A stretch of DNA of 64,000 nt from Agromyces aurantiacus. GTDB taxonomy: Bacteria; Actinomycetota; Actinomycetes; Actinomycetales; Microbacteriaceae. Location of the stretch: positions 620,001 through 684,000 of the forward strand of contig NZ_JAFBBW010000001.1 in the NCBI RefSeq assembly GCF_016907355.1. The letters run 5' to 3'. The notes beneath the pieces are model-generated. The model did not search any database, was not told the origin of the DNA, and saw nothing but the letters and a program-made list of their open reading frames with translations. Positions 1 through 64,000 of the stretch are shown piece after piece (position 1 is the stretch's first letter; the number at the start of each line of letters is the position of its first letter). The position numbers were made by a program, and so were the translations under genes.

Positions 1-805
1 CCGTGAGCAGGCGACCCGACGGGCTCGCGTCGAGGTGCGACGGCTGCACGATGTCGTCGCGGCCGCCCGACGGTGGCGCGACGACCGCGGCCTCGGTGCC
101 CGCGGCACGCGCGGTCGCCGCGTCGAGCTCGAACGTGTGCAGGCGGCCGTCGAGCTCGCCGATCACGTGCAGCACGCCCGCCTGCACGAGCAGGTGGCGC
201 GGGCCGGTTCCGGGGGCCAGGTCGATGGTGCGCGCGATGCGCAGCGTGGGCCCCGCGGCATCCGTCGCCCGCTCGACCACGAGCTCGTGGATCGCGTCGC
301 CGCCGAGGTCGCTCACGAGATGCGTGCCCCACGGGGTCGGCACGACCTGGTGGGCGTGCGGCGCGTCCTGGCGGTCGGCGACCGGACCGGTGCGCGGGGG
401 CAGCGGCAGCGTCACCGGGCGGCCGAGCCCACCCGACGAGTCGAACGGCACGGCCGTGACCGATCCGCCCGAGTAGTTCGCGACGAGCAGCACTCCAGAT
501 GCCGCGTCGACGACGACGTGGCACGGATCGGCCTCGCCGTGCTGCACGACGGCGACGGGCACGAGCGTCGCGCCCGCGCCATCCGGACCGCCGTCGACGC
601 GGAAGCTCGCGACCGACCCCGACGATTCCTCGAGCACCGCGAACAGCAGGTCGCCCGAGCGCGCGACGAACGAGGGGTTCGACGCGACGGCCGACGCGAC
701 GACGCGCCACTCGCCCGACGCCGACCGCTCCGCGAGGTGCAGGCTCGGCGCAGGGCCGTCGGGCGTGTACGACCCGAGGGCGAACCGACGCGCCTGCGCG
801 GTCAC
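1..805 (-). CDS. Lactonase-family (YbhE/Pgl type) beta-propeller protein, 3' end cut off
   Basis: The window edge removes the C-terminus; 268 codons remain. The visible protein begins [17 protein letters not shown] and carries the repeating blade pattern of the seven-bladed lactonase family, with landmarks [33 protein letters not shown] and GTGPRHLLV. The family includes 6-phosphogluconolactonase (hydrolysis of 6-phosphogluconolactone in the oxidative pentose phosphate route), but many members act on other sugar lactones, so the substrate is open. The GTG start overlaps the TGA stop of the upstream hydroxyacid dehydrogenase (GTGA), so the two are translationally coupled and probably share the operon controlled by the FadR-type regulator. 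A role in sugar-acid or lactone use together with that dehydrogenase is an inference. No signal peptide is visible. Confidence 0.85.
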
Positions 806-2088
806 AGCTGGACCGGCAGGCGCGACGCGGCGGCCTCGGCCGCGTCGGCGACGGGGCGTGCGACGGGCTGCAGGCGCGTGAGCTGGGTGACGTGCTTCGG
901 CGAGAGCTCGTCGAGCGTGGCGACCTCGAGCAGCTTCATGGTGCGCTCGATCTCGCCGCGCAGGATCGCGATCGTGCGGTCGACGCCGCGCCGGCCGCCC
1001 GCCATGAGGCCGTAGAGGTAGGCCCGGCCGATGAGCGTGAACCGCGCTCCGAGGGCGATCGACGCGACGATGTCGGCGCCGTTCATGATGCCCGTGTCGA
1101 CGTGGACCTCCATGTCGCCGCCGACCTCGCGGACGACGTCGGGCAGCAGGTGGAAGGGGATCGGCGCGCGGTCGAGCTGGCGGCCGCCGTGGTTCGAGAG
1201 CACGACGCCGTCGACGCCCGTGTCGGCGAGGAGCCTGGCATCCTCGACGGTCTGCACGCCCTTCACGACGATCTTCCCGGGCCAGATCTCGCGGATGACA
1301 TCGAGGTCGGCGAACGAGATCGTGGGGTCCATGGCCGAGTCGAGCAGTTCGCCGACCGTGCCGCCCGTCGACGAGAGCGACGCGAACTCGAGCTTCGGCG
1401 TGGTCAGGAAGTCGATCCACCACGCCGGGCGGGGGATCGCGTTCACGATGGTCCCCAGCGTGAGCTGCGGCGGGATCGAGAAGCCGTTGCGCTTGTCGCG
1501 CAGCCGGGCGCCCGCGACGGGCGTGTCGACCGTGAAGAACAGCGTGTCGAAGCCCGCGGCCGCGGCGCGGCGCGCGAGCTCGTACGAGATCTCGCGGTCC
1601 TTCATGACGTAGAGCTGGAACCAGTTGCGCCCGGTGGGGTTCGCGGCCTTCACGCCCTCGATCGAGGTCGTGCCGAGCGTCGAGAGCGTGAACGGGATGC
1701 CCGCGGCGCCGGCCGCGCCGGCGCCGGCCTCCTCGCCTTCGGTCTGCATGAGGCGCGTGAAGCCCGTCGGCGCGATGCCGAACGGCAGCGCGCTCGGGCC
1801 GCCGAGCACCTCGCGACTCGTGTCGACGACCGGCACGTTGCGCAGGATCGACGGGTGGAACTCCACGTCCTGGAACGCCTGCCGCGCTCGGGCCAGCGAC
1901 AGCTCGCCCTCGGCGGCGCCCTCGGTGTAGTCGAACGGCGCCTTGGGCGTGCGGCGCTTGGCGATCTCGCGCAGGTCGGCGATCGTGAGCGCCTTCTCGA
2001 GGCGCCGGTCGGTGGGGTTCAGGGTCGGCGTCTTGAACCGCATGAGCTCGGCGAGCTCGCGCGGGTTCGGGAACTGGCGCTGGACCAT
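802..2088 (-). CDS. FMN-dependent alpha-hydroxy-acid dehydrogenase/oxidase (L-lactate dehydrogenase LldD family)
   Basis: 428 aa, full length for the family. It oxidises an (S)-2-hydroxy acid such as L-lactate to the 2-keto acid using FMN in a TIM barrel. The catalytic stretch [13 protein letters not shown] holds the active-site His and the substrate-binding Arg. [18 protein letters not shown] and [11 protein letters not shown] form the phosphate-binding end of the barrel. The N-terminus ([22 protein letters not shown]) matches the family entry segment. The start is ATG after a purine-rich stretch 24 nt past the regulator stop. It is second in a minus-strand operon (regulator, this gene, lactonase), and the upstream operators resemble LldR/FadR sites, which fits lactate or a related hydroxy acid. 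The exact substrate cannot be read from the sequence. Confidence 0.9.
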
Positions 2089-2112
2089 GGTGGCTCTCTT
2101 CCTGCGATGGGG

Positions 2113-2862
2113 TCAGTGCGGCGCCGCGGCGCCGCGGTCGGCGTCGGGCGAGATCTCGGCGTAGTAGCCGGCGATGTGGTCGTTGATGCGGGCGCGCGCG
2201 GCCGCGGGATCGGCGGCGCGGACGGCCTCGAGGATGCCGCGGTGCTCGCGGCGCAGCCGGGCCGCGGTCGCGCGCCAGTCGGCGATGCGCGCGCTGCCGG
2301 CGAGGGCGTATCCCTCGATGCCGCTGCGCAGGCCCGCCATCGTCGCGGTGATCACCTGGTTGCCCGACGCCTCGGCGAGGGCGAGGTGGAACGCGGCGTC
2401 GAGCGCGAGGAACTCGGCGCGGTCGAGCGAGGGGTCGTCCATGGCGTCGAGCAGTCGTTCGACCGCGGCGAGGTCGGCACGGGCGGATGCCGCGGCGAGG
2501 TCGCCCGCGACGTGCGCCTCGAGCACGAGCCGCGTCTCGACGATGTCGCGGACCGGGAAGCCGTTCGCGGCGACCTGCAGGCGCATGAGTGCGCTCATGC
2601 CTCCCGCGGGAGTGGCGATGATGATGGCGCCGGCCGTCGGGCCCGAACCGGTGTGGGTGCGGATGAGGCCGAGCACCTCGAGCACGCGGAGCGCCTCGCG
2701 CACGCTCGACCGGCCGACGCCGAGGTCGGCGGCCAGCGCTCGCTCGCCGGGGAGCCGGTCGCCGGGGGCGAGGTCGCCGTCGAGCAGCCGGCGCTCGACG
2801 TGCTCGAGCACGGCCTCCCAGGCGCGGGGCTCGATCGAGCGGGCGGATGCCTCGTCGCCCAT
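2113..2862 (-). CDS. FadR-subfamily GntR transcriptional regulator (FCD domain)
   Basis: 249 aa. Residues about 10-80 form a winged helix (LEHVERRLLDGDLAPGDRLPGERALAADLGVGR followed by SSVREALRVLEVLGLI). Residues about 95-240 are an all-helical FCD ligand domain with the metal-binding style RLVLEAHVAG...DAAFHLALAEASGN. It precedes an FMN hydroxyacid dehydrogenase and a lactonase in one direction, so it probably regulates them and itself in response to lactate or a related acid. Two identical-core palindromes lie 22 and 45 bp upstream of the start. The ATG has a strong ribosome site (GGAGGGAG, 4 nt before it). Ligand identity is inferred only from the neighbours. Confidence 0.92.
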   Translation of the reverse strand: MGDEASARSIEPRAWEAVLEHVERRLLDGDLAPGDRLPGERALAADLGVGRSSVREALRVLEVLGLIRTHTGSGPTAGAIIIATPAGGMSALMRLQVAANGFPVRDIVETRLVLEAHVAGDLAAASARADLAAVERLLDAMDDPSLDRAEFLALDAAFHLALAEASGNQVITATMAGLRSGIEGYALAGSARIADWRATAARLRREHRGILEAVRAADPAAARARINDHIAGYYAEISPDADRGAAAPH

Positions 2863-2883
2863 GTCGCTCCCTCCGTCGCGCGC

Positions 2884-2921
2884 TGTGGTCTGACCACACT
2901 AGCAGATGTGGTCAGACCACA
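2884..2921 (-). promoter_or_regulatory. Twin palindromic operators of the FadR-type regulator, with -10 element
   Basis: Two 15-bp palindromes, TGTGGTCTGACCACA at 2884-2898 and TGTGGTCAGACCACA at 2907-2921, have centres 23 bp apart, about two helical turns. The core TGGTC-N-GACCA matches the general FadR/LldR site shape. On the minus strand an extended -10 (TG-C-TAGTGT, TAGTGT at 2901-2896) overlaps the promoter-proximal site, so binding would block transcription. The next gene on each side is the regulator (minus) and the DUF1707 protein (plus), and both could be affected. Confidence 0.85.
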
Positions 2922-2976
2922 GGATGCGGGGCTTTCGTCACTTCCCCGCGCCAACCGGCTCGGGCAGGCTGATGGG

Positions 2977-3453
2977 ATGAGCGGCTACGCGTACCCTGAT
3001 CGACCCGAGGAACGGCTGAGCAACTCCGAGCGGGAGGAGGCGGTCGCGCGACTCTCCGAGGCTCAGATCGAAGGACGGCTCACGCCCGCCGAATACGACC
3101 AGCGCGCCGCGTCGGCGCGCGCGGCGGCCACGCGGGGCGACCTCGCCCCGCTCTTCGCCGACCTTCCCGATGCGGCCCCGGCCGCGGCATCCGCACCGAC
3201 CCTCCTCGGCGGGCCCGGCATGGTGCCGCCGCCGTCGGCCGGCACGCTGCCCGCTCCGGCGCGCACGTCGCGAGCGCTCGGCGGTCGCGTCGGCGACACG
3301 ATCATGGCCCTCACGCCGTTCATCGCGCTCGGACTGTTCTTCTGGTTCGGCTTCGCGGGCGGCTTCGCCTGGTCGTGGCTGTGGTTCCTGATCATCCCGA
3401 TCGCGGCGATCATCATCTACGGGCCGGGCGGCAAGCCCGACTCGGAGCGCTGA
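2977..3453 (+). CDS. DUF1707 domain membrane protein
   Basis: 158 aa. Residues about 8-60 match the DUF1707 pattern of actinobacteria (LSNSEREEAVARLSEAQIEG, GRLTPAEYDQR, TRGDLAPLFADLP), a short SHOCT-like helical module of unknown function. A Pro/Ala linker follows. Two close hydrophobic segments (about 110-130 and 133-150, ending IPIAAIIIYGPGG) anchor the C-terminus in the membrane. The ATG at 2977 is chosen because the reading frame upstream is antisense to the regulator. A -10-like CAGGCT ends 6 nt before the start, the same arrangement as other probable leaderless genes here. No specific role can be assigned. Confidence 0.85.
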   Translation: MSGYAYPDRPEERLSNSEREEAVARLSEAQIEGRLTPAEYDQRAASARAAATRGDLAPLFADLPDAAPAAASAPTLLGGPGMVPPPSAGTLPAPARTSRALGGRVGDTIMALTPFIALGLFFWFGFAGGFAWSWLWFLIIPIAAIIIYGPGGKPDSER

Positions 3454-3495
3454 GCGGCTCGCTCGCGGCTCGGCCGTCGGTCCCGGCGGCGCGGG

Positions 3496-4566
3496 TCAGG
3501 CCTTCTTCGGACGGATGCGCACGCGGTTGTTGCCGGGCGTCTCATCGAGCTCGACCACGCCGCCGCGCGACTTGAGGAAGTCGGTGAACGTCGGGAAGCC
3601 GAGCCGGCGCTCCTGGAACGACGGGTCCATGCGCAGCATCTGGTTCTTGACCGCGCTCGAGTCCTGCCACTCCTGGTCGTTCTTCGCGCGCAGCAGCTCG
3701 AGCGCCTTGAGGAGCAGGCGGCCGGGATTGCGCGTCGTGCCGGCCGCGGCGTCGCTGACGGCGCCCGACTCGTCGGGGGCGACGAACTGCACGGCTCGTG
3801 GTGAGCTCGGGGGAGCCGAGGCCTCCTTCGACGCCGGGGCCCCGCTCTCGGCCTCGGCTGCGGCGACCTCCGTCACGGTCTTCGACGATGCGCGTCGGCG
3901 ACGCGCGGGGGCCGCCTGCGGCGCAGCCGCCTCGGGCGTACCGTTCGATGCCTTCGAGTCGGAGCCGCGCTGCGCGACCTCGTCCTCGTCGTCGCGCACC
4001 GCGGCATCCGTCGCCAGCAGGGCGTCGTAGTCGGCGTACTCGTCGCATGCGGCCGTCAGTGCCCGGCTCGTGCCGCCGGCCACGCCGATGCCGACCACGT
4101 ACCGTCCGAGCTTCTTGGTCTTCTGGGCGAGTGCCACGTAGTCGGAGTCGCCCGCCACGATCACGATGTGCGAGAGGTTCTCGATGAGGAACAGGTCCTC
4201 GATGGCGTCGACCGAGAGGCGGATGTCGGCGCCGTTCTTCGTCGCCGACAGCGGGAAGAGCTGCACGAGGTCGACCGCGCGGTCGATGAGCTGGTTGCGG
4301 TAGCTCGCGTTCACCGGCGTGGACCAGTCGGCGTACGCGCGCGCGATCGCGATCGTGCCGAACGTCGCGGCGAAGTCGAGCACCGCATCGATGTCGACCG
4401 TCGCCTGCTGCAGCCGCTTCCACGCCTGCGTGTTCGGCTGCACGACCTTGGTGCGGCTCGTGTCCTTGCGGTACGCGCCCTCGCCGTGGAGCTGGTCGTA
4501 GCGCGAGATCACGATGTTGTCGAAGTCGAAGTAGAGCGCGACCCGGGGTTCTGCCGTTGCGGCCAT
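3496..4566 (-). CDS. NYN-domain RNase-like protein with C-terminal OST-HTH/LOTUS-type domain
   Basis: 356 aa. Residues 1-165 are a NYN (PIN-like) nuclease fold: YFDFDNI near the N-terminus supplies the first acidic residues, DIRLSVDAIEDL the middle acid, and IVIVAGDSDYVALAQ the third. A low-complexity Ala/Glu/Ser linker (about 175-275) leads to a helical C-terminal module (RLLLKALELLRAKND, FQERRLGFPTFTDFLKSRG) resembling the OST-HTH/LOTUS RNA-binding domain that often accompanies NYN. Proteins of this design are thought to process or degrade RNA. The start ATG at 4566 has GGAAGG upstream; the longer open frame beyond it is antisense to uraD. It is monocistronic. Confidence 0.88.
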   Translation of the reverse strand: MAATAEPRVALYFDFDNIVISRYDQLHGEGAYRKDTSRTKVVQPNTQAWKRLQQATVDIDAVLDFAATFGTIAIARAYADWSTPVNASYRNQLIDRAVDLVQLFPLSATKNGADIRLSVDAIEDLFLIENLSHIVIVAGDSDYVALAQKTKKLGRYVVGIGVAGGTSRALTAACDEYADYDALLATDAAVRDDEDEVAQRGSDSKASNGTPEAAAPQAAPARRRRASSKTVTEVAAAEAESGAPASKEASAPPSSPRAVQFVAPDESGAVSDAAAGTTRNPGRLLLKALELLRAKNDQEWQDSSAVKNQMLRMDPSFQERRLGFPTFTDFLKSRGGVVELDETPGNNRVRIRPKKA

Positions 4567-4707
4567 GTCGACCTTCCGTCGGGGTTCCCCTCGATCGTAG
4601 GCCGCGCGCGGCACCGGGCGACAGGCGCCGCACCGGCATGGTCCCGGGCGGTCCGGCATGGCAGCATGGACGCACGCCGCACCGCTGCGGCGGGGGAGGA
4701 GCCGCAG

Positions 4708-5223
4708 TTGGGCGACGGCACCCTGGCGGGCGAGCGGTTCCGCGAACAGCTCCGCGCGTGCCTGCATGTCGAGCGGTGGGTCGACGAGGTGGTGGATGGC
4801 GCGCCCTACGGCTCGCTCGACGAGCTCCTCGCGGCGGCGTCCGCGGCGGCGACCCCGCTCTCCCGCGCCGAGATCGACGAGGCGCTGGGCGCACACCCGC
4901 GCATCGGCGAGCGACCCGCCGGAGACGGCCCGGCCGCGCAGTTCTCGCGCGCGGAGCAGTCGTCGGCCGACGCCGACGACGCCGCGCTCGCCGCCGCCGT
5001 CGCGGCCGGCAACCGGGCGTACGAGTCCCGGTTCGGCCGCGTCTTCCTGATCCGCGCCGCCGGCCGCTCGCGCGCCGAGATCCTCGCCGAGCTCTCGCGG
5101 CGCCTCGAGCTCGACGAGGAGCGCGAGCTCGTGGCGGTCGGCGAGCAGCTCCGCGAGATCGCCCGGCTGCGCCTCGAGCAGACGTTCGCCGACGCGCATG
5201 CGCCGATCGGGGCCGCGGCATGA
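4708..5223 (+). CDS. uraD: 2-oxo-4-hydroxy-4-carboxy-5-ureidoimidazoline (OHCU) decarboxylase
   Basis: 171 aa from a TTG start. UraD performs the last step of urate conversion to (S)-allantoin. The family signatures HPRIGERPAG (catalytic His) and SRAEQSSA (after which the helical bundle continues) are present, as is the C-terminal RLELDEERELVAVGEQLREIARLRLEQ helix. TTG at 4708 is favoured because a strong ribosome site GGGGGAGGA ends 7 nt before it; an in-frame ATG at 4666 has none. The stop overlaps the uraH start (ATGA). It is first of three urate-degradation genes. Confidence 0.93.
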   Translation: MGDGTLAGERFREQLRACLHVERWVDEVVDGAPYGSLDELLAAASAAATPLSRAEIDEALGAHPRIGERPAGDGPAAQFSRAEQSSADADDAALAAAVAAGNRAYESRFGRVFLIRAAGRSRAEILAELSRRLELDEERELVAVGEQLREIARLRLEQTFADAHAPIGAAA

Positions 5224-5558
5224 GCGCGCGCAGCCACGTCACGACGCACGTGCTCGACGCCGCGCTCGGTCGGCCGGCGGTGGGCGTGCCGGTCCGGCTC
5301 GACCGCCTCGCCGACGAGGACTGGGCCGAGATCGCCGCCGCCACCACCGACGACGACGGCCGCGCGTCGCAGCTCGGCCCCGAGGCGCTCGCGGCGGGCG
5401 TGTACCGCGTGGTCTTCGACACGCGCGCCTACTTCGGGGATCGGCCGACGTTCTACCCCGAGGTCGTGATCGTCTTCGAGCTCGCCGACGCGTCCGAGCA
5501 CTACCACGTGCCGCTGCTGCTCAGTCCGTACGCCTACTCGACGTACCGGGGCAGCTGA
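5220..5558 (+). CDS. uraH: 5-hydroxyisourate hydrolase (transthyretin-like)
   Basis: 112 aa. It hydrolyses 5-hydroxyisourate, the product of uricase, to OHCU. Both family signatures are present: THVLDAALGRPAVGVPVRLD at the N-terminus (His and Arg of the active site) and the C-terminal YHVPLLLSPYAYSTYRGS, ending in the diagnostic YRGS. The length is normal for the homotetrameric bacterial enzyme. The ATG overlaps the uraD stop by 4 nt, so the two are coupled. The order uraD-uraH-uricase is the reverse of the chemical order. Confidence 0.95.
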   Translation: MSARSHVTTHVLDAALGRPAVGVPVRLDRLADEDWAEIAAATTDDDGRASQLGPEALAAGVYRVVFDTRAYFGDRPTFYPEVVIVFELADASEHYHVPLLLSPYAYSTYRGS

Positions 5559-5602
5559 GGCCGGCGGACAGGCGGCGCGACGGCGATCGGAAGGAGCAGC
5601 GG

Positions 5603-6508
5603 ATGGCGATCATCCTCGGGGACCACCAGTACGGGAAGGCCGAGAACCGCATCGTGCGGATCGTCCGCGACGCGCCGCGCCATGAGATCCGCGACGTCAA
5701 CGTCTCGACGGCGCTGCGCGGCGACTTCGCCGCCGCGCATCTCGTCGGCGACCAGGCGAACGTGCTGCCCACCGACACCCAGAAGCAGACGGCGTATGCG
5801 TTCGCGAAGCGGCTCGGCCGGGACTCGATCGAGGAGTACGGGCTCGCGCTGGCCCGCCACTTCGTCGACGAGGTGTCGCCCGTCACGGGCGCGCGGATCG
5901 AGATCGAGGACTTCGCGTGGACCCGCGCGGTCGTCGACGGGGTCGAGCACGACCACACCTGGGTTCGGAACGGGCAGGAGGTCCGCACCGCGTCGGTCAC
6001 GGTCGAGGGCCGCGGCGACGCGCAGCGCGCGTGGGTCACGGGCGGGCTCAAGGACCTCGTCATCCTGAAGTCGACCGGCTCCGAGTTCCGCGGCTTCTAC
6101 GAGGACGAGTTCACGATCCTCGAGCCGACCACCGATCGCGTGATGGCGACCTCGCTCACGGCGAGGTGGCGATTCGGCACGACGCAGGTCGCCTGGGACG
6201 AGCTCTACGCCGGCGTGCGCTCCATCCTCGTCGACCGCTTCGCGCTCGTGCACTCGCTCGCGCTCCAGCAGACGCTCTACGAGATGGGCCGGGCCGTGCT
6301 CGAGGCGCACGAGGCGATCGTGGAGATCCGGCTGTCGGCCCCGAACAAGCACCACTTCCTCTACGACCTCGGGCGCTTCGGCCTGACCAACCACGGCGAG
6401 GTGTACCACGCCGACGACCGCCCCTACGGACTCATCCAGGCCAGCGTGACGCGGGATGACGCGCCGGACCCCGGGCCGGCCTGGCACCAGTACACCGGCC
6501 TGGTCTGA
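5603..6508 (+). CDS. pucL: Urate oxidase (uricase), cofactor-independent
   Basis: 301 aa, the usual length of bacterial uricase with two T-fold domains. It oxidises urate with O2 to 5-hydroxyisourate. Seen: GDHQYGKAENRIVRIVRD with the catalytic Lys, NVLPTDTQKQTAYAFAK with the catalytic Thr, and the C-terminal NKHHFLYDLGRFG...GEVYHADDRPYGLI stretch. The ATG has AAGGAG 7 nt upstream and lies 44 bp after uraH. No allantoinase, permease or regulator is adjacent, so the rest of the purine pathway must lie elsewhere. Confidence 0.95.
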   Translation: MAIILGDHQYGKAENRIVRIVRDAPRHEIRDVNVSTALRGDFAAAHLVGDQANVLPTDTQKQTAYAFAKRLGRDSIEEYGLALARHFVDEVSPVTGARIEIEDFAWTRAVVDGVEHDHTWVRNGQEVRTASVTVEGRGDAQRAWVTGGLKDLVILKSTGSEFRGFYEDEFTILEPTTDRVMATSLTARWRFGTTQVAWDELYAGVRSILVDRFALVHSLALQQTLYEMGRAVLEAHEAIVEIRLSAPNKHHFLYDLGRFGLTNHGEVYHADDRPYGLIQASVTRDDAPDPGPAWHQYTGLV

Positions 6509-6546
6509 CCGCGCCGCCGACGCCGACAGGTTCGACGGATCAGCGG

Positions 6547-7518
6547 TCAGGCGGCCGCGGCCACCGCGTTGTGCAGTTCGTCGCCGTCGATGCCGAGGCG
6601 GCCGACGCCGCCGCCGACGTTCGTGAGCAGCACGAAGCAGACGCCGAGCGACGGGGTGATCCAGAACTCGGTACCGGCCCAGCCGCCGTGGCCGTATGTG
6701 TCGCGGGCGAGCAGGCCCGGCGCGGAGTGGCGCAGGTTCCACGTGAAGCCCCAGTCCTGCCCGCGCGACTCGGGATACGGTTCGAGTTTCGGCAGCCCCG
6801 CCGTGATCGGGCGGCGCATCGCCTCGCTCGTCACGCGGGCGACGAGCGATCCGTCGTCGCGCAGCAGCGCGCTGCCGACCGCGAGCAGGTCCGCGGCGCG
6901 CGCGAACAGCCCGGCGCCCGGATGGCGCAGCGACGCGAACCGCGGCCAGTCCAGGCCCTGCTCGGCGGCCTCGACCGGCGCGTGCGGCGAGGCGTCGGCG
7001 TCGAAGGTGAGGCCCGCGGCATCCGCTCGTTCGCCGACCTGCGCGACCGCCCGCTCCCAGGGCGCGCCCGAGGCGTCCTCGATGAGCGCGGCGATGCCCT
7101 CGAACGCGATCGTCGAGTAGCGCGAGGCGGTGCCCGCCGCGAAGTCGCGGCCGGGCGCGAGCAGCGATGGCCGCAGGCCCCGGGGCGTGTCGAGGGGCGG
7201 CTCGACGATGCCCGAGGTGTGGCTCGCGAGGTGGCGCAGCCGCACGACGTCGTCGCGGCCGGCGCCGAACGACGGGATGGCGCGGGTCAGCGGCGTGTCG
7301 GGCGTGAGCCGGCCCTGCTCGACCAGGTGCAGGGCGGCGAGCCCGACGATCGGCTTCGTGATCGAGAACAGCGGATAGTGGTCGTCGACGGAGGCCGCGC
7401 CGAACGCGTCGAGCGCGGCGACCCCGTCGGCCGTCGCGACGCCGAGCACGGCGGTCGGCAGGGGGCCCTGCTCGACGTGGCGGCGGACCCAGTCGAACGC
7501 GTGGTCGAACTGCGGCAT
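6547..7518 (-). CDS. Serine hydrolase of the beta-lactamase class C / D,D-peptidase fold
   Basis: 323 aa, no signal peptide, so probably cytoplasmic. Motif 1 is FSITK (Ser52, Lys55), motif 2 is the YST tripeptide (ASRYSTIAFEG), and motif 3 is the GHGG near residue 276. This is the penicillin-binding-protein-like fold shared by esterases, D-aminopeptidases and class C beta-lactamases. Nothing in the motifs tells these apart, and an esterase is likely given the lack of export. It has GAGAGGAA before the ATG. Its upstream neighbour on the same strand is a hydroxyacid dehydrogenase, separated by a long hairpin. Confidence 0.85.
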   Translation of the reverse strand: MPQFDHAFDWVRRHVEQGPLPTAVLGVATADGVAALDAFGAASVDDHYPLFSITKPIVGLAALHLVEQGRLTPDTPLTRAIPSFGAGRDDVVRLRHLASHTSGIVEPPLDTPRGLRPSLLAPGRDFAAGTASRYSTIAFEGIAALIEDASGAPWERAVAQVGERADAAGLTFDADASPHAPVEAAEQGLDWPRFASLRHPGAGLFARAADLLAVGSALLRDDGSLVARVTSEAMRRPITAGLPKLEPYPESRGQDWGFTWNLRHSAPGLLARDTYGHGGWAGTEFWITPSLGVCFVLLTNVGGGVGRLGIDGDELHNAVAAAA

Positions 7519-7565
7519 CGGGGAGTTCCTCTCTGGTCGCTGGGGTGGTGCGTTCCCGTCGCGAG

Positions 7566-7625
7566 GGGGTCGTTTCGCGACATCCGTTCGACTGCGGCGC
7601 GGCGCGGATGTCGCGAGGTGACCCC
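7566..7625. repeat. Long intergenic hairpin (21-bp arms, 18-nt loop)
   Basis: Arms at 7566-7586 and 7605-7625 pair over 21 positions. Eighteen are Watson-Crick and three are G-U/U-G when read as RNA of the plus strand. The loop is 7587-7604. It fills the gap between the end of the 2-hydroxyacid dehydrogenase and the start of the serine hydrolase, both on the minus strand. No U tract follows, so it may be a repeat-type or mRNA-stabilising element rather than a classic terminator. Confidence 0.75.
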
Positions 7626-7636
7626 TGCGCAGCGGG

Positions 7637-8590
7637 TCAGGTGCGCAGCACGACGTTGCGCGGCGCGTCGCCGCGCGACATCCGCACGATCTGCTCGCGC
7701 AGCAGCCGCGCCATGCGCGGCATCATCGCGGTCGTGGCGCCGCCGACGTGCGGTAAGACGAGCACGTTCGGCAGCGCGAACAGCGGATGGCCCTCGGGCA
7801 GCGGCTCGGGGTCGGTGACGTCGAGCGCGAAGCGCAGCCGGCCCGAGCGCGCCTCGGCGAGGATCGCGTCGGTGTCGGCGACCGGGCCGCGGGCGACGTT
7901 CACGACCAGCGCGCCGTCGGGCAGCGCCGCGAGGAATCCCGCGTCGACCAGGCGCGTGGTCGACTGGTCGAGGGGCACGACCACGATCACGATCTCGGCC
8001 CGGGGCAGCAGCTCCGCGAGCTCGTCGATGCCGTGCACGTGCCCGTGTTCGTCGTCGCGGGCCCGGCGGGCGACGCGGGTCAGCTCGACCTCGAACGGGG
8101 CGAGCCGCGCCTCGATCGCGCGGCCGACGCCGCCGTAGCCGAGGAGCAGCACGCGCCGGTCGGCGAGGCTCGCGTGGCGCGCGGGCGCCCAGCGCCCCTC
8201 CGCCGCCGCACGCACGAAGTCGGGCAGGCCGCGCTGCGCCGCGATCGCGAGGCCGACCGCGAGCTCGGCGGTCGAGGTCTCGTGCACCGACGCCGCGTTC
8301 GCGAACACGTGCCCCGGCGGCAGTGCATCCGGGATGTCGTCGTAGCCGATCGACTGCGACTGCACGAGCCCGACCTCGAGGCCCGCGAGCGCGCCGAGCC
8401 GGTCGGCGGCGCCCATGTACGGCGGCACGACGATGTCGATGCGGCGGCCGGCGGTCGCGGCCGGCGGCGGGCCCGCGAGATCCCACTCGACGAGTTCGAC
8501 GTCCTCGGGCACACCGCCGGGCGTCTGCTCCAGCGCGCGACGCAGGGTCGCGCCGGGCACGGTCACGAGGAGGGGTCGGGTTCCGGTCAT
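7637..8590 (-). CDS. D-isomer-specific 2-hydroxyacid dehydrogenase
   Basis: 317 aa. NAD(P)-dependent reduction of a 2-keto acid to a D-2-hydroxy acid, or the reverse. The nucleotide-binding motif is LLLGYGGVGRAIEARL, and the catalytic trio is Arg (VNVARGPVADT), Glu (VTDPEPLPEGHPLF) and His (LPHVGGATTAM). N- and C-terminal segments form the substrate domain. The substrate (phosphoglycerate, glyoxylate, hydroxypyruvate or other) cannot be decided; there is no serine-biosynthesis context. The ATG follows AAGGA. It may share a transcript with the serine hydrolase 119 bp downstream. Confidence 0.9.
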   Translation of the reverse strand: MTGTRPLLVTVPGATLRRALEQTPGGVPEDVELVEWDLAGPPPAATAGRRIDIVVPPYMGAADRLGALAGLEVGLVQSQSIGYDDIPDALPPGHVFANAASVHETSTAELAVGLAIAAQRGLPDFVRAAAEGRWAPARHASLADRRVLLLGYGGVGRAIEARLAPFEVELTRVARRARDDEHGHVHGIDELAELLPRAEIVIVVVPLDQSTTRLVDAGFLAALPDGALVVNVARGPVADTDAILAEARSGRLRFALDVTDPEPLPEGHPLFALPNVLVLPHVGGATTAMMPRMARLLREQIVRMSRGDAPRNVVLRT

Positions 8591-8649
8591 GCCTCGATCC
8601 TTCCAGAGCGGATGTCGCGCGGCCGGGCCGCGCTGGTACGGTGACGCGC

Positions 8650-9216
8650 ATGGACGAGGCCGCCGCAGCCGAGCACGCCGGGAGCCGCGCCGGGCGCCGC
8701 GGCGTGCGTCGTCACCGCCACGACCGCCCCGTCGACGAGCGCGCCGAGGCCCTGAAGGAACGCGTCTACGCGACCTTCACGGGCCTCGCGATCGTGCTCG
8801 TGCAGCACTCCAACGTCGAGCACGTGAGCGCGCCGCGCGCCGCCGTCACCCTGCTCGTCGGCATCGTCGCGATCACCGCGGCCGGCTTCGTGGCCGACGT
8901 GATCGCGCACCTGGCCGTGCACGCCGCGTTCCCCGACCGCGACGAGCTCGGCCGGATGCTCCGCATCGCGGGCTCGGCCATCGCCTCGGCGGGCGTGCCG
9001 CTGATCCTGCTCGCGCTCGCCGCGTTCGGGGTGTTCGGCCTCGAGGGCGCGCTGCGCGCCGCGTCGATCGTTTACCTCGTGACGCTGGGCCTCATCGGGT
9101 ACGTGGCCGTGCGCCGCACGCGAGTGGCGTGGTGGAAGCAGCTCATCGCGCTCGGCGCGCTCGTCGCGCTCGGCCTCGCGGTGGTGCTGCTGCAGCAGCT
9201 CGCACACGGGCACTGA
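8650..9216 (+). CDS. Integral membrane protein of unknown function, four TM helices
   Basis: 188 aa. After a charged N-terminus (about 1-35) come hydrophobic segments at about 40-58, 63-88, 108-132 and 138-160, with a final helix near 165-185 (LIALGALVALGLAVVLLQQL). No recognisable enzymatic motif. A conserved-looking His/Asp set (HSNVEHV, IAHLAVHAAFPDRDE) sits between the first helices. The ATG is preceded at 7 nt by TACGGT, a -10-like hexamer, so the mRNA may be leaderless. It is monocistronic and convergent with rhaB. Confidence 0.8.
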   Translation: MDEAAAAEHAGSRAGRRGVRRHRHDRPVDERAEALKERVYATFTGLAIVLVQHSNVEHVSAPRAAVTLLVGIVAITAAGFVADVIAHLAVHAAFPDRDELGRMLRIAGSAIASAGVPLILLALAAFGVFGLEGALRAASIVYLVTLGLIGYVAVRRTRVAWWKQLIALGALVALGLAVVLLQQLAHGH

Positions 9217-9233
9217 CGCGTCCCCGGTCCCGC

Positions 9234-10676
9234 TCAGCGGCCCGACGGCTCGTAGCGCACGGGCGGGAACGCCCGTGCGACGAGTGCGCGCAGCGACTCG
9301 AGGTCGCCCGCGACGAGGCCCTGCGCGCGCGCCTGCACGAGCACGTTGCCGATCGCGGTCGCCTCGACCGGTCCGGCGAGCACCGGCAGGCCCGAGCGGT
9401 CGGCCGTGCGCCGGCACAGCAGCTCGTTGAGCGCGCCGCCGCCGACGACGTGGATGGTCTCGACATCCACGCCCGAGCGCACCGACGCGGTGCGCACGGT
9501 CTGCGCGAACGCCTCGGCGAGGCTCTCGACGATCGAGCGCGCGAACTCGGCCCGCGTCTGCGGCACCGGCGCGTCGTGCTCGCGGCACCACTCGGCGATG
9601 CGGCCCGGCAGGTCGCCGGGCGCGAGGAAGCGCGGGTCGTTCGCGTCGAACACGGCGACGGGGTCGGTGACGGATGCCGCGGCCGCGAGCAGCGCGGGCA
9701 GGTCGATCGCCTCGCCGTCCCGCTCCCACCAGCGCACCGACTCCGACAGGAGCCAGAGCCCCATGACGTTGTGCAGGAACCGCACCCGGCCGTCGACCCC
9801 GCCCTCGTTCGTGAAGTTCGCCTCGCGCGCGGCATCCGTCGTCACCGGATGCTCGAGCTCGACGCCCACGAGGCCCCACGTGCCGCACGAGATGTACGCG
9901 GCCGACTCGGCCCGCATCGGCACCGCGACGACGGCCGACGCGGTGTCGTGCGAGCCGACCGCGACGACCTGCACGCCCGTCGGGGCGCCGAGCTCGGCCG
10001 CGACATCCGCCCGCAGGCCGCCGAGCGCGTCGCCGGGGTCGAGGAGGGGCGCGAAGACGGATGGCGGGAGGCCGAGCGTCTCGATCAGGTCGTCGTCCCA
10101 CTCGCCCGTGTCCACCGCGACGAGCCCCGTCGTCGACGCGTTCGTGCGCTCGGCGACCTTCGCGCCCGTGAGCAGGAACCCGATGAGGTCGGGGACCAGC
10201 AGCAGCGAGTCGGCGAGATCGAGCCATCCGCCGGCCTGCTCGGCCGCGAGCTGGTACACGGTGTTGAAGGGCAGGAACTGCAGGCCGTTGCGTCGGTAGA
10301 GCTCCTCGAACGGCACCCTCGCGTGCACGGCCTCGACCGCGGCCTCGTTGCGGGCGTCGCGGTAGTGGAACGGCTCGCCGAGGAGGCGGTCGCCGCGCAG
10401 CAGCCCGTAGTCGACGGCCCACGAGTCGACGCCGACCGACGCGACGCCGGGCTCGCGACGGAACGCGTCGGCGAGCCCGCGCGTGAGATCGCGGTAGAGC
10501 CCGGTGAAGTCCCAGTGCAGGCCCGACGCGAGCCGCACGGGCCCGTTCGGGAACCGCGCGACGTGCTCGAGCGCGAGCGTGCCCGCCGCCTGGTCGACGT
10601 GCCCGAGGATCACCCGTCCGCTCGTCGCGCCGAGGTCGACCGCGGCCACCGCGCCGGCGCCGTTGCTCGCGCCCAT
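9234..10676 (-). CDS. rhaB: Rhamnulokinase
   Basis: 480 aa FGGY-family sugar kinase. It phosphorylates L-rhamnulose with ATP to rhamnulose-1-phosphate. Seen: the ATP-phosphate loop AAVDLGATSGRVILG at the N-terminus, the second nucleotide motif VAVGSHDTASAVVAVP in the middle, and the adenosine-binding GGGALNELLCRRTAD near residue 400. The identity as rhamnulokinase rather than another FGGY kinase rests on the rhamnose operon context and on the short N-terminal form. The start ATG (10676) abuts a tandemly repeated hairpin, so its ribosome site lies inside that repeat. It is last gene of the operon. Confidence 0.92.
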   Translation of the reverse strand: MGASNGAGAVAAVDLGATSGRVILGHVDQAAGTLALEHVARFPNGPVRLASGLHWDFTGLYRDLTRGLADAFRREPGVASVGVDSWAVDYGLLRGDRLLGEPFHYRDARNEAAVEAVHARVPFEELYRRNGLQFLPFNTVYQLAAEQAGGWLDLADSLLLVPDLIGFLLTGAKVAERTNASTTGLVAVDTGEWDDDLIETLGLPPSVFAPLLDPGDALGGLRADVAAELGAPTGVQVVAVGSHDTASAVVAVPMRAESAAYISCGTWGLVGVELEHPVTTDAAREANFTNEGGVDGRVRFLHNVMGLWLLSESVRWWERDGEAIDLPALLAAAASVTDPVAVFDANDPRFLAPGDLPGRIAEWCREHDAPVPQTRAEFARSIVESLAEAFAQTVRTASVRSGVDVETIHVVGGGALNELLCRRTADRSGLPVLAGPVEATAIGNVLVQARAQGLVAGDLESLRALVARAFPPVRYEPSGR

Positions 10677-10846
10677 CAGGCCACCCGTTCCCGCGAGTTG
10701 CCACTTCTGCCGGGTTCTCCGGCGTCGAACCCGGCGGAACCGGCAACGCGGGCGCGAGCGGACGCGCGCGGCCAGGCCACCCAGCCCCGTGAGTTGCCAC
10801 TTCTGCCGGGTTCTCCCGCGTCGAACCCGGCGGAACCGGCAACGCG
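10677..10846. repeat. Tandem 96-bp-spaced hairpin repeat (two copies) between rhaEW and rhaB
   Basis: A 56-bp unit occurs at 10695-10750 and 10791-10846 with a single base difference, located in the loop. Each copy is preceded by CAGGCCACCC (10677 and 10773), so the duplicated block is about 74 bp with a 96-bp period. Within the unit GCCGGGTTC pairs with GAACCCGGC (9 bp) and the outer GTTGCC pairs with GGCAAC. A third, diverged copy of exactly the same length lies at 19837-19892. The repeats begin right after the rhaEW stop and run up to the rhaB start codon. They could be mRNA-processing or attenuation elements, or a REP-like mobile repeat. Confidence 0.85.
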
Positions 10847-10863
10847 ACGGCGCGCCAGCCCGC

Positions 10864-12900
10864 TCATCGCAGGAACGCGGCGGCGACGCCGGAGTCGACC
10901 GGGATGTGCAGGCCCGTGGTGCGGCTGAGCTCGGGGCCCGTGAGCACGTACACCGCGTCGGCGACGTTCTCGGGCACGACCTCGCGCTTGAGGATGGTGC
11001 GGTTCGCGTAGAACTGGCCCAGGTCCTCCTCCTTGACTCCGTAGGTCGCGGCGCGGTTCGCGCCCCAGCCGGCGGCGAAGATGCCCGAGCCGCGCACCAC
11101 GCCGTCGGGGTTGATGCCGTTCACGCGCACGCCGTGCTCGCCCAGCTCGACGGCGAGCAGACGCACTTGATGGGCCTGGTCGGCCTTGGTCGCCGAGTAG
11201 GCGATGTTGTTCGGGCCGGCGAACACCGAGTTCTTCGACGAGATGTAGATCACGTCGCCGCCCATCTTCTGCTCGATGAGCGCCTTGGCGGCGGCCTTGG
11301 CGACGAGGAACGAGCCCTTCGCCATGACGTCGTGCTGGAGGTCCCAGTCCTGCTCGGTGGTCTCGAGCAGCGGCTTCGACAGCGAGAGCCCGGCGTTGTT
11401 CACGACGAGGTCGATGCCGCCGAACGCGAGCACGGTCGCGTCGATCGCGGCCTGCACCCCGTTGGCGTCGGCGACGTTCGCGGCGACGCCGATCGCGACA
11501 TCCGTGCCACCCAGCTCGGCCGCGGCGGCTTGGGCCTTCTCGAGGTCGAGGTCGGCGACGACCACGCACGCGCCCTCGGCCGCCAGGCGGGTCGCGATGG
11601 CCTTGCCGATCCCGGATGCCGCGCCGGTCACGAACGCGATGCGGCCCTGGTGGGTCTTCGGCTTCGGCATCCGCTGGAGCTTCGCCTCCTCGAGCGCCCA
11701 GTACTCGATGCGGAACTTCTCGGCGTCGGAGATCGGGGTGTAGGTCGAGAGCGCCTCGGCGCCGCGCATCACGTTGATCGCGTTGACGTAGAACTCGCCG
11801 GCCACGCGCGCGGTCTGCTTGTTCGCGCCGTAGCTGAACATGCCCACGCCTGGGACGAGCACGATCAGCGGGTCGGCGCCGCGGATCGCAGGGGAGTCGG
11901 CGGTCGCGTGCGCGTCGTAGTACGCCTGGTAGTCGGCGCGGTACGCCTCGTGCAGCTCCTGCAGGCGCGCGAGCTGCTCCTCGAGCGTCGCCGTCGCCGG
12001 CAGGTCGAGGATCATCGGCTTGACCTTGGTGCGCAGGAAGTGGTCGGGGCAGCTGGTGCCGAGCGCCGCGAGCTCGGGCGCCCGCACGGACGCGAGGAAG
12101 TCGAGCACGACGTCGGAGTCGGTGTAGTGGCCGACCATCGGCTTGTCGGTCGAGGCGAGGCCCCGGATGGTGGGGGCGAGCGCCGCGGCGCGCGCGTGCC
12201 GCTCGGCCTCGGGCAGCGCCTCGAAGCCGGCGCGGACGCCGCCGAACGGGTCGGCCTTGCCGTGCTCGGCGATGTACGCGGCGGCGGTGTCGATGATCCA
12301 GAGCGAGTTCCGCTCCGACTCCTCCGACGTGTCGCCCCACGCGGTGATGCCGTGACCGCCGAGGATGCAGCCGATCGCGGCAGGGTTGGCGGCCTTGATC
12401 TCGGCGATGTCGAGCCCGAGCTGGAAGCCGGGGCGCCGCCACGGCACCCAGACGACCTTCTCGCCGAAGATCCTCGCGGTGAGCTGCTCGCCGTCGGCCG
12501 CGGTCGCGATCGCGATCCCGCTGTCGGGGTGCAGGTGGTCGACGTGCGCGGCGTCGACGAGGCCGTGCATGGCGGTGTCGATCGAGGGCGCGGCACCGCC
12601 CTTGCCGTGCAGGCAGTAGTCGAACGCGGCGACCATCTCGTCCTCGCGGTCGACGCCGGGGTAGACGTCCACGAGCGCGCGCATCCGGTCGAGGCGGAGC
12701 ACCGCGAGCCCGGCCTCCTTCAACGTACCGAGGTCGCCGCCGGAGCCCTTGACCCACAGCAGCTCGACGGGCTCGCCCGTGACCGGGTCGACGTCGGTGC
12801 CCTTCGCGGACGTGTTCCCGCCCGCGTAGTTCGTGTTCTTCGGCTCGGCGCCGAGGCGGTTCGACCGCGCGATGAGGTCGGCAGGAGCCTGGTTGGTCAT
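10864..12900 (-). CDS. rhaEW: Bifunctional rhamnulose-1-phosphate aldolase / lactaldehyde (short-chain) dehydrogenase
   Basis: 678 aa two-domain enzyme typical of actinobacteria and bacilli. Residues about 1-420 are a class II aldolase/adducin fold (GGNTSAKGTD, LWVKGSGGDLGTL, and Zn-ligand histidines in DAAHVDHLHPDS and GGHGITAWG). Residues about 430-678 are a Rossmann short-chain dehydrogenase with GAASGIGKAIA, NNAGLS and the catalytic YSATKADQ. It would cleave rhamnulose-1-phosphate to dihydroxyacetone phosphate and lactaldehyde, then oxidise the lactaldehyde to lactate. That product fits the FMN lactate-type dehydrogenase at 802-2088. ATG overlaps the stop of the upstream hydrolase (ATGA). 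B. subtilis calls this gene rhaEW. Confidence 0.93.
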   Translation of the reverse strand: MTNQAPADLIARSNRLGAEPKNTNYAGGNTSAKGTDVDPVTGEPVELLWVKGSGGDLGTLKEAGLAVLRLDRMRALVDVYPGVDREDEMVAAFDYCLHGKGGAAPSIDTAMHGLVDAAHVDHLHPDSGIAIATAADGEQLTARIFGEKVVWVPWRRPGFQLGLDIAEIKAANPAAIGCILGGHGITAWGDTSEESERNSLWIIDTAAAYIAEHGKADPFGGVRAGFEALPEAERHARAAALAPTIRGLASTDKPMVGHYTDSDVVLDFLASVRAPELAALGTSCPDHFLRTKVKPMILDLPATATLEEQLARLQELHEAYRADYQAYYDAHATADSPAIRGADPLIVLVPGVGMFSYGANKQTARVAGEFYVNAINVMRGAEALSTYTPISDAEKFRIEYWALEEAKLQRMPKPKTHQGRIAFVTGAASGIGKAIATRLAAEGACVVVADLDLEKAQAAAAELGGTDVAIGVAANVADANGVQAAIDATVLAFGGIDLVVNNAGLSLSKPLLETTEQDWDLQHDVMAKGSFLVAKAAAKALIEQKMGGDVIYISSKNSVFAGPNNIAYSATKADQAHQVRLLAVELGEHGVRVNGINPDGVVRGSGIFAAGWGANRAATYGVKEEDLGQFYANRTILKREVVPENVADAVYVLTGPELSRTTGLHIPVDSGVAAAFLR

Positions 12901-13955
12901 GGGGTGAGTCCTTCGGTGGTGCGGAGGGTGGTCTGGGTTCTCGAGTGGGCGATCTTGGCGCTGTCGGCGATCGCCGGACCGCCAAGATCGCCCACTCGTG
13001 AAGGGGGTGTACGCGCAGCGCTCGTCTCGAGGTCGGCGGCCCAGCGCACGACCCGGTCGACGGTGACGGATGCCGCGGGCTCGCTCGGGCGGTTCAGGTG
13101 CCCGTGCTCGGTGCCGGGTTCGGTCACGACCTCGACGGGCACGGATGCCGCGGCGAGCGTCGCCGCGAACGCCTCACCCGAGACCCGCAGCTCGTCGGCC
13201 TCGCCGTTGACCATGAGCACGGGCGGGAAGCCGCTGAGGTCGGCGGGCGCCGCGAGGCCCGGCACAGCGGGCAGCGGCGCACCGTCGACCGGGCCGCCGA
13301 GGTAGTTCTCGTACATGGCGCGCACGACGTCGGGTCCGAAGCGATCGGCGACCGGGTTCGCGTCGAGCAGCGCCCGCAGCGCGGCATCCGGCGCCGGTTG
13401 CACCGCGAGCAGCGTGGGGTAGGCGATGAACACGCCGGCCGGAAGCGGTCCGGACGGCGCGGGACCGGCAGCAGGCGGGGGAGTGAGGGCCGCCGACGGG
13501 GCGCGCGTCTCCGGCGCGGCCTCGGGTGTCGCGCCGGGCGCAGGCGCCCCGCCGGCGGAGTCGGAGTGGGTGGGATGGCCGAGCAGTCGGAGCACGGTGC
13601 CGGTCACGAGGTTGGCGCCGGCGCTCGCGCCGCCGGCGAGCAGGCGCGACGGGTCGACGCCGAGCTCGTCGGCGTTCGCGAGGGCCCAGCGCCAGGCCGC
13701 GAGCACGTCGTCGGACCCGGCCGGGTAGCGCCCTGCGGCGTCGACGGCGAGCCGGTAGTCGATCGAGACGACGGTGAGGCCTCGCGCGGCGAAGGCACGG
13801 GCGACCCAGTCGGCCTCGGGCATGTCGAGGTCGCCCGCGGCGAACCCGCCGCCGTGCGCCCAGACGAGCCCGGCCGTGGGCCGTGCGGCCGCGGCATCCG
13901 CCGGGTACACCCGGACCAGGCCGTCGGCCGCGCCGTACGGCGCCTGCTGCGTCAT
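12897..13955 (-). CDS. Alpha/beta hydrolase, hormone-sensitive-lipase type esterase, inside the rhamnose operon
   Basis: 352 aa. The oxyanion motif HGGGFAAGD and nucleophile elbow GGASAGANL are those of the HSL/esterase family; the His is in GTEHGHLNRP. A Pro/Ala/Gly-rich insert (about residues 138-185) interrupts the cap region. The start at 13955 (MTQQAPYG) has AAAGGCGAG upstream; an in-frame ATG at 13997 overlaps a hairpin and lacks one. The last ~35 codons run through a 57-bp hairpin repeat before the stop overlaps rhaEW, so the natural C-terminus probably ended near the WAADLE residues. Placed between rhaI and rhaEW, it may remove acetyl or other esters from rhamnose-containing sugars (inference). 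Confidence 0.85.
   Translation of the reverse strand: MTQQAPYGAADGLVRVYPADAAAARPTAGLVWAHGGGFAAGDLDMPEADWVARAFAARGLTVVSIDYRLAVDAAGRYPAGSDDVLAAWRWALANADELGVDPSRLLAGGASAGANLVTGTVLRLLGHPTHSDSAGGAPAPGATPEAAPETRAPSAALTPPPAAGPAPSGPLPAGVFIAYPTLLAVQPAPDAALRALLDANPVADRFGPDVVRAMYENYLGGPVDGAPLPAVPGLAAPADLSGFPPVLMVNGEADELRVSGEAFAATLAAASVPVEVVTEPGTEHGHLNRPSEPAASVTVDRVVRWAADLETSAARTPPSRVGDLGGPAIADSAKIAHSRTQTTLRTTEGLTP
12942..12998. repeat. 57-bp perfect hairpin (19-bp arms, 19-nt loop), copy 1, inside a CDS end
   Basis: Arms CGAGTGGGCGATCTTGGCG (12942-12960) and its exact complement (12980-12998) flank a 19-nt loop that itself contains GGCGATCGCC. It lies inside the 3' end of the esterase gene, where it encodes a tail containing IAHSR. 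Copy 2 at 13999-14055 has the same 19/19/19 geometry and one compensatory base-pair change. Confidence 0.9.
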
Positions 13956-13998
13956 CCGCTCGCCTTTCTCGATCGTCTCGGTGGAATCGTGTGACACG

Positions 13999-14055
13999 CG
14001 AGTGGGCGATCCTGGCGAGGTCCCGGGGGCTGAGGCCGCCAGGATCGCCCACTCG
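13999..14055. repeat. 57-bp perfect hairpin (19-bp arms, 19-nt loop), copy 2, after rhaI
   Basis: Arms CGAGTGGGCGATCCTGGCG (13999-14017) and exact complement (14037-14055) surround an unrelated 19-nt loop. It starts 8 bp past the rhaI stop codon and ends before the esterase ribosome site. Relative to copy 1 the single arm difference (T to C) is matched by A to G in the other arm, so pairing is conserved. Confidence 0.9.
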
Positions 14056-14063
14056 AGAGGGGG

Positions 14064-15230
14064 TTACGCGCCCCAGCCGGCCTGCACGCCGCCGACGCGT
14101 TCCTCGGCGATCCGCTGCAGGTACCCGGATGCCGCGAACGCCGCCATCGGGTCGGCGGGCAGGCCGCGCGACTCGCGCCACTGCGCGAGGGCGGGGCGGA
14201 CGTCGGTGTAGAACGCGTCCATGAAGATGCGGTTCGCCTCGAGCACGTCGCCCGAGACCTGCGCGGCGCGCAGCGCGTCGGTGTCGACGAGCAGCGCCCG
14301 CGCGGTCATCTCCTGCACGTTCAGCACCGAGCGGATCTGGCCCGGGATCTTGTCCTCGACGTTGTGGCACTGGTCGAGCATGAACGCGACATCCGGATGG
14401 TTCAGGCCGCCGCCGCGCGCGACCTCGAACACGATGCGGAACAGCTGGAACGGGTCGGCCGCACCCACGATGAGGTCGTCGTCGGCGTAGAAGCGCGAGT
14501 TGAAGTCGAACGAGCCGAGCTTGCCGAGGCGCAGCAGCTGCATGACGATGAACTCGATGTTCGTGCCGGGCGCGTGGTGGCCCGTGTCGAGGCAGACCAT
14601 CGCCCTGTCCCCGAGCGCCGCGACCTGCGCGTAGCTCGTGCCCCAGTCGGGCACGTCGGTGTGGTAGAACGCCGGCTCGAAGAACTTGTACTCGAGCACG
14701 AGGCGCTGCTCGTCGCCGAGGCGCGCGTAGATCTCGGCGAGCGACTCGTGCAGGCGGTCCTGGCGGCCGCGCAGGTCGGCCTGGCCCGGGTAGTTCGAGC
14801 CCTCGGCGAGCCAGATCTTCAGGTCGCGGCTGCCGGTCGCGTGCATGATGTCGATGCACTCGAAGTGGTGGTCGATGGCCTTGCGGCGTACCGCCGGATC
14901 CTCGTGGGTGAGGGCGCCGAACTTGTAGTCGTCGTCCTGGAAGGTGTTCGAGTTGATCGTGCCGAGCGAGACGCCCAGGTCCTCGGCGTGCGTGCGCAGG
15001 TCGTCGTAGGAGTCGACCTTGTCCCACGGGATGTGCAGCGCGACGGTCGGCGCGAGCGCGGTGTACTGGTGCACCTGCGCGGCATCCGCGATCTTCTCGT
15101 ACGGGTCGCGCGGGGTGCCCGGCGTTGCGAACACCTTGAAGCGGGTGCCCGAGTTGCCGAACGCCCAGCTGGGGAGCTCGATCGACTGCAGCTCGAGCTG
15201 GTCGAGGACGGTCTGTGGAATGGTGCTCAC
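14064..15230 (-). CDS. rhaI: L-rhamnose isomerase
   Basis: 388 aa, the shorter rhamnose isomerase type (RhaI/Pseudomonas-like) with a TIM barrel. It converts L-rhamnose to L-rhamnulose. Metal-site segments are visible: LVLEYKFFEPAFYHTDVPDW, MVCLDTGHHAPGTNIEF, LGSFDFNSRFYADDDLIVG and FMLDQCHNVEDKIPG. The GTG start overlaps the rhaM stop (GTGA). It is second in the operon rhaM-rhaI-esterase-rhaEW-rhaB. A perfect 19-bp hairpin lies directly downstream and may lower expression of the genes that follow or protect the 3' end. Confidence 0.95.
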   Translation of the reverse strand: MSTIPQTVLDQLELQSIELPSWAFGNSGTRFKVFATPGTPRDPYEKIADAAQVHQYTALAPTVALHIPWDKVDSYDDLRTHAEDLGVSLGTINSNTFQDDDYKFGALTHEDPAVRRKAIDHHFECIDIMHATGSRDLKIWLAEGSNYPGQADLRGRQDRLHESLAEIYARLGDEQRLVLEYKFFEPAFYHTDVPDWGTSYAQVAALGDRAMVCLDTGHHAPGTNIEFIVMQLLRLGKLGSFDFNSRFYADDDLIVGAADPFQLFRIVFEVARGGGLNHPDVAFMLDQCHNVEDKIPGQIRSVLNVQEMTARALLVDTDALRAAQVSGDVLEANRIFMDAFYTDVRPALAQWRESRGLPADPMAAFAASGYLQRIAEERVGGVQAGWGA

Positions 15231-15631
15231 TGGTCGCTGCTTTCTGTGCGGGTGGTGCCGGATGTCGCGTGGTCGGCGCCGAGCGCCGCGAGCTGGTCTT
15301 CGAGGTGGAACACCTCGGGAAGGCGCGGGGCGCCCTGGTCGGGTCGGTCGCCGTCGAGCGAGACGAAGAACCCCGCCATCTCGGCCTCCCAGGGTGCGGT
15401 GCGCGGGTCGTTCGCGAGTGCGACCTGCGCGGCCTCGTCGTCGTCGACCTCGTAGTAGCCGATGAGCAGGCCGTCCTGGCGGAGGAAGAGCGAGTAGTTG
15501 CGCCGGCCGGATGCCTCGATGGCGCGGAGCATGTCGGGCCACACAGCGGCGTGCCGCTCGCGGTAGTCGTCGAGGCGCCCGGGGTCGACCTGCAGCTGGA
15601 AGCAGACCCGCTGCGTCGTGCCTGTGCTCAT
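15227..15631 (-). CDS. rhaM: L-rhamnose mutarotase
   Basis: 134 aa. It interconverts alpha and beta anomers of L-rhamnose for the isomerase. Family features: FQLQVDPGRLDDYRERHAAVWPDM with the catalytic His, and the segment YSLFLRQDGLLIGYYEVDD. The C-terminal 25 residues beyond the usual ~105-aa fold are Ser/Thr-rich and probably unstructured. It is first gene behind a LacI-type operator and a good sigma70-type promoter, and is divergent from the regulator. No sugar transporter is encoded here. Confidence 0.93.
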   Translation of the reverse strand: MSTGTTQRVCFQLQVDPGRLDDYRERHAAVWPDMLRAIEASGRRNYSLFLRQDGLLIGYYEVDDDEAAQVALANDPRTAPWEAEMAGFFVSLDGDRPDQGAPRLPEVFHLEDQLAALGADHATSGTTRTESSDQ

Positions 15632-15652
15632 CGTCGAGCTCTCCGTTCGTCG

Positions 15653-15694
15653 TGAATCGTTTCAAAGCATACGACACGGAACGGCGGTTCGCAA
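15653..15694 (-). promoter_or_regulatory. rha operon promoter with LacI-type operator
   Basis: On the minus strand a -35 TTGCGA (15694-15689), 17-bp spacer and -10 TATGCT (15671-15666) drive rhaM. Immediately downstream of the -10 is TGAATCGTTTCA (15653-15664), close to the LacI-family consensus TGAAACGTTTCA. The adjacent LacI regulator binding here would repress the operon until a rhamnose-derived inducer appears (inference). Confidence 0.85.
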
Positions 15695-15709
15695 CGGGAA
15701 GGCGATTTC

Positions 15710-15740
15710 CCGGCGAACGTTCGCCGGCGACTCGTAGACT
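15710..15740 (+). promoter_or_regulatory. Promoter and palindromic operator of the rhamnose LacI regulator
   Basis: An 18-bp perfect palindrome CCGGCGAACGTTCGCCGG (15710-15727) is followed 7 bp later by a -10-like TAGACT (15735-15740) that points to the regulator gene, whose ribosome site GGGAGGGAG lies just downstream. The palindrome occupies the space between the expected -35 and -10, which suggests autoregulation. Confidence 0.7.
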
Positions 15741-15759
15741 CCGACGGGAGGGAGTCGAG

Positions 15760-16791
15760 ATGGCGATCAGCGTGCGCGACGTCGCGGCCGCGGCATCCGT
15801 GTCGGTCGGCACCGTGTCGAACGTGCTGAACCGCCCCGACAAGGTCTCGCCCGAGACCGTCGCCCGGGTGCTCGCCGCCATCGACGAGCTCGGCTTCGTG
15901 CGCAACGACGCCGCGCGGCAGCTGCGCGCCGGTCGGAGTCGCTCGATCGGCCTCGTCGTGCTCGACGTGCGCAACCCGTTCTTCACGGATGTCGCGCGCG
16001 GCGCCGAGGACCGCGCGGCCGAGGACGGCCTGACGATCCTGCTCGGCAACAGCGACGACAACCCCGACCGCGAGCGCGCCTACCTCGACCTGTTCGAGGA
16101 GCAGCGCGTGCACGGCGTGCTCGTCTCGCCGCTGGCCGACGACCTGCCTCGCCTCGAACGGCTTCGAGCCCGCGGCGTGCCGGTCGTGCTCGTCGACCGC
16201 GAGGCCGCCGACCGCAGCTTCTCGTCGGTCGCGGTCGACGACGTCGTGGGCGGCGGGCAGGCCGTGCGGCACCTGATCGAGTCGGGTCGCCGGCGCATCG
16301 CGTTCGTGGGCGGGCCCACGAGCATCCGGCAGGTCGCCGATCGACTGGAGGGCGCCCGCCGCGCCGCGGCCGAGACGCCCGGCGTGACGCTCGAGGTCAT
16401 CGAGACCGAGTCCACCACGGTGCTCGAGGGCCGCGCGGCCGGCGAGCGCATCCGCAGCCGCGCGCCGGAGGAGCGCCCTGACGCGGTGTTCGCCGCGAAC
16501 GACCTGCTCGCCATGGGGGTGCTGCAGGCGCTCGTGATGCTCGGCGACGCGCGAGTGCCCGACGACATCGCGCTCATCGGCTACGACGACATCGACTTCG
16601 CGCAGGCGGCGGTCGTGCCGCTCTCCTCCATCCGGCAGCCGGCGTGGCTGATCGGGTACACCGCGGTCGACCTGCTGCTGCGCGAGGCGCGCCAGGGCGA
16701 CGAGTTCGTACCCGAGCAGGTGCAGTTCCAGCCCGAGCTCGTCGTGCGCGAGTCGACGCCGCGCAGCGCCGCGGGAGCCGCGGGCCGCTAG
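15760..16791 (+). CDS. LacI-family regulator, probable repressor of the rhamnose operon
   Basis: 343 aa. The N-terminal helix-turn-helix and hinge (ISVRDVAAAASVSVGTVSNV, then NRPDKVSPETVARVLAAIDELGFVRNDAARQLR) are classic LacI. Residues 60-335 form the periplasmic-binding-like sensor domain (LVVLDVRNPFF, DAVFAANDLLAMGVL, IALIGYDDIDFA). It is divergent from rhaM with operators in the 128-bp gap, so it very likely controls rhamnose use. Its TAG stop lies in the tetranucleotide CTAG that also gives the stop of the convergent membrane protein. Confidence 0.9.
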   Translation: MAISVRDVAAAASVSVGTVSNVLNRPDKVSPETVARVLAAIDELGFVRNDAARQLRAGRSRSIGLVVLDVRNPFFTDVARGAEDRAAEDGLTILLGNSDDNPDRERAYLDLFEEQRVHGVLVSPLADDLPRLERLRARGVPVVLVDREAADRSFSSVAVDDVVGGGQAVRHLIESGRRRIAFVGGPTSIRQVADRLEGARRAAAETPGVTLEVIETESTTVLEGRAAGERIRSRAPEERPDAVFAANDLLAMGVLQALVMLGDARVPDDIALIGYDDIDFAQAAVVPLSSIRQPAWLIGYTAVDLLLREARQGDEFVPEQVQFQPELVVRESTPRSAAGAAGR

Positions 16792-17810
16792 GCCGATCCG
16801 GCTCCGGGAGCGTCCTGCCCCGGCGGCTGCGATCCCTCCGCGTTCCGCGCCCGGCGCACGATCGCGCGGCCGACGAGCCCGGCGACCGCGACCACGACGG
16901 CCACCACGAGTGGCGGCACGACGAGGCTCGGCATGGTCAGTGCCATCCCGAAGACGTCCACCGCGTACTCGATCATGAGCTGCGGGTCCTTGGCGAGCAC
17001 CCGGCTCCCCGCGGCGTTCGAGACCCCCGTGACGAGCGCCGGAGCGACCCACAGGAGCACGAGCCCGAAAAGCGCCGCGAGCACCCGGCCGACGGTCCGC
17101 AGCCCCGCCCACGCGATCGCCGCGCCGACGATGACGGGCGGGATCCATCGCACCAGGCTCAGCGCCCACGACAGGTCGGTCGTCGGGACGAGGCCGCGCG
17201 GGGCGATCAGGCCGGTGAACCACGACACCGAGGCGACCGCGGCGATGCTCAGCCCCACGACCGCACCGGCTTTGGGCGCCGATGCCACGAGCAGCATGAC
17301 GAGCACGCCGACGAGCACCGACAGCGTCGCGATCGCGACGAGCGCCGCCAGGTACAGCGTCGACTCGGAGCGCTCCTCGAGGCCCGCCTCCACCAGGACC
17401 GCGGACTGGACGACGGCGACGACCTGCACGGCCAGCAGGCCTGCGAGCGCCGCGGCGACCCCGGACCTCGGGCGCCGTGCGCGGGTCGCGCGCACGACGA
17501 TGCCGGCGATCGTCGCGCCCGTCACCATGATGGCGACGATCAGGGTCAGCATGTACTGGCTGAAGGGCAGCAGCGCGATCGGCATGTCTTGCGGCAGCGT
17601 CTGCGTCGCCCAGAGGTTCTGCAGCGGCAGCCGCATGCCCGTGACGATCCAGGGCAGCAGGCCGATCAGCGCCGAGCCCACGCCGATGAGCAGGTAGGCC
17701 CACCAGGGGATGGGTCGTGGCGGCGTCAAGGGCCCGGCCGCCGTCGCGTCGTGGCGGTCGGGACGGGCATCGGATGCGGCGTCGGCGGGTCGGGTCTCAG
17801 CGGATTCCAC
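16788..17810 (-). CDS. Polytopic membrane protein, unknown function
   Basis: 340 aa with a polar N-terminal tail (about 1-32, Asp/Ala/Pro-rich) and seven to eight hydrophobic helices beginning PIPWWAYLLIGVGSALIGLL, the last near residue 290-318, then a short polar tail. I see no transporter or enzyme signature. The pattern of many small-residue helices resembles uncharacterised actinobacterial membrane proteins. The ATG at 17810 lacks a clear ribosome site. Its stop shares CTAG with the convergent LacI gene. Confidence 0.75.
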   Translation of the reverse strand: MESAETRPADAASDARPDRHDATAAGPLTPPRPIPWWAYLLIGVGSALIGLLPWIVTGMRLPLQNLWATQTLPQDMPIALLPFSQYMLTLIVAIMVTGATIAGIVVRATRARRPRSGVAAALAGLLAVQVVAVVQSAVLVEAGLEERSESTLYLAALVAIATLSVLVGVLVMLLVASAPKAGAVVGLSIAAVASVSWFTGLIAPRGLVPTTDLSWALSLVRWIPPVIVGAAIAWAGLRTVGRVLAALFGLVLLWVAPALVTGVSNAAGSRVLAKDPQLMIEYAVDVFGMALTMPSLVVPPLVVAVVVAVAGLVGRAIVRRARNAEGSQPPGQDAPGAGSA

Positions 17811-17930
17811 GGCGTCTCGTCTCGTCGGTCACGGTAGGGCGTAGCGGTACGGTAGCCGCGCCGGACCCGGTGCGGCGGGATTCCGGCGCGAGCCGCGAGC
17901 CGCGAGCCGCGCTCGCGTCCTGGCCCGCGC

Positions 17931-17969
17931 GGACCGGCCTCCCGAGCGGGATGCTCGGGAGGCCGGTCC
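17931..17969 (-). terminator. Strong terminator-type hairpin after the M28 peptidase gene
   Basis: A perfect 17-bp stem (17931-17947 with 17953-17969) encloses a 5-nt loop GGGAT. It starts 19 bp beyond the peptidase stop codon and precedes the next gene on the same strand by 120 bp. There is no clear U tract, as is common in high-GC actinobacteria. Confidence 0.85.
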
Positions 17970-17987
17970 GTTCGGCGATTCAGCGTG

Positions 17988-19628
17988 TCAGCGCCGGAAG
18001 TGCGAGCCCAGGCGGTCGCCCGCGTTCGAGCCCGCGACCGGCGAGGCCTTGCCCGTGCCGTTCACCGAGCTCGTCGACATGGCGTAGGTGAGGATCGCGT
18101 GCGCGGCCGCGTCGGCCATCTCCTCGAGCGCCGTCGTGTTGATGTTGGTGATGACGCCCTCGTACTCGAGCGCGCCGCCGTACGCGGCGTTGAGCGCCTC
18201 GTACAGGCCGGCGTCGGCGCCGTCGCCGATCGGGTCCATGCTGTCGCACGGCTGGTGGTAGCACGGGTCGTACGACACCGGCTCACCGTCGAACGTCGCG
18301 AGCCCGCCGTAGAGGTCGACCTGGTCGGCCGTCTTGGCGTCCTCGGCACCCGTGAACAGGCCGCCGGCCGGGATCCCGGCGCTGATGAACGCGTCGTAGT
18401 CCGACCGTCCGTCGAACGCGGTGGGCTCCGAGGCCAGGCCCTGCGAGGCGAAGTACTCCTCGAAGGTGCGCTCGATGTGCGCGCTGCCGTTGGGGCCCGT
18501 GATGCCGAACGCGCCGCCGTCGCCGTCGTAGATGAAGCGCGCGTAGTTCGGCGAGCCGATCATGTCGAAGTTGAGGTACAGCTGGATGTCCTTCACCTCC
18601 GACTTCGAGAGCGAATCGACGTAGAACTGCGAGCCGACGAGGCCGGCCTCCTCGGCGCCCCACCACGCGAAGCGCACGGTGTTCCGCGGCTCGATGCCCA
18701 GGTCGGCCATCTGCAGCGCGGTCTCGAGCAGCGTCGCCGAGCCGGTGCCGTTGTCCTCGATGCCCGGGCCGTCGGGCACCGAGTCGAGGTGCGAACCGGC
18801 CATCACGACGCGGTCGTCGCGACCGGTCGGCGTCTCGGCGATGAGGTTCGACGTCGGGACATCGAGCTCGATGAGCGTGTCGGTCTTGAGGTGGACGACC
18901 ACCTCGCCCGACTCGAGGAGCGTGGCGAGGTCGTTGCCGATCTCGAACGACGTCCCGACGACCGGGAGGTCGTCGCTGAACTGGTCGCCGAGCGTCGCGT
19001 TGAGCGTCTCGGTGCGGCCCTCCTGGCCCTCGTTGAAGATGATCACGCCGACCGCGCCGGCGTCGTACGCGTTCGCGGCCTTCACCGCGAAGTCGCACGT
19101 GCCGCGCTGCACGAGTGCGATGTTCCCGGCGGTGAAGCCGTCGAAGTCGGATGCCTCGCACCCGCTGTTCGACGTGCTCGCGGTCGCGCCCGGAGGCAGG
19201 ACCAGGTCGACGGCCTCGAGCGGTGCCGTCACGTCGCCGCTGCCCGAGTACTCGGCCGTGAAGAAGTCCACGCCCGGAACATAGGTCGTCGGGTTCGGCG
19301 AGAGCTGCTCGAACTCGGGCGCCGACAGCTCGCGGAACGAGTTGAACGTGAAGTCCTGCCTCGTCACCTCGTAGCCCGCGCCGAGGAGCGCGCTCTCGAT
19401 GTAGTCGATGGATGCGTCGTAGCCCGACGTGCCGCTCGCGCGCGTCCCGTCGTTGGCGTCGGCGATCCCCTGGAGGTCATCGAGATGACCCATGATCGCG
19501 TCGGCGGTCACGGCGTCGCGCAAGGCCGTCGTGTCGGTGGGCACGGCGGCGTTGGCGGTGGTCGTGGCCATGGTGATCGCGGCGGTGACCGCCACGACGC
19601 CCACGGCCGTCCTGCTGGTTCTCTTCAC
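17988..19628 (-). CDS. Secreted M28-family metallo-aminopeptidase with PA domain
   Basis: 546 aa. A Sec signal peptide (positive KRTSR, hydrophobic core, cleavage near TANAA) marks export. Residues about 130-240 are a protease-associated insert (VQRGTCDFAVKAANAYDAGAVG). The di-zinc site reads His280 (GSHLDSVPDGPG), Asp292 (IEDNGTGSAT), Glu326/327 (WGAEEAGLVGS), Asp355 (NFDMIGSPN) and His458 in CYHQPCD. This layout matches Streptomyces griseus aminopeptidase, which removes hydrophobic N-terminal residues. GTG at 19628 has AGGGAG 6 nt before it. A strong hairpin terminates the transcript. Confidence 0.95.
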   Translation of the reverse strand: MKRTSRTAVGVVAVTAAITMATTTANAAVPTDTTALRDAVTADAIMGHLDDLQGIADANDGTRASGTSGYDASIDYIESALLGAGYEVTRQDFTFNSFRELSAPEFEQLSPNPTTYVPGVDFFTAEYSGSGDVTAPLEAVDLVLPPGATASTSNSGCEASDFDGFTAGNIALVQRGTCDFAVKAANAYDAGAVGVIIFNEGQEGRTETLNATLGDQFSDDLPVVGTSFEIGNDLATLLESGEVVVHLKTDTLIELDVPTSNLIAETPTGRDDRVVMAGSHLDSVPDGPGIEDNGTGSATLLETALQMADLGIEPRNTVRFAWWGAEEAGLVGSQFYVDSLSKSEVKDIQLYLNFDMIGSPNYARFIYDGDGGAFGITGPNGSAHIERTFEEYFASQGLASEPTAFDGRSDYDAFISAGIPAGGLFTGAEDAKTADQVDLYGGLATFDGEPVSYDPCYHQPCDSMDPIGDGADAGLYEALNAAYGGALEYEGVITNINTTALEEMADAAAHAILTYAMSTSSVNGTGKASPVAGSNAGDRLGSHFRR

Positions 19629-19835
19629 GGTTTCTCCCTGCGACTCTGCAGTGGTTCCGGGCCTGGTGGACCCGGCCGGATGATGCCGGCGGGCGCTGGT
19701 GCCGCACCGCCGGTCCGTCCACCCTCGTTCGGGGGGAAGTCGGAAGTCAAGGGGTCGACCCGAGAAATCGGAGGGATGGGTCCGTTCGTCGAATGCTGTC
19801 CGCGGGTTCGCTTCAGGACCCCCGGCGCTCCTGAT

Positions 19836-19892
19836 CGAGTTGCCACTTGCGCCGGGTGTCCGTGCTCGATTCCCGGCGGAAGTGGCGACTCG
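19836..19892. repeat. Third copy of the 56-bp hairpin repeat, downstream of the MFS gene
   Basis: CGAGTTGCCACTT...CGCCGGG (19836-19856) pairs with 19872-19892 over 21 positions with one G-T wobble and one mismatch; the loop is 15 nt. The core GAGTTGCCACTT and CCCGGCGGAA are shared with the two copies near rhaB, the total length is identical, and the flank positions that differ still pair. It lies 24 bp past the stop of the minus-strand MFS gene. The rest of the 287-bp gap up to the peptidase start shows no other structure I can name. Confidence 0.85.
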
Positions 19893-19915
19893 AGCGCCTG
19901 GCGCGGGTGAGGCGA

Positions 19916-21376
19916 TCAGGTGCCGGATGTCGCGGGCGCCGGCGGGCACGGCGTGGCGCGGGGTGGGCCGCCCGGGCGGTCCTTCGCGCCGGCGTGCGGC
20001 GCGGTGCGCCGGACGACGTCGACCGGCGCGGTGCGCTCGATGCCGCGGACCGGCGCGGTGCGCTCGACCACGTCGACCGGGCGCGTGACCGGCACGGCGA
20101 TCGCCGCGGTCGGCGCCTCGGCGTAGGCGAGCGTGAGCCGCGGCATCCGCCCGTCGACCGGATGGCGCACCACCCGAAGGCCGCGACCGACGATGAGCCA
20201 GCCGAGGCCGACGAGCGCGGCGACGGCCGCCGCGGCGGCGGCGACGCCGAGCGCCCAGCGCGGGCCCCACGCGTTCGCGACCGCGCCCACGATCGGCGCG
20301 CCGATGGGCGTGCCGCCCGCGAGGATCGCCATGTAGATCGCCATGACGCGCCCGCGCAGCAGCGGGTCGGTCGTGGTCTGCACGTACCCGTTGGCCGTGG
20401 TGAGCATGGTGACGATCGTGAAGCCGATGAACACGGTCGACGCCGCGAAGAGCCAGTACGTCGGCATGAGCGCCGCGACCGTCGCGGCGACGCCGAAGAA
20501 GGCCACGGCGGCGATGATCACGCGGATGCGGGCCCGCTCGCGCTTGGCCGCGAGCAGCGCGCCCGTGAGCGAGCCGATCGCGAGGATCGACGACAGCAGG
20601 CCGTACTCGCCCGCGCCGCGGCCGAACTCGACGGCCATGGTCGAGGAGAAGATCGGGAAGTTCATGCCGAAGGCGCCGATGAGGAACACCATGACGAAGA
20701 CGACGACGAGGTCGGGCCGGCCGGCCGCATAGCGGAAGCCCGCGGCGAACGCGCCGCGCTCACGGGGGGCCCGCGGCACGCGGCGCAGCTTCGATCCGCG
20801 CAGCTTCGCGAGGGCGACGAGCACCGCGACGAACGTGACGGCGTTGATGACGAAGACCCAGCCGGTGCCGACCAGCACGATGAGCAGGCCTGCGAGCGCC
20901 GGGCCGATCATGCGTGCGGCGTTGAAGGAGGCCGAGTTCAGCGCGACCGCGTTCGACATGTTCGACGACGACACGAGGTCGGCGACGAAGGTCTGACGGG
21001 CCGGCACGTCGATCGCGTTGGCGATGCCGAACAGGGTCGCGAAGAGGTAGAGGTGCCAGAGCTCGGCGTGGCCGAGGATCAGCAGGGCGCCGAGCGCGAG
21101 GCCGAGCAGCATCATGGCCGACTGCGTGATCATGAGGACCTTGCGGCGCTCGAAGCGGTCGGCGATGAGCCCGGTGACGGGCACGAGCAGCAGCTGCGGC
21201 GCGAACTGGAGCGCCATGGTGATGCCCACGGCGAAGGCGTCGTTGTCGGTCAGCTCGGTGAGCACGACCCAGCTCTGGGCCGTGGCCTGCATCCAGGCGC
21301 CGATGTTGGAGATGAGCGCGCCGACGAACCAGATGCGGTAGTCGACCGACGCGAGGGAGCGGAACATGGCCTTCAC
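19916..21376 (-). CDS. MFS transporter of the drug-exporter (enterobactin exporter EntS-like) type
   Basis: 486 aa with about 12 membrane helices. Diagnostic MFS loop motif GLIADRFERRKVLMITQ follows TM2, and RGRVMAIYMAILAGG plus GAPIVGAVANAWG lie in the second half. The early FRSLASVDYRIWFVGALISNIGAWMQ is typical of the family of multidrug/siderophore exporters. The GTG start overlaps the MarR stop (GTGA), with AGGAGG 11 nt upstream; ATG at 21367 is an alternative. The cytoplasmic C-terminus has three 9-residue repeats (RTAPV type). Coupled to a MarR repressor, it probably exports a toxic compound. Confidence 0.9.
   Translation of the reverse strand: MKAMFRSLASVDYRIWFVGALISNIGAWMQATAQSWVVLTELTDNDAFAVGITMALQFAPQLLLVPVTGLIADRFERRKVLMITQSAMMLLGLALGALLILGHAELWHLYLFATLFGIANAIDVPARQTFVADLVSSSNMSNAVALNSASFNAARMIGPALAGLLIVLVGTGWVFVINAVTFVAVLVALAKLRGSKLRRVPRAPRERGAFAAGFRYAAGRPDLVVVFVMVFLIGAFGMNFPIFSSTMAVEFGRGAGEYGLLSSILAIGSLTGALLAAKRERARIRVIIAAVAFFGVAATVAALMPTYWLFAASTVFIGFTIVTMLTTANGYVQTTTDPLLRGRVMAIYMAILAGGTPIGAPIVGAVANAWGPRWALGVAAAAAAVAALVGLGWLIVGRGLRVVRHPVDGRMPRLTLAYAEAPTAAIAVPVTRPVDVVERTAPVRGIERTAPVDVVRRTAPHAGAKDRPGGPPRATPCPPAPATSGT
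19997..20077. repeat. Three tandem 27-bp repeats in the MFS C-terminal coding region
   Basis: Units at 19997-20023, 20024-20050 and 20051-20077 share CGGCGCGGTGCGC and keep frame, giving a 9-residue repeat (VDVVERTAP-like) in the cytoplasmic tail. Copy number may vary between strains. Confidence 0.85.
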
Positions 21377-21834
21377 TGGTCGGTGAGCCTCCTGAGGATG
21401 TCGGTTGCGGCGGCGATGGTGTTCCGCTCGTCGGGGGTGAGGGTCGCGAGTCGCTTGGCGAGCCAGGCGTCGCGTCGGCGTCGGGTCTCGCGGACGATCT
21501 CGTGGCCCGCGGGGGTCGCGTGCAGCAGGATCTTGCGGCCGTCGTCGGGGGAGCCCTCGCGCACGAGCAGTCCCGACTCGACGAGGCAGTTCACGGTGCG
21601 GTTCATCGAGGGCGGGGTGACCCGCTCGAGCTCGGCGAGCCGGCCGGGGGTCAGCGGGCCCTCGCTCGCCGTCCACGCGAGCGCGGCGTACTGGGTCGCG
21701 CTGAGCTCGGTGTCGGCACGTTCCTGCCGCATGCGGCGAGCGAGCCGCATGACCGAGAGTCGCAGTTCGGTGCTCTGCTCGGCGAGCGTGGCCCGCCGCG
21801 CGCGAGCGGGTGCCGGAGCGAGGGTGTCGGTCAT
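21373..21834 (-). CDS. MarR-family transcriptional regulator
   Basis: 153 aa winged helix dimer. The core reads LSATQYAALAWTASEGPLTP, LAELERVTPPSMNRTVNCLVESGLLVRE and the wing GSPDDGRKILLHATPAG. It sits directly upstream of and coupled to an MFS exporter, the usual arrangement in which the regulator represses exporter and itself until a ligand binds. The ATG at 21834 is 6 nt after a -10-like TATGCT (21846-21841), suggesting a leaderless mRNA. An inverted repeat overlaps that hexamer. Confidence 0.92.
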   Translation of the reverse strand: MTDTLAPAPARARRATLAEQSTELRLSVMRLARRMRQERADTELSATQYAALAWTASEGPLTPGRLAELERVTPPSMNRTVNCLVESGLLVREGSPDDGRKILLHATPAGHEIVRETRRRRDAWLAKRLATLTPDERNTIAAATDILRRLTDQ

Positions 21835-21838
21835 GTAG

Positions 21839-21864
21839 TTAGCATAACAAATTAGTGTGGCTAA
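21839..21864 (-). promoter_or_regulatory. MarR operator and promoter -10
   Basis: TTAGC (21839-21843) and GCTAA (21860-21864) form an inverted repeat in an unusually AT-rich stretch. The -10-like TATGCT for the marR-MFS pair lies inside it. The position fits autorepression. Confidence 0.6.
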
Positions 21865-22060
21865 TGATTCCGGATGGCTCGGCCGCCCGCGCCGTGCCGG
21901 TGCGGAGTCGTGTCGCGCGGCGTGGATCGCCGCGCTCCGCGAGGCACGCCGAGCGCACGCCTGCAGAGCGACGGCGGCCCGACCGCGGCCGCCGCCGCCC
22001 GACATCCGCCCGCCGCGCGAGCGAAACACCTCCGAAACGCCCGGCTGGAACGCTCTCGGC

Positions 22061-23872
22061 ATGGGCAGCCTCTTCGACGGATACGCGGCGACCCGATCGC
22101 GTCGGCGCACCAGCGCGCGCCCGTGGGACGAGATGTTCCCCACCGGAGCGAGAGCCGTGCGCGAGCCGTACCGCGAGCTCTACCCGGCCCTCGCGCGCAT
22201 GACGCAGGACGAGCTGCGGGGCCGGACCGACGCGCTCGCGAGCTCGTACCTCGCGCAGGGCGTCACCTTCGACTTCGCGGGGGAGGAGCGGCCGTTCCCG
22301 CTCGACGCCGTCCCGCGCGTCATCTCGTCGTCCGAGTGGAACGTCGTCGAGGCGGGCGTCGCGCAGCGCGTCCGCGCGCTCGAACGGTTCCTCGGCGACG
22401 TGTACGGACCGCAGGCCGCGGTGCGCGACGGCGTCATCCCGGCCGCGCTGATCAGCTCGTCCACGCACTTCCACCGCCAGGCGGCCGGCATCGTGAGCGC
22501 GAACGGCGTGCGCATCCACGTCGCGGGCATCGACGTCATCCGCGACGAGGTCGGCGCCTGGCGCGTGCTCGAGGACAACGTGCGCGTGCCGAGCGGCGTG
22601 AGCTACGTGATCTCCAACCGCCGGGTCATGGCCCAGACGCTGCCCGAGCTGTTCACCTCGATGCGCGTGCGCCCCGTCGGCGACTACCCGAACCGGCTGC
22701 TGCAGGCGCTGCGCGCGAGCGCGCCCGAGGGCGTGGACGACCCGACCGTCGTGGTGCTCACGCCCGGCGTCCACAACTCGGCGTACTACGAGCACACGCT
22801 GCTCGCCCGACTCATGGGCGTCGAGCTCGTCGAGGGCCGCGACCTGTTCTGCTCGGGCGGCCGCGTGTGGATGCGCACGACGGCCGGGCCGACCCGCGTC
22901 GACGTCGTCTACCGCCGAGTCGACGACGAGTTCCTCGATCCGCAGCAGTTCCGGCCCGACTCGGTGCTCGGCGCGCCGGGCCTCATGCTCGCGGCCCGCC
23001 TCGGGCACGTCACGATCGCGAACGCGGTCGGCAACGGCGTCGCCGACGACAAGCTCGTCTACACGTACGTGCCCGACCTCATCCGCTACTACCTCGGGGA
23101 GGAGCCGATCCTGCCGAACGTCGACACGTGGCGGCTCGAGGAGCCCGAGGCGCTCGCCGAGGTGCTCGACCGCCTCGACGAGCTCGTCGTGAAGCCCGTC
23201 GACGGGTCGGGCGGCAAGGGCCTGGTGGTGGGGCCGGATGCCTCGCGGTCGACGCTCGCGGAACTGCGCGGGCGCCTGCGCAAGGACCCGCGCGGCTGGA
23301 TCGCCCAGCCCGTCGTGCAGCTCTCGACCATCCCGACGCTGGTCGAGGACGGCATGCGCCCGCGGCACGCCGACCTGCGCCCGTTCGCGGTCAACGACGG
23401 GACCGACGTGTGGGTGCTGCCGGGCGGGCTCACCCGGGTCGCCCTGCCCGAGGGCCAGCTCGTCGTGAACTCCAGCCAGGGCGGCGGGTCGAAGGACACC
23501 TGGGTGCTGGATGACGCGAACGTGACGGGTCCCATCGTGGGGCTCGTGCCCGCGCGCCGGCCGGGCGGGGTCGGGGGAGTGGTCGCCGACCAGGCGACGT
23601 CGGCCGCGACGGCGACGCCGGCCGTGACGCCGACCGCGTCCACGCCCGTCGTCGAGGCCGAGCAGGTGGCTCCGCACCGCGGCCACCGCCCGGAGTCGTC
23701 GCCGCAGGACGAGGACGCGCCCGTGCGCCAACAGCAGCAACAGCAGCAGCAACGACGGATGCGCGGGTCGAGGAGGGCGCGCAGCGCCCGTCTCGAGACC
23801 CTGTCCCACGACGGGTCTCGAGACGCCGACTCCGTCGGCTCCTCGACCACCACCGACGAGGAGGTGCGCTGA
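22061..23872 (+). CDS. Circularly permuted ATP-grasp protein (type 2) with extended tail
   Basis: 603 aa. Residues about 1-490 match the circularly permuted ATP-grasp family: YRELYPALARMTQDEL, ERPFPLDAVPRVI, WRVLEDNVRVPSGVSYVI, VVVLTPGVHNSAYYEH, ELVEGRDLF, and the nucleotide-binding LVVKPVDGSGGKG. Such proteins are predicted to form amide bonds, and the operon with alpha-E and transglutaminase genes is a recurrent module whose substrate is unknown. After KDTWVLD the protein continues for about 100 residues of low-complexity sequence, including eight consecutive Gln and a tail encoded by an 83-nt cloverleaf repeat. The start ATG has no clear ribosome site. The stop overlaps the next gene. Confidence 0.9.
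   Translation: MGSLFDGYAATRSRRRTSARPWDEMFPTGARAVREPYRELYPALARMTQDELRGRTDALASSYLAQGVTFDFAGEERPFPLDAVPRVISSSEWNVVEAGVAQRVRALERFLGDVYGPQAAVRDGVIPAALISSSTHFHRQAAGIVSANGVRIHVAGIDVIRDEVGAWRVLEDNVRVPSGVSYVISNRRVMAQTLPELFTSMRVRPVGDYPNRLLQALRASAPEGVDDPTVVVLTPGVHNSAYYEHTLLARLMGVELVEGRDLFCSGGRVWMRTTAGPTRVDVVYRRVDDEFLDPQQFRPDSVLGAPGLMLAARLGHVTIANAVGNGVADDKLVYTYVPDLIRYYLGEEPILPNVDTWRLEEPEALAEVLDRLDELVVKPVDGSGGKGLVVGPDASRSTLAELRGRLRKDPRGWIAQPVVQLSTIPTLVEDGMRPRHADLRPFAVNDGTDVWVLPGGLTRVALPEGQLVVNSSQGGGSKDTWVLDDANVTGPIVGLVPARRPGGVGGVVADQATSAATATPAVTPTASTPVVEAEQVAPHRGHRPESSPQDEDAPVRQQQQQQQQRRMRGSRRARSARLETLSHDGSRDADSVGSSTTTDEEVR
23766..23848. repeat. 83-nt cloverleaf-like palindromic element inserted in frame
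   Basis: An outer 10-bp stem (GGTCGAGGAG 23766-23775 with CTCCTCGACC 23839-23848) encloses three hairpins: GGCGC-GCA-GCGCC (23776-23788), a 13-bp stem CGTCTCGAGACCC/GGGTCTCGAGACG (23789-23801/23813-23825) and CCGAC-TCC-GTCGG (23826-23838). The parts abut with at most no unpaired bases, like a four-way junction. It is translated as the end of the ATP-grasp protein. It looks like a dispersed REP-type repeat inserted into the gene. Confidence 0.9.
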
Positions 23873-24801
23873 TGCTGAGCCGCATCGCCGAGTCGCTCTT
23901 CTGGATCGGCCGCTACATCGAGCGCAGCGACGGCACCGCGCGCATCCTCGACGTGCACCTGCAGCTCCTCCTCGAGGACCCGTGGATCGACGAGGACACC
24001 GCCTGCCGGGCGCTGCTCTCGGTGATGGGCAGCGAGCCGCGCGGCGACGGCCCGCTCGGCCGCCACGACGTGATCGCGCTGCTCGCGGTCGACCCGTCCC
24101 ATCCGGCCTCGATCGCGCACTCGATCACCGCCGCGCGCGAGAACGCCCGCCGGGCGCGCGAGATCGTGTCGACCGAGCTGTGGGAGGCCCTCAATCACAC
24201 GAACGCGCGCATGCCGCGGTACGTGGCATCCGACAAGACCCACGAGTTCTTCCGCTGGGTGCGCGATCGTGCGGCGCTCGCGCTCGGCGTCGTCGACTCG
24301 GCGACGAGCCGCGACGAGGCGTGGCACTTCTTCAACCTCGGCCGCGCGATCGAACGCGCCGACATGACCGCGCGCCTGCTGGCCACGCGGTCGCTCACCG
24401 AGGCGAGCGGCCCGAGCTGGACCACCATCCTCCGCAGCTGCGGCGGGTACGAGGCGTACCTGCGCAGCTACCGCGGCGTCCCGTCGACGCAGTCGGCGGC
24501 CGAGTTCCTGCTGCTCGACCGGCTGTTCCCGCGCTCGATCATCTCGAGCGTCATCCGCGCCGAGGAGTCGCTGCGCGAGATCGACCCCCGCGCGGGCCGG
24601 GTCGGCGTGACCGACCAGGCGCAGCGGCTGCTCGGCCAGATCCGCTCCGAGCTCGAGTACCGGCCGATCGCCGAGATCCTCCACGATGTCGCGGGCCATA
24701 TGGAGCACGTGCAGGAGGTCGTCTCGGCGGCGAGCGACGCGATCCGCCACCGCTACTTCCCGGCGAGCGTCGTGCCCGTCTGGATCGGGGAGGTCTCGTG
24801 A
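23872..24801 (+). CDS. Alpha-E domain protein
   Basis: 309 aa, almost entirely alpha-helical. It opens with MLSRIAESLFWIGRYIERS, the hallmark of the alpha-E family, and continues with ARENARRAREIVSTELWEALN and HFFNLGRAIERADMTARLL. It acts as the obligate partner of circularly permuted ATP-grasp proteins; the biochemical role is unknown. ATG overlaps the stop of the ATP-grasp gene and its own TGA overlaps the transglutaminase GTG, so all three are translationally coupled in a fixed order. Confidence 0.92.
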   Translation: MLSRIAESLFWIGRYIERSDGTARILDVHLQLLLEDPWIDEDTACRALLSVMGSEPRGDGPLGRHDVIALLAVDPSHPASIAHSITAARENARRAREIVSTELWEALNHTNARMPRYVASDKTHEFFRWVRDRAALALGVVDSATSRDEAWHFFNLGRAIERADMTARLLATRSLTEASGPSWTTILRSCGGYEAYLRSYRGVPSTQSAAEFLLLDRLFPRSIISSVIRAEESLREIDPRAGRVGVTDQAQRLLGQIRSELEYRPIAEILHDVAGHMEHVQEVVSAASDAIRHRYFPASVVPVWIGEVS

Positions 24802-25643
24802 GCCGCCTGCGCATCGTGCATCGCACCGGGTTCGACTACGCCGAGCCCGCGACGGCGTCGTACAACGAGGCGCGCATGCTGCCGCACTCGGGTGGCGAGC
24901 AGTTCGTGCTGCACGCCGCGCTCGACATCCGTCCGGGTGCGACGCAGCACGCCTACCTCGACTACTGGGGCACGCGCGTGTCGACGTTCGAGGTGCTGAC
25001 CCCGCACCGCGAGCTCTCGGTCACCGCGACGAGCGTCGTCGAGGTGCGCCCGCTGCCCGGCCGCCGACCGGAGCCGACCTGGGCCGAGCTCGCCGCCATC
25101 CGCACCTCGAGCGTGCCGTTCGTCGAGTTCACCACCCAGACGGATGCCACGCAGCCGCCGCCCGAGGTCGCCGCGCTCGCCGCGGAGATCGCCGCCGAGG
25201 GGATGCCCGTCGGCGAGACCGCGCTCGAGATCTCGCGCGCGATCGGCGACGCGGTCGAGTACGTCACGGGCGTCACGGGCGTGAACTCGACGGCCCGCGA
25301 GGCGTGGGCCGAGCGCAAGGGCGTGTGCCAGGACATGGCGCACCTCGCGATCGGGGCGCTGCGCTCGGTCGGCATCCCCGCACGGTACGCGTCGGGCTAC
25401 CTCCATCCCGATCGCGAGGCCCCGGTCGGCGTGACCGTCACGGGCGAGTCGCACGCGTGGGTCGAGTGGTTCGCCGGCTCGTGGCGCGGCTACGACCCGA
25501 CCAACCTCGCCGAGGTCGGCGAGCTGCACGTGCTCGTGGGCCGCGGCCGCGATTACGGCGACGTGCCGCCGCTGCGCGGGGTGTACGCGGGCCCCGGCGC
25601 ATCCGAGCTCTTCGTCTCGGTCGAGGTGACCCGCGAGGCCTGA
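24798..25643 (+). CDS. Transglutaminase-like cysteine peptidase-fold protein
   Basis: 281 aa. An N-terminal beta domain (RIVHRTGFDYAEPATASYNEARM) is followed by the transglutaminase core with the catalytic triad Cys (RKGVCQDMAHLAIGALRS), His (TGESHAWVEWF) and Asp (GYDPTN). Members may cleave or transfer amide bonds. In the ATP-grasp/alpha-E context it is predicted to trim or ligate the peptide made by the ATP-grasp enzyme. The GTG start overlaps the alpha-E stop (GTGA). No signal peptide, so it is cytoplasmic. A long hairpin lies 29 bp after its stop. Confidence 0.92.
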   Translation: MSRLRIVHRTGFDYAEPATASYNEARMLPHSGGEQFVLHAALDIRPGATQHAYLDYWGTRVSTFEVLTPHRELSVTATSVVEVRPLPGRRPEPTWAELAAIRTSSVPFVEFTTQTDATQPPPEVAALAAEIAAEGMPVGETALEISRAIGDAVEYVTGVTGVNSTAREAWAERKGVCQDMAHLAIGALRSVGIPARYASGYLHPDREAPVGVTVTGESHAWVEWFAGSWRGYDPTNLAEVGELHVLVGRGRDYGDVPPLRGVYAGPGASELFVSVEVTREA

Positions 25644-25672
25644 GCGGATGTCGCGTGGCGCGCACTGCTCGG

Positions 25673-25749
25673 CCCCCGAGCGCGTGCACATCCGACGAGC
25701 GCAATTGCTTGCCCGAACACGATGGTCGGATGTACACGCGCTCGCGGGG
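25673..25749. repeat. Long hairpin (20-bp arms plus CCCC/GGGG, 28-nt loop) after the transglutaminase gene
   Basis: CGAGCGCGTGCACATCCGAC (25677-25696) pairs with 25725-25744 with one mismatch; the flanking C and G runs extend the stem past a bulge. The loop contains GCAATTGC, rare in this GC-rich DNA. It ends the ATP-grasp operon and may be a terminator or dispersed repeat. Confidence 0.85.
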
Positions 25750-25827
25750 ATGAGGCGAGGAGAAGTCCGTGCGCGGTGGAGGGCGCGTGCGGTCCGGCGT
25801 CGTCCCGCTGGGTGACAGGATGAGCGC

Positions 25828-26676
25828 ATGCCGACGTTCACCGACCCGCACGGGGTGCGCATCCACTACGAGCACTGGCGCGTGCCGGAGCCGACCGCGG
25901 TCGTGCAGCTCGTGCACGGCGTCGGCGAGCACATCGGACGGTACGGCGAGCTCGTCGCCGCGCTCAACGAGGCGGGCTACTCGGTCTGGGCCGACGACCA
26001 CCGCGGCCACGGCCAGACCGGGTTCGAGCAGCACGGCGGGAACCTCGACCGGATGGGACGGCTCGGGCCGGGCGGCCTGCGCGCCGCCATCGACGACGTG
26101 CACCGGTTCACCCGCGTCATCCGCGCGACCGAGGGCGAGAGCGTGCCGCTCGTGCTGCTCGGCCACTCGTGGGGATCGCTCATGGCGCAGATCATCGTGA
26201 ACCGGTTCGCCGAGGACTACGACGCGGTCGTGCTCACCGGCACCGCGTACCGGTTGCCTCCCCACATGGACTCCGGCGACCTCAATCGCCGCCACAAGCA
26301 CCTCGGCACGACGGGGCTCGAGTGGCTCTCGCGCGACCCCGCCGTGGCCGAGGCGTTCGCGAAGGATCCGTACACGACCGCGGTGCCGCTGCAGCAGTTG
26401 TTCGGGCTGATCGAGTCGGCGCGGCTCCTCGGCCGCCCCGCGAGGAACCTGCCCGCCGAGCTGCCGCTGCTCATCATGGTCGGCTCCGACGACACGCTGG
26501 GCGGCGAGCAGAGCGCGGTCAAGCTCGCGAACGCGTACGCGCGTCGCTCGGGCCTCGCCGACGTGACCCTCGTGGTCTACCCGGGAGCCCGGCACGAGGT
26601 CTTCAACGAGACCAACCGCGAGGAGGTCCGGTCCGACCTCGTGCGCTGGCTCGACGAGCGGTTCGCGGTCGACTGA
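25828..26676 (+). CDS. Alpha/beta hydrolase, monoacylglycerol-lipase-like
   Basis: 282 aa, cytoplasmic. Catalytic triad: Ser114 in LLGHSWGSLMA, Asp in MVGSDDTLGGE, His in GARHEVFNETN. The early VQLVHGVGEHIGRYGELVAALNEAGYSVWADDHRGHG is the signature of the serine aminopeptidase S33 / monoacylglycerol lipase group (Hydrolase_4). The trailing motif fits lysophospholipase or monoglyceride lipase activity. A -10-like CAGGAT ends 6 nt before the ATG. It is monocistronic, convergent with a phosphatase gene. Confidence 0.9.
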   Translation: MPTFTDPHGVRIHYEHWRVPEPTAVVQLVHGVGEHIGRYGELVAALNEAGYSVWADDHRGHGQTGFEQHGGNLDRMGRLGPGGLRAAIDDVHRFTRVIRATEGESVPLVLLGHSWGSLMAQIIVNRFAEDYDAVVLTGTAYRLPPHMDSGDLNRRHKHLGTTGLEWLSRDPAVAEAFAKDPYTTAVPLQQLFGLIESARLLGRPARNLPAELPLLIMVGSDDTLGGEQSAVKLANAYARRSGLADVTLVVYPGARHEVFNETNREEVRSDLVRWLDERFAVD

Positions 26677-26694
26677 GCCGGATGCCCGCGCCGG

Positions 26695-27318
26695 TCAGTA
26701 CGCCCGCGGCGGCACGTTGAACCCGAGCAGCCGGGCCTGCCGGCGCCCCTCGAGCTCCTCGAAGCGCACCTCGGTCAGCGCGCAGTTCTCGACGGCGGGG
26801 AGCAGGTCGCGGTAGCGGTCGGGATCGATGCCGAGCAGTTCGCAGAGCACGAGCCGCATGAGGGTCGCGTGCGTGACCACGAGCACTCGGCCGTGCGGGA
26901 ACTCGTCGACGAGCTCGAGCAGCGCCGGCAGCGCGCGAGCGGCGCCCTCCACGCCCGACTCGCCCGCGGGCATCGGCTGGCGGGCCGGATGGCGCTGGAA
27001 GGCCAGCCACTCGGCCGGCATCCGCTCGTCGAGCTCGGCGGGAGTGAGCCCCTCGCCCGACCCGAAGTCGATCTCCACGAGGCGGGGCTCGATGCGCACG
27101 TCGAGCCCCGTGGCATCCGCCGCCGGCTTCGCCGTGAGCCGAGCCCGCTGCAGCGGCGATGCCACGATCGCCGACAGGCGTGCGCGCGGCGCCCACGCGC
27201 CGAGCTCGTCGGCCTGCACGAGTCCGTGGTCGGTGAGCGCGACGTCGGACGAGCCGGCGTAGCGGTGCTCGGCGTGCCAGACGGTCTCGCCGTGGCGTGC
27301 CAGGAACAGCGTGGTCAT
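26695..27318 (-). CDS. Histidine phosphatase superfamily protein (phosphoglycerate-mutase-like)
   Basis: 207 aa. The phospho-accepting His lies in FLARHGETVWHAEHRY; the second His is in VLVVTHATLMRLVL, with the acidic proton donor in FGSGEGLTPAELDER. Family members remove phosphate from sugars, nucleotides or small metabolites. The lack of mutase-specific inserts suggests a phosphatase. Substrate unknown. It is divergent from the lipoate-ligase-like gene across a 103-bp gap. Confidence 0.9.
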   Translation of the reverse strand: MTTLFLARHGETVWHAEHRYAGSSDVALTDHGLVQADELGAWAPRARLSAIVASPLQRARLTAKPAADATGLDVRIEPRLVEIDFGSGEGLTPAELDERMPAEWLAFQRHPARQPMPAGESGVEGAARALPALLELVDEFPHGRVLVVTHATLMRLVLCELLGIDPDRYRDLLPAVENCALTEVRFEELEGRRQARLLGFNVPPRAY

Positions 27319-27421
27319 CGCGCACCCCCGTGGTCTCGTCGTGCCCGCGAGCCGGTCGTCCGGCGGGGCGGGGCACCACTGGGCCGAGCCTACGCCGCGC
27401 CGCATCCGTAGGCTGGGGTCC

Positions 27422-28471
27422 ATGCACGGTGAGTACAAGGTCCCCGGCGGCAAGCTCGTGGTCGTCGACTTCGACGTCGAAGGCGGCGCCATCCGCAACG
27501 TGCGCGTCGCGGGCGACTTCTTCCTCGAACCCGACGAGGCGCTCGACGACATCAACGCGGCGATCGAGGGCCTGCCCGCGGCATCCGACGCCAAGCAGAT
27601 CGCCGCGGCGATCACCAAGGGGCTCCGCGCCGACGCCGTCATGCTCGGCTTCTCGGCCGAGGCGGTGGCCGTCGCCGTGCGCCGGGCGCTGACCGATGCC
27701 ACGACCTGGGCCGACTACGAGTGGGAGATCGTGCACGACCCCGCCGTGCCGCCCCGCCTCCACCTCGCGCTCGACGAGGTGCTCGCGACGCGCGTCGGCG
27801 AGGGTCGCCGCAAGCCCACGCTGCGCTTCTGGGAGTGGGAGGAGTCGGCCGTCGTCATCGGCTCGTTCCAGTCGGTCAAGAACGAGGTCGACCCGGATGG
27901 CGCGGCCCGCTACGGCTTCGACGTCGTGCGGCGCATCTCGGGCGGCGGCGCGATGATGATGGAGAAGGGCAACGTCGTCACGTACTCGCTCTACGTGCCG
28001 GCCGAGCTCGTGCAGGGCATGAGCTTCGCCGACTCGTACGCGTTCCTCGACGACTGGGTGCTGCAGGGGCTGCGCTCGCTCGGGATCGACGCGACGTACC
28101 AGCCGCTCAACGACATCGCGAGCCCGGCCGGCAAGATCGGCGGCGCCGCGCAGAAGCGCCTCGGCTCGGGCGGAGTGCTGCATCACGTGACGATGGCGTA
28201 CGACCTCGATAACGCGAAGATGCTCGAGGTGCTGCGCATCGGCCGCGAGAAGATCAGCGACAAGGGCATCGCGTCGGCGGCCAAGCGCGTCGACCCGCTG
28301 CGCTCGCAGACGGGCCTCCCTCGCGCCGAGGTCATCGAGCGGCTCAAGGAGACGTTCGCCGACCTGTACGGTGCGACGCCGGGCGAGGTGACGCCCGACG
28401 AGCTCGCCGAGGCCGAGGCGCTCGTCGCCTCGAAGTTCGCGACGCCCGACTGGCTGAACCGCGTGCCCTGA
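27422..28471 (+). CDS. Lipoate-protein ligase A family protein with the accessory domain at the N-terminus
   Basis: 349 aa. Residues about 1-85 (MHGEYKVPGGKLVVVDFDVE, NVRVAGDFFLEP) match the small accessory domain of lipoate ligases (LplB-like, C-terminal in E. coli LplA). Residues about 100-340 are the catalytic biotin/lipoate ligase fold with VVRRISGGGAMMMEKGNVVTYS, and the lysine loop NDIASPAGKIGGAAQKR. It would activate lipoate or octanoate and attach it to E2/H proteins, or act as an octanoyl/lipoyl transferase. The start is 7 nt after a -10-like TAGGCT, so probably leaderless. It is monocistronic, with a long hairpin downstream. Confidence 0.88.
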   Translation: MHGEYKVPGGKLVVVDFDVEGGAIRNVRVAGDFFLEPDEALDDINAAIEGLPAASDAKQIAAAITKGLRADAVMLGFSAEAVAVAVRRALTDATTWADYEWEIVHDPAVPPRLHLALDEVLATRVGEGRRKPTLRFWEWEESAVVIGSFQSVKNEVDPDGAARYGFDVVRRISGGGAMMMEKGNVVTYSLYVPAELVQGMSFADSYAFLDDWVLQGLRSLGIDATYQPLNDIASPAGKIGGAAQKRLGSGGVLHHVTMAYDLDNAKMLEVLRIGREKISDKGIASAAKRVDPLRSQTGLPRAEVIERLKETFADLYGATPGEVTPDELAEAEALVASKFATPDWLNRVP

Positions 28472-28518
28472 CCCGCGCCTCGCGGGCCCGGCCCCCTCGC
28501 CCTGTCTCGTCCAGAACG

Positions 28519-28584
28519 GCGGATATACGATCCGGCGCGCCGCTGGAAGGGCCGAGATGACGGGGTGGCGGATCGTATATCCGC
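28519..28584. repeat. Intergenic hairpin with AT-containing 16-bp perfect arms
   Basis: GCGGATATACGATCCG (28519-28534) and CGGATCGTATATCCGC (28569-28584) pair perfectly, extended by two further pairs, around a 34-nt loop. It begins 48 bp after the lipoate-ligase-like gene. TATA-containing arms are striking in 72% GC DNA. A terminator, operator or repeat are all possible. Confidence 0.85.
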
Positions 28585-28667
28585 TGAAATGAACCGGCGA
28601 GGGGCGCGGGGCGGTCGCTGGGGAAGCCCTGAACGTGAGCCGACGTCGGTCCGTCTAGAATCGCCGG

Positions 28668-28988
28668 GTGGACTGGTGGATGATCCTCCTCATCGGAGGC
28701 GCGGTGATCGCGCTCGGCGCGCTCGCGGTGCGCCTCGGGTGGATCGACCTGTCCGACAAGACCAAGCGCGGCAAGCCGTCGGGCGCCGCGGTCATGATGA
28801 TCGGCGACGAGGTCTTCGCGCCGCGCAAGTACGAGGCGCAGGTCGAGGTCGACCGCCAGGCCCGCCTGCCGGTGCCGGCGCCCGTCCCCGGCGACGGCGA
28901 CAAGGGCATCGCCTTCGCGGCGGCCGACGCGGCCGACGACGACCCCGACCGGTTCCGCGGCCGCATCCGGCTCGACGTCGACCGCTGA
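28668..28988 (+). CDS. Small single-pass membrane protein
   Basis: 106 aa. One N-terminal helix (WWMILLIGGAVIALGALAVRLGWI) is followed by a cytoplasmic or external polar region ending in FRGRIRLDVDR. Similar short proteins (Pro/Asp-rich with a single membrane anchor) are common next to housekeeping genes in actinobacteria, but none has a known function. The GTG start lies 6 nt after TAGAAT, a near-consensus -10, which argues that the ORF is transcribed, without a leader. Confidence 0.75.
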   Translation: MDWWMILLIGGAVIALGALAVRLGWIDLSDKTKRGKPSGAAVMMIGDEVFAPRKYEAQVEVDRQARLPVPAPVPGDGDKGIAFAAADAADDDPDRFRGRIRLDVDR

Positions 28989-29031
28989 GCCGCGCGACGG
29001 CAGCCCGCGGGCGCCGCGCCGCCGGATGACC

Positions 29032-29076
29032 CGCCGCCGCGCGATGCGCCGCCGCGCGATGCGCCGCTACGCGTCG
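29032..29076. repeat. Three 15-bp tandem repeats at the end of the flavodoxin gene
   Basis: CGCCGCCGCGCGATG is repeated exactly at 29032-29046 and 29047-29061; a diverged third copy (29062-29076) overlaps the last codons of the flavodoxin gene on the minus strand. This is a candidate variable-number locus. Confidence 0.8.
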
Positions 29077-29570
29077 ATGAGCGTCGCGCCCCAGGCGCGC
29101 GCCCGCTCGAGCTCGCCGTCGGCGATCGGCCCGGAGTACCCGTGCACCCCGAACGTCGCGGGCCGGTCGACGGGGCGGAACCCCTTCGCGACGAGCCGCT
29201 TGAGCGCCTTCTTCGCCGCCGACCCGGGCAGCCGCGGCGCGACCGTCCGAGTGTCGAACGTGGCGACGGCGACCGCCGAGGCCGGCGGCGCGAGCTGCTC
29301 GAGCCACTCGCGGATCCCGCGGGCCGGGATGCGCGTCGCGCCCTGCTGACGGGCCGACTCCCGGGTCGAGCCGGTCGTCATCGAGAACGCGTGCGTCGGG
29401 CCGCCGACGACGAGCAGGTCCACCTCGGGGTCGATCGCCGCGGGCGCGTCGGCCGCCTCGACGAGGTCGACCTCGTCGACGCCGGCGCCGGCGCGGAGCC
29501 CCTCGGCCACCGCCGCCGCGAGCTCGCCCGTGTTGCCCCAGATCGTCTCGTACACCACCAGTGCGCGCAT
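29067..29570 (-). CDS. Flavodoxin-domain protein
   Basis: 167 aa. The FMN phosphate loop YETIWGNTGELAAAVAEGL at the N-terminus and GGPTHAFSMTT in the middle define a flavodoxin fold. It is an electron carrier, or a menaquinone/quinone reductase-like protein; no partner gene is nearby. The ATG at 29570 has no clear ribosome site. It is divergent from the DNA methyltransferase gene with a 129-bp gap. Confidence 0.85.
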   Translation of the reverse strand: MRALVVYETIWGNTGELAAAVAEGLRAGAGVDEVDLVEAADAPAAIDPEVDLLVVGGPTHAFSMTTGSTRESARQQGATRIPARGIREWLEQLAPPASAVAVATFDTRTVAPRLPGSAAKKALKRLVAKGFRPVDRPATFGVHGYSGPIADGELERARAWGATLIDA

Positions 29571-29699
29571 GGTCCCGTCCCGTCCGCGTCGCGTGCCTCC
29601 ACCCGTGCGACAGGGTACGGCGACGGAGACGGCGAGCGCGGGACCTTCGGCCGGTCGCGCCGCACGGGCCGACGCGGCATCCGCTGGCAGACTTGACCG

Positions 29700-30617
29700 G
29701 TGGCCGCCGACGAACCCGACCGCGTCATCCACGCCGACAACCTCGACGTGCTGCCGACGCTTCCCGACGGTCGCTTCACGCTCGTCTACCTCGACCCGCC
29801 CTTCAACACGGGGCGCAGCCAGGCGCGCCAGGCCACCCGGCACGTGCGGCAGGGCGGGGCGGATGACGCGGGCCCCGTGCCATTCGAGGGCACCGCCGGG
29901 GACGCGGGCACGCGCGGCCGGTCGGGCGCCGGCACGATCACGGGCTTCGGCGGCCGGCAGTACGAGCGCATCCGCGGCGACCTGCTCCGCTACGACGACC
30001 GGTTCGACGACTACTGGGGCTTCCTCGAGCCGCGGCTCGCGGAGGCGTGGCGGCTCCTCGCCGACGACGGCACGCTCTACCTGCACCTGGACTACCGCGA
30101 GGCGCACTACGCGAAGGTGCTGCTCGACGCGCTGTTCGGCCGCGAGTGCTTCCTCAACGAGCTCATCTGGGCGTACGACTACGGCGGCAAGACGAAGCGG
30201 CGCTGGCCGACCAAGCACGACACGATCCTCGTGTACGTCAAGGACCCCGAGGCGTACTTCTTCGACTCCGAGGCCGTCGACCGCGAGCCGTACATGGCGC
30301 CGGGCCTCGTCACGCCCGAGAAGGTCGAGCGCGGCAAGCTGCCGACCGACGTGTGGTGGCACACGATCGTGTCGCCGACCGGCCGCGAGAAGACGGGCTA
30401 CCCGACGCAGAAACCCGAGGGCGTGCTGCGGCGGATCGTGCAGGCGTCCAGCCGACCGGGCGATTGGGTGCTCGACGCGTTCGCGGGGTCAGGCACGACC
30501 GGCGCGGTGGCCCGCGGGCTCGGGCGCCGCTTCGTGCTCGTCGACGAGCACGCCGACGCGATCGAGGTCATGCGCCGCCGGTTCGCGGATGCCGCGGGCG
30601 TGCGCTTCGAGGCCTGA
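29700..30617 (+). CDS. Orphan site-specific DNA methyltransferase (N6-adenine/N4-cytosine, beta-type order)
   Basis: 305 aa. The catalytic motif IV is DPPFNTG at residue 32, ahead of the AdoMet motif FAGSGTTG near residue 261, i.e. the beta-class order. It falls in the N6_N4 methylase family (PF01555 style): NELIWAYDYGGKTKRRWPTKHDTILVYVKD and TQKPEGVLRRIVQASSRPGD are typical. A low-complexity insert spans about residues 43-80. No restriction endonuclease or specificity gene is next to it, so it is probably an orphan regulator-type methylase. GTG start follows CAGACT by 6 nt. Its last 129 bp overlap the acyltransferase gene on the other strand. Confidence 0.88.
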   Translation: MAADEPDRVIHADNLDVLPTLPDGRFTLVYLDPPFNTGRSQARQATRHVRQGGADDAGPVPFEGTAGDAGTRGRSGAGTITGFGGRQYERIRGDLLRYDDRFDDYWGFLEPRLAEAWRLLADDGTLYLHLDYREAHYAKVLLDALFGRECFLNELIWAYDYGGKTKRRWPTKHDTILVYVKDPEAYFFDSEAVDREPYMAPGLVTPEKVERGKLPTDVWWHTIVSPTGREKTGYPTQKPEGVLRRIVQASSRPGDWVLDAFAGSGTTGAVARGLGRRFVLVDEHADAIEVMRRRFADAAGVRFEA

Positions 30618-31625
30618 CGCGAGCCGTTCGCCCTTGGGGTCCGGCGCGTTCCCGGCCGACGCGCGCTGCCGCGGCACGCCGCACAGGATCGGCGCGAGCG
30701 GCGTGACGAGCAGCACCATCGCCGCCGACCACGTCACCACGAGCGCGACCGCGAACGCGAGCCACGGCGCGGCCTCGAGACGCCGCATGACGAGCAGGAC
30801 GGCGGCGTGCGTGAGTACGACGGCGAAGCCGCAGAGCGCCAGCCGCGACACGAGCGCGCCGGTCCGCTCGGCGGCGCGATCGCCGAGCCGCGAGAGCGCG
30901 CGGTCGACGGCGCCGCGCGCGACGAGGATGAGCCCGCACGACACGAGGATCGCCGAGACGACGCTCACGACGGGCGTGCCGAAGTCGCCCTGCTTCAGGT
31001 CGAGCGGCGCCGACGCGCCCGACGCGATGAGCACCGCCGCGAGGGCGAGCATCGCCGCGCCGGTGCGCACGGGGCGCGCGAGGTGATCGCGGACGGCGCG
31101 GAGCGTACGCCCGGCGACGACGAACACGACGCAGGCCAGGCCTACCGCCGCATCGAGGGGCACATCCGCGAGGGCTCGTCCGGCGATCCCGCCCGCGGCG
31201 AGCAGCAGGAGGGCCACGCCCCATTGCCCTGCGAGCGGCATCCGATCGAGCACGGCCGCCCCCGCGACGGCGACGAAGAACGCGGTCACGAACCAGAATG
31301 CGGTGAATCCGCGCGGCAGCGCGGTGCCGCCCGCGAGCAGCCGGAGCGGCTGGTCGACGGCGCCCAGCGCGAGCCCGAGGATGAGCAGCCAGGCCGCGTA
31401 CGGCACCAGGAGGGAGCGCGCGCGTCGCCCGAGGACGGAGCCGAGCCGCGCGGGCCGGCCGGAGCTGAGGTAGCCGCTCAGGACGAAGAAGACCGGCACG
31501 TGCCACGTGTACGTCGCGAGCCGCACGGCAGGCTCGAACCACACGTGACCCGCCACCACGGCCACGATCGCGAGGATCCGGACCACGTCGACCGACGCGT
31601 CCCGGCGCGCGACCTGCTGCACCAT
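30489..31625 (-). CDS. Acyltransferase family 3 membrane protein
   Basis: 378 aa with about ten membrane helices. The family signature is at the start: DVVRILAIVAVVAGHVWFEP, with the conserved His, then VFFVLSGYLSSGR. Members transfer acetyl or other acyl groups to surface carbohydrates. The membrane part ends near residue 325, and the last ~42 residues (ending AGHRAGRA) are antisense to the methyltransferase 3' end, so they may be an accidental extension. The start lies 8 nt after TAGCCT. The acceptor glycan is unknown. Confidence 0.85.
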   Translation of the reverse strand: MVQQVARRDASVDVVRILAIVAVVAGHVWFEPAVRLATYTWHVPVFFVLSGYLSSGRPARLGSVLGRRARSLLVPYAAWLLILGLALGAVDQPLRLLAGGTALPRGFTAFWFVTAFFVAVAGAAVLDRMPLAGQWGVALLLLAAGGIAGRALADVPLDAAVGLACVVFVVAGRTLRAVRDHLARPVRTGAAMLALAAVLIASGASAPLDLKQGDFGTPVVSVVSAILVSCGLILVARGAVDRALSRLGDRAAERTGALVSRLALCGFAVVLTHAAVLLVMRRLEAAPWLAFAVALVVTWSAAMVLLVTPLAPILCGVPRQRASAGNAPDPKGERLASGLEAHARGIREPAAHDLDRVGVLVDEHEAAPEPAGHRAGRA

Positions 31626-31731
31626 ACGGCCTCAGGCTAGGACCGCGACCTCCGAGGCGCGTGGGCGCCGCCTGAGTGCCCGGTGGACGGGCGTGTCGCC
31701 GGCCGGCTGCGGTCCTCCCGCGCCCGGCGGC

Positions 31732-32757
31732 CTAGGCGGAGGAACGGCGCACGAGGTAGGTCGGCATGATGTTGCGGTGCGGCACCTGCTCTCCGGAGAG
31801 CAGCCGCAGCAGCAGGTCGGCCATCATGTAGCCCATCTGCTCCGAGGGCTGGTGCACGGTCGTGAGCGGGATCGCCGAGGAGGTCGCCGCGGGGCTGTCG
31901 TCGTACCCGACCACGGCGATGTCGCGCGGCACGGACCGGCCGCGCTCGCGCAGCACCGCGAGCGTGCCGGTCGCCATCAGGTCGCTCGCGACGAAGACGC
32001 CGTCGAGGTCGGGCACGCGATCGAGCAGGCGGCGCGTCGCGTCGACCGCTCCGGAGACCGAGAAGTCGGCGGTCTCGACGGCGTCGTCGCGGAGCCCCGC
32101 GGTCGCCATCGCGCGGCGGAAGCCGGCGAGGCGGTCGACCGCGGCGGGCATGTCGAGCGGGCCCGTGATCGTGCCGATGCGGCGACGGCCGATCGCGAGG
32201 AGGCGCTCGGTCGCGGTCATGCCGCCCTCGAGGTTGTCGACGTCGACGAAGATGTCGTCGTCGCCGATGTTCGGCGGGCGGCCGCCGAACACCATGGGCA
32301 TCTCGTGCGCGGCCTCGTGCAGCGAGTGGTCGCCCTCGTGGTGCGACACGACGAGCGCGCCGTCGACGACCCCCGAGCGCAGGTAGCGCAGCGTCTTGCG
32401 CGTGGGATCGCTCGTGGACAGCAGCAGGTTGAGCAGGTATTCGCTCGTGTCGAGCCGGCGCGTGATGCCCTGCACGATCGCGGCGAAGTACGGGTCGCCG
32501 AAGAACCTCGTCGTGTCCTCGGGCACCACGAGCGCGATCGCCCCCGACGTGCGGCTCGCGAGCGAGCGCGCCGCGCGATTGGGCACGTAGTTGAGCTTCG
32601 CGATCGCCGCGTTGACCGCGCGCACGACCTCGGCGGAGACCTTCGGCGACCCGTTCACGACGCGGCTGACGGTCGCGCGGGACACGTTCGCCTCGCGCGC
32701 CACCATCTCGAGGGTCGGCGCCGACGGCCGCGCCCCGGACCCGATCGCCCCCTGCAT
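31732..32757 (-). CDS. LacI-family repressor, CebR-like, of the beta-glucoside operon
   Basis: 341 aa. The DNA-binding domain reads PTLEMVAREANVSRATVSRV then NGSPKVSAEVVRAV, followed by the hinge with PNRAARSLASRTSG. The ligand domain continues to the C-terminal IAVVGYDDSPAATSS. It lies just after the GH1 glucosidase at the end of the ABC operon, like the cellobiose repressor CebR of Streptomyces. The palindromes TGAGAGCGCTCTCA upstream of the binding-protein gene resemble the CebR box TGGGAGCGCTCCCA. ATG at 32757 is preferred over 32784 because TAGACT ends 7 nt before it (leaderless). Confidence 0.9.
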   Translation of the reverse strand: MQGAIGSGARPSAPTLEMVAREANVSRATVSRVVNGSPKVSAEVVRAVNAAIAKLNYVPNRAARSLASRTSGAIALVVPEDTTRFFGDPYFAAIVQGITRRLDTSEYLLNLLLSTSDPTRKTLRYLRSGVVDGALVVSHHEGDHSLHEAAHEMPMVFGGRPPNIGDDDIFVDVDNLEGGMTATERLLAIGRRRIGTITGPLDMPAAVDRLAGFRRAMATAGLRDDAVETADFSVSGAVDATRRLLDRVPDLDGVFVASDLMATGTLAVLRERGRSVPRDIAVVGYDDSPAATSSAIPLTTVHQPSEQMGYMMADLLLRLLSGEQVPHRNIMPTYLVRRSSA

Positions 32758-32824
32758 GCTCGTCAGTCTATTTGCGAGCGGCATGGGGCGGGCGGAGCCG
32801 GGGGCGTCGGGTCATCGGGCGAGG

Positions 32825-34282
32825 TCAGCTGGCGGATGCCGCGGGCAGGGCGCGGTCGCGGATGACGCGCTGGTACGCCAGCCCGCTGTCCTTGATCGTG
32901 CGCTCCTGCGTGTCGTAGTCGACCCGGACGATGCCGAACCGCTTGTCGTACCCCCACGCCCACTCGAAGTTGTCGAGGATCGACCAGTAGAAGTACCCGT
33001 GCACGGGCGTGCCCTCGTCGATCGCGTCGAGGATCGCGCCCAGGTGGCCGAGCAGGAACTCGGTGCGCTCGGCGTCGTGGATGGCGCCGTCCGCCGACAC
33101 CTCGTCGTCGTACGCCGCGCCGTTCTCGGTCACGAACAGGCGCACGCCCGCCGGACCCGTGTACTCCCGGTGCACGCGGCCGAGCAGCTCGCGCAGCCCG
33201 TCGGGCTCGACCTCCCAGCCCATGACGGTCTGCGGGAGGCCCTGCGAGTGGAAGTGCACGCCGTCGGCGGCCGGGAACGGCGACCGGGTGGGCCGCTCGG
33301 TCGGCGCTTCGCCGCCGTGCGGCTGCGCGGGCGGGAGGTCGCTGACGAACTCGCCGTGGTAGTAGTTCACGCCGAGGGCGTCGATCGGGGTCGAGATGAT
33401 CTCGAGGTCGCCCGGCTTGATCGCATCGCGCAGGCCGAGGTGCCCGACATCCGCCAGCAGGTCGCCCGCGTAGTGCCCGCGGAAGATCGGGTCGAGGAAG
33501 ACCCGGTTGAACTGGCCGTCGATGCGGCGCGCCGCGTCGAGGTCGCCGGGTCGGGTCGGGTCGACGGGCTTGGCGTTGGTGAGGTTCAGCGTGATGCCGA
33601 GCTCGAGCGACGCGTCGCGATCGCGGAGCGCCTGCACGGCCAGGCCGTGGCCGAGCATGAGGTGGTGCGCTGCCGCCAGGCCCGCCGCGACGTCCTGGCG
33701 CCCCGGGGCGTGCGCGCCCGCCGTGTAGGAGAGGAACGACGAGCACCACGGCTCATTGAGCGTGGTCCAGACCTTCACGCGGTCGCCGAGCGCGTCGTGC
33801 ATGGTGAGCGCGTAGTCGCGGAACCGGAACGCGGTGTCGCGGTCGGCCCAGCCGCCCCGCTCCTCGAGGGCCTGCGGCAGGTCCCAGTGGTAGAGCGTCA
33901 GCCACGGCACGATCCCGGCCCCGAGCAGCTCGTCGACCAGGCGCGAGTAGAAGTCGACGCCCTTCGGGTTCACCTCGCCGCCGTCGGGCCGCACGCGCGC
34001 CCACGAGGTCGAGAACCGGTAGGAGTTCAGTCCGAGCTCGCGCATGAGGGCGACGTCGTCGCGGTAGCGGTGGTAGTGGTCGCACGCGACATCCCCGTTG
34101 TCGGCGTTGATGACCGCGCCGGGCACGCGGCTGAACGCGTCCCAGATCGAGTCGGTGCGGCCGTCCTCGTTCGCGGCGCCCTCGATCTGGTAGGCGGCTG
34201 CGGCGGCGCCGAGCAGGAAGCCGTCGGGGAACCGCCGGACGGCGGCGGCAGTGGGTTCGGGTGCGGGGTGCGTGATGGTCAT
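32825..34282 (-). CDS. bglC: Glycoside hydrolase family 1 beta-glucosidase
   Basis: 485 aa, standard GH1 length, no signal peptide. Acid/base Glu177 in TTLNEPWC and nucleophile Glu386 in FVTENGAAY; the N-terminal FPDGFLLGAAAAAYQIEGA and C-terminal HGYFYWSILDNFEWAWGY are diagnostic. It hydrolyses cellobiose or other imported beta-glucosides inside the cell. ATG overlaps the permease stop. In Streptomyces the equivalent gene order is cebE-cebF-cebG-bglC, from which I take the symbol. Confidence 0.93.
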   Translation of the reverse strand: MTITHPAPEPTAAAVRRFPDGFLLGAAAAAYQIEGAANEDGRTDSIWDAFSRVPGAVINADNGDVACDHYHRYRDDVALMRELGLNSYRFSTSWARVRPDGGEVNPKGVDFYSRLVDELLGAGIVPWLTLYHWDLPQALEERGGWADRDTAFRFRDYALTMHDALGDRVKVWTTLNEPWCSSFLSYTAGAHAPGRQDVAAGLAAAHHLMLGHGLAVQALRDRDASLELGITLNLTNAKPVDPTRPGDLDAARRIDGQFNRVFLDPIFRGHYAGDLLADVGHLGLRDAIKPGDLEIISTPIDALGVNYYHGEFVSDLPPAQPHGGEAPTERPTRSPFPAADGVHFHSQGLPQTVMGWEVEPDGLRELLGRVHREYTGPAGVRLFVTENGAAYDDEVSADGAIHDAERTEFLLGHLGAILDAIDEGTPVHGYFYWSILDNFEWAWGYDKRFGIVRVDYDTQERTIKDSGLAYQRVIRDRALPAASAS

Positions 34283-35211
34283 CCCTTGACGGCTCCTTGC
34301 ATGATTCCTGAGACGAGCTGCTTGCCCGCGAAGGCGAACAGCAGGAGGAGGGGGATCGTCGACAGCAGCACGCCCGCGAGGACGATCGAGTAGTCGACGA
34401 AGTAGTTGGACTGCAGCAGCGAGAGCGCCACCGGCAGGGTCGGGTCGTTGCGGTCGAGCACGATGAACGGCCAGAAGAAGTTGTTCCAGGCCGACACGAA
34501 CGTGAACAGTCCGAGCATCGCCGCCGCGGGGCGCGCCGCGGGCAGGCCGACCGTGAGGAACGTGCGGAACGAGCTCGCGCCGTCGACCCGTGCGGCCTCG
34601 ATCAGCTCGTCGGGCACCGACTGCTGGAGGTACTGCGTCATCCAGAACACCCCGAAGGCACTCGTGAGCGCCGGCACGATGATCGCGCCGATGTTGCCCG
34701 TCCAGCCCAGGTCCGAGAAGAGGATGTACAGCGGCACGACGCCGAGCTGCGTCGGCACGGCCATCGTCGCGACGACGAACACGAGCAGCCACTTCGACCC
34801 GCGGAACCGCAGCTTCGCGAATGCCCAGCCCGCGAGCGTCGAGAAGAAGACGACGGATGCCGCGATGAGCGCCGAGCTGAAGATCGAGTTCCAGAGCGCC
34901 CGCCAGAAGTTCACGGCGGGGTCGTTGATGACCGCGGCCGCATTGGAGAGGAAGTTCCCGCCGGGGATCCACGAGAGGTTCTGGTCGCGGATCGTCGCGG
35001 CGTCGCCCGAGCCGATCAGGAACGACCAGTAGAAGGGGAAGAGCGCCGAGGCGAGCACGACCCCGAGCGAGGCGTAGACGAACCATCCGGGCCGCGAGCC
35101 GCGGATCACCCGCGGCCGGCGCCCACGGCGATCGGGCCGGGTCGTGATGGCCGACGTGAGGGTCGCGTGCTCGCCGAGGGCGACGGCAGTGGTGGGAGTG
35201 GGGGCGCTCAT
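34279..35211 (-). CDS. Carbohydrate ABC transporter permease, MalG/CebG type
   Basis: 310 aa, six helices, with an N-terminal cytoplasmic tail. The EAA loop reads DELIEAARVDGASSFRTFLTV, the contact site for the ATPase. Together with the preceding permease it forms the membrane channel for an oligosaccharide. Coupled by ATGA overlaps to both neighbours. The final VSGIMQGAVKG ending is typical of this class. No ATPase is encoded in the operon. Confidence 0.93.
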   Translation of the reverse strand: MSAPTPTTAVALGEHATLTSAITTRPDRRGRRPRVIRGSRPGWFVYASLGVVLASALFPFYWSFLIGSGDAATIRDQNLSWIPGGNFLSNAAAVINDPAVNFWRALWNSIFSSALIAASVVFFSTLAGWAFAKLRFRGSKWLLVFVVATMAVPTQLGVVPLYILFSDLGWTGNIGAIIVPALTSAFGVFWMTQYLQQSVPDELIEAARVDGASSFRTFLTVGLPAARPAAAMLGLFTFVSAWNNFFWPFIVLDRNDPTLPVALSLLQSNYFVDYSIVLAGVLLSTIPLLLLFAFAGKQLVSGIMQGAVKG

Positions 35212-36314
35212 CGGGTTGCCTCCGTCGTCGTGGTGGCGGGCTCCGTCGCTGTGCGCGCGGTCGCGAGCTCGGCGCGCGCGGCGCGAGCGGCGGCCCGGCG
35301 CTGCCGGGGCGTGAGGTCGGTGCGGCTGCCCTCGTCGCGCACCAGGCGGCGCGTGACGAGCAGGTTGAGGACGCCGATCGCGAGGATGATGAGGAACAGG
35401 ATCCACGCGAGCGCGGCGGCACGGCCGAAGTTCCACTGCCCCCAGCCGATGTCGTACAGGTAGAGCGTGATCGTCAGCCACTGGGAGTTCGCGCCGCCGA
35501 CGCCGAACTGGTCGTACATGCGGGGCTCGTCGAAGATCTGCAGGCCGCCGATGGTCGAGGTGATGATCACGAAGATGAGGGTGGGCCGGAGGCTCGGGAC
35601 CGTGATCGAGAAGAACTGCCGGAACCGGCCCGCGCCGTCGATCGCCGCGGCCTCGTAGTAGTCGCGCGGGATCGCCTGCATCGCGGCGAGGAGGATGAGC
35701 GTGTTGTAGCCCGTCCACCGGAAGTTGACCATGGTCGCGATGGCGAGGTGGCTCGCGAACGCGTTGCTGTGCCAGGGCACGGCCGGCAGGCCCAGGCCCG
35801 TGAGGAAGGTGTTCACGAGGCCGTACTGGTCGCCGAACATGTTGCTGAAGATCAGCGCGACCGCGACGGGCGCCATGACGTACGGCAGCAGGACGCCCAT
35901 GCGCCAGAACGTCTTCGCGCGGATGTTCTGGTCGAGCATGGCGGCGATGAAGATCGCGAGCAGCAGCTGCGGCACGCTCGAGAGCAGGAAGATGCTGAAG
36001 GTGTTGCGCAGCGCGATCCAGAACTTCGGCTGCGAGAGCACGTAGGCGTACTGGTCGAAGCCGATGAACGTGCCCGTGTTGCGCACGAGGTCCCAGTCCA
36101 TGAACGAGATCACCGCAGTGTAGGCGATCGGGAACAGGCCGGTGACGAGGAAGAGGATGAAGAAGGGGGAGATGTAGAGGTACGGCGAGAGCTTCAGGTC
36201 CCACCGGCTGAGCCGGTGCCCGAAGCCGACGCGCCGGGGCTCGCGCGACCGGCGGGCGGGCGCCTCCGGCAGCGTGTCGGGCGCGGGGGAGGGCGCCGTT
36301 GCGGTCGAGGTCAC
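35208..36314 (-). CDS. Carbohydrate ABC transporter permease, MalF/CebF type
   Basis: 368 aa. About six helices with the EAA-like loop ADY-type replaced by RDYYEAAAIDGAGRFRQFFSI. The N-terminus (about 1-45) and the C-terminus (about 325-368, Ala/Arg/Thr-rich) are long cytoplasmic tails. GTG at 36314 follows AGGA by 6 nt. It is the first permease after the binding-protein gene, from which it is separated by a perfect 15-bp hairpin. Confidence 0.93.
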   Translation of the reverse strand: MTSTATAPSPAPDTLPEAPARRSREPRRVGFGHRLSRWDLKLSPYLYISPFFILFLVTGLFPIAYTAVISFMDWDLVRNTGTFIGFDQYAYVLSQPKFWIALRNTFSIFLLSSVPQLLLAIFIAAMLDQNIRAKTFWRMGVLLPYVMAPVAVALIFSNMFGDQYGLVNTFLTGLGLPAVPWHSNAFASHLAIATMVNFRWTGYNTLILLAAMQAIPRDYYEAAAIDGAGRFRQFFSITVPSLRPTLIFVIITSTIGGLQIFDEPRMYDQFGVGGANSQWLTITLYLYDIGWGQWNFGRAAALAWILFLIILAIGVLNLLVTRRLVRDEGSRTDLTPRQRRAAARAARAELATARTATEPATTTTEATR

Positions 36315-36345
36315 GGTGAGTCCTAACGTTCCGAGCTGGTGGGGG

Positions 36346-36378
36346 CCGGGCGGACCGGGTGGGACCCGGTCCGCCCGG
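36346..36378 (-). terminator. Intra-operon hairpin between binding-protein and permease genes
   Basis: A perfect 15-bp stem (36346-36360 with 36364-36378) with a GGG loop lies 22 bp after the binding-protein stop. No U tract. Its position suggests partial termination or 3' protection that makes binding protein more abundant than the permeases. Confidence 0.85.
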
Positions 36379-36400
36379 CGAGGCGGTCAGCCCAGGGGGC

Positions 36401-37672
36401 TCAGCCGATCGCGTTCACCTCGGAGACCCACTGGTCCCACGAGGCCTGCTTGTCCTGCGTCCCGTCCTCGACGCGGGTCAGCGCCTGCTGCATCGCGTCG
36501 TTGATCTGGAAGTAGTACTCGCCCTTGAACGGTGCGACGGTGACGGCGTTGGCGCGGTCCGTGAGGATCTGGCCGACGGGCGCGTTGTTGAAGTACTCGT
36601 TCGTGAAGTCGGTCAGCGCGGCGTCCTCGTAGGCGTCGGTCTGGCTCGGGAAGGTGCCCGCGTTCACGAACGCCTTGATCTGCTGCTCGGGCGCGGTCAG
36701 CCAGTCGGCGAGCTTCTGCGCCTCCTCGACGTTCTCACCGTTCGCGGGGACGGTCAGGTACGAGCCGCCCCAGTTGCCGCCGCCGTTCGGGAAGACGTTG
36801 GCGATGTCCCAGCCGGTGACGTCGGGCGCGTTGCCCGAGATCACCCCGAGCATCCAGCCCGGGCAGAGCATGGTGGCGTAGGCGCCGTTCGACAGGCCCG
36901 CGAACCAGTCGTCGCTCCACTGGCCGAGGTGCGCCGACTGCGTGGCGCTGGCGTCGAGGACCTGGTTGTAGAGGTCCTCGACCTCGCCGTTCTCGGTCGC
37001 GATGATCTCACCGGACTCCGGGTCCTCGTAGGCGGCCTCGACCTGGTTGATCATGCCCTGGTAGGTGCCGCCGGCCGAGTCGAAGAAGGCCTTGCCGGTC
37101 TTGGCCGTGTAGTCGGCGCCGACCTCGAAGTACTTGGCCCAGTCGCCCTCGAGGAGCTTCGCGACCTCCTCGCGGTCGGTCGGGAGGCCGGCCGCGGCGA
37201 ACAGGTCCGAGCGGTAGCAGACGCCCTCGGGGCCGATGTCGGTGCCGTAGCCGATGAGCCGGCCGTCGGCGTCGGTGGCGGCGTCGACCTTCCAGTCGAG
37301 CCAGCGGTCCTTCACGTCGGCGGGCACCTCGGCGAGCAGGTCGGAGTACTGCATGACCTCGGGCAGCCAGTCGACCTCGATCGCCTCGATGTCGGCGAGG
37401 CCGGTCTTGCCGAGCTTCTGGAAGTAGTTGGCGCGAGCGTCGTTGGAGGTCGCGGCCTTGTTGTGGACGATCGTGACGTTCGGGTTCTCGTCCATGTACT
37501 CCTGGAGGAGCTCGTCGGTGTAGCCGAAGTCGTTGAACGTGGCGATGGTCAGCTCGACCGGGCCGCCGTCGGAGCCGGCGTCCTCGCCCGCGGCGCAGCC
37601 GGTGGCGATGAGGGCGAATGAGGCGGCGCCGGCGACCGCCGCGAACGCCTTGGTGCGTCGTGAAAGATTCAC
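36401..37672 (-). CDS. Sugar ABC transporter substrate-binding lipoprotein (CebE-like)
   Basis: 423 aa, family 1 extracellular solute-binding protein. A lipoprotein signal (SRRTKAFAAVAGAASFALIATGC) ends in a lipobox with the lipidated Cys, so it is anchored outside the membrane. VELTIATFNDFGYTDELLQE and the C-terminal WVSEVNAIG fit sugar-binding proteins. GTG at 37672 is preferred as AAGGGAG lies 5 nt before it; an in-frame GTG two codons earlier overlaps that site. The ligand is probably cellobiose or another beta-glucoside, given the GH1 gene and CebR-type operators. Confidence 0.93.
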   Translation of the reverse strand: MNLSRRTKAFAAVAGAASFALIATGCAAGEDAGSDGGPVELTIATFNDFGYTDELLQEYMDENPNVTIVHNKAATSNDARANYFQKLGKTGLADIEAIEVDWLPEVMQYSDLLAEVPADVKDRWLDWKVDAATDADGRLIGYGTDIGPEGVCYRSDLFAAAGLPTDREEVAKLLEGDWAKYFEVGADYTAKTGKAFFDSAGGTYQGMINQVEAAYEDPESGEIIATENGEVEDLYNQVLDASATQSAHLGQWSDDWFAGLSNGAYATMLCPGWMLGVISGNAPDVTGWDIANVFPNGGGNWGGSYLTVPANGENVEEAQKLADWLTAPEQQIKAFVNAGTFPSQTDAYEDAALTDFTNEYFNNAPVGQILTDRANAVTVAPFKGEYYFQINDAMQQALTRVEDGTQDKQASWDQWVSEVNAIG

Positions 37673-37734
37673 GGTCACTCCCTTGTGTGCGTGGATGGGA
37701 TTACAGGGGCGCTCGAGAGGGCGCGTCGTCTCCT

Positions 37735-37807
37735 GTGAGAGCGCTCTCACGATGCGGTTCCCGATGCTAGGCACTCGCCTGTGGTTCTGTCAAGAGAGCG
37801 CTCTCAC
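37735..37807 (-). promoter_or_regulatory. CebR-type double operator flanking the ABC operon promoter
   Basis: GTGAGAGCGCTCTCAC (37735-37750) and GAGAGCGCTCTC (37794-37805, with neighbouring bases to 37807) are palindromes 57 bp apart. Between them on the minus strand are -35 TTGACA (37793-37788), 18-bp spacer and -10 TAGCAT (37769-37764), an almost perfect vegetative promoter. The two boxes bracket it, suiting repression by loop or steric block. Confidence 0.92.
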
Positions 37808-37924
37808 ATTCCGCGTCACCGCGGCGCGTCGCCCCCATCCCGCGCAGGTTCCATGGGGCGGACGCGGATGAAACGGAGGGCGTGCTCCCGGCGTCCTCGG
37901 AGGCGCGGCCCGTACCGTCATCGG

Positions 37925-38626
37925 GTGCCACGACCTCTCCTCCTCGCCGGGATCGCCGCCGCCATCGCGGTCGGCGCGACCGGGTGCGCGGGCATCCCGC
38001 CGCTGCCGCCGCAGGCGTCGATCGGCACCGTGACCCCGGACGCGCGAGGCGAGCGGTCGGACCCCTCCGAGACGCCCGAGGATGCTCCCAGCAGCGACGT
38101 CCCCGCACGCGACGCGAGCGACGGGGTCCAGGTCGACGTGGCGACCGACCCCCGTGTCGTCGCACAGGTCGAGTATGTGCTCGAATACTGGTCGGACTAC
38201 AACGACGAGGAGTGGGGCGTGCTCGAGAAGAACGACTGCGTGAACTTCGCGAGCCAATCGCTCGTGGTGCGCGGCTGGACGCAGTCGGCCGCCTGGCATC
38301 ACGGCGGCGACCCCTACACCTCGTCGGCATCATGGCGCAGCTCGACCGCGCTGCGCGACTGGCTCGAGACCCGGCCCGACCTCGCGACCGAGCTCGACGA
38401 CGGCGAGCGCGACCAGGTCCAGCTCGGCGACCTCGTCCAGTTCGACTGGGACGACTCGGGCGACCGCGACCACACCGGCGTCGTGACGCGCATCGAGCGC
38501 TCCGACGAGGGCGTGAAGATCTACTTCGCCGGGCACACGCTCGACAGCGACTACCGCGACGTCGACGTCGCGATCACCGAGGAGCATCCCGGAGGGTCGG
38601 TGTACTACTGGCGCCTGGCCGCGTGA
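37925..38626 (+). CDS. Lipoprotein with amidase_6-type catalytic domain
   Basis: 233 aa. A lipoprotein signal ends GATGCAG. After a Pro/Asp/Ser-rich linker the C-terminal domain (about 75-233) has DCVNFASQSLVVRGW (putative catalytic Cys), GDLVQFDWDDSGDRDHTGVV (putative His) and YYWRLAA. This is the amidase_6 domain seen in secreted actinobacterial proteins, perhaps cleaving peptidoglycan peptides. GTG at 37925 follows TACCGT by 6 nt. It is coupled by TGATG to a D,D-carboxypeptidase gene, consistent with cell-wall work. Confidence 0.85.
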   Translation: MPRPLLLAGIAAAIAVGATGCAGIPPLPPQASIGTVTPDARGERSDPSETPEDAPSSDVPARDASDGVQVDVATDPRVVAQVEYVLEYWSDYNDEEWGVLEKNDCVNFASQSLVVRGWTQSAAWHHGGDPYTSSASWRSSTALRDWLETRPDLATELDDGERDQVQLGDLVQFDWDDSGDRDHTGVVTRIERSDEGVKIYFAGHTLDSDYRDVDVAITEEHPGGSVYYWRLAA

Positions 38627-39435
38627 TGGCCCCGGGTCAGCCCGTCTCCGCACGCGTCCGCCGGAACCGGCTCATCGCCGGCGCGATCGTGGCCGCGGTC
38701 GTCATCGCCGGTGCCGCGACGACGGCCGTGCTGTTCGCCACGGCCGGCGACGACCCGAGCCCCGCGGCATCCGCATCGCCGACGCCCTCCGCCACGCCGA
38801 CCCCGCACCGCCCGTCGCCCGTCGCCACGCCCACGCCGACGCCGGTCGCGACCTTCGACACGACCGCCCACTCGATCGACGACCCGATGAGCATCTGGGT
38901 CGTCGTCGACAAACTGCGTCCTCTGCAGCCCATGGACTTCGAGCCGCCCGACCTCGTGTCGGTGCCCGTGCCGCACACGTGGGACCCGCTGCTGCGCGCC
39001 GAGGCCTCGGACGCCGTCGTCGCCATGTTCGCCGCCGCGAGGAGCGAGGCGGGCCTCTCGCTCGCGTCGAACAGCGCCTACCGCTCGTACGCGGCGCAGC
39101 AGAACATCTACGACGGCGACGACGAGCTCACGGCGCGGCCGGGATACAGCGAGCACCAGACGGGGCTCGTCATCGACATCGGACCGGAGTCGGGCACGTG
39201 CTCGCTCGACGTGTGCTTCGCGGACACCCCCGAGGGGCAGTGGCTCCGCGACAACGCGCACCGGTTCGGCTTCATCCTGCGCTACCCGGCCGACAAGCAG
39301 GCGGTCACCGGGTACCAGTTCGAGCCGTGGCACTTCCGGTACGTCGGCGTCGACCTCGCGGAGGAGATGCACCGGACCGGCGTGACCACGCTCGAGGAGT
39401 TCTTCGGGCTGCCGGCGGCCCCGACCTACGGGTAG
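38626..39435 (+). CDS. M15-family D-alanyl-D-alanine carboxypeptidase (VanY-type)
   Basis: 269 aa. An N-terminal membrane anchor (IAGAIVAAVVIAGAATTAVLF) and a Ser/Thr/Pro linker lead to the zinc peptidase domain. Seen: SNSAYRSYAAQQNIY (substrate Arg), SEHQTGLVIDIG (His and Asp zinc ligands), and PWHFRYVG (third His). It trims terminal D-Ala from peptidoglycan stem peptides outside the cell. The ATG overlaps the stop of the amidase lipoprotein, so the two are expressed together. No vanR/S or vanHAX context suggests a housekeeping rather than a resistance role. Confidence 0.92.
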   Translation: MAPGQPVSARVRRNRLIAGAIVAAVVIAGAATTAVLFATAGDDPSPAASASPTPSATPTPHRPSPVATPTPTPVATFDTTAHSIDDPMSIWVVVDKLRPLQPMDFEPPDLVSVPVPHTWDPLLRAEASDAVVAMFAAARSEAGLSLASNSAYRSYAAQQNIYDGDDELTARPGYSEHQTGLVIDIGPESGTCSLDVCFADTPEGQWLRDNAHRFGFILRYPADKQAVTGYQFEPWHFRYVGVDLAEEMHRTGVTTLEEFFGLPAAPTYG

Positions 39436-39470
39436 CTGCGGGTGTCGCCGGTGCGGCGTAGGCTGCCGCG

Positions 39471-40745
39471 GTGAGCGATGAGACGACCCGGGCCGAGCGG
39501 ATGGCGCCGCCGCGCGCGCCTCGCCGGGGCGGCCGGCTGCAGCTCGGCCTGCTGATCCTCAACCAGCTGCTGGCCGGGGTGGGTGTCGCGACCGGCATGG
39601 CGCTCGCCGCGATCCTGGTCACCGACCTCACGGGCGTCGAGGCGATGGGCGGGCTGTCGCAGTCGTCGAGCGTGCTCGGTGCGGCGATCGCGGCCGTGCC
39701 GCTCGCGCGTCTCGCGGTGCGGTCCGGGCGCCACGTCGCGCTCGCGACCGGCTACGCGTGCTCGGCGGCCGGGGCCGTGCTCGTGGTGACGGCCGCCGCG
39801 AGCGGATGGATCCCGCTGGTCTTCCTCGGCCTGGCCGCGTTCGGCGCCGGCGCGGCCGCGGGCCTGCAGGCGCGGTTCGCCGCGACCGAGGTCGCGGCGC
39901 CCGGATTCGAGGCCCGGTCGATGTCGCTCGTGCTCTGGGCGACGACCATCGGCTCTGTCGCGGGGCCCCTGCTCTCCTCGACCGGCGACGAACTGGGGCG
40001 GGCGATCGGCCTGCCCGCACTCGTCGGCCCCTTCGTGCTCTCGGGCGCCGTGTTCGCCGTGGCGACGCTGATCGCCGCCACGGCGCTCCGCCTGCCTCGC
40101 GCCGGCCACCTCGAGGCCGACTCGGGCGGCGCCGCCTCGGATGCGCGGATCGGCTCATGGGCGGCGTTCACGGCGGCGTTCGCCGATCGTCGCTCGCGCC
40201 TCGCGATCCTCGCGATCGTGTGCTCGCACACGGTCATGGTCGGCGTGATGGTCATGACGCCCGTGCACATGACGGGCCATGGGCTGCCGGTCGCACTGGT
40301 GGGCGTGGTGATCAGCATCCACATCCTCGGGATGTACGGCGCGAGCCCCCTCATGGGATGGCTCGCCGACCGGATCGGCGCCACGCGCGTGATCGCGATC
40401 GGGGGCGGCATCCTGCTGACGGCGACCGTCCTCGGCATCGTCGCGGGCGACTCGATGGCGATCATCCCGCTCGCGCTCGGGCTGCTCGGCCTCGGCTGGT
40501 CGGCGGGCCTCATCGGCGGGTCGACGCTGCTGACGACGACCGTGCCGGCCTCGATGCGCGTGCCGCTGCAGGGCGCGACGGATGCCGCGATGAACATCGC
40601 GGCCGCCACGTCGGCCGCGTTCTCGGGGCTCGTGCTCGGACTCGCGGGCTTCGCCGGCGTCAACGTCATCGCCATCCTCGTGCTCGTGCCGCTCGTCGTG
40701 GCCGGCGTGATGGTCGCGCGCGCCGGAGTCCGCCCGACCGCCTGA
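39471..40745 (+). CDS. MFS transporter
   Basis: 424 aa with twelve predicted helices. A MFS motif A appears mid-protein as LMGWLADRIGATRVIAIGGG, and there is no clear one in the first half. The N-terminal tail is basic (APPRAPRRGGR). Substrate unknown. GTG at 39471 is 6 nt after TAGGCT, so it probably has its own leaderless transcript rather than being part of the carboxypeptidase operon, 35 bp upstream. A hairpin follows the stop. Confidence 0.87.
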   Translation: MSDETTRAERMAPPRAPRRGGRLQLGLLILNQLLAGVGVATGMALAAILVTDLTGVEAMGGLSQSSSVLGAAIAAVPLARLAVRSGRHVALATGYACSAAGAVLVVTAAASGWIPLVFLGLAAFGAGAAAGLQARFAATEVAAPGFEARSMSLVLWATTIGSVAGPLLSSTGDELGRAIGLPALVGPFVLSGAVFAVATLIAATALRLPRAGHLEADSGGAASDARIGSWAAFTAAFADRRSRLAILAIVCSHTVMVGVMVMTPVHMTGHGLPVALVGVVISIHILGMYGASPLMGWLADRIGATRVIAIGGGILLTATVLGIVAGDSMAIIPLALGLLGLGWSAGLIGGSTLLTTTVPASMRVPLQGATDAAMNIAAATSAAFSGLVLGLAGFAGVNVIAILVLVPLVVAGVMVARAGVRPTA

Positions 40746-40755
40746 TCCCGGCCCG

Positions 40756-40788
40756 GCTGGGTGGACGGGCGTTCACCGTCCTCCCAGC
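40756..40788 (+). terminator. Hairpin after the MFS gene
   Basis: A 13-bp stem with one mismatch (40756-40768 with 40776-40788) and 7-nt loop GCGTTCA begins 10 bp past the MFS stop codon. The 86 bp from there to the next start hold no structure I recognise. Confidence 0.75.
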
Positions 40789-40874
40789 ACCCGCGAGGGA
40801 TCCTCACAAGCAGGCGTGGTGGGCTGTCGTGTCCCCCGAAATGCCGACATCCGGCCGACCCCCACACCCCTGAC

Positions 40875-42320
40875 GTGCCCAGACACCCCAAGAACTCCCT
40901 CCTGCCCTCCTTCCGCCGTTCGACCTTCCGCGCACCCGACCCCGACGCCGTGCGCGCCTTCGACCGCTCCCTGCCCGACGTGCCCGGCGAGTCCGTGGGC
41001 GTCCGCGACGGCCGATCGTCGGCGGTCGCCGCCGTCCTCGCGGACCTCGACCTGCCCGACGCGCCCGAGCGTCCCCTCCGGAGGCGGTCGACCGCGCTGC
41101 CCATCCCGCGCCACGAGGACCCGCTCGCGCCCGCAGCCGAGCCCGAGGGCGACCTCGCCGGGCCCGCGGACACCGCCCGACCTGCCGAGCTGCCCCCGGC
41201 GCCGGCTGTCGTGCGCGACGCCTCGTCGCCCACTCCGCACCCCCGCCACCGTGCCGACCGCATCGGCAACCGGCGCCCGTCGAGCGGCGTCCGCCGGGCC
41301 ATCCTCGTCGGCTGCGCCGCCGCAATGCTCGGCGGGACGCTCGTGACCGGCGTCACCGTCGCCGGCGCCGACCGCGACGCCGCGGCGGCCGCGTCCGGCG
41401 CGCGCGACGACGCGATCCGGGCTGCGGCCTCCGGCGACCCCGAGGGCGACGTGCTCGCCTCTGAGATCGACGCCGTGCGTCCCGTCGTCACCGGCGGCCC
41501 GTCCACCGGGGAGGCGCCGTTCACGGGCGGCACCGAGGTCACCGTCGAGGGCCGCAACCTCGACCAGGTCGCGGCCGTGACGGTCGCCGGCGAGCCCGCC
41601 CGGGTCGTCGAGGCGACCGCGGAGGCGATCACGTTCGCCGTCCCCGCGGTCGACGACGCGGTGCGCGGCGACGCCGAGGTCGAGCTCACCGACGAGGCGG
41701 GCAACCCCGTCGTCGTCGACGCCGCCTCGGTGCCGTCCGCACCGGCGACCGCCGCAGCCGAGCTCATGGGGCCCACGGCCGTGGCGCAGGCGGGCGTCGC
41801 CGATGCGATCGGGACGACGGGCGCGCCCCTGACCATCGCCTACACGAGCGACCCCGGCATCGACGCGCAGGTGGCGTACGTGCTCGCGCACTGGTCGTCG
41901 TACAACTCCGCGGCCTATCCGGTGCTCGGCGGCGTGGACTGCGCCAACTTCGCGAGCCAGTCGCTCGTCGCGCGCGGCTGGAGCATGGACGGCGCCTGGT
42001 ACTACGACGCCGGCACGGGGCGGATGTCGCCCGCGTGGTCCAGCTCGACCGCGCTGCGCGACTACCTGCGTACGCAGCCGGCGCGCGCTACCGAGCTGAC
42101 CGACGCCCACCGCGACCAGGTCAAGGTCGGCGACCTCGCCCAGTTCGACTGGGACGGCTCGGGCGACCGCGACCACACCGCGATCGTCACGCGCGTCGAG
42201 CACACCGACCAGGGCACGCGCGTCTGGGTCGGCGGGCACACCAAGGACATCGACTACTGGGACGTCGACGAGGCCCTCGCCTCGGGCGGCGGAACCGTCA
42301 CGCACTTCTCCCTGCGCTGA
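40875..42320 (+). CDS. Secreted or membrane-anchored TIG + amidase_6 domain protein
   Basis: 481 aa. A long charged N-terminal region (about 1-135) precedes a single hydrophobic anchor/signal (VRRAILVGCAAAMLGGTLVTG). Residues about 195-275 look like an IPT/TIG domain (VRPVVTGGPSTGEAPFTGG, TEVTVEGRNLDQVAAVTVAG). The C-terminal domain (about 325-481) is amidase_6, with DCANFASQSLVARGW and GDLAQFDWDGSGDRDHTAIV, clearly paralogous to the lipoprotein at 37925. The GTG start is the first plausible in-frame codon; no strong ribosome site. It probably acts on peptidoglycan peptides at the surface. Confidence 0.82.
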   Translation: MPRHPKNSLLPSFRRSTFRAPDPDAVRAFDRSLPDVPGESVGVRDGRSSAVAAVLADLDLPDAPERPLRRRSTALPIPRHEDPLAPAAEPEGDLAGPADTARPAELPPAPAVVRDASSPTPHPRHRADRIGNRRPSSGVRRAILVGCAAAMLGGTLVTGVTVAGADRDAAAAASGARDDAIRAAASGDPEGDVLASEIDAVRPVVTGGPSTGEAPFTGGTEVTVEGRNLDQVAAVTVAGEPARVVEATAEAITFAVPAVDDAVRGDAEVELTDEAGNPVVVDAASVPSAPATAAAELMGPTAVAQAGVADAIGTTGAPLTIAYTSDPGIDAQVAYVLAHWSSYNSAAYPVLGGVDCANFASQSLVARGWSMDGAWYYDAGTGRMSPAWSSSTALRDYLRTQPARATELTDAHRDQVKVGDLAQFDWDGSGDRDHTAIVTRVEHTDQGTRVWVGGHTKDIDYWDVDEALASGGGTVTHFSLR

Positions 42321-42384
42321 CCCGCACGCGGGCCGCTCCCAGCGAACTGCCACCGAGCCCGGAGGAACGCCCAACCTTTCCCAG

Positions 42385-42417
42385 TAGCATCCTGAGCGCA
42401 TGAGCCGCCGTCGGTGA
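42385..42417 (+). promoter_or_regulatory. Promoter -10 with possible five-codon leader ORF before the HEAT-GT gene
   Basis: TAGCAT (42385-42390) lies 9 nt before an ATG that opens the mini-ORF M-S-R-R-R-stop (42400-42417), ending 39 bp before the glycosyltransferase start. Three adjacent Arg codons of different type make it a possible leader peptide, but chance is not excluded. Confidence 0.4.
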
Positions 42418-42456
42418 CCCGTCCGGCGGCCCCACGCGACGACCGGGGGAGCCGAC

Positions 42457-44622
42457 ATGGGGGTTCAGACCACGCTCGACGCCGTACGGCAGGCACCGAC
42501 CGTCATCGATGCGATGCGGTTGGCCGACGACCTCGCGTTCGAGGCCGGACGCGACACCGGCGTGCGCACCATCCGGGTGCTCGCCGGCGCCGTGCACGGC
42601 GACGACCAGCTCACCGCGATCGCGGCCGTGCATGCGCTGAGCGGCCTGGTCGATCGCGAGGCCGGGCGCCTGCTCGCCGCGCTGCTCTCCGACGACCGCG
42701 CGTTCGTGCGCGAGCACGCCGCCTGGGCGCTGGGCGCCGGCCTGCCGAGGTTCGACGCGATGGGGCGGCTGCTCGGGATGGTCGCCGAGGGCGGCTTCTC
42801 GGGCATGCTCGCCCAGCGCACGCTCCAGCACTGGAGCGAGGCCGTGCCCGAGGCGCTGCTCGTGGGCGTCGAGGGCGCGCTGCTCGGCATCGTCGACCCG
42901 GAGGCCCGCGGCCGGCTCGCCGAGACGCTCGGGCTCATCCACGACCCGGTCGCCGACCGGGCGCTCGCGCGCCTCGCCGCCGACCGGGACGAACCCGACG
43001 CCGTGCGCCTCGCGGCCGTCGCCGCGCTCGGCGACCGCTCGCCCGACGACGGGTCGAGCGAGCTCCTGCACGCGCTCGCCTCGTCCGAGGGAGCGCTCGC
43101 GGACGCCGCGCGCCTCGCGCTCGTCGACCGCGCCTCGCCCCGTCGAGAGGTCGTCCTGGGCACCGGCGGATGCACGATCGCGCAGCTGTTCCTCCACGCC
43201 GACATCGATCCTGAGCTGAGCTCCGCGGGCGCGGGCGACAACGGGGGCATCGCGACCCTCCTCGTGCGCCTCGGCGACGCGCTCGCCGGCGACCGCGATG
43301 GCGGCGTCGGCCGCGTCGTCACGCTCTCACGCGGATCCGTGGCCGAGGCCACGGCCGACCTGCTCGCGCTCGAGGCCGAGGGCGGCGACGGCGGCCACGC
43401 GTATGCGCGCGTCCCGATGCCGGCCGAGCCGGTGCCGGCCGCCTCGGCGTGGCCGCTGCGCGTCTCGACGCGCCGCGGCATCCGTCGCGTGCTGCGCGCC
43501 GCGGGCGGGGTCGACCTCGTGCACCTCCGGATGGCCGACGTGGGCACCCTCGCCGCGTCGGAGGTCGCGCGCGAGCTCGGGATCCCGGTGGTGTTCACGG
43601 TCGCCCCGGACCCGCACGCGGTCATCGAGTCGATGGACCGCGCGGGCCGGCTCACGCGCGAGCGGTTCGGCGACGCCGACCACGCCGAGCACTACTGGTT
43701 CCGCACGCGCCTCGTGCAGCGGCTCGCGGCGGATGCCGCGCACACCGTGCTGTTCCCGCGTCCGCATCTCCGCGAGGACCTGCGTCGACTGGTCGGGATC
43801 GACCTCGACGCGCACGCCGAGCGGCACACCATCGTGCCCGAGGGCGTCGACCTCGTCACGGTCGATGCGGCGCTGGCCGAGGCGTCGGCGCACGCCGACG
43901 GCGGCGAGCCCGGGCCGGCGCTCGCCGAGCTTCGCCGGCTGCTCGAGGGCCTCGCGCCGGAGCGCCGCGGCCTGCCGCTCATCCTGACCGCTGGCCGGCT
44001 GCACCGCGTGAAGGGCATGGCGGCACTCGTCGAGGCGTGGGCGGGCGGCCCGCTCGCCGAGCGCGCGAACCTGCTCGTCATCGGCGGCGACCTCGCGCGG
44101 CCCACGGCCGACGAACGCGAGCAGCTCGACCGCATCGACACCGCGGTCCCACCCGGCGATCGCGCCGCGGCCGGGCTGCTGCTGCCCGGGCACCGCCCGA
44201 ACGACGTGACCGCGCGCTGGTTCGCGGCCGCGCGGCTGGGTGTGCCGGGGCTCGCCGCGCCCGGCGGCGTGTACGCCTGCGCCAGCCTCAAGGAGGAGTT
44301 CGGGCTCGCCCTCCTGGAGGCCATGGCGACCGGACTGTTCGTCGTCGCGCCCGACGGCGGCGGTCCGGCGACCTACGTCGAGCACGGCGTGACCGGCCTG
44401 CTCACGGCGACGTGGGAGCCCGACCGGCTCGCCGACGCGCTCGATGCCGCGCTCGCGACCGCGGGAGCCGAGCGCGATGACGCGAGGGCCGAGCGCTCGC
44501 GGGCGATGGTGCGCGAGAACTTCACGATCCAGCGGATGGCGCGCTCGCTCGCCGGGGTGTACCGCGGCGTCGCACGCGACGAGGCCGTCCTGTTCGGCCT
44601 CACCGCGGAGGCGACGCGATGA
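42457..44622 (+). CDS. HEAT-repeat / GT4 glycosyltransferase fusion
   Basis: 721 aa. Residues about 1-225 are helical HEAT-like repeats (DRAFVREHAAWALGAGLPRF, DPEARGRLAETLGLIHD, DAVRLAAVAALGDRSP). Residues about 230-710 are a GT-B glycosyltransferase of the GT4 type: DNGGIATLLVRLGDALA near its start, LTAGRLHRVKGMAALVEAW, and the donor-site SLKEEFGLALLEAMATG with its E-x7-E-like acids. The donor is probably a UDP- or GDP-sugar; the acceptor is unknown. The ATG has GGGGGAG 5 nt upstream. The stop overlaps a GT1 gene (ATGA), and the two would act in series. Confidence 0.87.
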   Translation: MGVQTTLDAVRQAPTVIDAMRLADDLAFEAGRDTGVRTIRVLAGAVHGDDQLTAIAAVHALSGLVDREAGRLLAALLSDDRAFVREHAAWALGAGLPRFDAMGRLLGMVAEGGFSGMLAQRTLQHWSEAVPEALLVGVEGALLGIVDPEARGRLAETLGLIHDPVADRALARLAADRDEPDAVRLAAVAALGDRSPDDGSSELLHALASSEGALADAARLALVDRASPRREVVLGTGGCTIAQLFLHADIDPELSSAGAGDNGGIATLLVRLGDALAGDRDGGVGRVVTLSRGSVAEATADLLALEAEGGDGGHAYARVPMPAEPVPAASAWPLRVSTRRGIRRVLRAAGGVDLVHLRMADVGTLAASEVARELGIPVVFTVAPDPHAVIESMDRAGRLTRERFGDADHAEHYWFRTRLVQRLAADAAHTVLFPRPHLREDLRRLVGIDLDAHAERHTIVPEGVDLVTVDAALAEASAHADGGEPGPALAELRRLLEGLAPERRGLPLILTAGRLHRVKGMAALVEAWAGGPLAERANLLVIGGDLARPTADEREQLDRIDTAVPPGDRAAAGLLLPGHRPNDVTARWFAAARLGVPGLAAPGGVYACASLKEEFGLALLEAMATGLFVVAPDGGGPATYVEHGVTGLLTATWEPDRLADALDAALATAGAERDDARAERSRAMVRENFTIQRMARSLAGVYRGVARDEAVLFGLTAEATR

Positions 44623-45941
44623 CGCTGCTCGTGATCAGCCCCGACTACGCGTCGCACCTGCTGCCGCTCGCGACGCTCGCGACCGCGTGGCGCGACCGCG
44701 GCGAGCGCGTCGTGGTGGCGTCCGGTCCGGCGACCGCGGGCATCGTCGACGCGTTCGGGCTCGAGCGGCGCGAGCTGCGGCTCGGGCGCGGGTCGAACCC
44801 GGGTGTGATCCGCGCCGAGGACCAGCCCGTCGACGAGGGCGCGTCGCTGCGCGGGTTCTTCGCGGCCACGCGCGAGGGCGCCGTGCCCACGCTGCGCTAC
44901 CAGGCCGCCGAGCGGCTGACCGACCTCATGTGGGAGCCCGTGCAGTCGGCGCGGGCGACCCAGCGGATCGTCGAGGAGGTGCGCCCCGACGAGGTGCTCG
45001 TCGACCACCTCGCGTTCAACGCGAGGCTCGGGCTCGCCACGGCGGGCGTGCCCTACGGCGACGTGGTGCTGGGCCATCCGAGCGCGCTGCCCGTCGGTGA
45101 CGAGGTGTACGGCCTGCCGCCCGAGTGGCCCAGCGCCGTCCGGCCCGACCCCGACGAACTCGCCGACCTGCGCGCCCTGTGCGAACGCGTCTCGAACCGG
45201 TTCGCGGACGAGTGGAACCGGGCCGCGCGCGAGCTCGACCCGGCGTTCCCGACGACCGCCGACGCGTTCGCCGAGCACGGGCCGCTCGTGCTGTACAACT
45301 CGCCGTCCGAGCTCGCCGACCCGGCGCGCGGCCCGCTCCTGCCGCCCCACCGGTTCCTCGGCTCGGCCCTCCGCGAGGAGCCCGAGGACCGGGAGATCGC
45401 GGACTGGAGCGAGACCGCCGGGCGGTTCGTCTACGTGAGCTTCGGCAGCTTCCTCTCGGTCCGCGCCGACGTGCTCCGCCGTGTCGCGGACGCGCTGCGC
45501 TCGCTCGGCCTGCGGGCCGCGATCGCGACCGGCTCCGCCGATCCGGGCGAGCTCGGCGAGCTGCCGGGGGACTGGCTCGTGCGCCCGTACCTGCCGCAGG
45601 TGCGGTTGTTGCGCGCAGCCTCGGCCGCCGTCACGCACGGCGGCAACAACTCGGTGACCGAAGCGCTCGGATGCGGCGTCCCGCTGGTCGTGCTCCCGTT
45701 CTCGACCGACCAGTTCGCGGGCGCCGCGGCCATCGAGCGCAGCGGCATGGGGGTCGCGCTCGACCCGAACGCCGCCGCGGCGGGCGACCTCGCCGACGCG
45801 CTCGCGCGCGTGCTCGACCTCGACCGCGAGGCGCGCGACCGGCTCGACGCGCTCGCGGCGCGCCAGGCGGCTCGTCCCGGTCCGGAGGTCGCGTTCGAGG
45901 CGCTCGCCGAGCAGCCCGAGGCGGCCGAGCGCGCGAGCTGA
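44619..45941 (+). CDS. GT1-family (MGT/UGT-like) glycosyltransferase
   Basis: 440 aa GT-B fold. The N-terminal domain is of the macrolide/flavonoid transferase type (LLVISPDYASHLLPLATLATAW). The C-terminal donor site reads FVYVSFGSFLSVRADVL, VRPYLPQVRLLRAASAAVTH, GGNNSVTEALGCGVPLVVLP, a PSPG-like box with the HGG and the trailing Asp-Gln (FSTDQF). It adds a sugar from a nucleotide donor to a small molecule or lipid acceptor. Coupled by ATGA to the HEAT-GT4 gene, so the products likely form one two-sugar pathway. It converges with phosphoglucomutase 45 bp away. Confidence 0.9.
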   Translation: MTLLVISPDYASHLLPLATLATAWRDRGERVVVASGPATAGIVDAFGLERRELRLGRGSNPGVIRAEDQPVDEGASLRGFFAATREGAVPTLRYQAAERLTDLMWEPVQSARATQRIVEEVRPDEVLVDHLAFNARLGLATAGVPYGDVVLGHPSALPVGDEVYGLPPEWPSAVRPDPDELADLRALCERVSNRFADEWNRAARELDPAFPTTADAFAEHGPLVLYNSPSELADPARGPLLPPHRFLGSALREEPEDREIADWSETAGRFVYVSFGSFLSVRADVLRRVADALRSLGLRAAIATGSADPGELGELPGDWLVRPYLPQVRLLRAASAAVTHGGNNSVTEALGCGVPLVVLPFSTDQFAGAAAIERSGMGVALDPNAAAAGDLADALARVLDLDREARDRLDALAARQAARPGPEVAFEALAEQPEAAERAS

Positions 45942-45986
45942 CGGCGCGGTCGCCCGTCGCCGCGCGCCGCCCGCGGGCCGCGAGCC

Positions 45987-47618
<1,632 letters not shown>

Positions 47619-47665
47619 CCCCCCAGTCTGCCCCTCCGCCGAGCCGGACGACACCCCCGTGACGA

Positions 47666-48955
47666 TCAGGCGAGCGACTGCACCGCGGTCGCGATCGCGT
47701 GGATCGCGAGGCCCGCGAGTGCGCCCACGACCGTGCCGTTGATGCGGATGTACTGGAGGTCGCGCCCGACCTGCAGCTCGATCTTCTCGGTGGTCTCGCT
47801 GGGGTCCCACCGCTCGACGGTCTCGGTGATCACGCCCGCGATCTCATGGCGGTACTTGCCGACGACGTAGGCCGCGGCATCCGTCACCCACAGGTCGACC
47901 TTGGCGGCGAGTTCGGGGTCGGTCGCGAGGCGCGCACCCACCTCGACGAGGCCCGACCGCAGGCCCGCGCGCAGCTCGCTGGCCGGATCCTCGAGCGACG
48001 CGGCGAGCGAGACCTTCACGGAGTCCCAGACCTCGCCCGCGAACTCGCGCAGCCGCGGGCTGTCGGCGAGGTCGGCCTTGAGCTTCTCGACCCGGGCGAT
48101 CATCCCGGGGTCGTGCTGCAGGTCGTCGGCGAGCTCGGCGAGCCACTGGTCGATGGCCTCGCGCAGCGGATGGTGCGGATCCTCGCGCACCGCGCGGGCG
48201 AACGCGAGCACCTCGCGGTACGCGCGGTCGTCGACGAGTCCGCCGACGAAGCCCGGCACCCACCTCGGCAGCCGGCTCGAGACCATGCTGCCGAACGACT
48301 CGGGGTGGTCGGCCAGCCACGACTCGGCGCGCTCGAGCACGGCGTCGACCGCGGCGCGCTGCTGGTCGGCCGCGACGAGGCGCGCACCGACGCGCCCGAT
48401 CGCGGGACCCCACTCGGGTTGGAGCAGGTGCCGCCGTGCGAGCTGTTCGATCACCGTCGCGACGTCCTCGTCGGCCAGCAGGGTGAGGATGCCGCGCCCC
48501 GCCACCGAGACCTCGTGCGTGACGCGCTCGGCGTTGGCGGGCTCGCGCAGCCACTCGCCGAGGCGCCGGGCGACGCCCATCGAGCGCAGCTTGTCGCCGA
48601 CCACCGCGTCGGAGAGGAACTCGTCCTCGACGAACGCGCCGAGCGCGGCGCCGATCTCGTCCTTCCGACGGGGGATGATCGCCGTGTGGGGGATCGGGAG
48701 CCCCATCGGATGGCGGAACAGCGCCGTCACCGCGAACCAGTCCGCGAGCGCGCCGACCATCGCGCCCTCGGCCGCGGCGCGCACGAAGCCCATCCACGCG
48801 ATCTCGTCCTGCAGCGGGAACGCGACCGCGAACACGGCGGCCGCCACGAGCAGCAGGCTCGTCGCGAGCCGCTTCATGCGGCGAAGGGCCACGCGGCGCT
48901 CCTCGTCGGTCGGCACCGTGCGGCGCCGGGTCGCGGCATCCGTCGTCTCGGTCAT
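47666..48955 (-). CDS. DUF445 family membrane protein
   Basis: 429 aa. Helix 1 ([17 protein letters not shown]) and a terminal helix ([21 protein letters not shown]) flank a large helical soluble part. The conserved block [20 protein letters not shown], then [21 protein letters not shown], is the signature of the family (YheB-like). Function is unknown; a link to the envelope or to membrane organisation has been proposed for relatives. ATG at 48955 has no strong ribosome site. It is divergent from pheA across 86 bp. Confidence 0.9.
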
Positions 48956-49041
48956 GCGGGCACCCCCTGCATGCGATTCTGCCTCGCCGGACCGTGCGCG
49001 CTTCCGGGAAACACGGTGAGCTCGCGCCGTAGGCTGGCGGC

Positions 49042-50001
49042 ATGACGGATGCCGCCGCGCCACGACCCGACGAGACCTACTCGTACCTCGGGCCCGCCGG
49101 CACGTTCACCGAGGCCGCGCTGAAGCAGGTGCCCGAGGCGGCCGGCAAGCACTGGCGCAGCGTGAACAACGTGGGGGAGGCGCTCGCCGACGTCGTCGAG
49201 GGCCGCTCGACCGCGGCGATGATCGCCATCGAGAACTCGGTCGACGGCGGCGTCTCGGCCACGCAGGACGCGCTCGCCACGGTGCCCGGGCTGCGGATCG
49301 TCGGCGAGTACCTCGTGCCCGTCAACTTCGTGCTCGTCGCGCGGCCGGGCACGCGTCTCGACGAGGTGCGCGTCGTGAACGCGCACCCGGTGGCCTACGC
49401 GCAATCGCGCGCGTGGCTCGAGCGCCAGCTGCCCGACCACGCGCACCTGCCCGCCACGAGCAACGTGCAGGCTGCGGCGTCGCTGTTCGAGAACGGCCTG
49501 GCCGATGCCGCGGTGGCCCCGCCCGGCATCGTCGACCACCTCGACGTCGACGTGCTCGCCGAGGGGATCGGCGACAACCCGAAGGCGATGACCCGCTTCG
49601 TGCTCGTCAGCCGGTCGCGGCGCATCCCCGGCCGCACCGGCGCCGACAAGACGAGCCTCATCGTCGAGCTGCCCGACGACGAGCCCGGGTCGCTGCTCGC
49701 GATGCTCGAGCAGTTCTCGACCCGCGGCGTGAACATGTCGCTGCTGCAGTCGCGCCCGATCGGCGACGAGATGGGCCGGTACCGGTTCGTGGTCGACCTC
49801 GAGGGGCACGTCGAGGACGAACGCGTCGCCGACGCCCTGCTCGGCCTGCGGCGGTTCAGCCCCAAGGTCATCTTCCTCGGCTCCTACCCGCGCGCCGATC
49901 GCCGCGAGGCCCAGTACCACTCGAAGTACGAGGACGACATCTTCATCGAGGCGCGCGACTGGCTGCGCGGCATCCTGAGCGGTGAGCCCGGGGAGGACTG
50001 A
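49042..50001 (+). CDS. pheA: Prephenate dehydratase
   Basis: 319 aa. The catalytic domain (about 10-195) contains YLGPAGTFTEAAL, AMIAIENSVDGGVSATQDAL and the C-terminal catalytic MTRFVLVSRS (Thr-Arg-Phe). An ACT regulatory domain (about 210-290, TSLIVELPDDEPGSLLAMLE, LLQSRPIGDEMGRYRFVVD) senses Phe for feedback inhibition. It makes phenylpyruvate from prephenate. The ATG lies 6 nt after TAGGCT, so probably a leaderless transcript. Two small membrane-protein genes follow closely and may share the transcript. Confidence 0.95.
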   Translation: MTDAAAPRPDETYSYLGPAGTFTEAALKQVPEAAGKHWRSVNNVGEALADVVEGRSTAAMIAIENSVDGGVSATQDALATVPGLRIVGEYLVPVNFVLVARPGTRLDEVRVVNAHPVAYAQSRAWLERQLPDHAHLPATSNVQAAASLFENGLADAAVAPPGIVDHLDVDVLAEGIGDNPKAMTRFVLVSRSRRIPGRTGADKTSLIVELPDDEPGSLLAMLEQFSTRGVNMSLLQSRPIGDEMGRYRFVVDLEGHVEDERVADALLGLRRFSPKVIFLGSYPRADRREAQYHSKYEDDIFIEARDWLRGILSGEPGED

Positions 50002-50003
50002 GC

Positions 50004-50636
50004 ATGGCGGGGACGGCGACGGGGCCGGAGTTCGATCCACGCTACGACGCGCGGTACCAGCGGGGCTGGACGGGGGAGCCGGCGGATGACGCGGGAGCGC
50101 CCGAGCGAGACCCGCTCCCGCCACACCGCGACCCCGATCGAAGCGGCCCGCGTGTCGCGCGGGACGATCCCGAGCACGCGCCGGCAGCCTCGCCGTCGCC
50201 GTCCGACCCCGTGGCGGTCGTGTCGCCGGCCCACGGTGTCGAACCGCCCGCGGCCGGCATGGCATCCGCACCCACGCGGGAGGCCGCTGGTGCGTCGGGA
50301 TCCGACCCCGCACCCGCCGCGGACGAGGGGGGCGATGCCGATCGCATCATGCGCGTGGCCTTCGGCATCGCGTGGGCCGCGGCCGGGCTCGCGCTCGCGG
50401 TGGGCGCCTGGTCGGTCTGGACGATCGTCTCCCAGGACCCGTTCGGGCCGCCCTCGGGCGTGCGCAGCGAGGAGGCCGCCCGCATGTTCGCCTATCTGGC
50501 GGGCCCGGCCGCGCTCATGGCGGGCGTCGCGGGCGCCGTGATCCTCCTCGTCGCCGACGGCCTGCGGCGGGCCCGGCTGCTGCGGCGTCGAGCGCCGTCC
50601 GGATCGGCGGACGGCCCGGTCGGAGGCGACGCATGA
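50004..50636 (+). CDS. Membrane protein with long disordered N-terminus
   Basis: 210 aa. Residues 1-110 are Pro/Asp/Ala-rich and disordered; two hydrophobic helices (about 116-138 and 158-182) follow, ending in a basic tail (RRARLLRRRAPSG). No domain recognised. ATG at 50004 has GGGGAGGA upstream, 2 nt after pheA ends, and the stop overlaps the next gene (ATGA). Co-transcription with pheA is likely, functional relation unclear. Confidence 0.75.
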   Translation: MAGTATGPEFDPRYDARYQRGWTGEPADDAGAPERDPLPPHRDPDRSGPRVARDDPEHAPAASPSPSDPVAVVSPAHGVEPPAAGMASAPTREAAGASGSDPAPAADEGGDADRIMRVAFGIAWAAAGLALAVGAWSVWTIVSQDPFGPPSGVRSEEAARMFAYLAGPAALMAGVAGAVILLVADGLRRARLLRRRAPSGSADGPVGGDA

Positions 50637-50917
50637 CTGCGGCGCGCGCCGTGCTCTCGCCGAGCGTGCTCGTCCTGGGGATCTTCCTGGTCGCGGGGGT
50701 CGTGACGCTGTCGATCATGGTGTCGTGGCAGGTCGACGCGCAGTTCGGGATGCAGGGGACCAGCCTCGACGACCAGCGCACGATGTACCTCATGGCCGTC
50801 GTGCCCAACCTGGTGTCGGGCGCCGCGACGCTCGGCATCGTCGGAGCCCTCATCGGGCTGCCGCTCGTGATCGGCGCCAGGCTCGCCGCGATGCGCGGAG
50901 GGGCCGGCGTCGACTAG
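50633..50917 (+). CDS. Small two-helix membrane protein
   Basis: 94 aa. Helices at about 8-30 (LSPSVLVLGIFLVAGVVTLSI) and 52-80 flank a short loop with MQGTSLDDQRTMYLMAVVPN. Unknown function. Coupled by ATGA to the gene upstream, so the two proteins may form a complex. Its stop shares the tetranucleotide CTAG with the convergent lipid-kinase gene. Confidence 0.75.
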   Translation: MTAARAVLSPSVLVLGIFLVAGVVTLSIMVSWQVDAQFGMQGTSLDDQRTMYLMAVVPNLVSGAATLGIVGALIGLPLVIGARLAAMRGGAGVD

Positions 50918-51996
50918 CCCTGCTCCTCGACGACCTCCTTCGGGTCGCCCGTGGCGGGCTCATCGGCGGGCTTGGGCTTCGGCGGCTTCGCCACTCGCAC
51001 GGTGAGCGCCTTCGGATCGATCACGAAGCGCGCCGCGGTGATCGTGCCGCGCTCCTCGCCGTCGATCTCGAACTCCTGCGGCTCGCCGCCGTCGATCACG
51101 ACGTCGATCGAGCGGCCGCTCGAGTAGACCACCTCGCGTCGCTTGTTGCCGCCGGTCAGGTCGATGAGCTGCCGGCCGAGCGCGCTCTTGCGCAGCACCC
51201 GGTTCTCCCACGCGACCTTGCGCCACACCATGAGCCAGCCCCAGAAGTTCCGCGGCTGCAACCGCACGACGTCGAGGCGCCCGTCGTCGATGGCCGCGTC
51301 GGGGATGAGCTCGATGTTGCCCGGCAGGTAGCCGAGGTTCGCCACGAGCACGCTCGCGACGCGCGAGCGGTGCGTGCGGCCGTCGTCCATGCGATGCGCC
51401 ACGCGGAAGGGCGCCGAGTTCGGGATGGCGCGGATGCCCGCGTCGACGTAGGCGAGCCATCCGACCCGCTTCTTCAGGTCGGGGTCGGTGTTCGCAATCA
51501 TCGCCGCATCGAAGCCGATGCCGCTCATCACGAGCGACACCTCGGTCTCGGTCGTGCCGTCGGGGCGTCGGACGCGCGCGCGGAGCACGTCGACCTTGCG
51601 GTCGACGCCCGTGAAGGCGAGCGACACCGCCGCCGGGATGTCGCTCACGGGGATGTCGAGGTTCCGCGCGAACAGGTTGCCCGTGCCGAGTGGGACGAGC
51701 CCGACGGGGATCTCGGCATCCTCGAGGCCCTCGGCCACCGCGCGGACCGTGCCGTCGCCGCCCGCCGCGATGATGAGGTCGACCTTCGCCTGGACGGCCT
51801 CGCGTGCCTGCCCGGTGCCCGGGTCCTCCTCGGTCGTCTCGATCCACAGCGTAGGCCCGAAGCCGTGCGCCGACTCGAGCCGGCCGACGGCCGTGCGGAC
51901 CTCGTCGACGCCCTGCTTCACCGGATTGAAGATGACCGCTGCGCGCTTCTCGCCGCGCCCGGCATCCGTCCGCTCCTCGTTGCCCCCGTCGCTCAT
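50914..51996 (-). CDS. Diacylglycerol kinase-family lipid kinase
   Basis: 360 aa. The DAGK catalytic signature lies in [18 protein letters not shown] and [17 protein letters not shown]. Residues about 130-330 are the C-terminal beta domain with [18 protein letters not shown]. It would phosphorylate diacylglycerol or a related lipid (DgkB/YegS/BmrU group). The C-terminal Pro/Lys tail is variable. ATG is 6 nt after TAGATT, so leaderless. It is divergent from serS with 101 bp between starts. Confidence 0.92.
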
Positions 51997-52002
51997 GGGT
52001 CG

Positions 52003-52090
52003 AATCTAGGGCATCGGCCCTCCGAGGACGCCGGGTTGCGCACGGGCGCGGTTCCGTGCCGGGCCCGCCGCAGAGGACACGCCCTAGACT
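52003..52090. promoter_or_regulatory. Divergent leaderless promoters of the lipid kinase and serS
   Basis: On the minus strand TAGATT (52008-52003) ends 6 nt before the kinase ATG. On the plus strand TAGACT (52085-52090) ends 7 nt before the serS GTG. No ribosome site fits either, so both mRNAs probably begin at the start codon. Confidence 0.75.
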
Positions 52091-52097
52091 TGCTCGG

Positions 52098-53366
52098 GTG
52101 ATCGACCCCGTGCTGCTCCGCGAGAACCCCGACCTGGTCAAGCGCTCGCAGGAGGCGCGCGGCGAGTCTCCCGCCGTCGTCGACGAGGCGGTGGCCGCGG
52201 ATGCCGCACGGCGCGCGGCGATCGCCGCGTTCGAGTCCCTGCGGGCCGAGCAGAACGCGTTCGGCAAGCAGGTCGCCACGGCGCCCAAGGAGGAGAAGGC
52301 CGCGCTCGTCGCGCAGGCGCAGGAGCTCGCCGCGAAGGTCAAGCAGGCCAACGCGGAGGCCGCGGCCGCCGAGGAGGCGTTCCGCGCCGCGGTCCAGCGC
52401 ATCGGCAACGTCGTGATCGAGGGCGTGCCGGCCGGCGGCGAGGACGACTTCGACATCCTCCGCGAGGTCGGCGAGATCCCGGCGTTCGGCTTCGAACCGC
52501 GCGACCACCTCGAGATCGGCGAACTGCTCGACGCCATCGACATGGCGCGCGGCGCGAAGGTCTCGGGCGCCCGGTTCCACTTCCTCAAGGGCGTCGGCGC
52601 GCGCCTGCAGCTCGCCCTCATGAACATGGGCCTCGACAAGGCCGTCGCCAATGGATTCACGCCGCTGATCACGCCCACGCTCGTGCGGCCCGAGGTCATG
52701 CAGGGCACCGGATTCCTCGGCGCGCACGCCGAGGAGGTCTACCACCTGCCCGCCGACGACCTCTACCTCACCGGCACGAGTGAGGTCGCGCTCGCCGGGT
52801 ACCACGCCGACGAGATCCTCGACCTGTCGGCGGGTCCGATCCGCTACGCGGGCTGGTCGACCTGCTACCGGCGCGAGGCCGGCAGCCACGGCAAGGACAC
52901 GCGCGGCATCATCCGCGTGCACCAGTTCGACAAGCTCGAGATGTTCAGCTACGTCGATCCCGCCGACGCCGAGGTCGAGCACGAACGGCTGCTCGGCTGG
53001 CAGGAGGAGATGCTGCAAGCGCTCGGCCTCGCGTACCGCGTGATCGACGTGGCCGCGGGCGACCTCGGCTCGAGCGCCGCGCGCAAGTACGACGTCGAGG
53101 CCTGGGTGCCGACCCAGCAGGCGTACCGCGAGCTCACGTCGACCTCGAACTGCACGACGTTCCAGGCGCGCCGCCTCGACATCCGCCACCGCATCGAGAG
53201 CGGGAAGACCGCGCCCGTCGCGACGCTCAACGGCACCCTGGCCACCACCCGCTGGATCGTCGCGATCCTCGAGACCCACCAGCAGGCCGACGGCTCCGTG
53301 GTGGTCCCGGACGCACTGCGGGGCTACCTGGGCGGCCTCGAGGTGTTCCGCCCCGTCGCGCGATGA
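52098..53366 (+). CDS. serS: Seryl-tRNA synthetase
   Basis: 422 aa class II synthetase. The N-terminal coiled-coil arm (about 30-105, rich in Ala/Glu/Lys helices such as [14 protein letters not shown]) grips the long variable arm of tRNA-Ser. The catalytic domain has the class II motif 2 [23 protein letters not shown] and motif 3 [19 protein letters not shown] start follows TAGACT by 7 nt. Two tRNA-Ser genes lie 3.7 and 5.2 kb downstream. ATG of the HAD phosphatase overlaps its stop, so the two are coupled. Confidence 0.97.
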
Positions 53367-54163
53367 CCGATCGCTGGTTCGTCGCCCTCGACGTCGACGG
53401 CACGATCATGCACGAGGACGAGTCGATCGATCCTCGCGTGGTCGACGCCGTGTCCTCCGCCGTCGCTCGCGGGCACCTCGTGACGCTCGCGACCGGGCGG
53501 TCCTGGTCGACCACGCGGCCCGTCCTCGAGCACCTCGAGCTCGAGCCCGAGTACGTCGTGTGCGCGAACGGTGCGATGACCATGCGCCGCGACCCCGCGT
53601 CGGCCGAGGGATGGGCGCAGGCCCACGTCGAGACCTTCGACGCGACGCCCGTGCTCCGGCAGATCCGCGAGGCGCTGCCGAGCGGGCGATTCCTGGTCGA
53701 GCTCGCCGACGGCTACCGCCTCTTCACCGAGGGCATGACCGACTGGAACCTCGAGCGCGCCCGCAAGGTCGAGTTCGACGAGATGCTGGGCCAGCGCGCC
53801 ATCCGCGTCGTCGCGACCTCGGTCGACCACGAGCTCGACGAGTTCTTCGCGATCGTCGACGAGATGGGGCTGAACCACGTCAGCTATGCGATCGGCTGGA
53901 CCGCCTGGCTCGACATCGCGCCCGACGGCGTGAACAAGGCGACCGCCCTGGAACGCGTTCGCGGATGGCTCGACGTGCCGCTGCACCGCGTGCTGGCCGT
54001 CGGCGACGGCCGCAACGACATCGAGATGTTCCACTGGGCGCGCGCCGCCGGCCGCGCCGTCGCCATGGGGCAGGCGCCCGACGAGGTGATCGCGGCGGCG
54101 CGCGAGCGCGCCGGCACGATCGACGAGGCCGGGCTCGCGGCGGTGCTCGACTCGCTGCCCTGA
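53363..54163 (+). CDS. HAD-superfamily phosphatase, Cof type
   Basis: 266 aa. Nucleophile motif [15 protein letters not shown], motif II in [10 protein letters not shown], motif [19 protein letters not shown]; the C2 cap of the Cof family fills the centre. Such enzymes dephosphorylate sugar phosphates, flavin or pyridoxal phosphate; the substrate is open. Coupled by ATGA to serS. The motif DG-x-ND with Asp pair for Mg is intact. Confidence 0.92.
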
Positions 54164-54230
54164 CCCGCAGGTCGGGATGTCCCGCCTGATCGGGGGGTTC
54201 CGCGAGTAGGATCGCGCTCGGGGGAGGGGC

Positions 54231-55667
54231 GTGAGCGAGTCCGATTCGGAACCGAGGGGCGAGGCGCCGCCGGAGGGCGGGGGCGCTCCCCACGACCGCG
54301 CCGTCGAGGAGGCCGTCGAGCTGGGCGCGTCCACCGAGGGTCCGCTCGCCGAGCCGCTGCTGCTGGTGCCCCCCGCGCCCTCGACGGGCCCGGTCGCCGC
54401 GCCCGTGCTCACGGAGGCGACGCGTCCGCCGGCGCGCCACGGCCGCCTGGCGCGGCACGGGACGGGGCGCGTGGTCGCCAAGGCGCTCGGAACCGCCGCC
54501 GCGGTCGTGGCGGTCAGCGCCACCGCCGTCGCGTCGTTCGCCGTGGTCGACGTGGTGCGCGAGATCAAGCCCGCGGTCGAGCTCGAGAGCGAGAAGATCC
54601 TCGACTCGGTCCCCGACATCGGGGCGATGGAGGGCGGACTGAACTTCCTGCTGGTCGGAAGCGACAAACGGCCGCAGAGCGGCGCGTTCGGTGATCCGGA
54701 GGAGGAGGCCGGCGTGCTGAACGACGTCACGATGCTCCTGCACATTGCCGAGGACCACTCGCACGTCGAGGTCGTCAGCTTCCCGCGCGACATGCTCGTC
54801 GACGTGCCGGCGTGTCCCGACCCGGACGATCCCTCCGGCGACGGGTTCTCGGAACGGTACGGGGTCAAGCTCAACACGATCCTCCACGACGGTGGACTGA
54901 ACTGCGTCGCGGCGACGATCGAGCAGATGCTCGGCGTGAAGATCCCGGTCGGCGGGATCGTCGAGTTCGACGGCGTCGCGGCCCTGTCGGAGGCCGTCGG
55001 CGGGGTCGAGGTCTGCCTCGTCGACCCGATCGACGACCCGTGGTCGGGGCTGCAGCTCGACGCAGGCCGGCACACGATCCACGGCTACCAGGCGCTCGCC
55101 TTCCTCCGGACGCGCCACGGTGTCGGCGACGGCAGCGACCTCGGCCGCATCTCGAACCAGCAGACCTTCCTCGCCTCGCTCGCGCGGACCCTCCAGTCCC
55201 AGGGCACGCTCGGCGATCCCGTGAAGCTGTACTCGATCGCGAAGGCCGTCCTGGCCAACATGACCCTGTCCAAGGGACTCCAGGACCCCGCTCGCCTCGT
55301 CTCGATCGCCCGTGCCATGCAGGCGATCGACCTCGACCGCATCGCGTTCATCCAGTACCCCACGTACTACACCGACGACTTCAGTGCGGTGCTGCCCGCC
55401 GAATCGGGTGCGGCCGTGGCCTCGGCGCTCCAGCGCGACGTCCCGGTGGGGATCGACCCCGCGGCGACCTCGCAGGCGTCCTACGGCACGGCGGATCCGG
55501 ATGCGACCGAGGCGCCGGTCCAGACGGATGCCGCGACGGCGCCGTCCGGCGCAGCCACGCCGGCGCCGTCCGCGAGCGCCGGCCCCGGCACGGTCGAGGC
55601 GCTGCCCGGGGATATCACGGGGCAGACGGCGGACGAGGTCCGCTGCTCGACCGCCAACGACGGCTGA
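54231..55667 (+). CDS. LytR-CpsA-Psr (LCP) family cell-wall glycopolymer ligase, copy 1
   Basis: 478 aa. A cytoplasmic tail (about 1-75), one membrane anchor (about 82-108) and an extracellular LCP domain (about 130-330) with LVGSDKRPQSG, VEVVSFPRDMLVDVPA and TRHGVGDGSDLGRISNQQ, which bind the pyrophosphate of lipid-linked polymers. It transfers teichoic-acid-like or arabinogalactan-like glycans to peptidoglycan. A long Ala/Pro/Thr linker ends in LPGDITGQTADEVRCSTAND, a motif also at the end of copy 2. GTG start has GGGGGAGGGG; a -10-like TAGGAT lies at 54207. Confidence 0.92.
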   Translation: MSESDSEPRGEAPPEGGGAPHDRAVEEAVELGASTEGPLAEPLLLVPPAPSTGPVAAPVLTEATRPPARHGRLARHGTGRVVAKALGTAAAVVAVSATAVASFAVVDVVREIKPAVELESEKILDSVPDIGAMEGGLNFLLVGSDKRPQSGAFGDPEEEAGVLNDVTMLLHIAEDHSHVEVVSFPRDMLVDVPACPDPDDPSGDGFSERYGVKLNTILHDGGLNCVAATIEQMLGVKIPVGGIVEFDGVAALSEAVGGVEVCLVDPIDDPWSGLQLDAGRHTIHGYQALAFLRTRHGVGDGSDLGRISNQQTFLASLARTLQSQGTLGDPVKLYSIAKAVLANMTLSKGLQDPARLVSIARAMQAIDLDRIAFIQYPTYYTDDFSAVLPAESGAAVASALQRDVPVGIDPAATSQASYGTADPDATEAPVQTDAATAPSGAATPAPSASAGPGTVEALPGDITGQTADEVRCSTANDG

Positions 55668-55790
55668 ACCCGGGGCCCGGGTCCAAGCCCCGCGGCCGGT
55701 GCCCGGCGGCCCGGCGACCCAGGCGTCGCGGCATCCGGCACAGCGCCTTTTCAGGCTCGACGTGGAAGTCTGTCTGGAATGCGCTTCGGC

Positions 55791-55796
55791 TAGAAT
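55791..55796 (+). promoter_or_regulatory. -10 hexamer (TAGAAT) upstream of tRNA-Ser(TGA)
   Basis: TAGAAT precedes the tRNA by about 60 bp in the 189-bp gap after LCP copy 1. No convincing -35 hexamer is visible. It could also serve as an extra promoter for LCP copy 2. Confidence 0.5.
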
Positions 55797-55856
55797 CGGG
55801 GCCTGCCCAGCCCGATGACGCGCCGCGACCACCGCGGAGCGCCGTCGTGCGGGTGA

Positions 55857-55941
55857 GGAGGGCTGTCCGAGCGGCCGATGGAGCTGGTCTTGAAAACCAG
55901 TGGGCAGCAATGCCTCGTGGGTTCGAATCCCACGCCCTCCG
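55857..55941 (+). tRNA. tRNA-Ser (anticodon TGA)
   Basis: 85 nt. Acceptor GGAGGGC pairs with GCCCTCC; the anticodon arm CTGGT-CTTGAAA-ACCAG carries TGA, decoding UCA. A long variable arm typical of tRNA-Ser and a T arm GTGGGTTCGAATCCCAC follow. CCA is not encoded. It lies between the two LCP paralogues, 37 bp ahead of the second. Confidence 0.97.
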
Positions 55942-55977
55942 CGCCACCGCGACCGACCGACGAGAGGAGCCGCCCGA

Positions 55978-57273
55978 GTGAGCCGATCGACGCCGCCGAC
56001 CACGCAGTCCGCCGACACGCCGCCCACGGCCCGTCACGGGCGACTCCGCAGCAACGGCGTCTGGTCGACCGTCGGGAAGATCGTCGCCGGAGCGGTCGCC
56101 GTCGTGTTCGCGTCGGGCACGGCCGTCGCGGCGTACGCGGTGTTCGACCTGGCTGCGACGGCGAAGCCCAGCGTGACGCTCGGCAACGAGGACGTGCTCG
56201 CGGGCGTGCCCGACGTGGGGGCGATCGAGGGCGGCGTCAACCTGCTCGTGGTCGGCAGCGACAGCCGCCAGGGGCAGGGCATGGCCTTCGGCGATCCGAA
56301 CGAGGAGACGTCGGTCCTCAACGATGTCACGATGCTCATGCACGTGGCGGAGGACCACTCGCATGCCTCGGTCGTCAGCTTCCCGCGCGACATGGTCGTC
56401 GACGTGCCCGCGTGCGACGATCCGGCCAATCCCGGTTCGCAGCTCGACGAGCTCTACGGCGTGAAGATCAACTCCGTGCTCTCGTGGGGCGGCATGCCGT
56501 GCGTCGTGAAGACCGTCGAGCAGCTCACGGGCGTCACCATCCCGTTCGCCGGCACCGTGCAGTTCCTCGGTGTGGCCGGCCTCTCCGAGGCGATCGGCGG
56601 CGTCGACGTCTGCGTCGCCGAACCCATCGAGGACGAGTACACCGGCACCTTCCTGGATGCCGGCACCCACACCCTCTCGGGCATGGCGGCCCTCCAGTTC
56701 CTCCGCACCCGGCACGGCGTGGGCGACGGCTCCGACCTCGGGCGCATCTCGAACCAGCAGGTGTTCCTCTCGTCCCTCGCCCGGAAGATGCAGAGCGAGG
56801 GCACCTACTCCGACCCGGTCAAGCTCTACGGCATCGCCAAGGCCGCGCTCGCGAACATGCAGCTGTCCGACAGTCTCACGGACCCGATGCGCCTGGTCTC
56901 GATCGCGAAGGCGCTGAAGGACACCGACCTCTCCAAGATCGCGTTCATCCAGTACCCGACCGCCTACGAGGCGGACTACAGCGCCGTGGTGCCCACCGAG
57001 TCGGCCGAGGTCATCAACCTCGCCCTGCAGCAGGACCTCCCGGTCGCGTTCGACGCCGCCGCGAACCAGGATGCGTCGTTCGCGTCGGCCGGCGACCCGA
57101 CCGCCGCGCCCGCGGAGCCGGTCGAGGAGACGCCGACGGAGGAGGCGCCGGCGACGGAGGCACCCGCGACGGAGGCGCCCGCGCCCACGGAGCAGGCGCT
57201 CCCGAGCGACGTCACGGGCCAGACCGCAGCCGAGACCCGCTGCTCGGCGGGCCGCTCGCTCGACGACCAGTAG
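55978..57273 (+). CDS. LytR-CpsA-Psr (LCP) family cell-wall glycopolymer ligase, copy 2
   Basis: 431 aa, paralogue of the gene at 54231. Short cytoplasmic tail, anchor near residues 35-60, LCP domain (about 85-290) with LVVGSDSRQGQG, ASVVSFPRDMVVDVPA and TRHGVGDGSDLGRISNQQ. After a Glu/Pro/Thr-rich linker it ends LPSDVTGQTAAETRCS, very like copy 1. GTG at 55978 is preceded by GAGAGGAG, and an ATG at 55900 lies inside the tRNA and is rejected. The pair probably has overlapping ligase roles. Confidence 0.92.
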   Translation: MSRSTPPTTQSADTPPTARHGRLRSNGVWSTVGKIVAGAVAVVFASGTAVAAYAVFDLAATAKPSVTLGNEDVLAGVPDVGAIEGGVNLLVVGSDSRQGQGMAFGDPNEETSVLNDVTMLMHVAEDHSHASVVSFPRDMVVDVPACDDPANPGSQLDELYGVKINSVLSWGGMPCVVKTVEQLTGVTIPFAGTVQFLGVAGLSEAIGGVDVCVAEPIEDEYTGTFLDAGTHTLSGMAALQFLRTRHGVGDGSDLGRISNQQVFLSSLARKMQSEGTYSDPVKLYGIAKAALANMQLSDSLTDPMRLVSIAKALKDTDLSKIAFIQYPTAYEADYSAVVPTESAEVINLALQQDLPVAFDAAANQDASFASAGDPTAAPAEPVEETPTEEAPATEAPATEAPAPTEQALPSDVTGQTAAETRCSAGRSLDDQ

Positions 57274-57321
57274 GTCGTCCGGCCGGGTCCCTGCCGAATC
57301 GTGTTTCCGGCGGTTGCCGGT

Positions 57322-57327
57322 TATGAT
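57322..57327 (+). promoter_or_regulatory. -10 hexamer (TATGAT) upstream of tRNA-Ser(GCT)
   Basis: TATGAT lies 32 bp before the tRNA and is closer to the consensus than most hexamers here. No clear -35 at 16-18 bp. It fits a strong promoter for a short leader ahead of the tRNA. Confidence 0.6.
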
Positions 57328-57358
57328 GGCAGTCGCGTTCGCCTTCGGGCGTTCACGA

Positions 57359-57447
57359 GGAGACGTCGCATAGTCCGGTCGAGTGCACCACCCTGCTAAG
57401 GTGGAGTCCCCGTAAGGGGACCGCGGGTTCAAATCCCGCCGTCTCCG
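57359..57447 (+). tRNA. tRNA-Ser (anticodon GCT)
   Basis: 89 nt. Acceptor GGAGACG pairs with CGTCTCC; the anticodon arm CCACC-CTGCTAA-GGTGG carries GCT, decoding AGC/AGU. A long variable arm (GTCCCCGTAAGGGGAC) and T arm GCGGGTTCAAATCCCGC are present. CCA is not encoded. It comes after LCP copy 2, with the 167-bp region behind it carrying TAGGCT (about 57573) as a possible promoter for the lipoprotein gene. Confidence 0.97.
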
Positions 57448-57614
57448 CTCGATGAAGGCCGCGAGTGATCGCGGCCTTCGGCGTCTCGGCGGAACCTTCG
57501 GCGCCGTGGCCCTCGTGCGAGGGGTTTTCGGCAGGATCTGCACGTCAAGGGGCGTTTCCCTGTCGGTGCCGCTGAGTAGGCTCTACCTGTTTCACGAGAA
57601 CAGAGGAGTTGCGA

Positions 57615-58076
57615 ATGCGACGTTTCGCCATGCCCGCCGCACTGGTCTTCGCCGGTGCGCTCGCGCTGTCGGGTTGTGCGGCCGGAGACGGCGGGGACAC
57701 CGCCGCGCCGGCAGCCGACAGCTGCACCACGGTCGCCACCGAGGTGCGCGACGTCTCCAACGGCGTCCAGAACACCCTCGCCGCCCCGGCCTCGGTCGAC
57801 GAGCTCCAGACCTACCTCGAGGATGCCAAGTCGCGCGTCGACGCCGCCGCTGAGGATGCGGGCGACGACGACGACCTGACGTCCGCGGTGGAGGACTTCA
57901 AGGCCACGCTGGAGGGCGTCTCCGAGTACGCGTCGGGTCTCACCGAGGGTCCGTCCGAGGACGACCCCGAGGCGACGGTCGTCGAGCAGGACCCCGAGGC
58001 GATGGCCGAGCAGCAGACCGCCGTGCAGGAGGCCTCCTCCGAGGTCAGCTCGGTCTGCGCCGGCGACGAGAAGTAA
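57615..58076 (+). CDS. Small secreted lipoprotein of unknown function
   Basis: 153 aa. A lipoprotein signal (RRFAMPAALVFAGALALSGC) is followed by an acidic, mainly helical mature part with two Cys (DSCTTVATEV and SSVCAGDEK) likely forming a disulfide. Repeating Glu/Asp/Ala segments suggest a coiled surface protein. ATG at 57615 has AGAGGAG 6 nt upstream. No functional domain recognised. A hairpin 28 bp after the stop ends the transcript. Confidence 0.85.
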   Translation: MRRFAMPAALVFAGALALSGCAAGDGGDTAAPAADSCTTVATEVRDVSNGVQNTLAAPASVDELQTYLEDAKSRVDAAAEDAGDDDDLTSAVEDFKATLEGVSEYASGLTEGPSEDDPEATVVEQDPEAMAEQQTAVQEASSEVSSVCAGDEK

Positions 58077-58103
58077 CGAAGATCCCGGGCGGCGACGCCC
58101 GAG

Positions 58104-58136
58104 CGGCCGGAGCGCGACATGTTCGTGCTCCGGCCG
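58104..58136 (+). terminator. Hairpin after the lipoprotein gene
   Basis: CGGCCGGAGC (58104-58113) pairs with GCTCCGGCCG (58127-58136), 10 bp with a 13-nt loop, ahead of the GlgX gene. Weak U content. Confidence 0.7.
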
Positions 58137-58229
58137 TCGTCGTTCCGCCGCCGGTTCGCTGTCAACCGGCGGCACGCACGTGGCGCGCCCCCTACGATGG
58201 CCTGCAGGCTGACCGTTGGGGGACGACGA

Positions 58230-60437
58230 ATGCACACTTGGCCCGGCTCGACCTATCCGCTCGGCGCGACGTTCGACGGGAACGGCACCAACTTCGCGCT
58301 CTTCAGCGAGGTCGCCGAGCGCGTGGAACTCTGTCTGTTCGACGACGAGCGCGTCGAGACGCGCGTCGAACTGATCGAGGTCGACGCCTTCATCTGGCAC
58401 GCGTATCTTCCGCAGGTGCAGCCGGGGCAGCGCTACGGGTACCGGGTGCACGGGCCGTACGACCCCGAGCAGGGCCTGCGCTGCAACCCGAACAAGCTGC
58501 TGCTCGACCCCTACGCGAAGGCGGTCGACGGCGCGCTCGAGTGGAACCAGTCGCTCTTCGGCTACCCGTTCGGCGAGCCCGACGGACGCAACGACGACGA
58601 CTCGGCGGGCAGCATGATGCTCGGCGTCGTCACGAACCCGTTCTTCGACTGGTCCGGCGACCGCCACCCGCGCCGGCCGTACGCCTCGTCCTTCATCTAC
58701 GAGGCGCACGTGAAGGGGCTCACCGAGACCCTCCCGGGCGTGCCCGACGAGATCCGCGGCACGTACGCCGCGGTCGGCCATCCGGCGGTGATCGACCACC
58801 TCGTCAAGCTCGGCGTGACCGCGATCGAGCTCATGCCCGTGCACCAGTTCGTCAACGACGGCACCCTGCAGGAGAAGGGGCTGTCGAACTACTGGGGGTA
58901 CAACACCATCGCGTTCCTCGCGCCGCACAACGCCTACGCCTCGACCGGGCAGCGCGGCGAGCAGGTGCAGGAGTTCAAGGCGATGGTCAAGTCGCTGCAC
59001 GCGGCGGGCATCGAGGTGATCCTGGACGTCGTCTACAACCACACCGCCGAGGGCAACCACCTCGGCCCGACGCTCTCGATGCGCGGCATCGACAATGCGG
59101 CGTACTACCGCCTCGTCGACGACGACCCGCAGTACTACATGGACTACACGGGGACGGGCAACTCGCTGAACGTCGGCCATCCGCACGCGCTGCAGCTCAT
59201 CATGGACTCGCTGCGCTACTGGGTCATCGACATGCACGTCGACGGGTTCCGCTTCGACCTCGCGTCGACGCTCGCGCGCGAGTTCTACGAGGTGAACCGG
59301 CTGGCGGCGTTCTTCGAGCTCGTCCAGCAGGATCCCGTGGTCTCGCAGGTCAAGCTCATCGCGGAGCCGTGGGACGTGGGCCCCGGCGGCTACCAGGTGG
59401 GCAACTTCCCGCCGCAGTGGACCGAGTGGAACGGCAAGTACCGCGACACCGTGCGCGACTTCTGGCGCGGCGAGCCGGCGACCCTCGGCGAGTTCGCGTC
59501 GCGGTTCACGGGCTCGGCCGACCTGTACGAGCACTCCGGGCGGCGCCCCGTGGCCTCCATCAACTTCGTCACCGCGCACGACGGGTTCACGCTGCGCGAT
59601 CTCGTCTCGTACAACGAGAAGCACAACGAGGCCAACGGCGAGGACAACAACGACGGCGAATCGCACAACCGCTCGTACAACCTCGGCGTCGAGGGTCCGA
59701 CGGACGATCCCGACATCCTGACGCTCCGCGCCCGGCAGCAGCGCAACTTCATCACGACGCTGCTGCTCTCGCAGGGCGTGCCGATGCTCTCGCACGGCGA
59801 CGAGCTCGGGCGCACGCAGCAGGGCAACAACAACGTCTACGCGCAGGACTCCGAACTCAGCTGGATCGACTGGGAGCGCGCCGACCATCCGCTCGTCGAG
59901 TTCACCGCGGCGGTCGCGAAGCTGCGGGCCGAGCATCCGACGTTCCGGCGCAGCCGGTTCTTCGACGGACGCCCGGTGCGTCGCGGCGAGGGCGACCCCG
60001 TGCCCGACATCGTCTGGCTGCGGCCCGACGGGTCGATCATGGAGCCGGAGGACTGGGATGCCGGCTTCGGCAAGGCCATCGGGGTGTTCCTCAACGGCGA
60101 GGGCATCCGCGAGCGCGACCGGCGGGGCGAGCGGATCGTGGACCGTCACTTCGTGGTGCTGTTCAACGCGCACGACGACACGGTCGAGTTCACGCTGCCC
60201 ATGCACGAGTACTCGCCCGAGTGGGAGGTGGTCATCGACACCGCCGGGAAGCGCGCCGACAGCGACCCGATCCAGCCGGGCGGCACCATCCCGCTCGAGC
60301 AGCGCTCGCTCGTGGTGCTCTGCCAGCACGACCCGACGCCCGAGGAGGTCGACCACTCGGTCGCGGCGTCGCTGTCGGCGATGGTCGCCGCGAGCCGTGA
60401 GGAAGCACCGCCGCCGAAGTCCGAGGCGGGCGCGTGA
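58230..60437 (+). CDS. glgX: Glycogen debranching enzyme GlgX (TreX)
   Basis: 735 aa GH13 isoamylase-type enzyme. An N-terminal CBM48 ([20 protein letters not shown]) precedes the catalytic barrel: [13 protein letters not shown], nucleophile Asp in [11 protein letters not shown], acid Glu in [13 protein letters not shown], and [11 protein letters not shown]. It hydrolyses alpha-1,6 branches of glycogen to linear maltodextrins, here the substrate for TreY. ATG follows GGGGG by 7 nt. The stop overlaps treY (GTGA). In trehalose operons the gene is also named treX. Confidence 0.95.
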
Positions 60438-62830
60438 CCCGCGCGCCGCGACGCGAGCCGCGGTCGACCTACCGGCTGCAGATCCGTCCCGCGTTCGACC
60501 TGCACGATGCCGCGGCGGCCGTCGACTACCTCGACGCGCTCGGCGTCGACTGGGTGTACCTGTCGCCGATCCTGCCCGCGCGGGCCGGGTCCGACCACGG
60601 CTACGACGTCGTCGGCCATGACGAGGTCGACGAGGCGCGCGGCGGCGCGGCGGGCCTCGACGCGGTGGCGGATGCCGCGCACCGTCGCGGCCGCGGCATC
60701 CTGGTCGACATCGTGCCGAACCACGTCGGGGTGGCGGATGCCGCGCAGAACCCGTGGTGGTGGAGCCTGCTGCGGTTCGGCCGCGATTCCCCGCACGCCG
60801 GCGCGTTCGACGTCGACTGGGCGTTCACGGGCGGCCGGGTGCGGATCCCGGTGCTCGGCGGCACGGTGGAGGAGGCGGCCGCCGCGGGCGACCTGCGCGT
60901 CGAGCACGGCGAGCTGCGCTACTTCGAGCACCGGTTCCCGCTCGCACCCGGCTCGGCCGACGACGGCGCCGACGCCGCGACGGTTCACGCCCGCCAGCAC
61001 TACGAGCTCGTGCACTGGACCCGGGCGGACGCCGAGCTGAACTACCGGCGCTTCTTCGCGGTCAATGAGCTGGCCGGCGTCCGGGTGGAGGACCCGGCCG
61101 TCTTCGAGGCGACGCACTCCGAGATCGTGCGCTGGGTGCGCGACGGCCTCGCCGACGGACTGCGCGTCGACCATCCCGACGGTCTCGCCGCGCCCGGCGC
61201 CTACCTGGACCGGCTCACCGAGGCCACGGGCGGCGTGTACCTCCTCGTCGAGAAGATCCTCGAGGGCGACGAGACGCTGCCCGCGCACTGGCGCACCGAC
61301 GGCACGACCGGCTACGACGCGCTCGCCGACGTCGACCGGGTGCTCGTCGACCCCGACGGCGAGGCCGCGCTCGACGCGCTCGACGCGCGCCTGCGCGCCG
61401 AGACCGGCATCGACGGCCCGGCCGACTGGGACGAGCTGATCCACGGCACCAAGCGCGGGATCGCCGACGGGATCCTGCGCAGCGAGGTGCTCCGGCTCGA
61501 ACGGCTCGTGCCAGAGCCGCGGCCCGAGAGCACTGCCGACGCGCTCGCCGAGCTGCTCGCGTGCTTCCCCGTCTACCGGTCGTACCTGCCGGCGGGTCGT
61601 GAGCACCTCGAGGCGGCGGCCCGGATGGCGCGAGTCCACCGCCCCGACCTCGCGGCGGCGGTCGACGCGCTCGTGCCCGTGCTCGCCGACCCCTCGCAGC
61701 CGGTCGCCGTGCGGTTCCAGCAGACGAGCGGCATGGTCATGGCCAAGGGCGTGGAGGACACCGCGTTCTACCGGTGGACGCGCCTGGGATCGCTCACCGA
61801 GGTCGGCGGCGACCCGTCGGAGTTCGCGATCACGGTCGAGCGGTTCCACGACCGGCAGGAGCGTCGCCTCGCCGAGTGGCCGCACTCGATGACGACGCTC
61901 TCGACGCACGACACCAAGCGCGGCGAGGACGTGCGCGCGCGCCTCGACGCGCTCGCGGAGGCACCCGGGCGGTGGTCGCTCGAGCTCGAGGCGCTGCGCG
62001 CGAGCGCAGGGTCGACGGGCGACGGGCCGTTCGACGCGCTGCTGTGGCAGGCGATCGTCGGCGCCTGGCCGCTCAGCCGCGAGCGCGTGCACGCCTACGC
62101 CGAGAAGGCCGCGCGCGAGGCATCCGTCTCGACCCGCTGGACGGCGCCCGACGACGGCTTCGAGCGGCGCATGCACGACGTGGTCGACCGGGCCTTCGAC
62201 GTGCCCGAGGTGCGCGATCGGCTCGAGACGTTCGTGGGCTGGCTCGCGCCGGCGGGCTGGTCGAACTCGCTCGCCGCGAAGCTGCTGCAGCTGACGATGC
62301 CGGGCGTGCCCGACGTGTACCAGGGCAGCGAGCTGTGGGAGACGAGCCTCGTCGATCCCGACAACCGTCGCCCGGTCGACTTCGACCTGCGGCGGCGCAT
62401 GCTGGGCGAGCTCGACGCGGGGGTCGCGCACGGCGTCCTGCCGCCCGTCGACGCGCGCGCGGCGGCGAAGCTGCTCGTGACCTCGCGCGCGCTGCGGTTG
62501 CGGCGCGACCGGCCCGAGTGGTTCACGCGGTACCGCCCGCTCGAGGTCGTGGGCGAGGCCGCGTCGCACGCGATCGCGTTCGATCGCGGCGGCGCCGTGA
62601 CGGTCGCGACGCGCCTGCCGATCGGGCTCGCCGCGCGTGCGGGCGCCGAGCCCGCGGCATCCGCCCCGCCCGCCGCGTGGGGCGGCACCGCGGTGCTGCA
62701 CCGGCGGGAACCGGTCGTCGACGTGCTGACCGGCCGGCGGCACGACGGCGGGGCCGTGGCGCTCGCGGACCTGCTCGCGGCCTACCCGGTCGCGCTGCTC
62801 GTGCCGGCCGACGTGGAGCAGACCCGATGA
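60434..62830 (+). CDS. treY: Maltooligosyltrehalose synthase
   Basis: 798 aa GH13 enzyme. It turns the reducing end of maltodextrins into an alpha,alpha-1,1 trehalose link. Seen: [20 protein letters not shown] at the N-terminus, VDIVPNHVG, the catalytic [11 protein letters not shown] and [12 protein letters not shown], and the C-terminal [12 protein letters not shown]. The GTG start overlaps glgX, the stop overlaps treZ (ATGA), so three genes are coupled. Length is normal. Confidence 0.95.
60669..60744. repeat. Cluster of three CGGATGCCGC/GCGGCATCC words
   Basis: Two CGGATGCCGC copies (60669-60678 and 60735-60744) flank one GCGGCATCC (60693-60701), all inside treY. This 10-mer is found about 40 times in the window and is shown here as the densest example. 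Confidence 0.9.
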
Positions 62831-64000
62831 CCGTCGAGGTGTGGGCGCCCCGCCCCGCTCGCGTCGTGCTGCGCCGGCCGCGGCACGCGGATGCCGCGAT
62901 GGACCGCGGCGCCGACGGCTGGTGGCGCGCCGACATCGAGCTCGAGCCGGGCGACGAATACGGGTTCGTGCTCGACGACGACGAGCGCGCACTCCCCGAC
63001 CCGCGGTCGCGGCGCCAGCCGCGCGGCGTGCACGAGGCGAGCGCGGCGTTCGACGTCGGCGCGCATCAGTGGGCCGACGGCGCCTGGACCGGCCGCCAGC
63101 TCGCGGGCGGCGTGCTCTACGAACTGCACGTGGGCACCTTCACGCCCGGCGGCACGCTCGACTCGGCGATCGACCGGCTCGACCACCTGGTCGATCTCGG
63201 CATCGACCTCGTCGAGCTGCTGCCCGTCAACGCCTTCAACGGCACGCACAACTGGGGCTACGACGGCGTCCTCTGGTACGCCGTGCACGAGGCGTACGGC
63301 GGGCCCGCCGCGTACCAGCGCTTCGTCGACGCGTGCCACGCGCGCGGCCTCGCCGTGATCCAGGACGTCGTCCACAACCACCTCGGGCCGAGCGGCAACT
63401 ACCTTCCGCGGTTCGGGCCCTACCTCCGCGCGGCCGAGCGGAACACGTGGGGCGAGTCGGTGAACCTCGACGAGCCCGAGGTGCGACGGTACCTCGTCGA
63501 GAACGCGATGATGTGGCTGCGCGACTTCCACGTCGACGGACTGCGGCTCGACGCGGTGCACGCATTGCGCGACACGTCGGAGCGCCACATCCTGCGCGAG
63601 CTGGCCGAGCACGCCGACGCGCTCTCGGCGCACCTCGGCCGGCCCCTCTCGCTCATCGCCGAGTCCGACCTCAACGATCCGACCCTCGTCATGCCGCGCG
63701 AGGTCGGCGGGTACGGACTGACCGCCCAGTGGAGCGACGACCACCACCACGCGATGCACGTGGCGCTGACGGGCGAGACCACCGGGTACTACGCCGACTT
63801 CGCGCCGCTCGACGCGCTCGCGAAGACCACGTCGGGCGGGTTCTTCCATGACGGCACGTTCTCCTCGTTCCGGGGGCGCGAGCACGGCCGCCCGATCGAC
63901 CCGGCCGTGCCGACCTGGCGGCTCGTGACGTTCACGCAGGACCACGACCAGGTCGGCAACCGTGCCGCTGGCGACCGCATCTCGCAGACCCTCTCCGAGT
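62827..64000 (+). CDS. treZ: Maltooligosyltrehalose trehalohydrolase, 3' end cut off
   Basis: 391 codons visible, truncated by the window edge. GH13 with an N-terminal beta domain (about 1-85), then [46 protein letters not shown], nucleophile Asp in [12 protein letters not shown], Glu in [10 protein letters not shown] and [12 protein letters not shown]. It releases trehalose from maltooligosyltrehalose. The ATG overlaps the treY stop (ATGA). The order glgX-treY-treZ gives the complete glycogen-to-trehalose route. Confidence 0.95.

Follow-up and report, generated by a model that had tools for sequence, protein, structure and literature searches.

A highly iterated, non-palindromic DNA word with lineage dialects in Agromyces aurantiacus and its relatives: a possible self-DNA tag

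Results

A decamer is iterated throughout the window and the genome

The 64-kb stretch of Agromyces aurantiacus DNA analysed here (the window) carries serS (52056–53366) and treY (60434–62830), and is strewn with exact copies of the decamer GCGGCATCCG. On the plus strand, copies lie at 255–264, 3184–3193, 4001–4010, 7016–7025, 9829–9838, 13381–13390, 13891–13900, 15079–15088, 15790–15799, 20140–20149, 27578–27587, 29674–29683, 31235–31244, 38764–38773, 43475–43484, 46276–46285, 46597–46606, 47874–47883, 48933–48942 and 55728–55737, and within treY at 62654–62663. On the minus strand they lie at 2484–2493, 9671–9680, 11613–11622, 13067–13076, 13142–13151, 14126–14135, 30586–30595, 32833–32842, 34854–34863, 40579–40588, 43730–43739, 46942–46951, 49046–49055, 55525–55534 and 62888–62897, within serS at 52198–52207, and within treY at 60669–60678 and 60735–60744.

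These 39 copies compare with a mean of 1.26 and a maximum of 4 in shuffled sequence, and with Markov expectations of 1.6, 4.1 and 8.5 at orders 3, 4 and 5 respectively. The 9-mer GCGGCATCC had 44 matches (24 plus, 20 minus; shuffle mean 2.30, largest 6), bearing out the original prediction of a highly iterated word, whose estimate of about 40 copies was slightly low. The four single sites that it quoted, at 3184, 9671, 27578 and 30586, are all exact; where it placed three copies between 60669 and 60744, only the outer two are full decamers, the copy at 60693 between them matching the 9-mer alone. An extended form, CGCGGCATCCG, was present in 35 window copies. Across the genome of 3.88 Mb there were 1434 copies of GCGGCATCCG, evenly divided between the strands (722 versus 712), as compared with 57 for the reversed-word control.

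Tables of single mismatches defined the full word as a non-palindromic 11-mer with a strict core, CGGATG-N-CGCG. GGATG and the next C were strict, a single inner position was nearly free and the ends were tolerant. CGGATGNCGCG differs from its own reverse complement and is therefore no perfect palindrome. In its relaxed form the word occurred about once per 1.4 kb, at a spacing not far from random. Its density dropped in low-GC DNA, with no sites in four 2-kb bins below 62% GC and two in six bins of 62–66%, a trend in which acquired DNA is confounded with GC content. Phage Min1 carried five copies of GGATGCCG in 46 kb, an observation of little weight, as it comes from a single phage.

The word is conserved as DNA

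In the window, 27 of the 39 decamers lay wholly within called genes, genes being called with a home-made program based on GC content by codon position. Antisense copies were read as xCG-GAT-GCC-GC in 16 of 17 cases and sense copies as GCG-GCA-TCC in 8 of 10, in agreement with the codon usage (GAT, and GCA with TCC) from which selection on the DNA word had originally been proposed. Synonymous-codon permutation (60 runs), a codon-matched control of the kind suggested with that proposal, yielded a mean of 9.0 copies and a maximum of 15, as compared with 111 observed in genes; the excess thus survives, and it is the DNA word rather than the peptide that is kept. The word was also present in all six frames and outside called genes, where its density was higher than inside (5.2 versus 3.4 per 10 kb).

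Orientation, inverted pairs and replication polarity

Close inverted pairs of words lay outside called genes in 12 of 17 cases and had the +/− order in 14 of 17. One such pair in the window, formed by the variant words CGCGACATCCG and CGGATGTCGCG at 7576–7615, lies outside called genes and is hairpin-capable. In nine sample sets, word pairs 60–1000 bp apart were more often in opposite than in the same orientation (365 versus 230, 284 expected of each; binomial p = 3e-8, with pairs treated as independent). That words less than 1 kb apart tend to face opposite ways is not foreseen by models of DUS and speaks against an uptake tag. At the serS loci of Agromyces no orientation effect was found at 60–1000 bp, with 70 pairs in the same and 64 in opposite orientation.

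The start of the contig was considered as a possible origin of replication and rejected; three ORFs within the first 6 kb were tested and none proved to be dnaA, and an origin-free two-arc test was therefore used. The best split accounted for 54.5% of 378 sites, below the shuffle mean; the sites were sampled from roughly 13% of the genome, and the power of the test was checked for 65% polarity.

The word forms dialects among relatives

All 60 Agromyces genomes searched carried the word, and its excess differed between genera of similar GC content, some relatives of similar GC being without it; the comparison with relatives that was proposed together with the original prediction thus did not refute it. 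Related words were enriched in other lineages: CGGATGCCTCG in some Agromyces, GGATGCG in Microcella, GGAGGCGCG in Frigoribacterium, GGAGGCCG in Leifsonia and GTATGCCG in a second family of the same order. Listed together, the lineage dialects are CGGATGCCGCG, CGGATGCCTCG, GGATGCGC, GGAGGCGCG, GGAGGCCG and GTATGCCG. The dialects are built around a related core and are largely, not wholly, genus-specific. Exclusivity is incomplete in Herbiconiux, where CGGATGCC and CGGATGCG are both present alike, and the A. aurantiacus genome itself holds 203 T-form copies.

A shift of dialect was apparent inside Agromyces, in which G-form and T-form were negatively correlated (Spearman −0.32, n = 60, p = 0.013). 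Two genomes, G021 and G056, were low in both forms alike, and no clear word stood out de novo in their 20-kb samples. Counts of the reversed T-form control were tiny and overstate the contrast because the reversed word contains the rare CTA; Markov and codon controls are fairer. A SerS tree, with dialect labels set per genus by the analyst, is consistent with CGGATGCC being the older state; of the 80 named loci, 39 were entered together with the window, making 40 rows, and eight of these were dropped for an internal stop in the translation at the tblastn coordinates.

The word turns over between species. Sites were retained more often than flanks, in 22 of 44 cases in three near species (flanks, 68 of 435) and in 9 of 33 in five more distant species (flanks, 44 of 325). 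Half or more of the sites are thus lost, and the number of words therefore seems to matter more than individual sites.

Samples were also taken more widely. In other families of the order, de novo samples (13–20 kb per genome) in 14 of 19 gave a clear word in one only. No member of the word family was found in streamlined genomes of five genera, at 60 kb each, one genome having a weak AACACCGAT. Samples of Plantibacter and Rathayibacter held only REP-like dispersed repeats, which were not taken as dialects. The words of Clavibacter, Leucobacter and Curtobacterium were likewise rejected as weaker or of another kind: the enriched word of Clavibacter is a palindrome, and those of Leucobacter and Curtobacterium are weak. 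The codon test was uninformative in Leucobacter because only 17 genes were called there, and in Curtobacterium the seven copies equalled the permutation maximum of seven.

Competence and pilus genes

The genes comEA and comEC adjoin each other in the A. aurantiacus genome. The ComEC domain (PF03772) was matched over its cut-off, and the NCBIfam ComEA and ComEC/Rec2 models gave good E-values that were below the curated cut-offs. Three Tad-type pilus loci are present, the T2SSE matches over cut-off having Tad-type neighbours. DUS are read by pilins of the N-methyl kind, for which PF07963 had no match in the genome, and a type IVa (N-methyl) pilus as a receptor of the ComP kind was rejected on this ground. 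ComEC was found in 195 of 199 genomes of the family and, being nearly universal, makes a correlation between word and ComEC uninformative. It does not predict the word, being found also in genera in which no word was seen, e.g. g80 and g75, whose counts match those of Plantibacter and Rathayibacter, and the small-genome genera. In a weak literature search for competence in Agromyces, none of the 8 papers listed out of 1,079 contained the genus name.

Discussion

A word of this kind could be a by-product of composition, a signal for recombination, a protein-binding site, a mutational product or a tag for DNA uptake. Its favoured frames do use ordinary residues (Asp-Ala-Ala and Ala-Ala-Ser), as they would if codon usage, frequent dipeptides or GC content had produced the word. 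Such an artefact is ruled out by the synonymous permutation, and also has against it the presence of the word in all six frames, its greater density outside called genes and its absence from relatives of similar GC; we give it practically no credence. A likeness to HIP1, raised in the original prediction, is not supported in the strict sense. Genome-wide iteration in one clade would suit a word kept by methylation-linked repair or mutation bias, and HIP1 is tied to orphan methylases (PMC4390886), but the Agromyces word is no palindrome and its enriched variants break the near-palindrome. With a free N and with dialects in GGATG, GGAGG, GTATG and GGATC, no single methylase site is kept, and an 11-bp context would probably be too specific for mutation bias alone. 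We regard this explanation as highly improbable. The segregation signal that had also been suggested is, as a polar signal, disfavoured by the absence of strand polarity.

Two further alternatives deserve more weight, and both are unlikely. The word might be a Chi-like signal, read as a single strand by a helicase-nuclease of the AddAB/AdnAB type, such that the cell's own DNA ends are repaired rather than degraded. Chi motifs are over-represented and have related variants between species (PMC8022716), and the excess of opposite orientations at 60–1000 bp would suit two-ended break repair. That effect was however absent at the serS loci of Agromyces, the close inverted pairs are mostly outside genes, and the word is longer than the 8-bp Chi. 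Excerpts of the same paper (PMC8022716) place almost all E. coli Chi sites on the leading strand, as against the lack of two-arc polarity here. A search of 37 Agromyces for RecC (PF04257), which reads Chi, gave no match, and neither did genome G077 of the other word-bearing family, whereas among 23 genomes from other families 8 have it; the polarity test and this search together disfavour Chi with RecBCD. Scarcely different in its low probability is a binding site for an abundant sequence-specific protein, either an organiser of the chromosome or some other DNA-binding protein, which would have many weak sites across the genome and would make the dialects by co-evolving with them. Strict specificity, strand symmetry, a spacing not far from random and the spread over many genera of the family all agree with it. 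Yet no nucleoid protein known to us has a non-palindromic site of 11 bp in 1400–3000 copies, the hairpin pairs are left unexplained, and a genome-wide change of dialect at thousands of sites would come about more easily by uptake drive than by protein co-evolution.

We favour, at a probability of about one half, the reading of CGGATG-N-CGCG as a genome-wide self-DNA tag like DUS of Neisseriaceae or USS of Pasteurellaceae. In its favour are the balanced strands, an excess beyond codon controls, the strict core, the dialects with their shift inside Agromyces, the better retention of sites than of flanks, the inverted pairs, a density near that of DUS, and the comEA/comEC and Tad-type loci. Against it are the lack of N-methyl pilin matches, the presence of ComEC in genera where no word was seen, the clear word in only one of the 14 other families sampled, the incomplete exclusivity of the dialects, the preference for opposite orientations, and the palindromic or weak words of Clavibacter, Curtobacterium and Leucobacter. 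A receptor at the surface or in the envelope, tied to the ComEA/ComEC translocator, would favour DNA with the local dialect, the probable route being a pilus of the Tad/Flp type like the one used by Micrococcus luteus. Recombination of the DNA taken up into the chromosome would then spread and repair the word by molecular drive, and new dialects may arise as the receptor drifts. More tentatively, at somewhat less than even odds, the word may represent the first uptake code outside Proteobacteria: one linked to Tad/Flp and found in many Microbacteriaceae and part of another family, with dialects that would set the partners of gene exchange and a receptor unrelated to ComP.

To our knowledge, dialect-forming uptake words come only from two proteobacterial families. 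Those words serve as models of molecular drive and of barriers to sex between bacteria. A separate case in Actinomycetota, if true and independent, would make sequence-tagged self-DNA a convergent solution. It would offer clean natural experiments, one being the change from G-form to T-form that took place within a single genus, and a guide to the DNA to be offered in transformation of Agromyces, Microbacterium and Cryobacterium. If the word is no uptake signal, it is a new kind of genome-wide, dialect-forming word, for which a reader is still needed.

Comparison with known systems

Segregation words of the KOPS/AIMS type are strand-polar towards the terminus, and the Agromyces word differs from them in showing no strand polarity in the two-arc test. 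With HIP1 of cyanobacteria it shares a clade-bound, highly iterated occurrence; HIP1 is however a palindrome, GCGATCGC, linked to methylases (PMC4390886), whereas the Agromyces word is non-palindromic and has dialects. Chi and Chi-like sites are similarly over-represented short motifs with lineage variants, from which the present word differs in its greater length, in lacking replication polarity and in belonging to a genus of which 37 members were searched for RecC without a match. The comEA/comEC and Tad-type loci of A. aurantiacus resemble the Flp/Tad-dependent transformation system of Micrococcus luteus (PMC6370729), excerpts of which hold no mention of an uptake word.

USS of Pasteurellaceae differ in sequence and phylum, and are likewise highly repeated short words with subtypes, in naturally competent hosts. 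DUS of Neisseriaceae differ from the Agromyces word in sequence; the latter belongs to Actinomycetota, in a genome where Tad-type loci take the place of N-methyl pilins, which were not found, and words of the Agromyces type show a preference for opposite orientation up to about 1 kb. The likenesses are nonetheless several. Both are non-palindromic words of 10–12 bp, present about once per 1–1.5 kb (about 1.15 kb for DUS; PMC2397512) and divided into dialects by lineage (PMC3630211; PMC2397512). In DUS the core is essential and the flanks are graded (PMC3630211), and the Agromyces word has a strict core with graded tolerance elsewhere and is in large excess on both strands. Inverted pairs of DUS act as terminators (PMC2397512), and those of Agromyces are hairpin-capable and lie mostly outside called genes.

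Abundance and shape of the word

The 9-mer GCGGCATCC occurred 44 times in the 64-kb window as compared with a shuffle mean of 2.3, and the decamer that contains it, GCGGCATCCG, 39 times as compared with 1.26 under shuffling, confirming the original observation of a highly iterated word. The 3,884,057-base contig in which the window occupies 620001-684000 carried 722 forward and 712 reverse copies of the decamer, against 21 forward and 36 reverse for the same word read backwards, which served as a control. SerS of the window (52056-53366) had its closest matches in Agromyces species, with identity up to 93%, which places the genome in Agromyces (family Microbacteriaceae).

The anatomy of the word was determined in 464 kb of the A. 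aurantiacus genome, comprising the window and 20 stretches. The extended word in this sample was the 11-mer CGGATG-N-CGCG. Position 7 was C, G, T or A in 146, 53, 50 and 16 copies, respectively, an order-3 model expecting 3 to 5 of each. Substitutions in GGATG or at the C of position 8 reduced counts to a few, mostly near expectation; some changes were allowed at the first C and at positions 9 and 11, with A at position 9 in 20 copies (1.1 expected) and T in 19 (2.5 expected). When positions 7 and 9 were left free, this relaxed word had 335 sites, or one per 1.4 kb.

Genes predicted with our own caller contained 111 decamers, whereas permuting their synonymous codons 60 times gave 9.0 (maximum 15). 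For the relaxed 11-mer, the corresponding counts were 165 and 14.1 (maximum 20). The decamer occupied all six frames of these genes, and was denser outside them (5.2 per 10 kb) than inside (3.4 per 10 kb). Together, these results indicate that the DNA word is the target of selection or drive, and bear out the proposal that it is the DNA word, not the peptide, that is kept.

Spread of the word and its dialects

The decamer was present in all 60 Agromyces genomes searched (A. aurantiacus and 59 others), at 140 to 3082 copies, and never fell below 3.8 times the count of the reversed word; across 19 other families of the order (39 genomes) its ratio to this control was ∼0.1-2.3. Comparison with related genera, across 398 Microbacteriaceae genomes, revealed a graded excess, strong in some genera and absent in others. 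A second set of counts, from the 31 genomes behind the named loci, agreed with this survey. There were 1258 copies in Leifsonia sp. Root4, 813 in a Herbiconiux and 673 in a Salinibacterium, and counts at or near control level in two Frigoribacterium genomes and in one genome each of Leucobacter, Plantibacter (69 vs. 44) and Rathayibacter.

Genomes poor in the decamer were often rich in another form. Within Agromyces, CGGATGCCTCG had 35 copies in 120 kb of one genome (G038), with 0.5 expected. The T-form of the decamer ranged from 70 to 1390 copies across the 60 genomes, its reversed control, an easy one, reaching at most 7. Counts of the T-form and of the decamer itself (the G-form) were negatively correlated (Spearman -0.32, p = 0.013). 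The two forms co-occurred, the G-form being commoner in 47 genomes and the T-form in 13; both were low in G021 and G056.

Frigoribacterium used AGGAGGCGCGG (45 copies vs. 0.45; 26 vs. 1.05 by codon permutation). Among 199 family genomes searched, GGAGGCGCGG was clearly over-represented in three genomes of g65, a genus taken as Frigoribacterium from matching counts (926-1378 copies), and in three of genus g61 (220-688); a single g85 genome showed a smaller excess (399 vs. 142). The dialects were GGATGCGC in Microcella, GGAGGCCG in Leifsonia (73 vs. 24 in serS loci) and CGGATGCCG in Microbacterium; Herbiconiux used CGGATGCC and CGGATGCG equally, Cryobacterium and Mycetocola had the core lengthened on its 5' side, and the Curtobacterium word, GGGAGGC, was weak. 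Dialects are thus largely genus-specific, and not mutually exclusive. On a SerS tree of 32 rows, CGGATGCC fell on both sides of the midpoint root; GGAGGCGCG, GGGAGGC, GGAGGCCG, GGATCC and TGGATCG were each confined to one branch, and GGATGCG required two changes. This distribution would fit CGGATGCC being older and the other dialects derived, the midpoint root serving for drawing only.

New words outside Microbacteriaceae were sought in 14 of the 19 other families, in one 13-20 kb stretch per genome (three genomes for f3), and a clear one was found in f18 only. This word, GTATGCCGYG, had 226-1328 copies in five of nine f18 genomes and at most 32 in the other 140 genomes searched. Also written GTATGCCG[C/T]G, it is a related word (loci L214-L218 and L194 of genome G077). 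Faint related words in f6 (CGCGGCATC, 6 vs. 0.9) and f20 (CGATGCCG, 12 vs. 2.6) were indistinguishable from chance at 13-20 kb.

Other iterated words

Plantibacter (L114, L170-L173, L048) had a dispersed REP-like repeat with GGTCCCTGAG and AGCTTGTCGA, one 10-mer reaching 27 copies (0.3 expected), and Rathayibacter (L116, L146-L150, L078) a dispersed repeat around CGTATCGAGA / GGCTACTCGA, with one 10-mer at 25 copies (0.1 expected). The Clavibacter palindrome CGGATCCG (L115, L141-L145, L057) was over-represented (122 vs. 34; 49 vs. 7.3 in genes by codon permutation), and resembles the cyanobacterial palindrome HIP1 more than the other words do. In the streamlined 1.4-Mb genome G108 (L199-L201), AACACCGAT occurred 15 times in 60 kb (0.8 expected), and may be iterated there as an unrelated word.

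Arrangement and turnover

No chromosome-arm polarity was detected among 378 relaxed sites from ∼13% of the genome: the best two-arm split reached 54.5%, below the shuffle mean, and a bias of 65% would have stood out clearly. Low-GC bins had few or no sites, an effect confounded by GC. Seventeen inverted word pairs lay <60 bp apart, of which 14 were ordered CGGATG... then ...CATCCG. Twelve were outside called genes, four of these between convergent genes, and several stems were longer than the word itself. In Neisseria, pairs of the DNA uptake sequence (DUS) are described as acting as terminators (PMC2397512).

Against three Agromyces at ∼83% identity, the word was kept in 22 of 44 site comparisons, as compared with 68 of 435 flanking 11-mers unchanged (odds ratio 5.4); against five more distant Agromyces the figures were 9 of 33 and 44 of 325.

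Possible roles of the word

Since the word combines a strict core, tolerant ends, strand balance, near-DUS density, lineage dialects, turnover and hairpin pairs, its most likely role, at a probability of about one half, would be that of an uptake-type self tag working like DUS. The A. aurantiacus genome contained comEC (PF03772, 8.6e-40) with a comEA-like gene immediately upstream, the matches to the NCBIfam models for comEA/comEC falling below curated cut-offs; ComEC was found in 195 of 199 family genomes. No N-methyl pilin was found in the A. aurantiacus genome, and three secretion-ATPase matches were above cut-off, in three separate Tad-type loci (L223, L224 and L225). The first belonged to a run that also encoded RcpC/CpaB, a ParA-like ATPase and two T2SSF proteins; the second had close by a PF13400 (TadE/G-like) protein and a peptide of 55 residues, without a Pfam match, that we read as Flp-like; and the third lay near a TadE-like protein slightly below its cut-off. 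In our reading the second locus resembles the competence locus of Micrococcus luteus, where transformation is carried out by Flp pili with comEA/comEC (PMC6370729).

A Chi-like recombination signal, read by an AdnAB/AddAB-type enzyme, retains some weight because of an orientation effect. In nine sample sets from several genera, spanning several dialects, words 60-1000 bp apart were in opposite orientation in 365 pairs and in the same orientation in 230 (284 expected each), as compared with 462 and 441 at 1000-2500 bp; these counts exclude a 7-kb overlap, and the effect was noticed post hoc. Control words in the A. aurantiacus genome leaned the other way (median 44-45% opposite, 95th percentile 56-57%), and the effect was absent in eight Agromyces serS loci (64 opposite, 70 same). 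A search for RecC gave no match in any of 37 Agromyces genomes or in G077 (f18), and matches in 8 of 23 genomes from other families of the order. It is also possible that an architectural protein reads the word.

The literature searched, with subscription journals mostly outside it and an earlier report thus conceivable, revealed no report of an uptake word in Actinomycetota, and no paper in it gave the decamer, or a shifted version of it, as a free-standing word. A self tag remains our preferred reading. Because a type IVa pilin was searched for and not found, and the self-tag role is putative, we liken the word to DUS and to USS, the Pasteurellaceae equivalent, from sequence features and do not class it as a member of either. 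We are aware of no further type of iterated word in bacteria with all of its traits; core, ends, strand balance, density, dialects, turnover and hairpin pairs form the same set in both DUS and USS.
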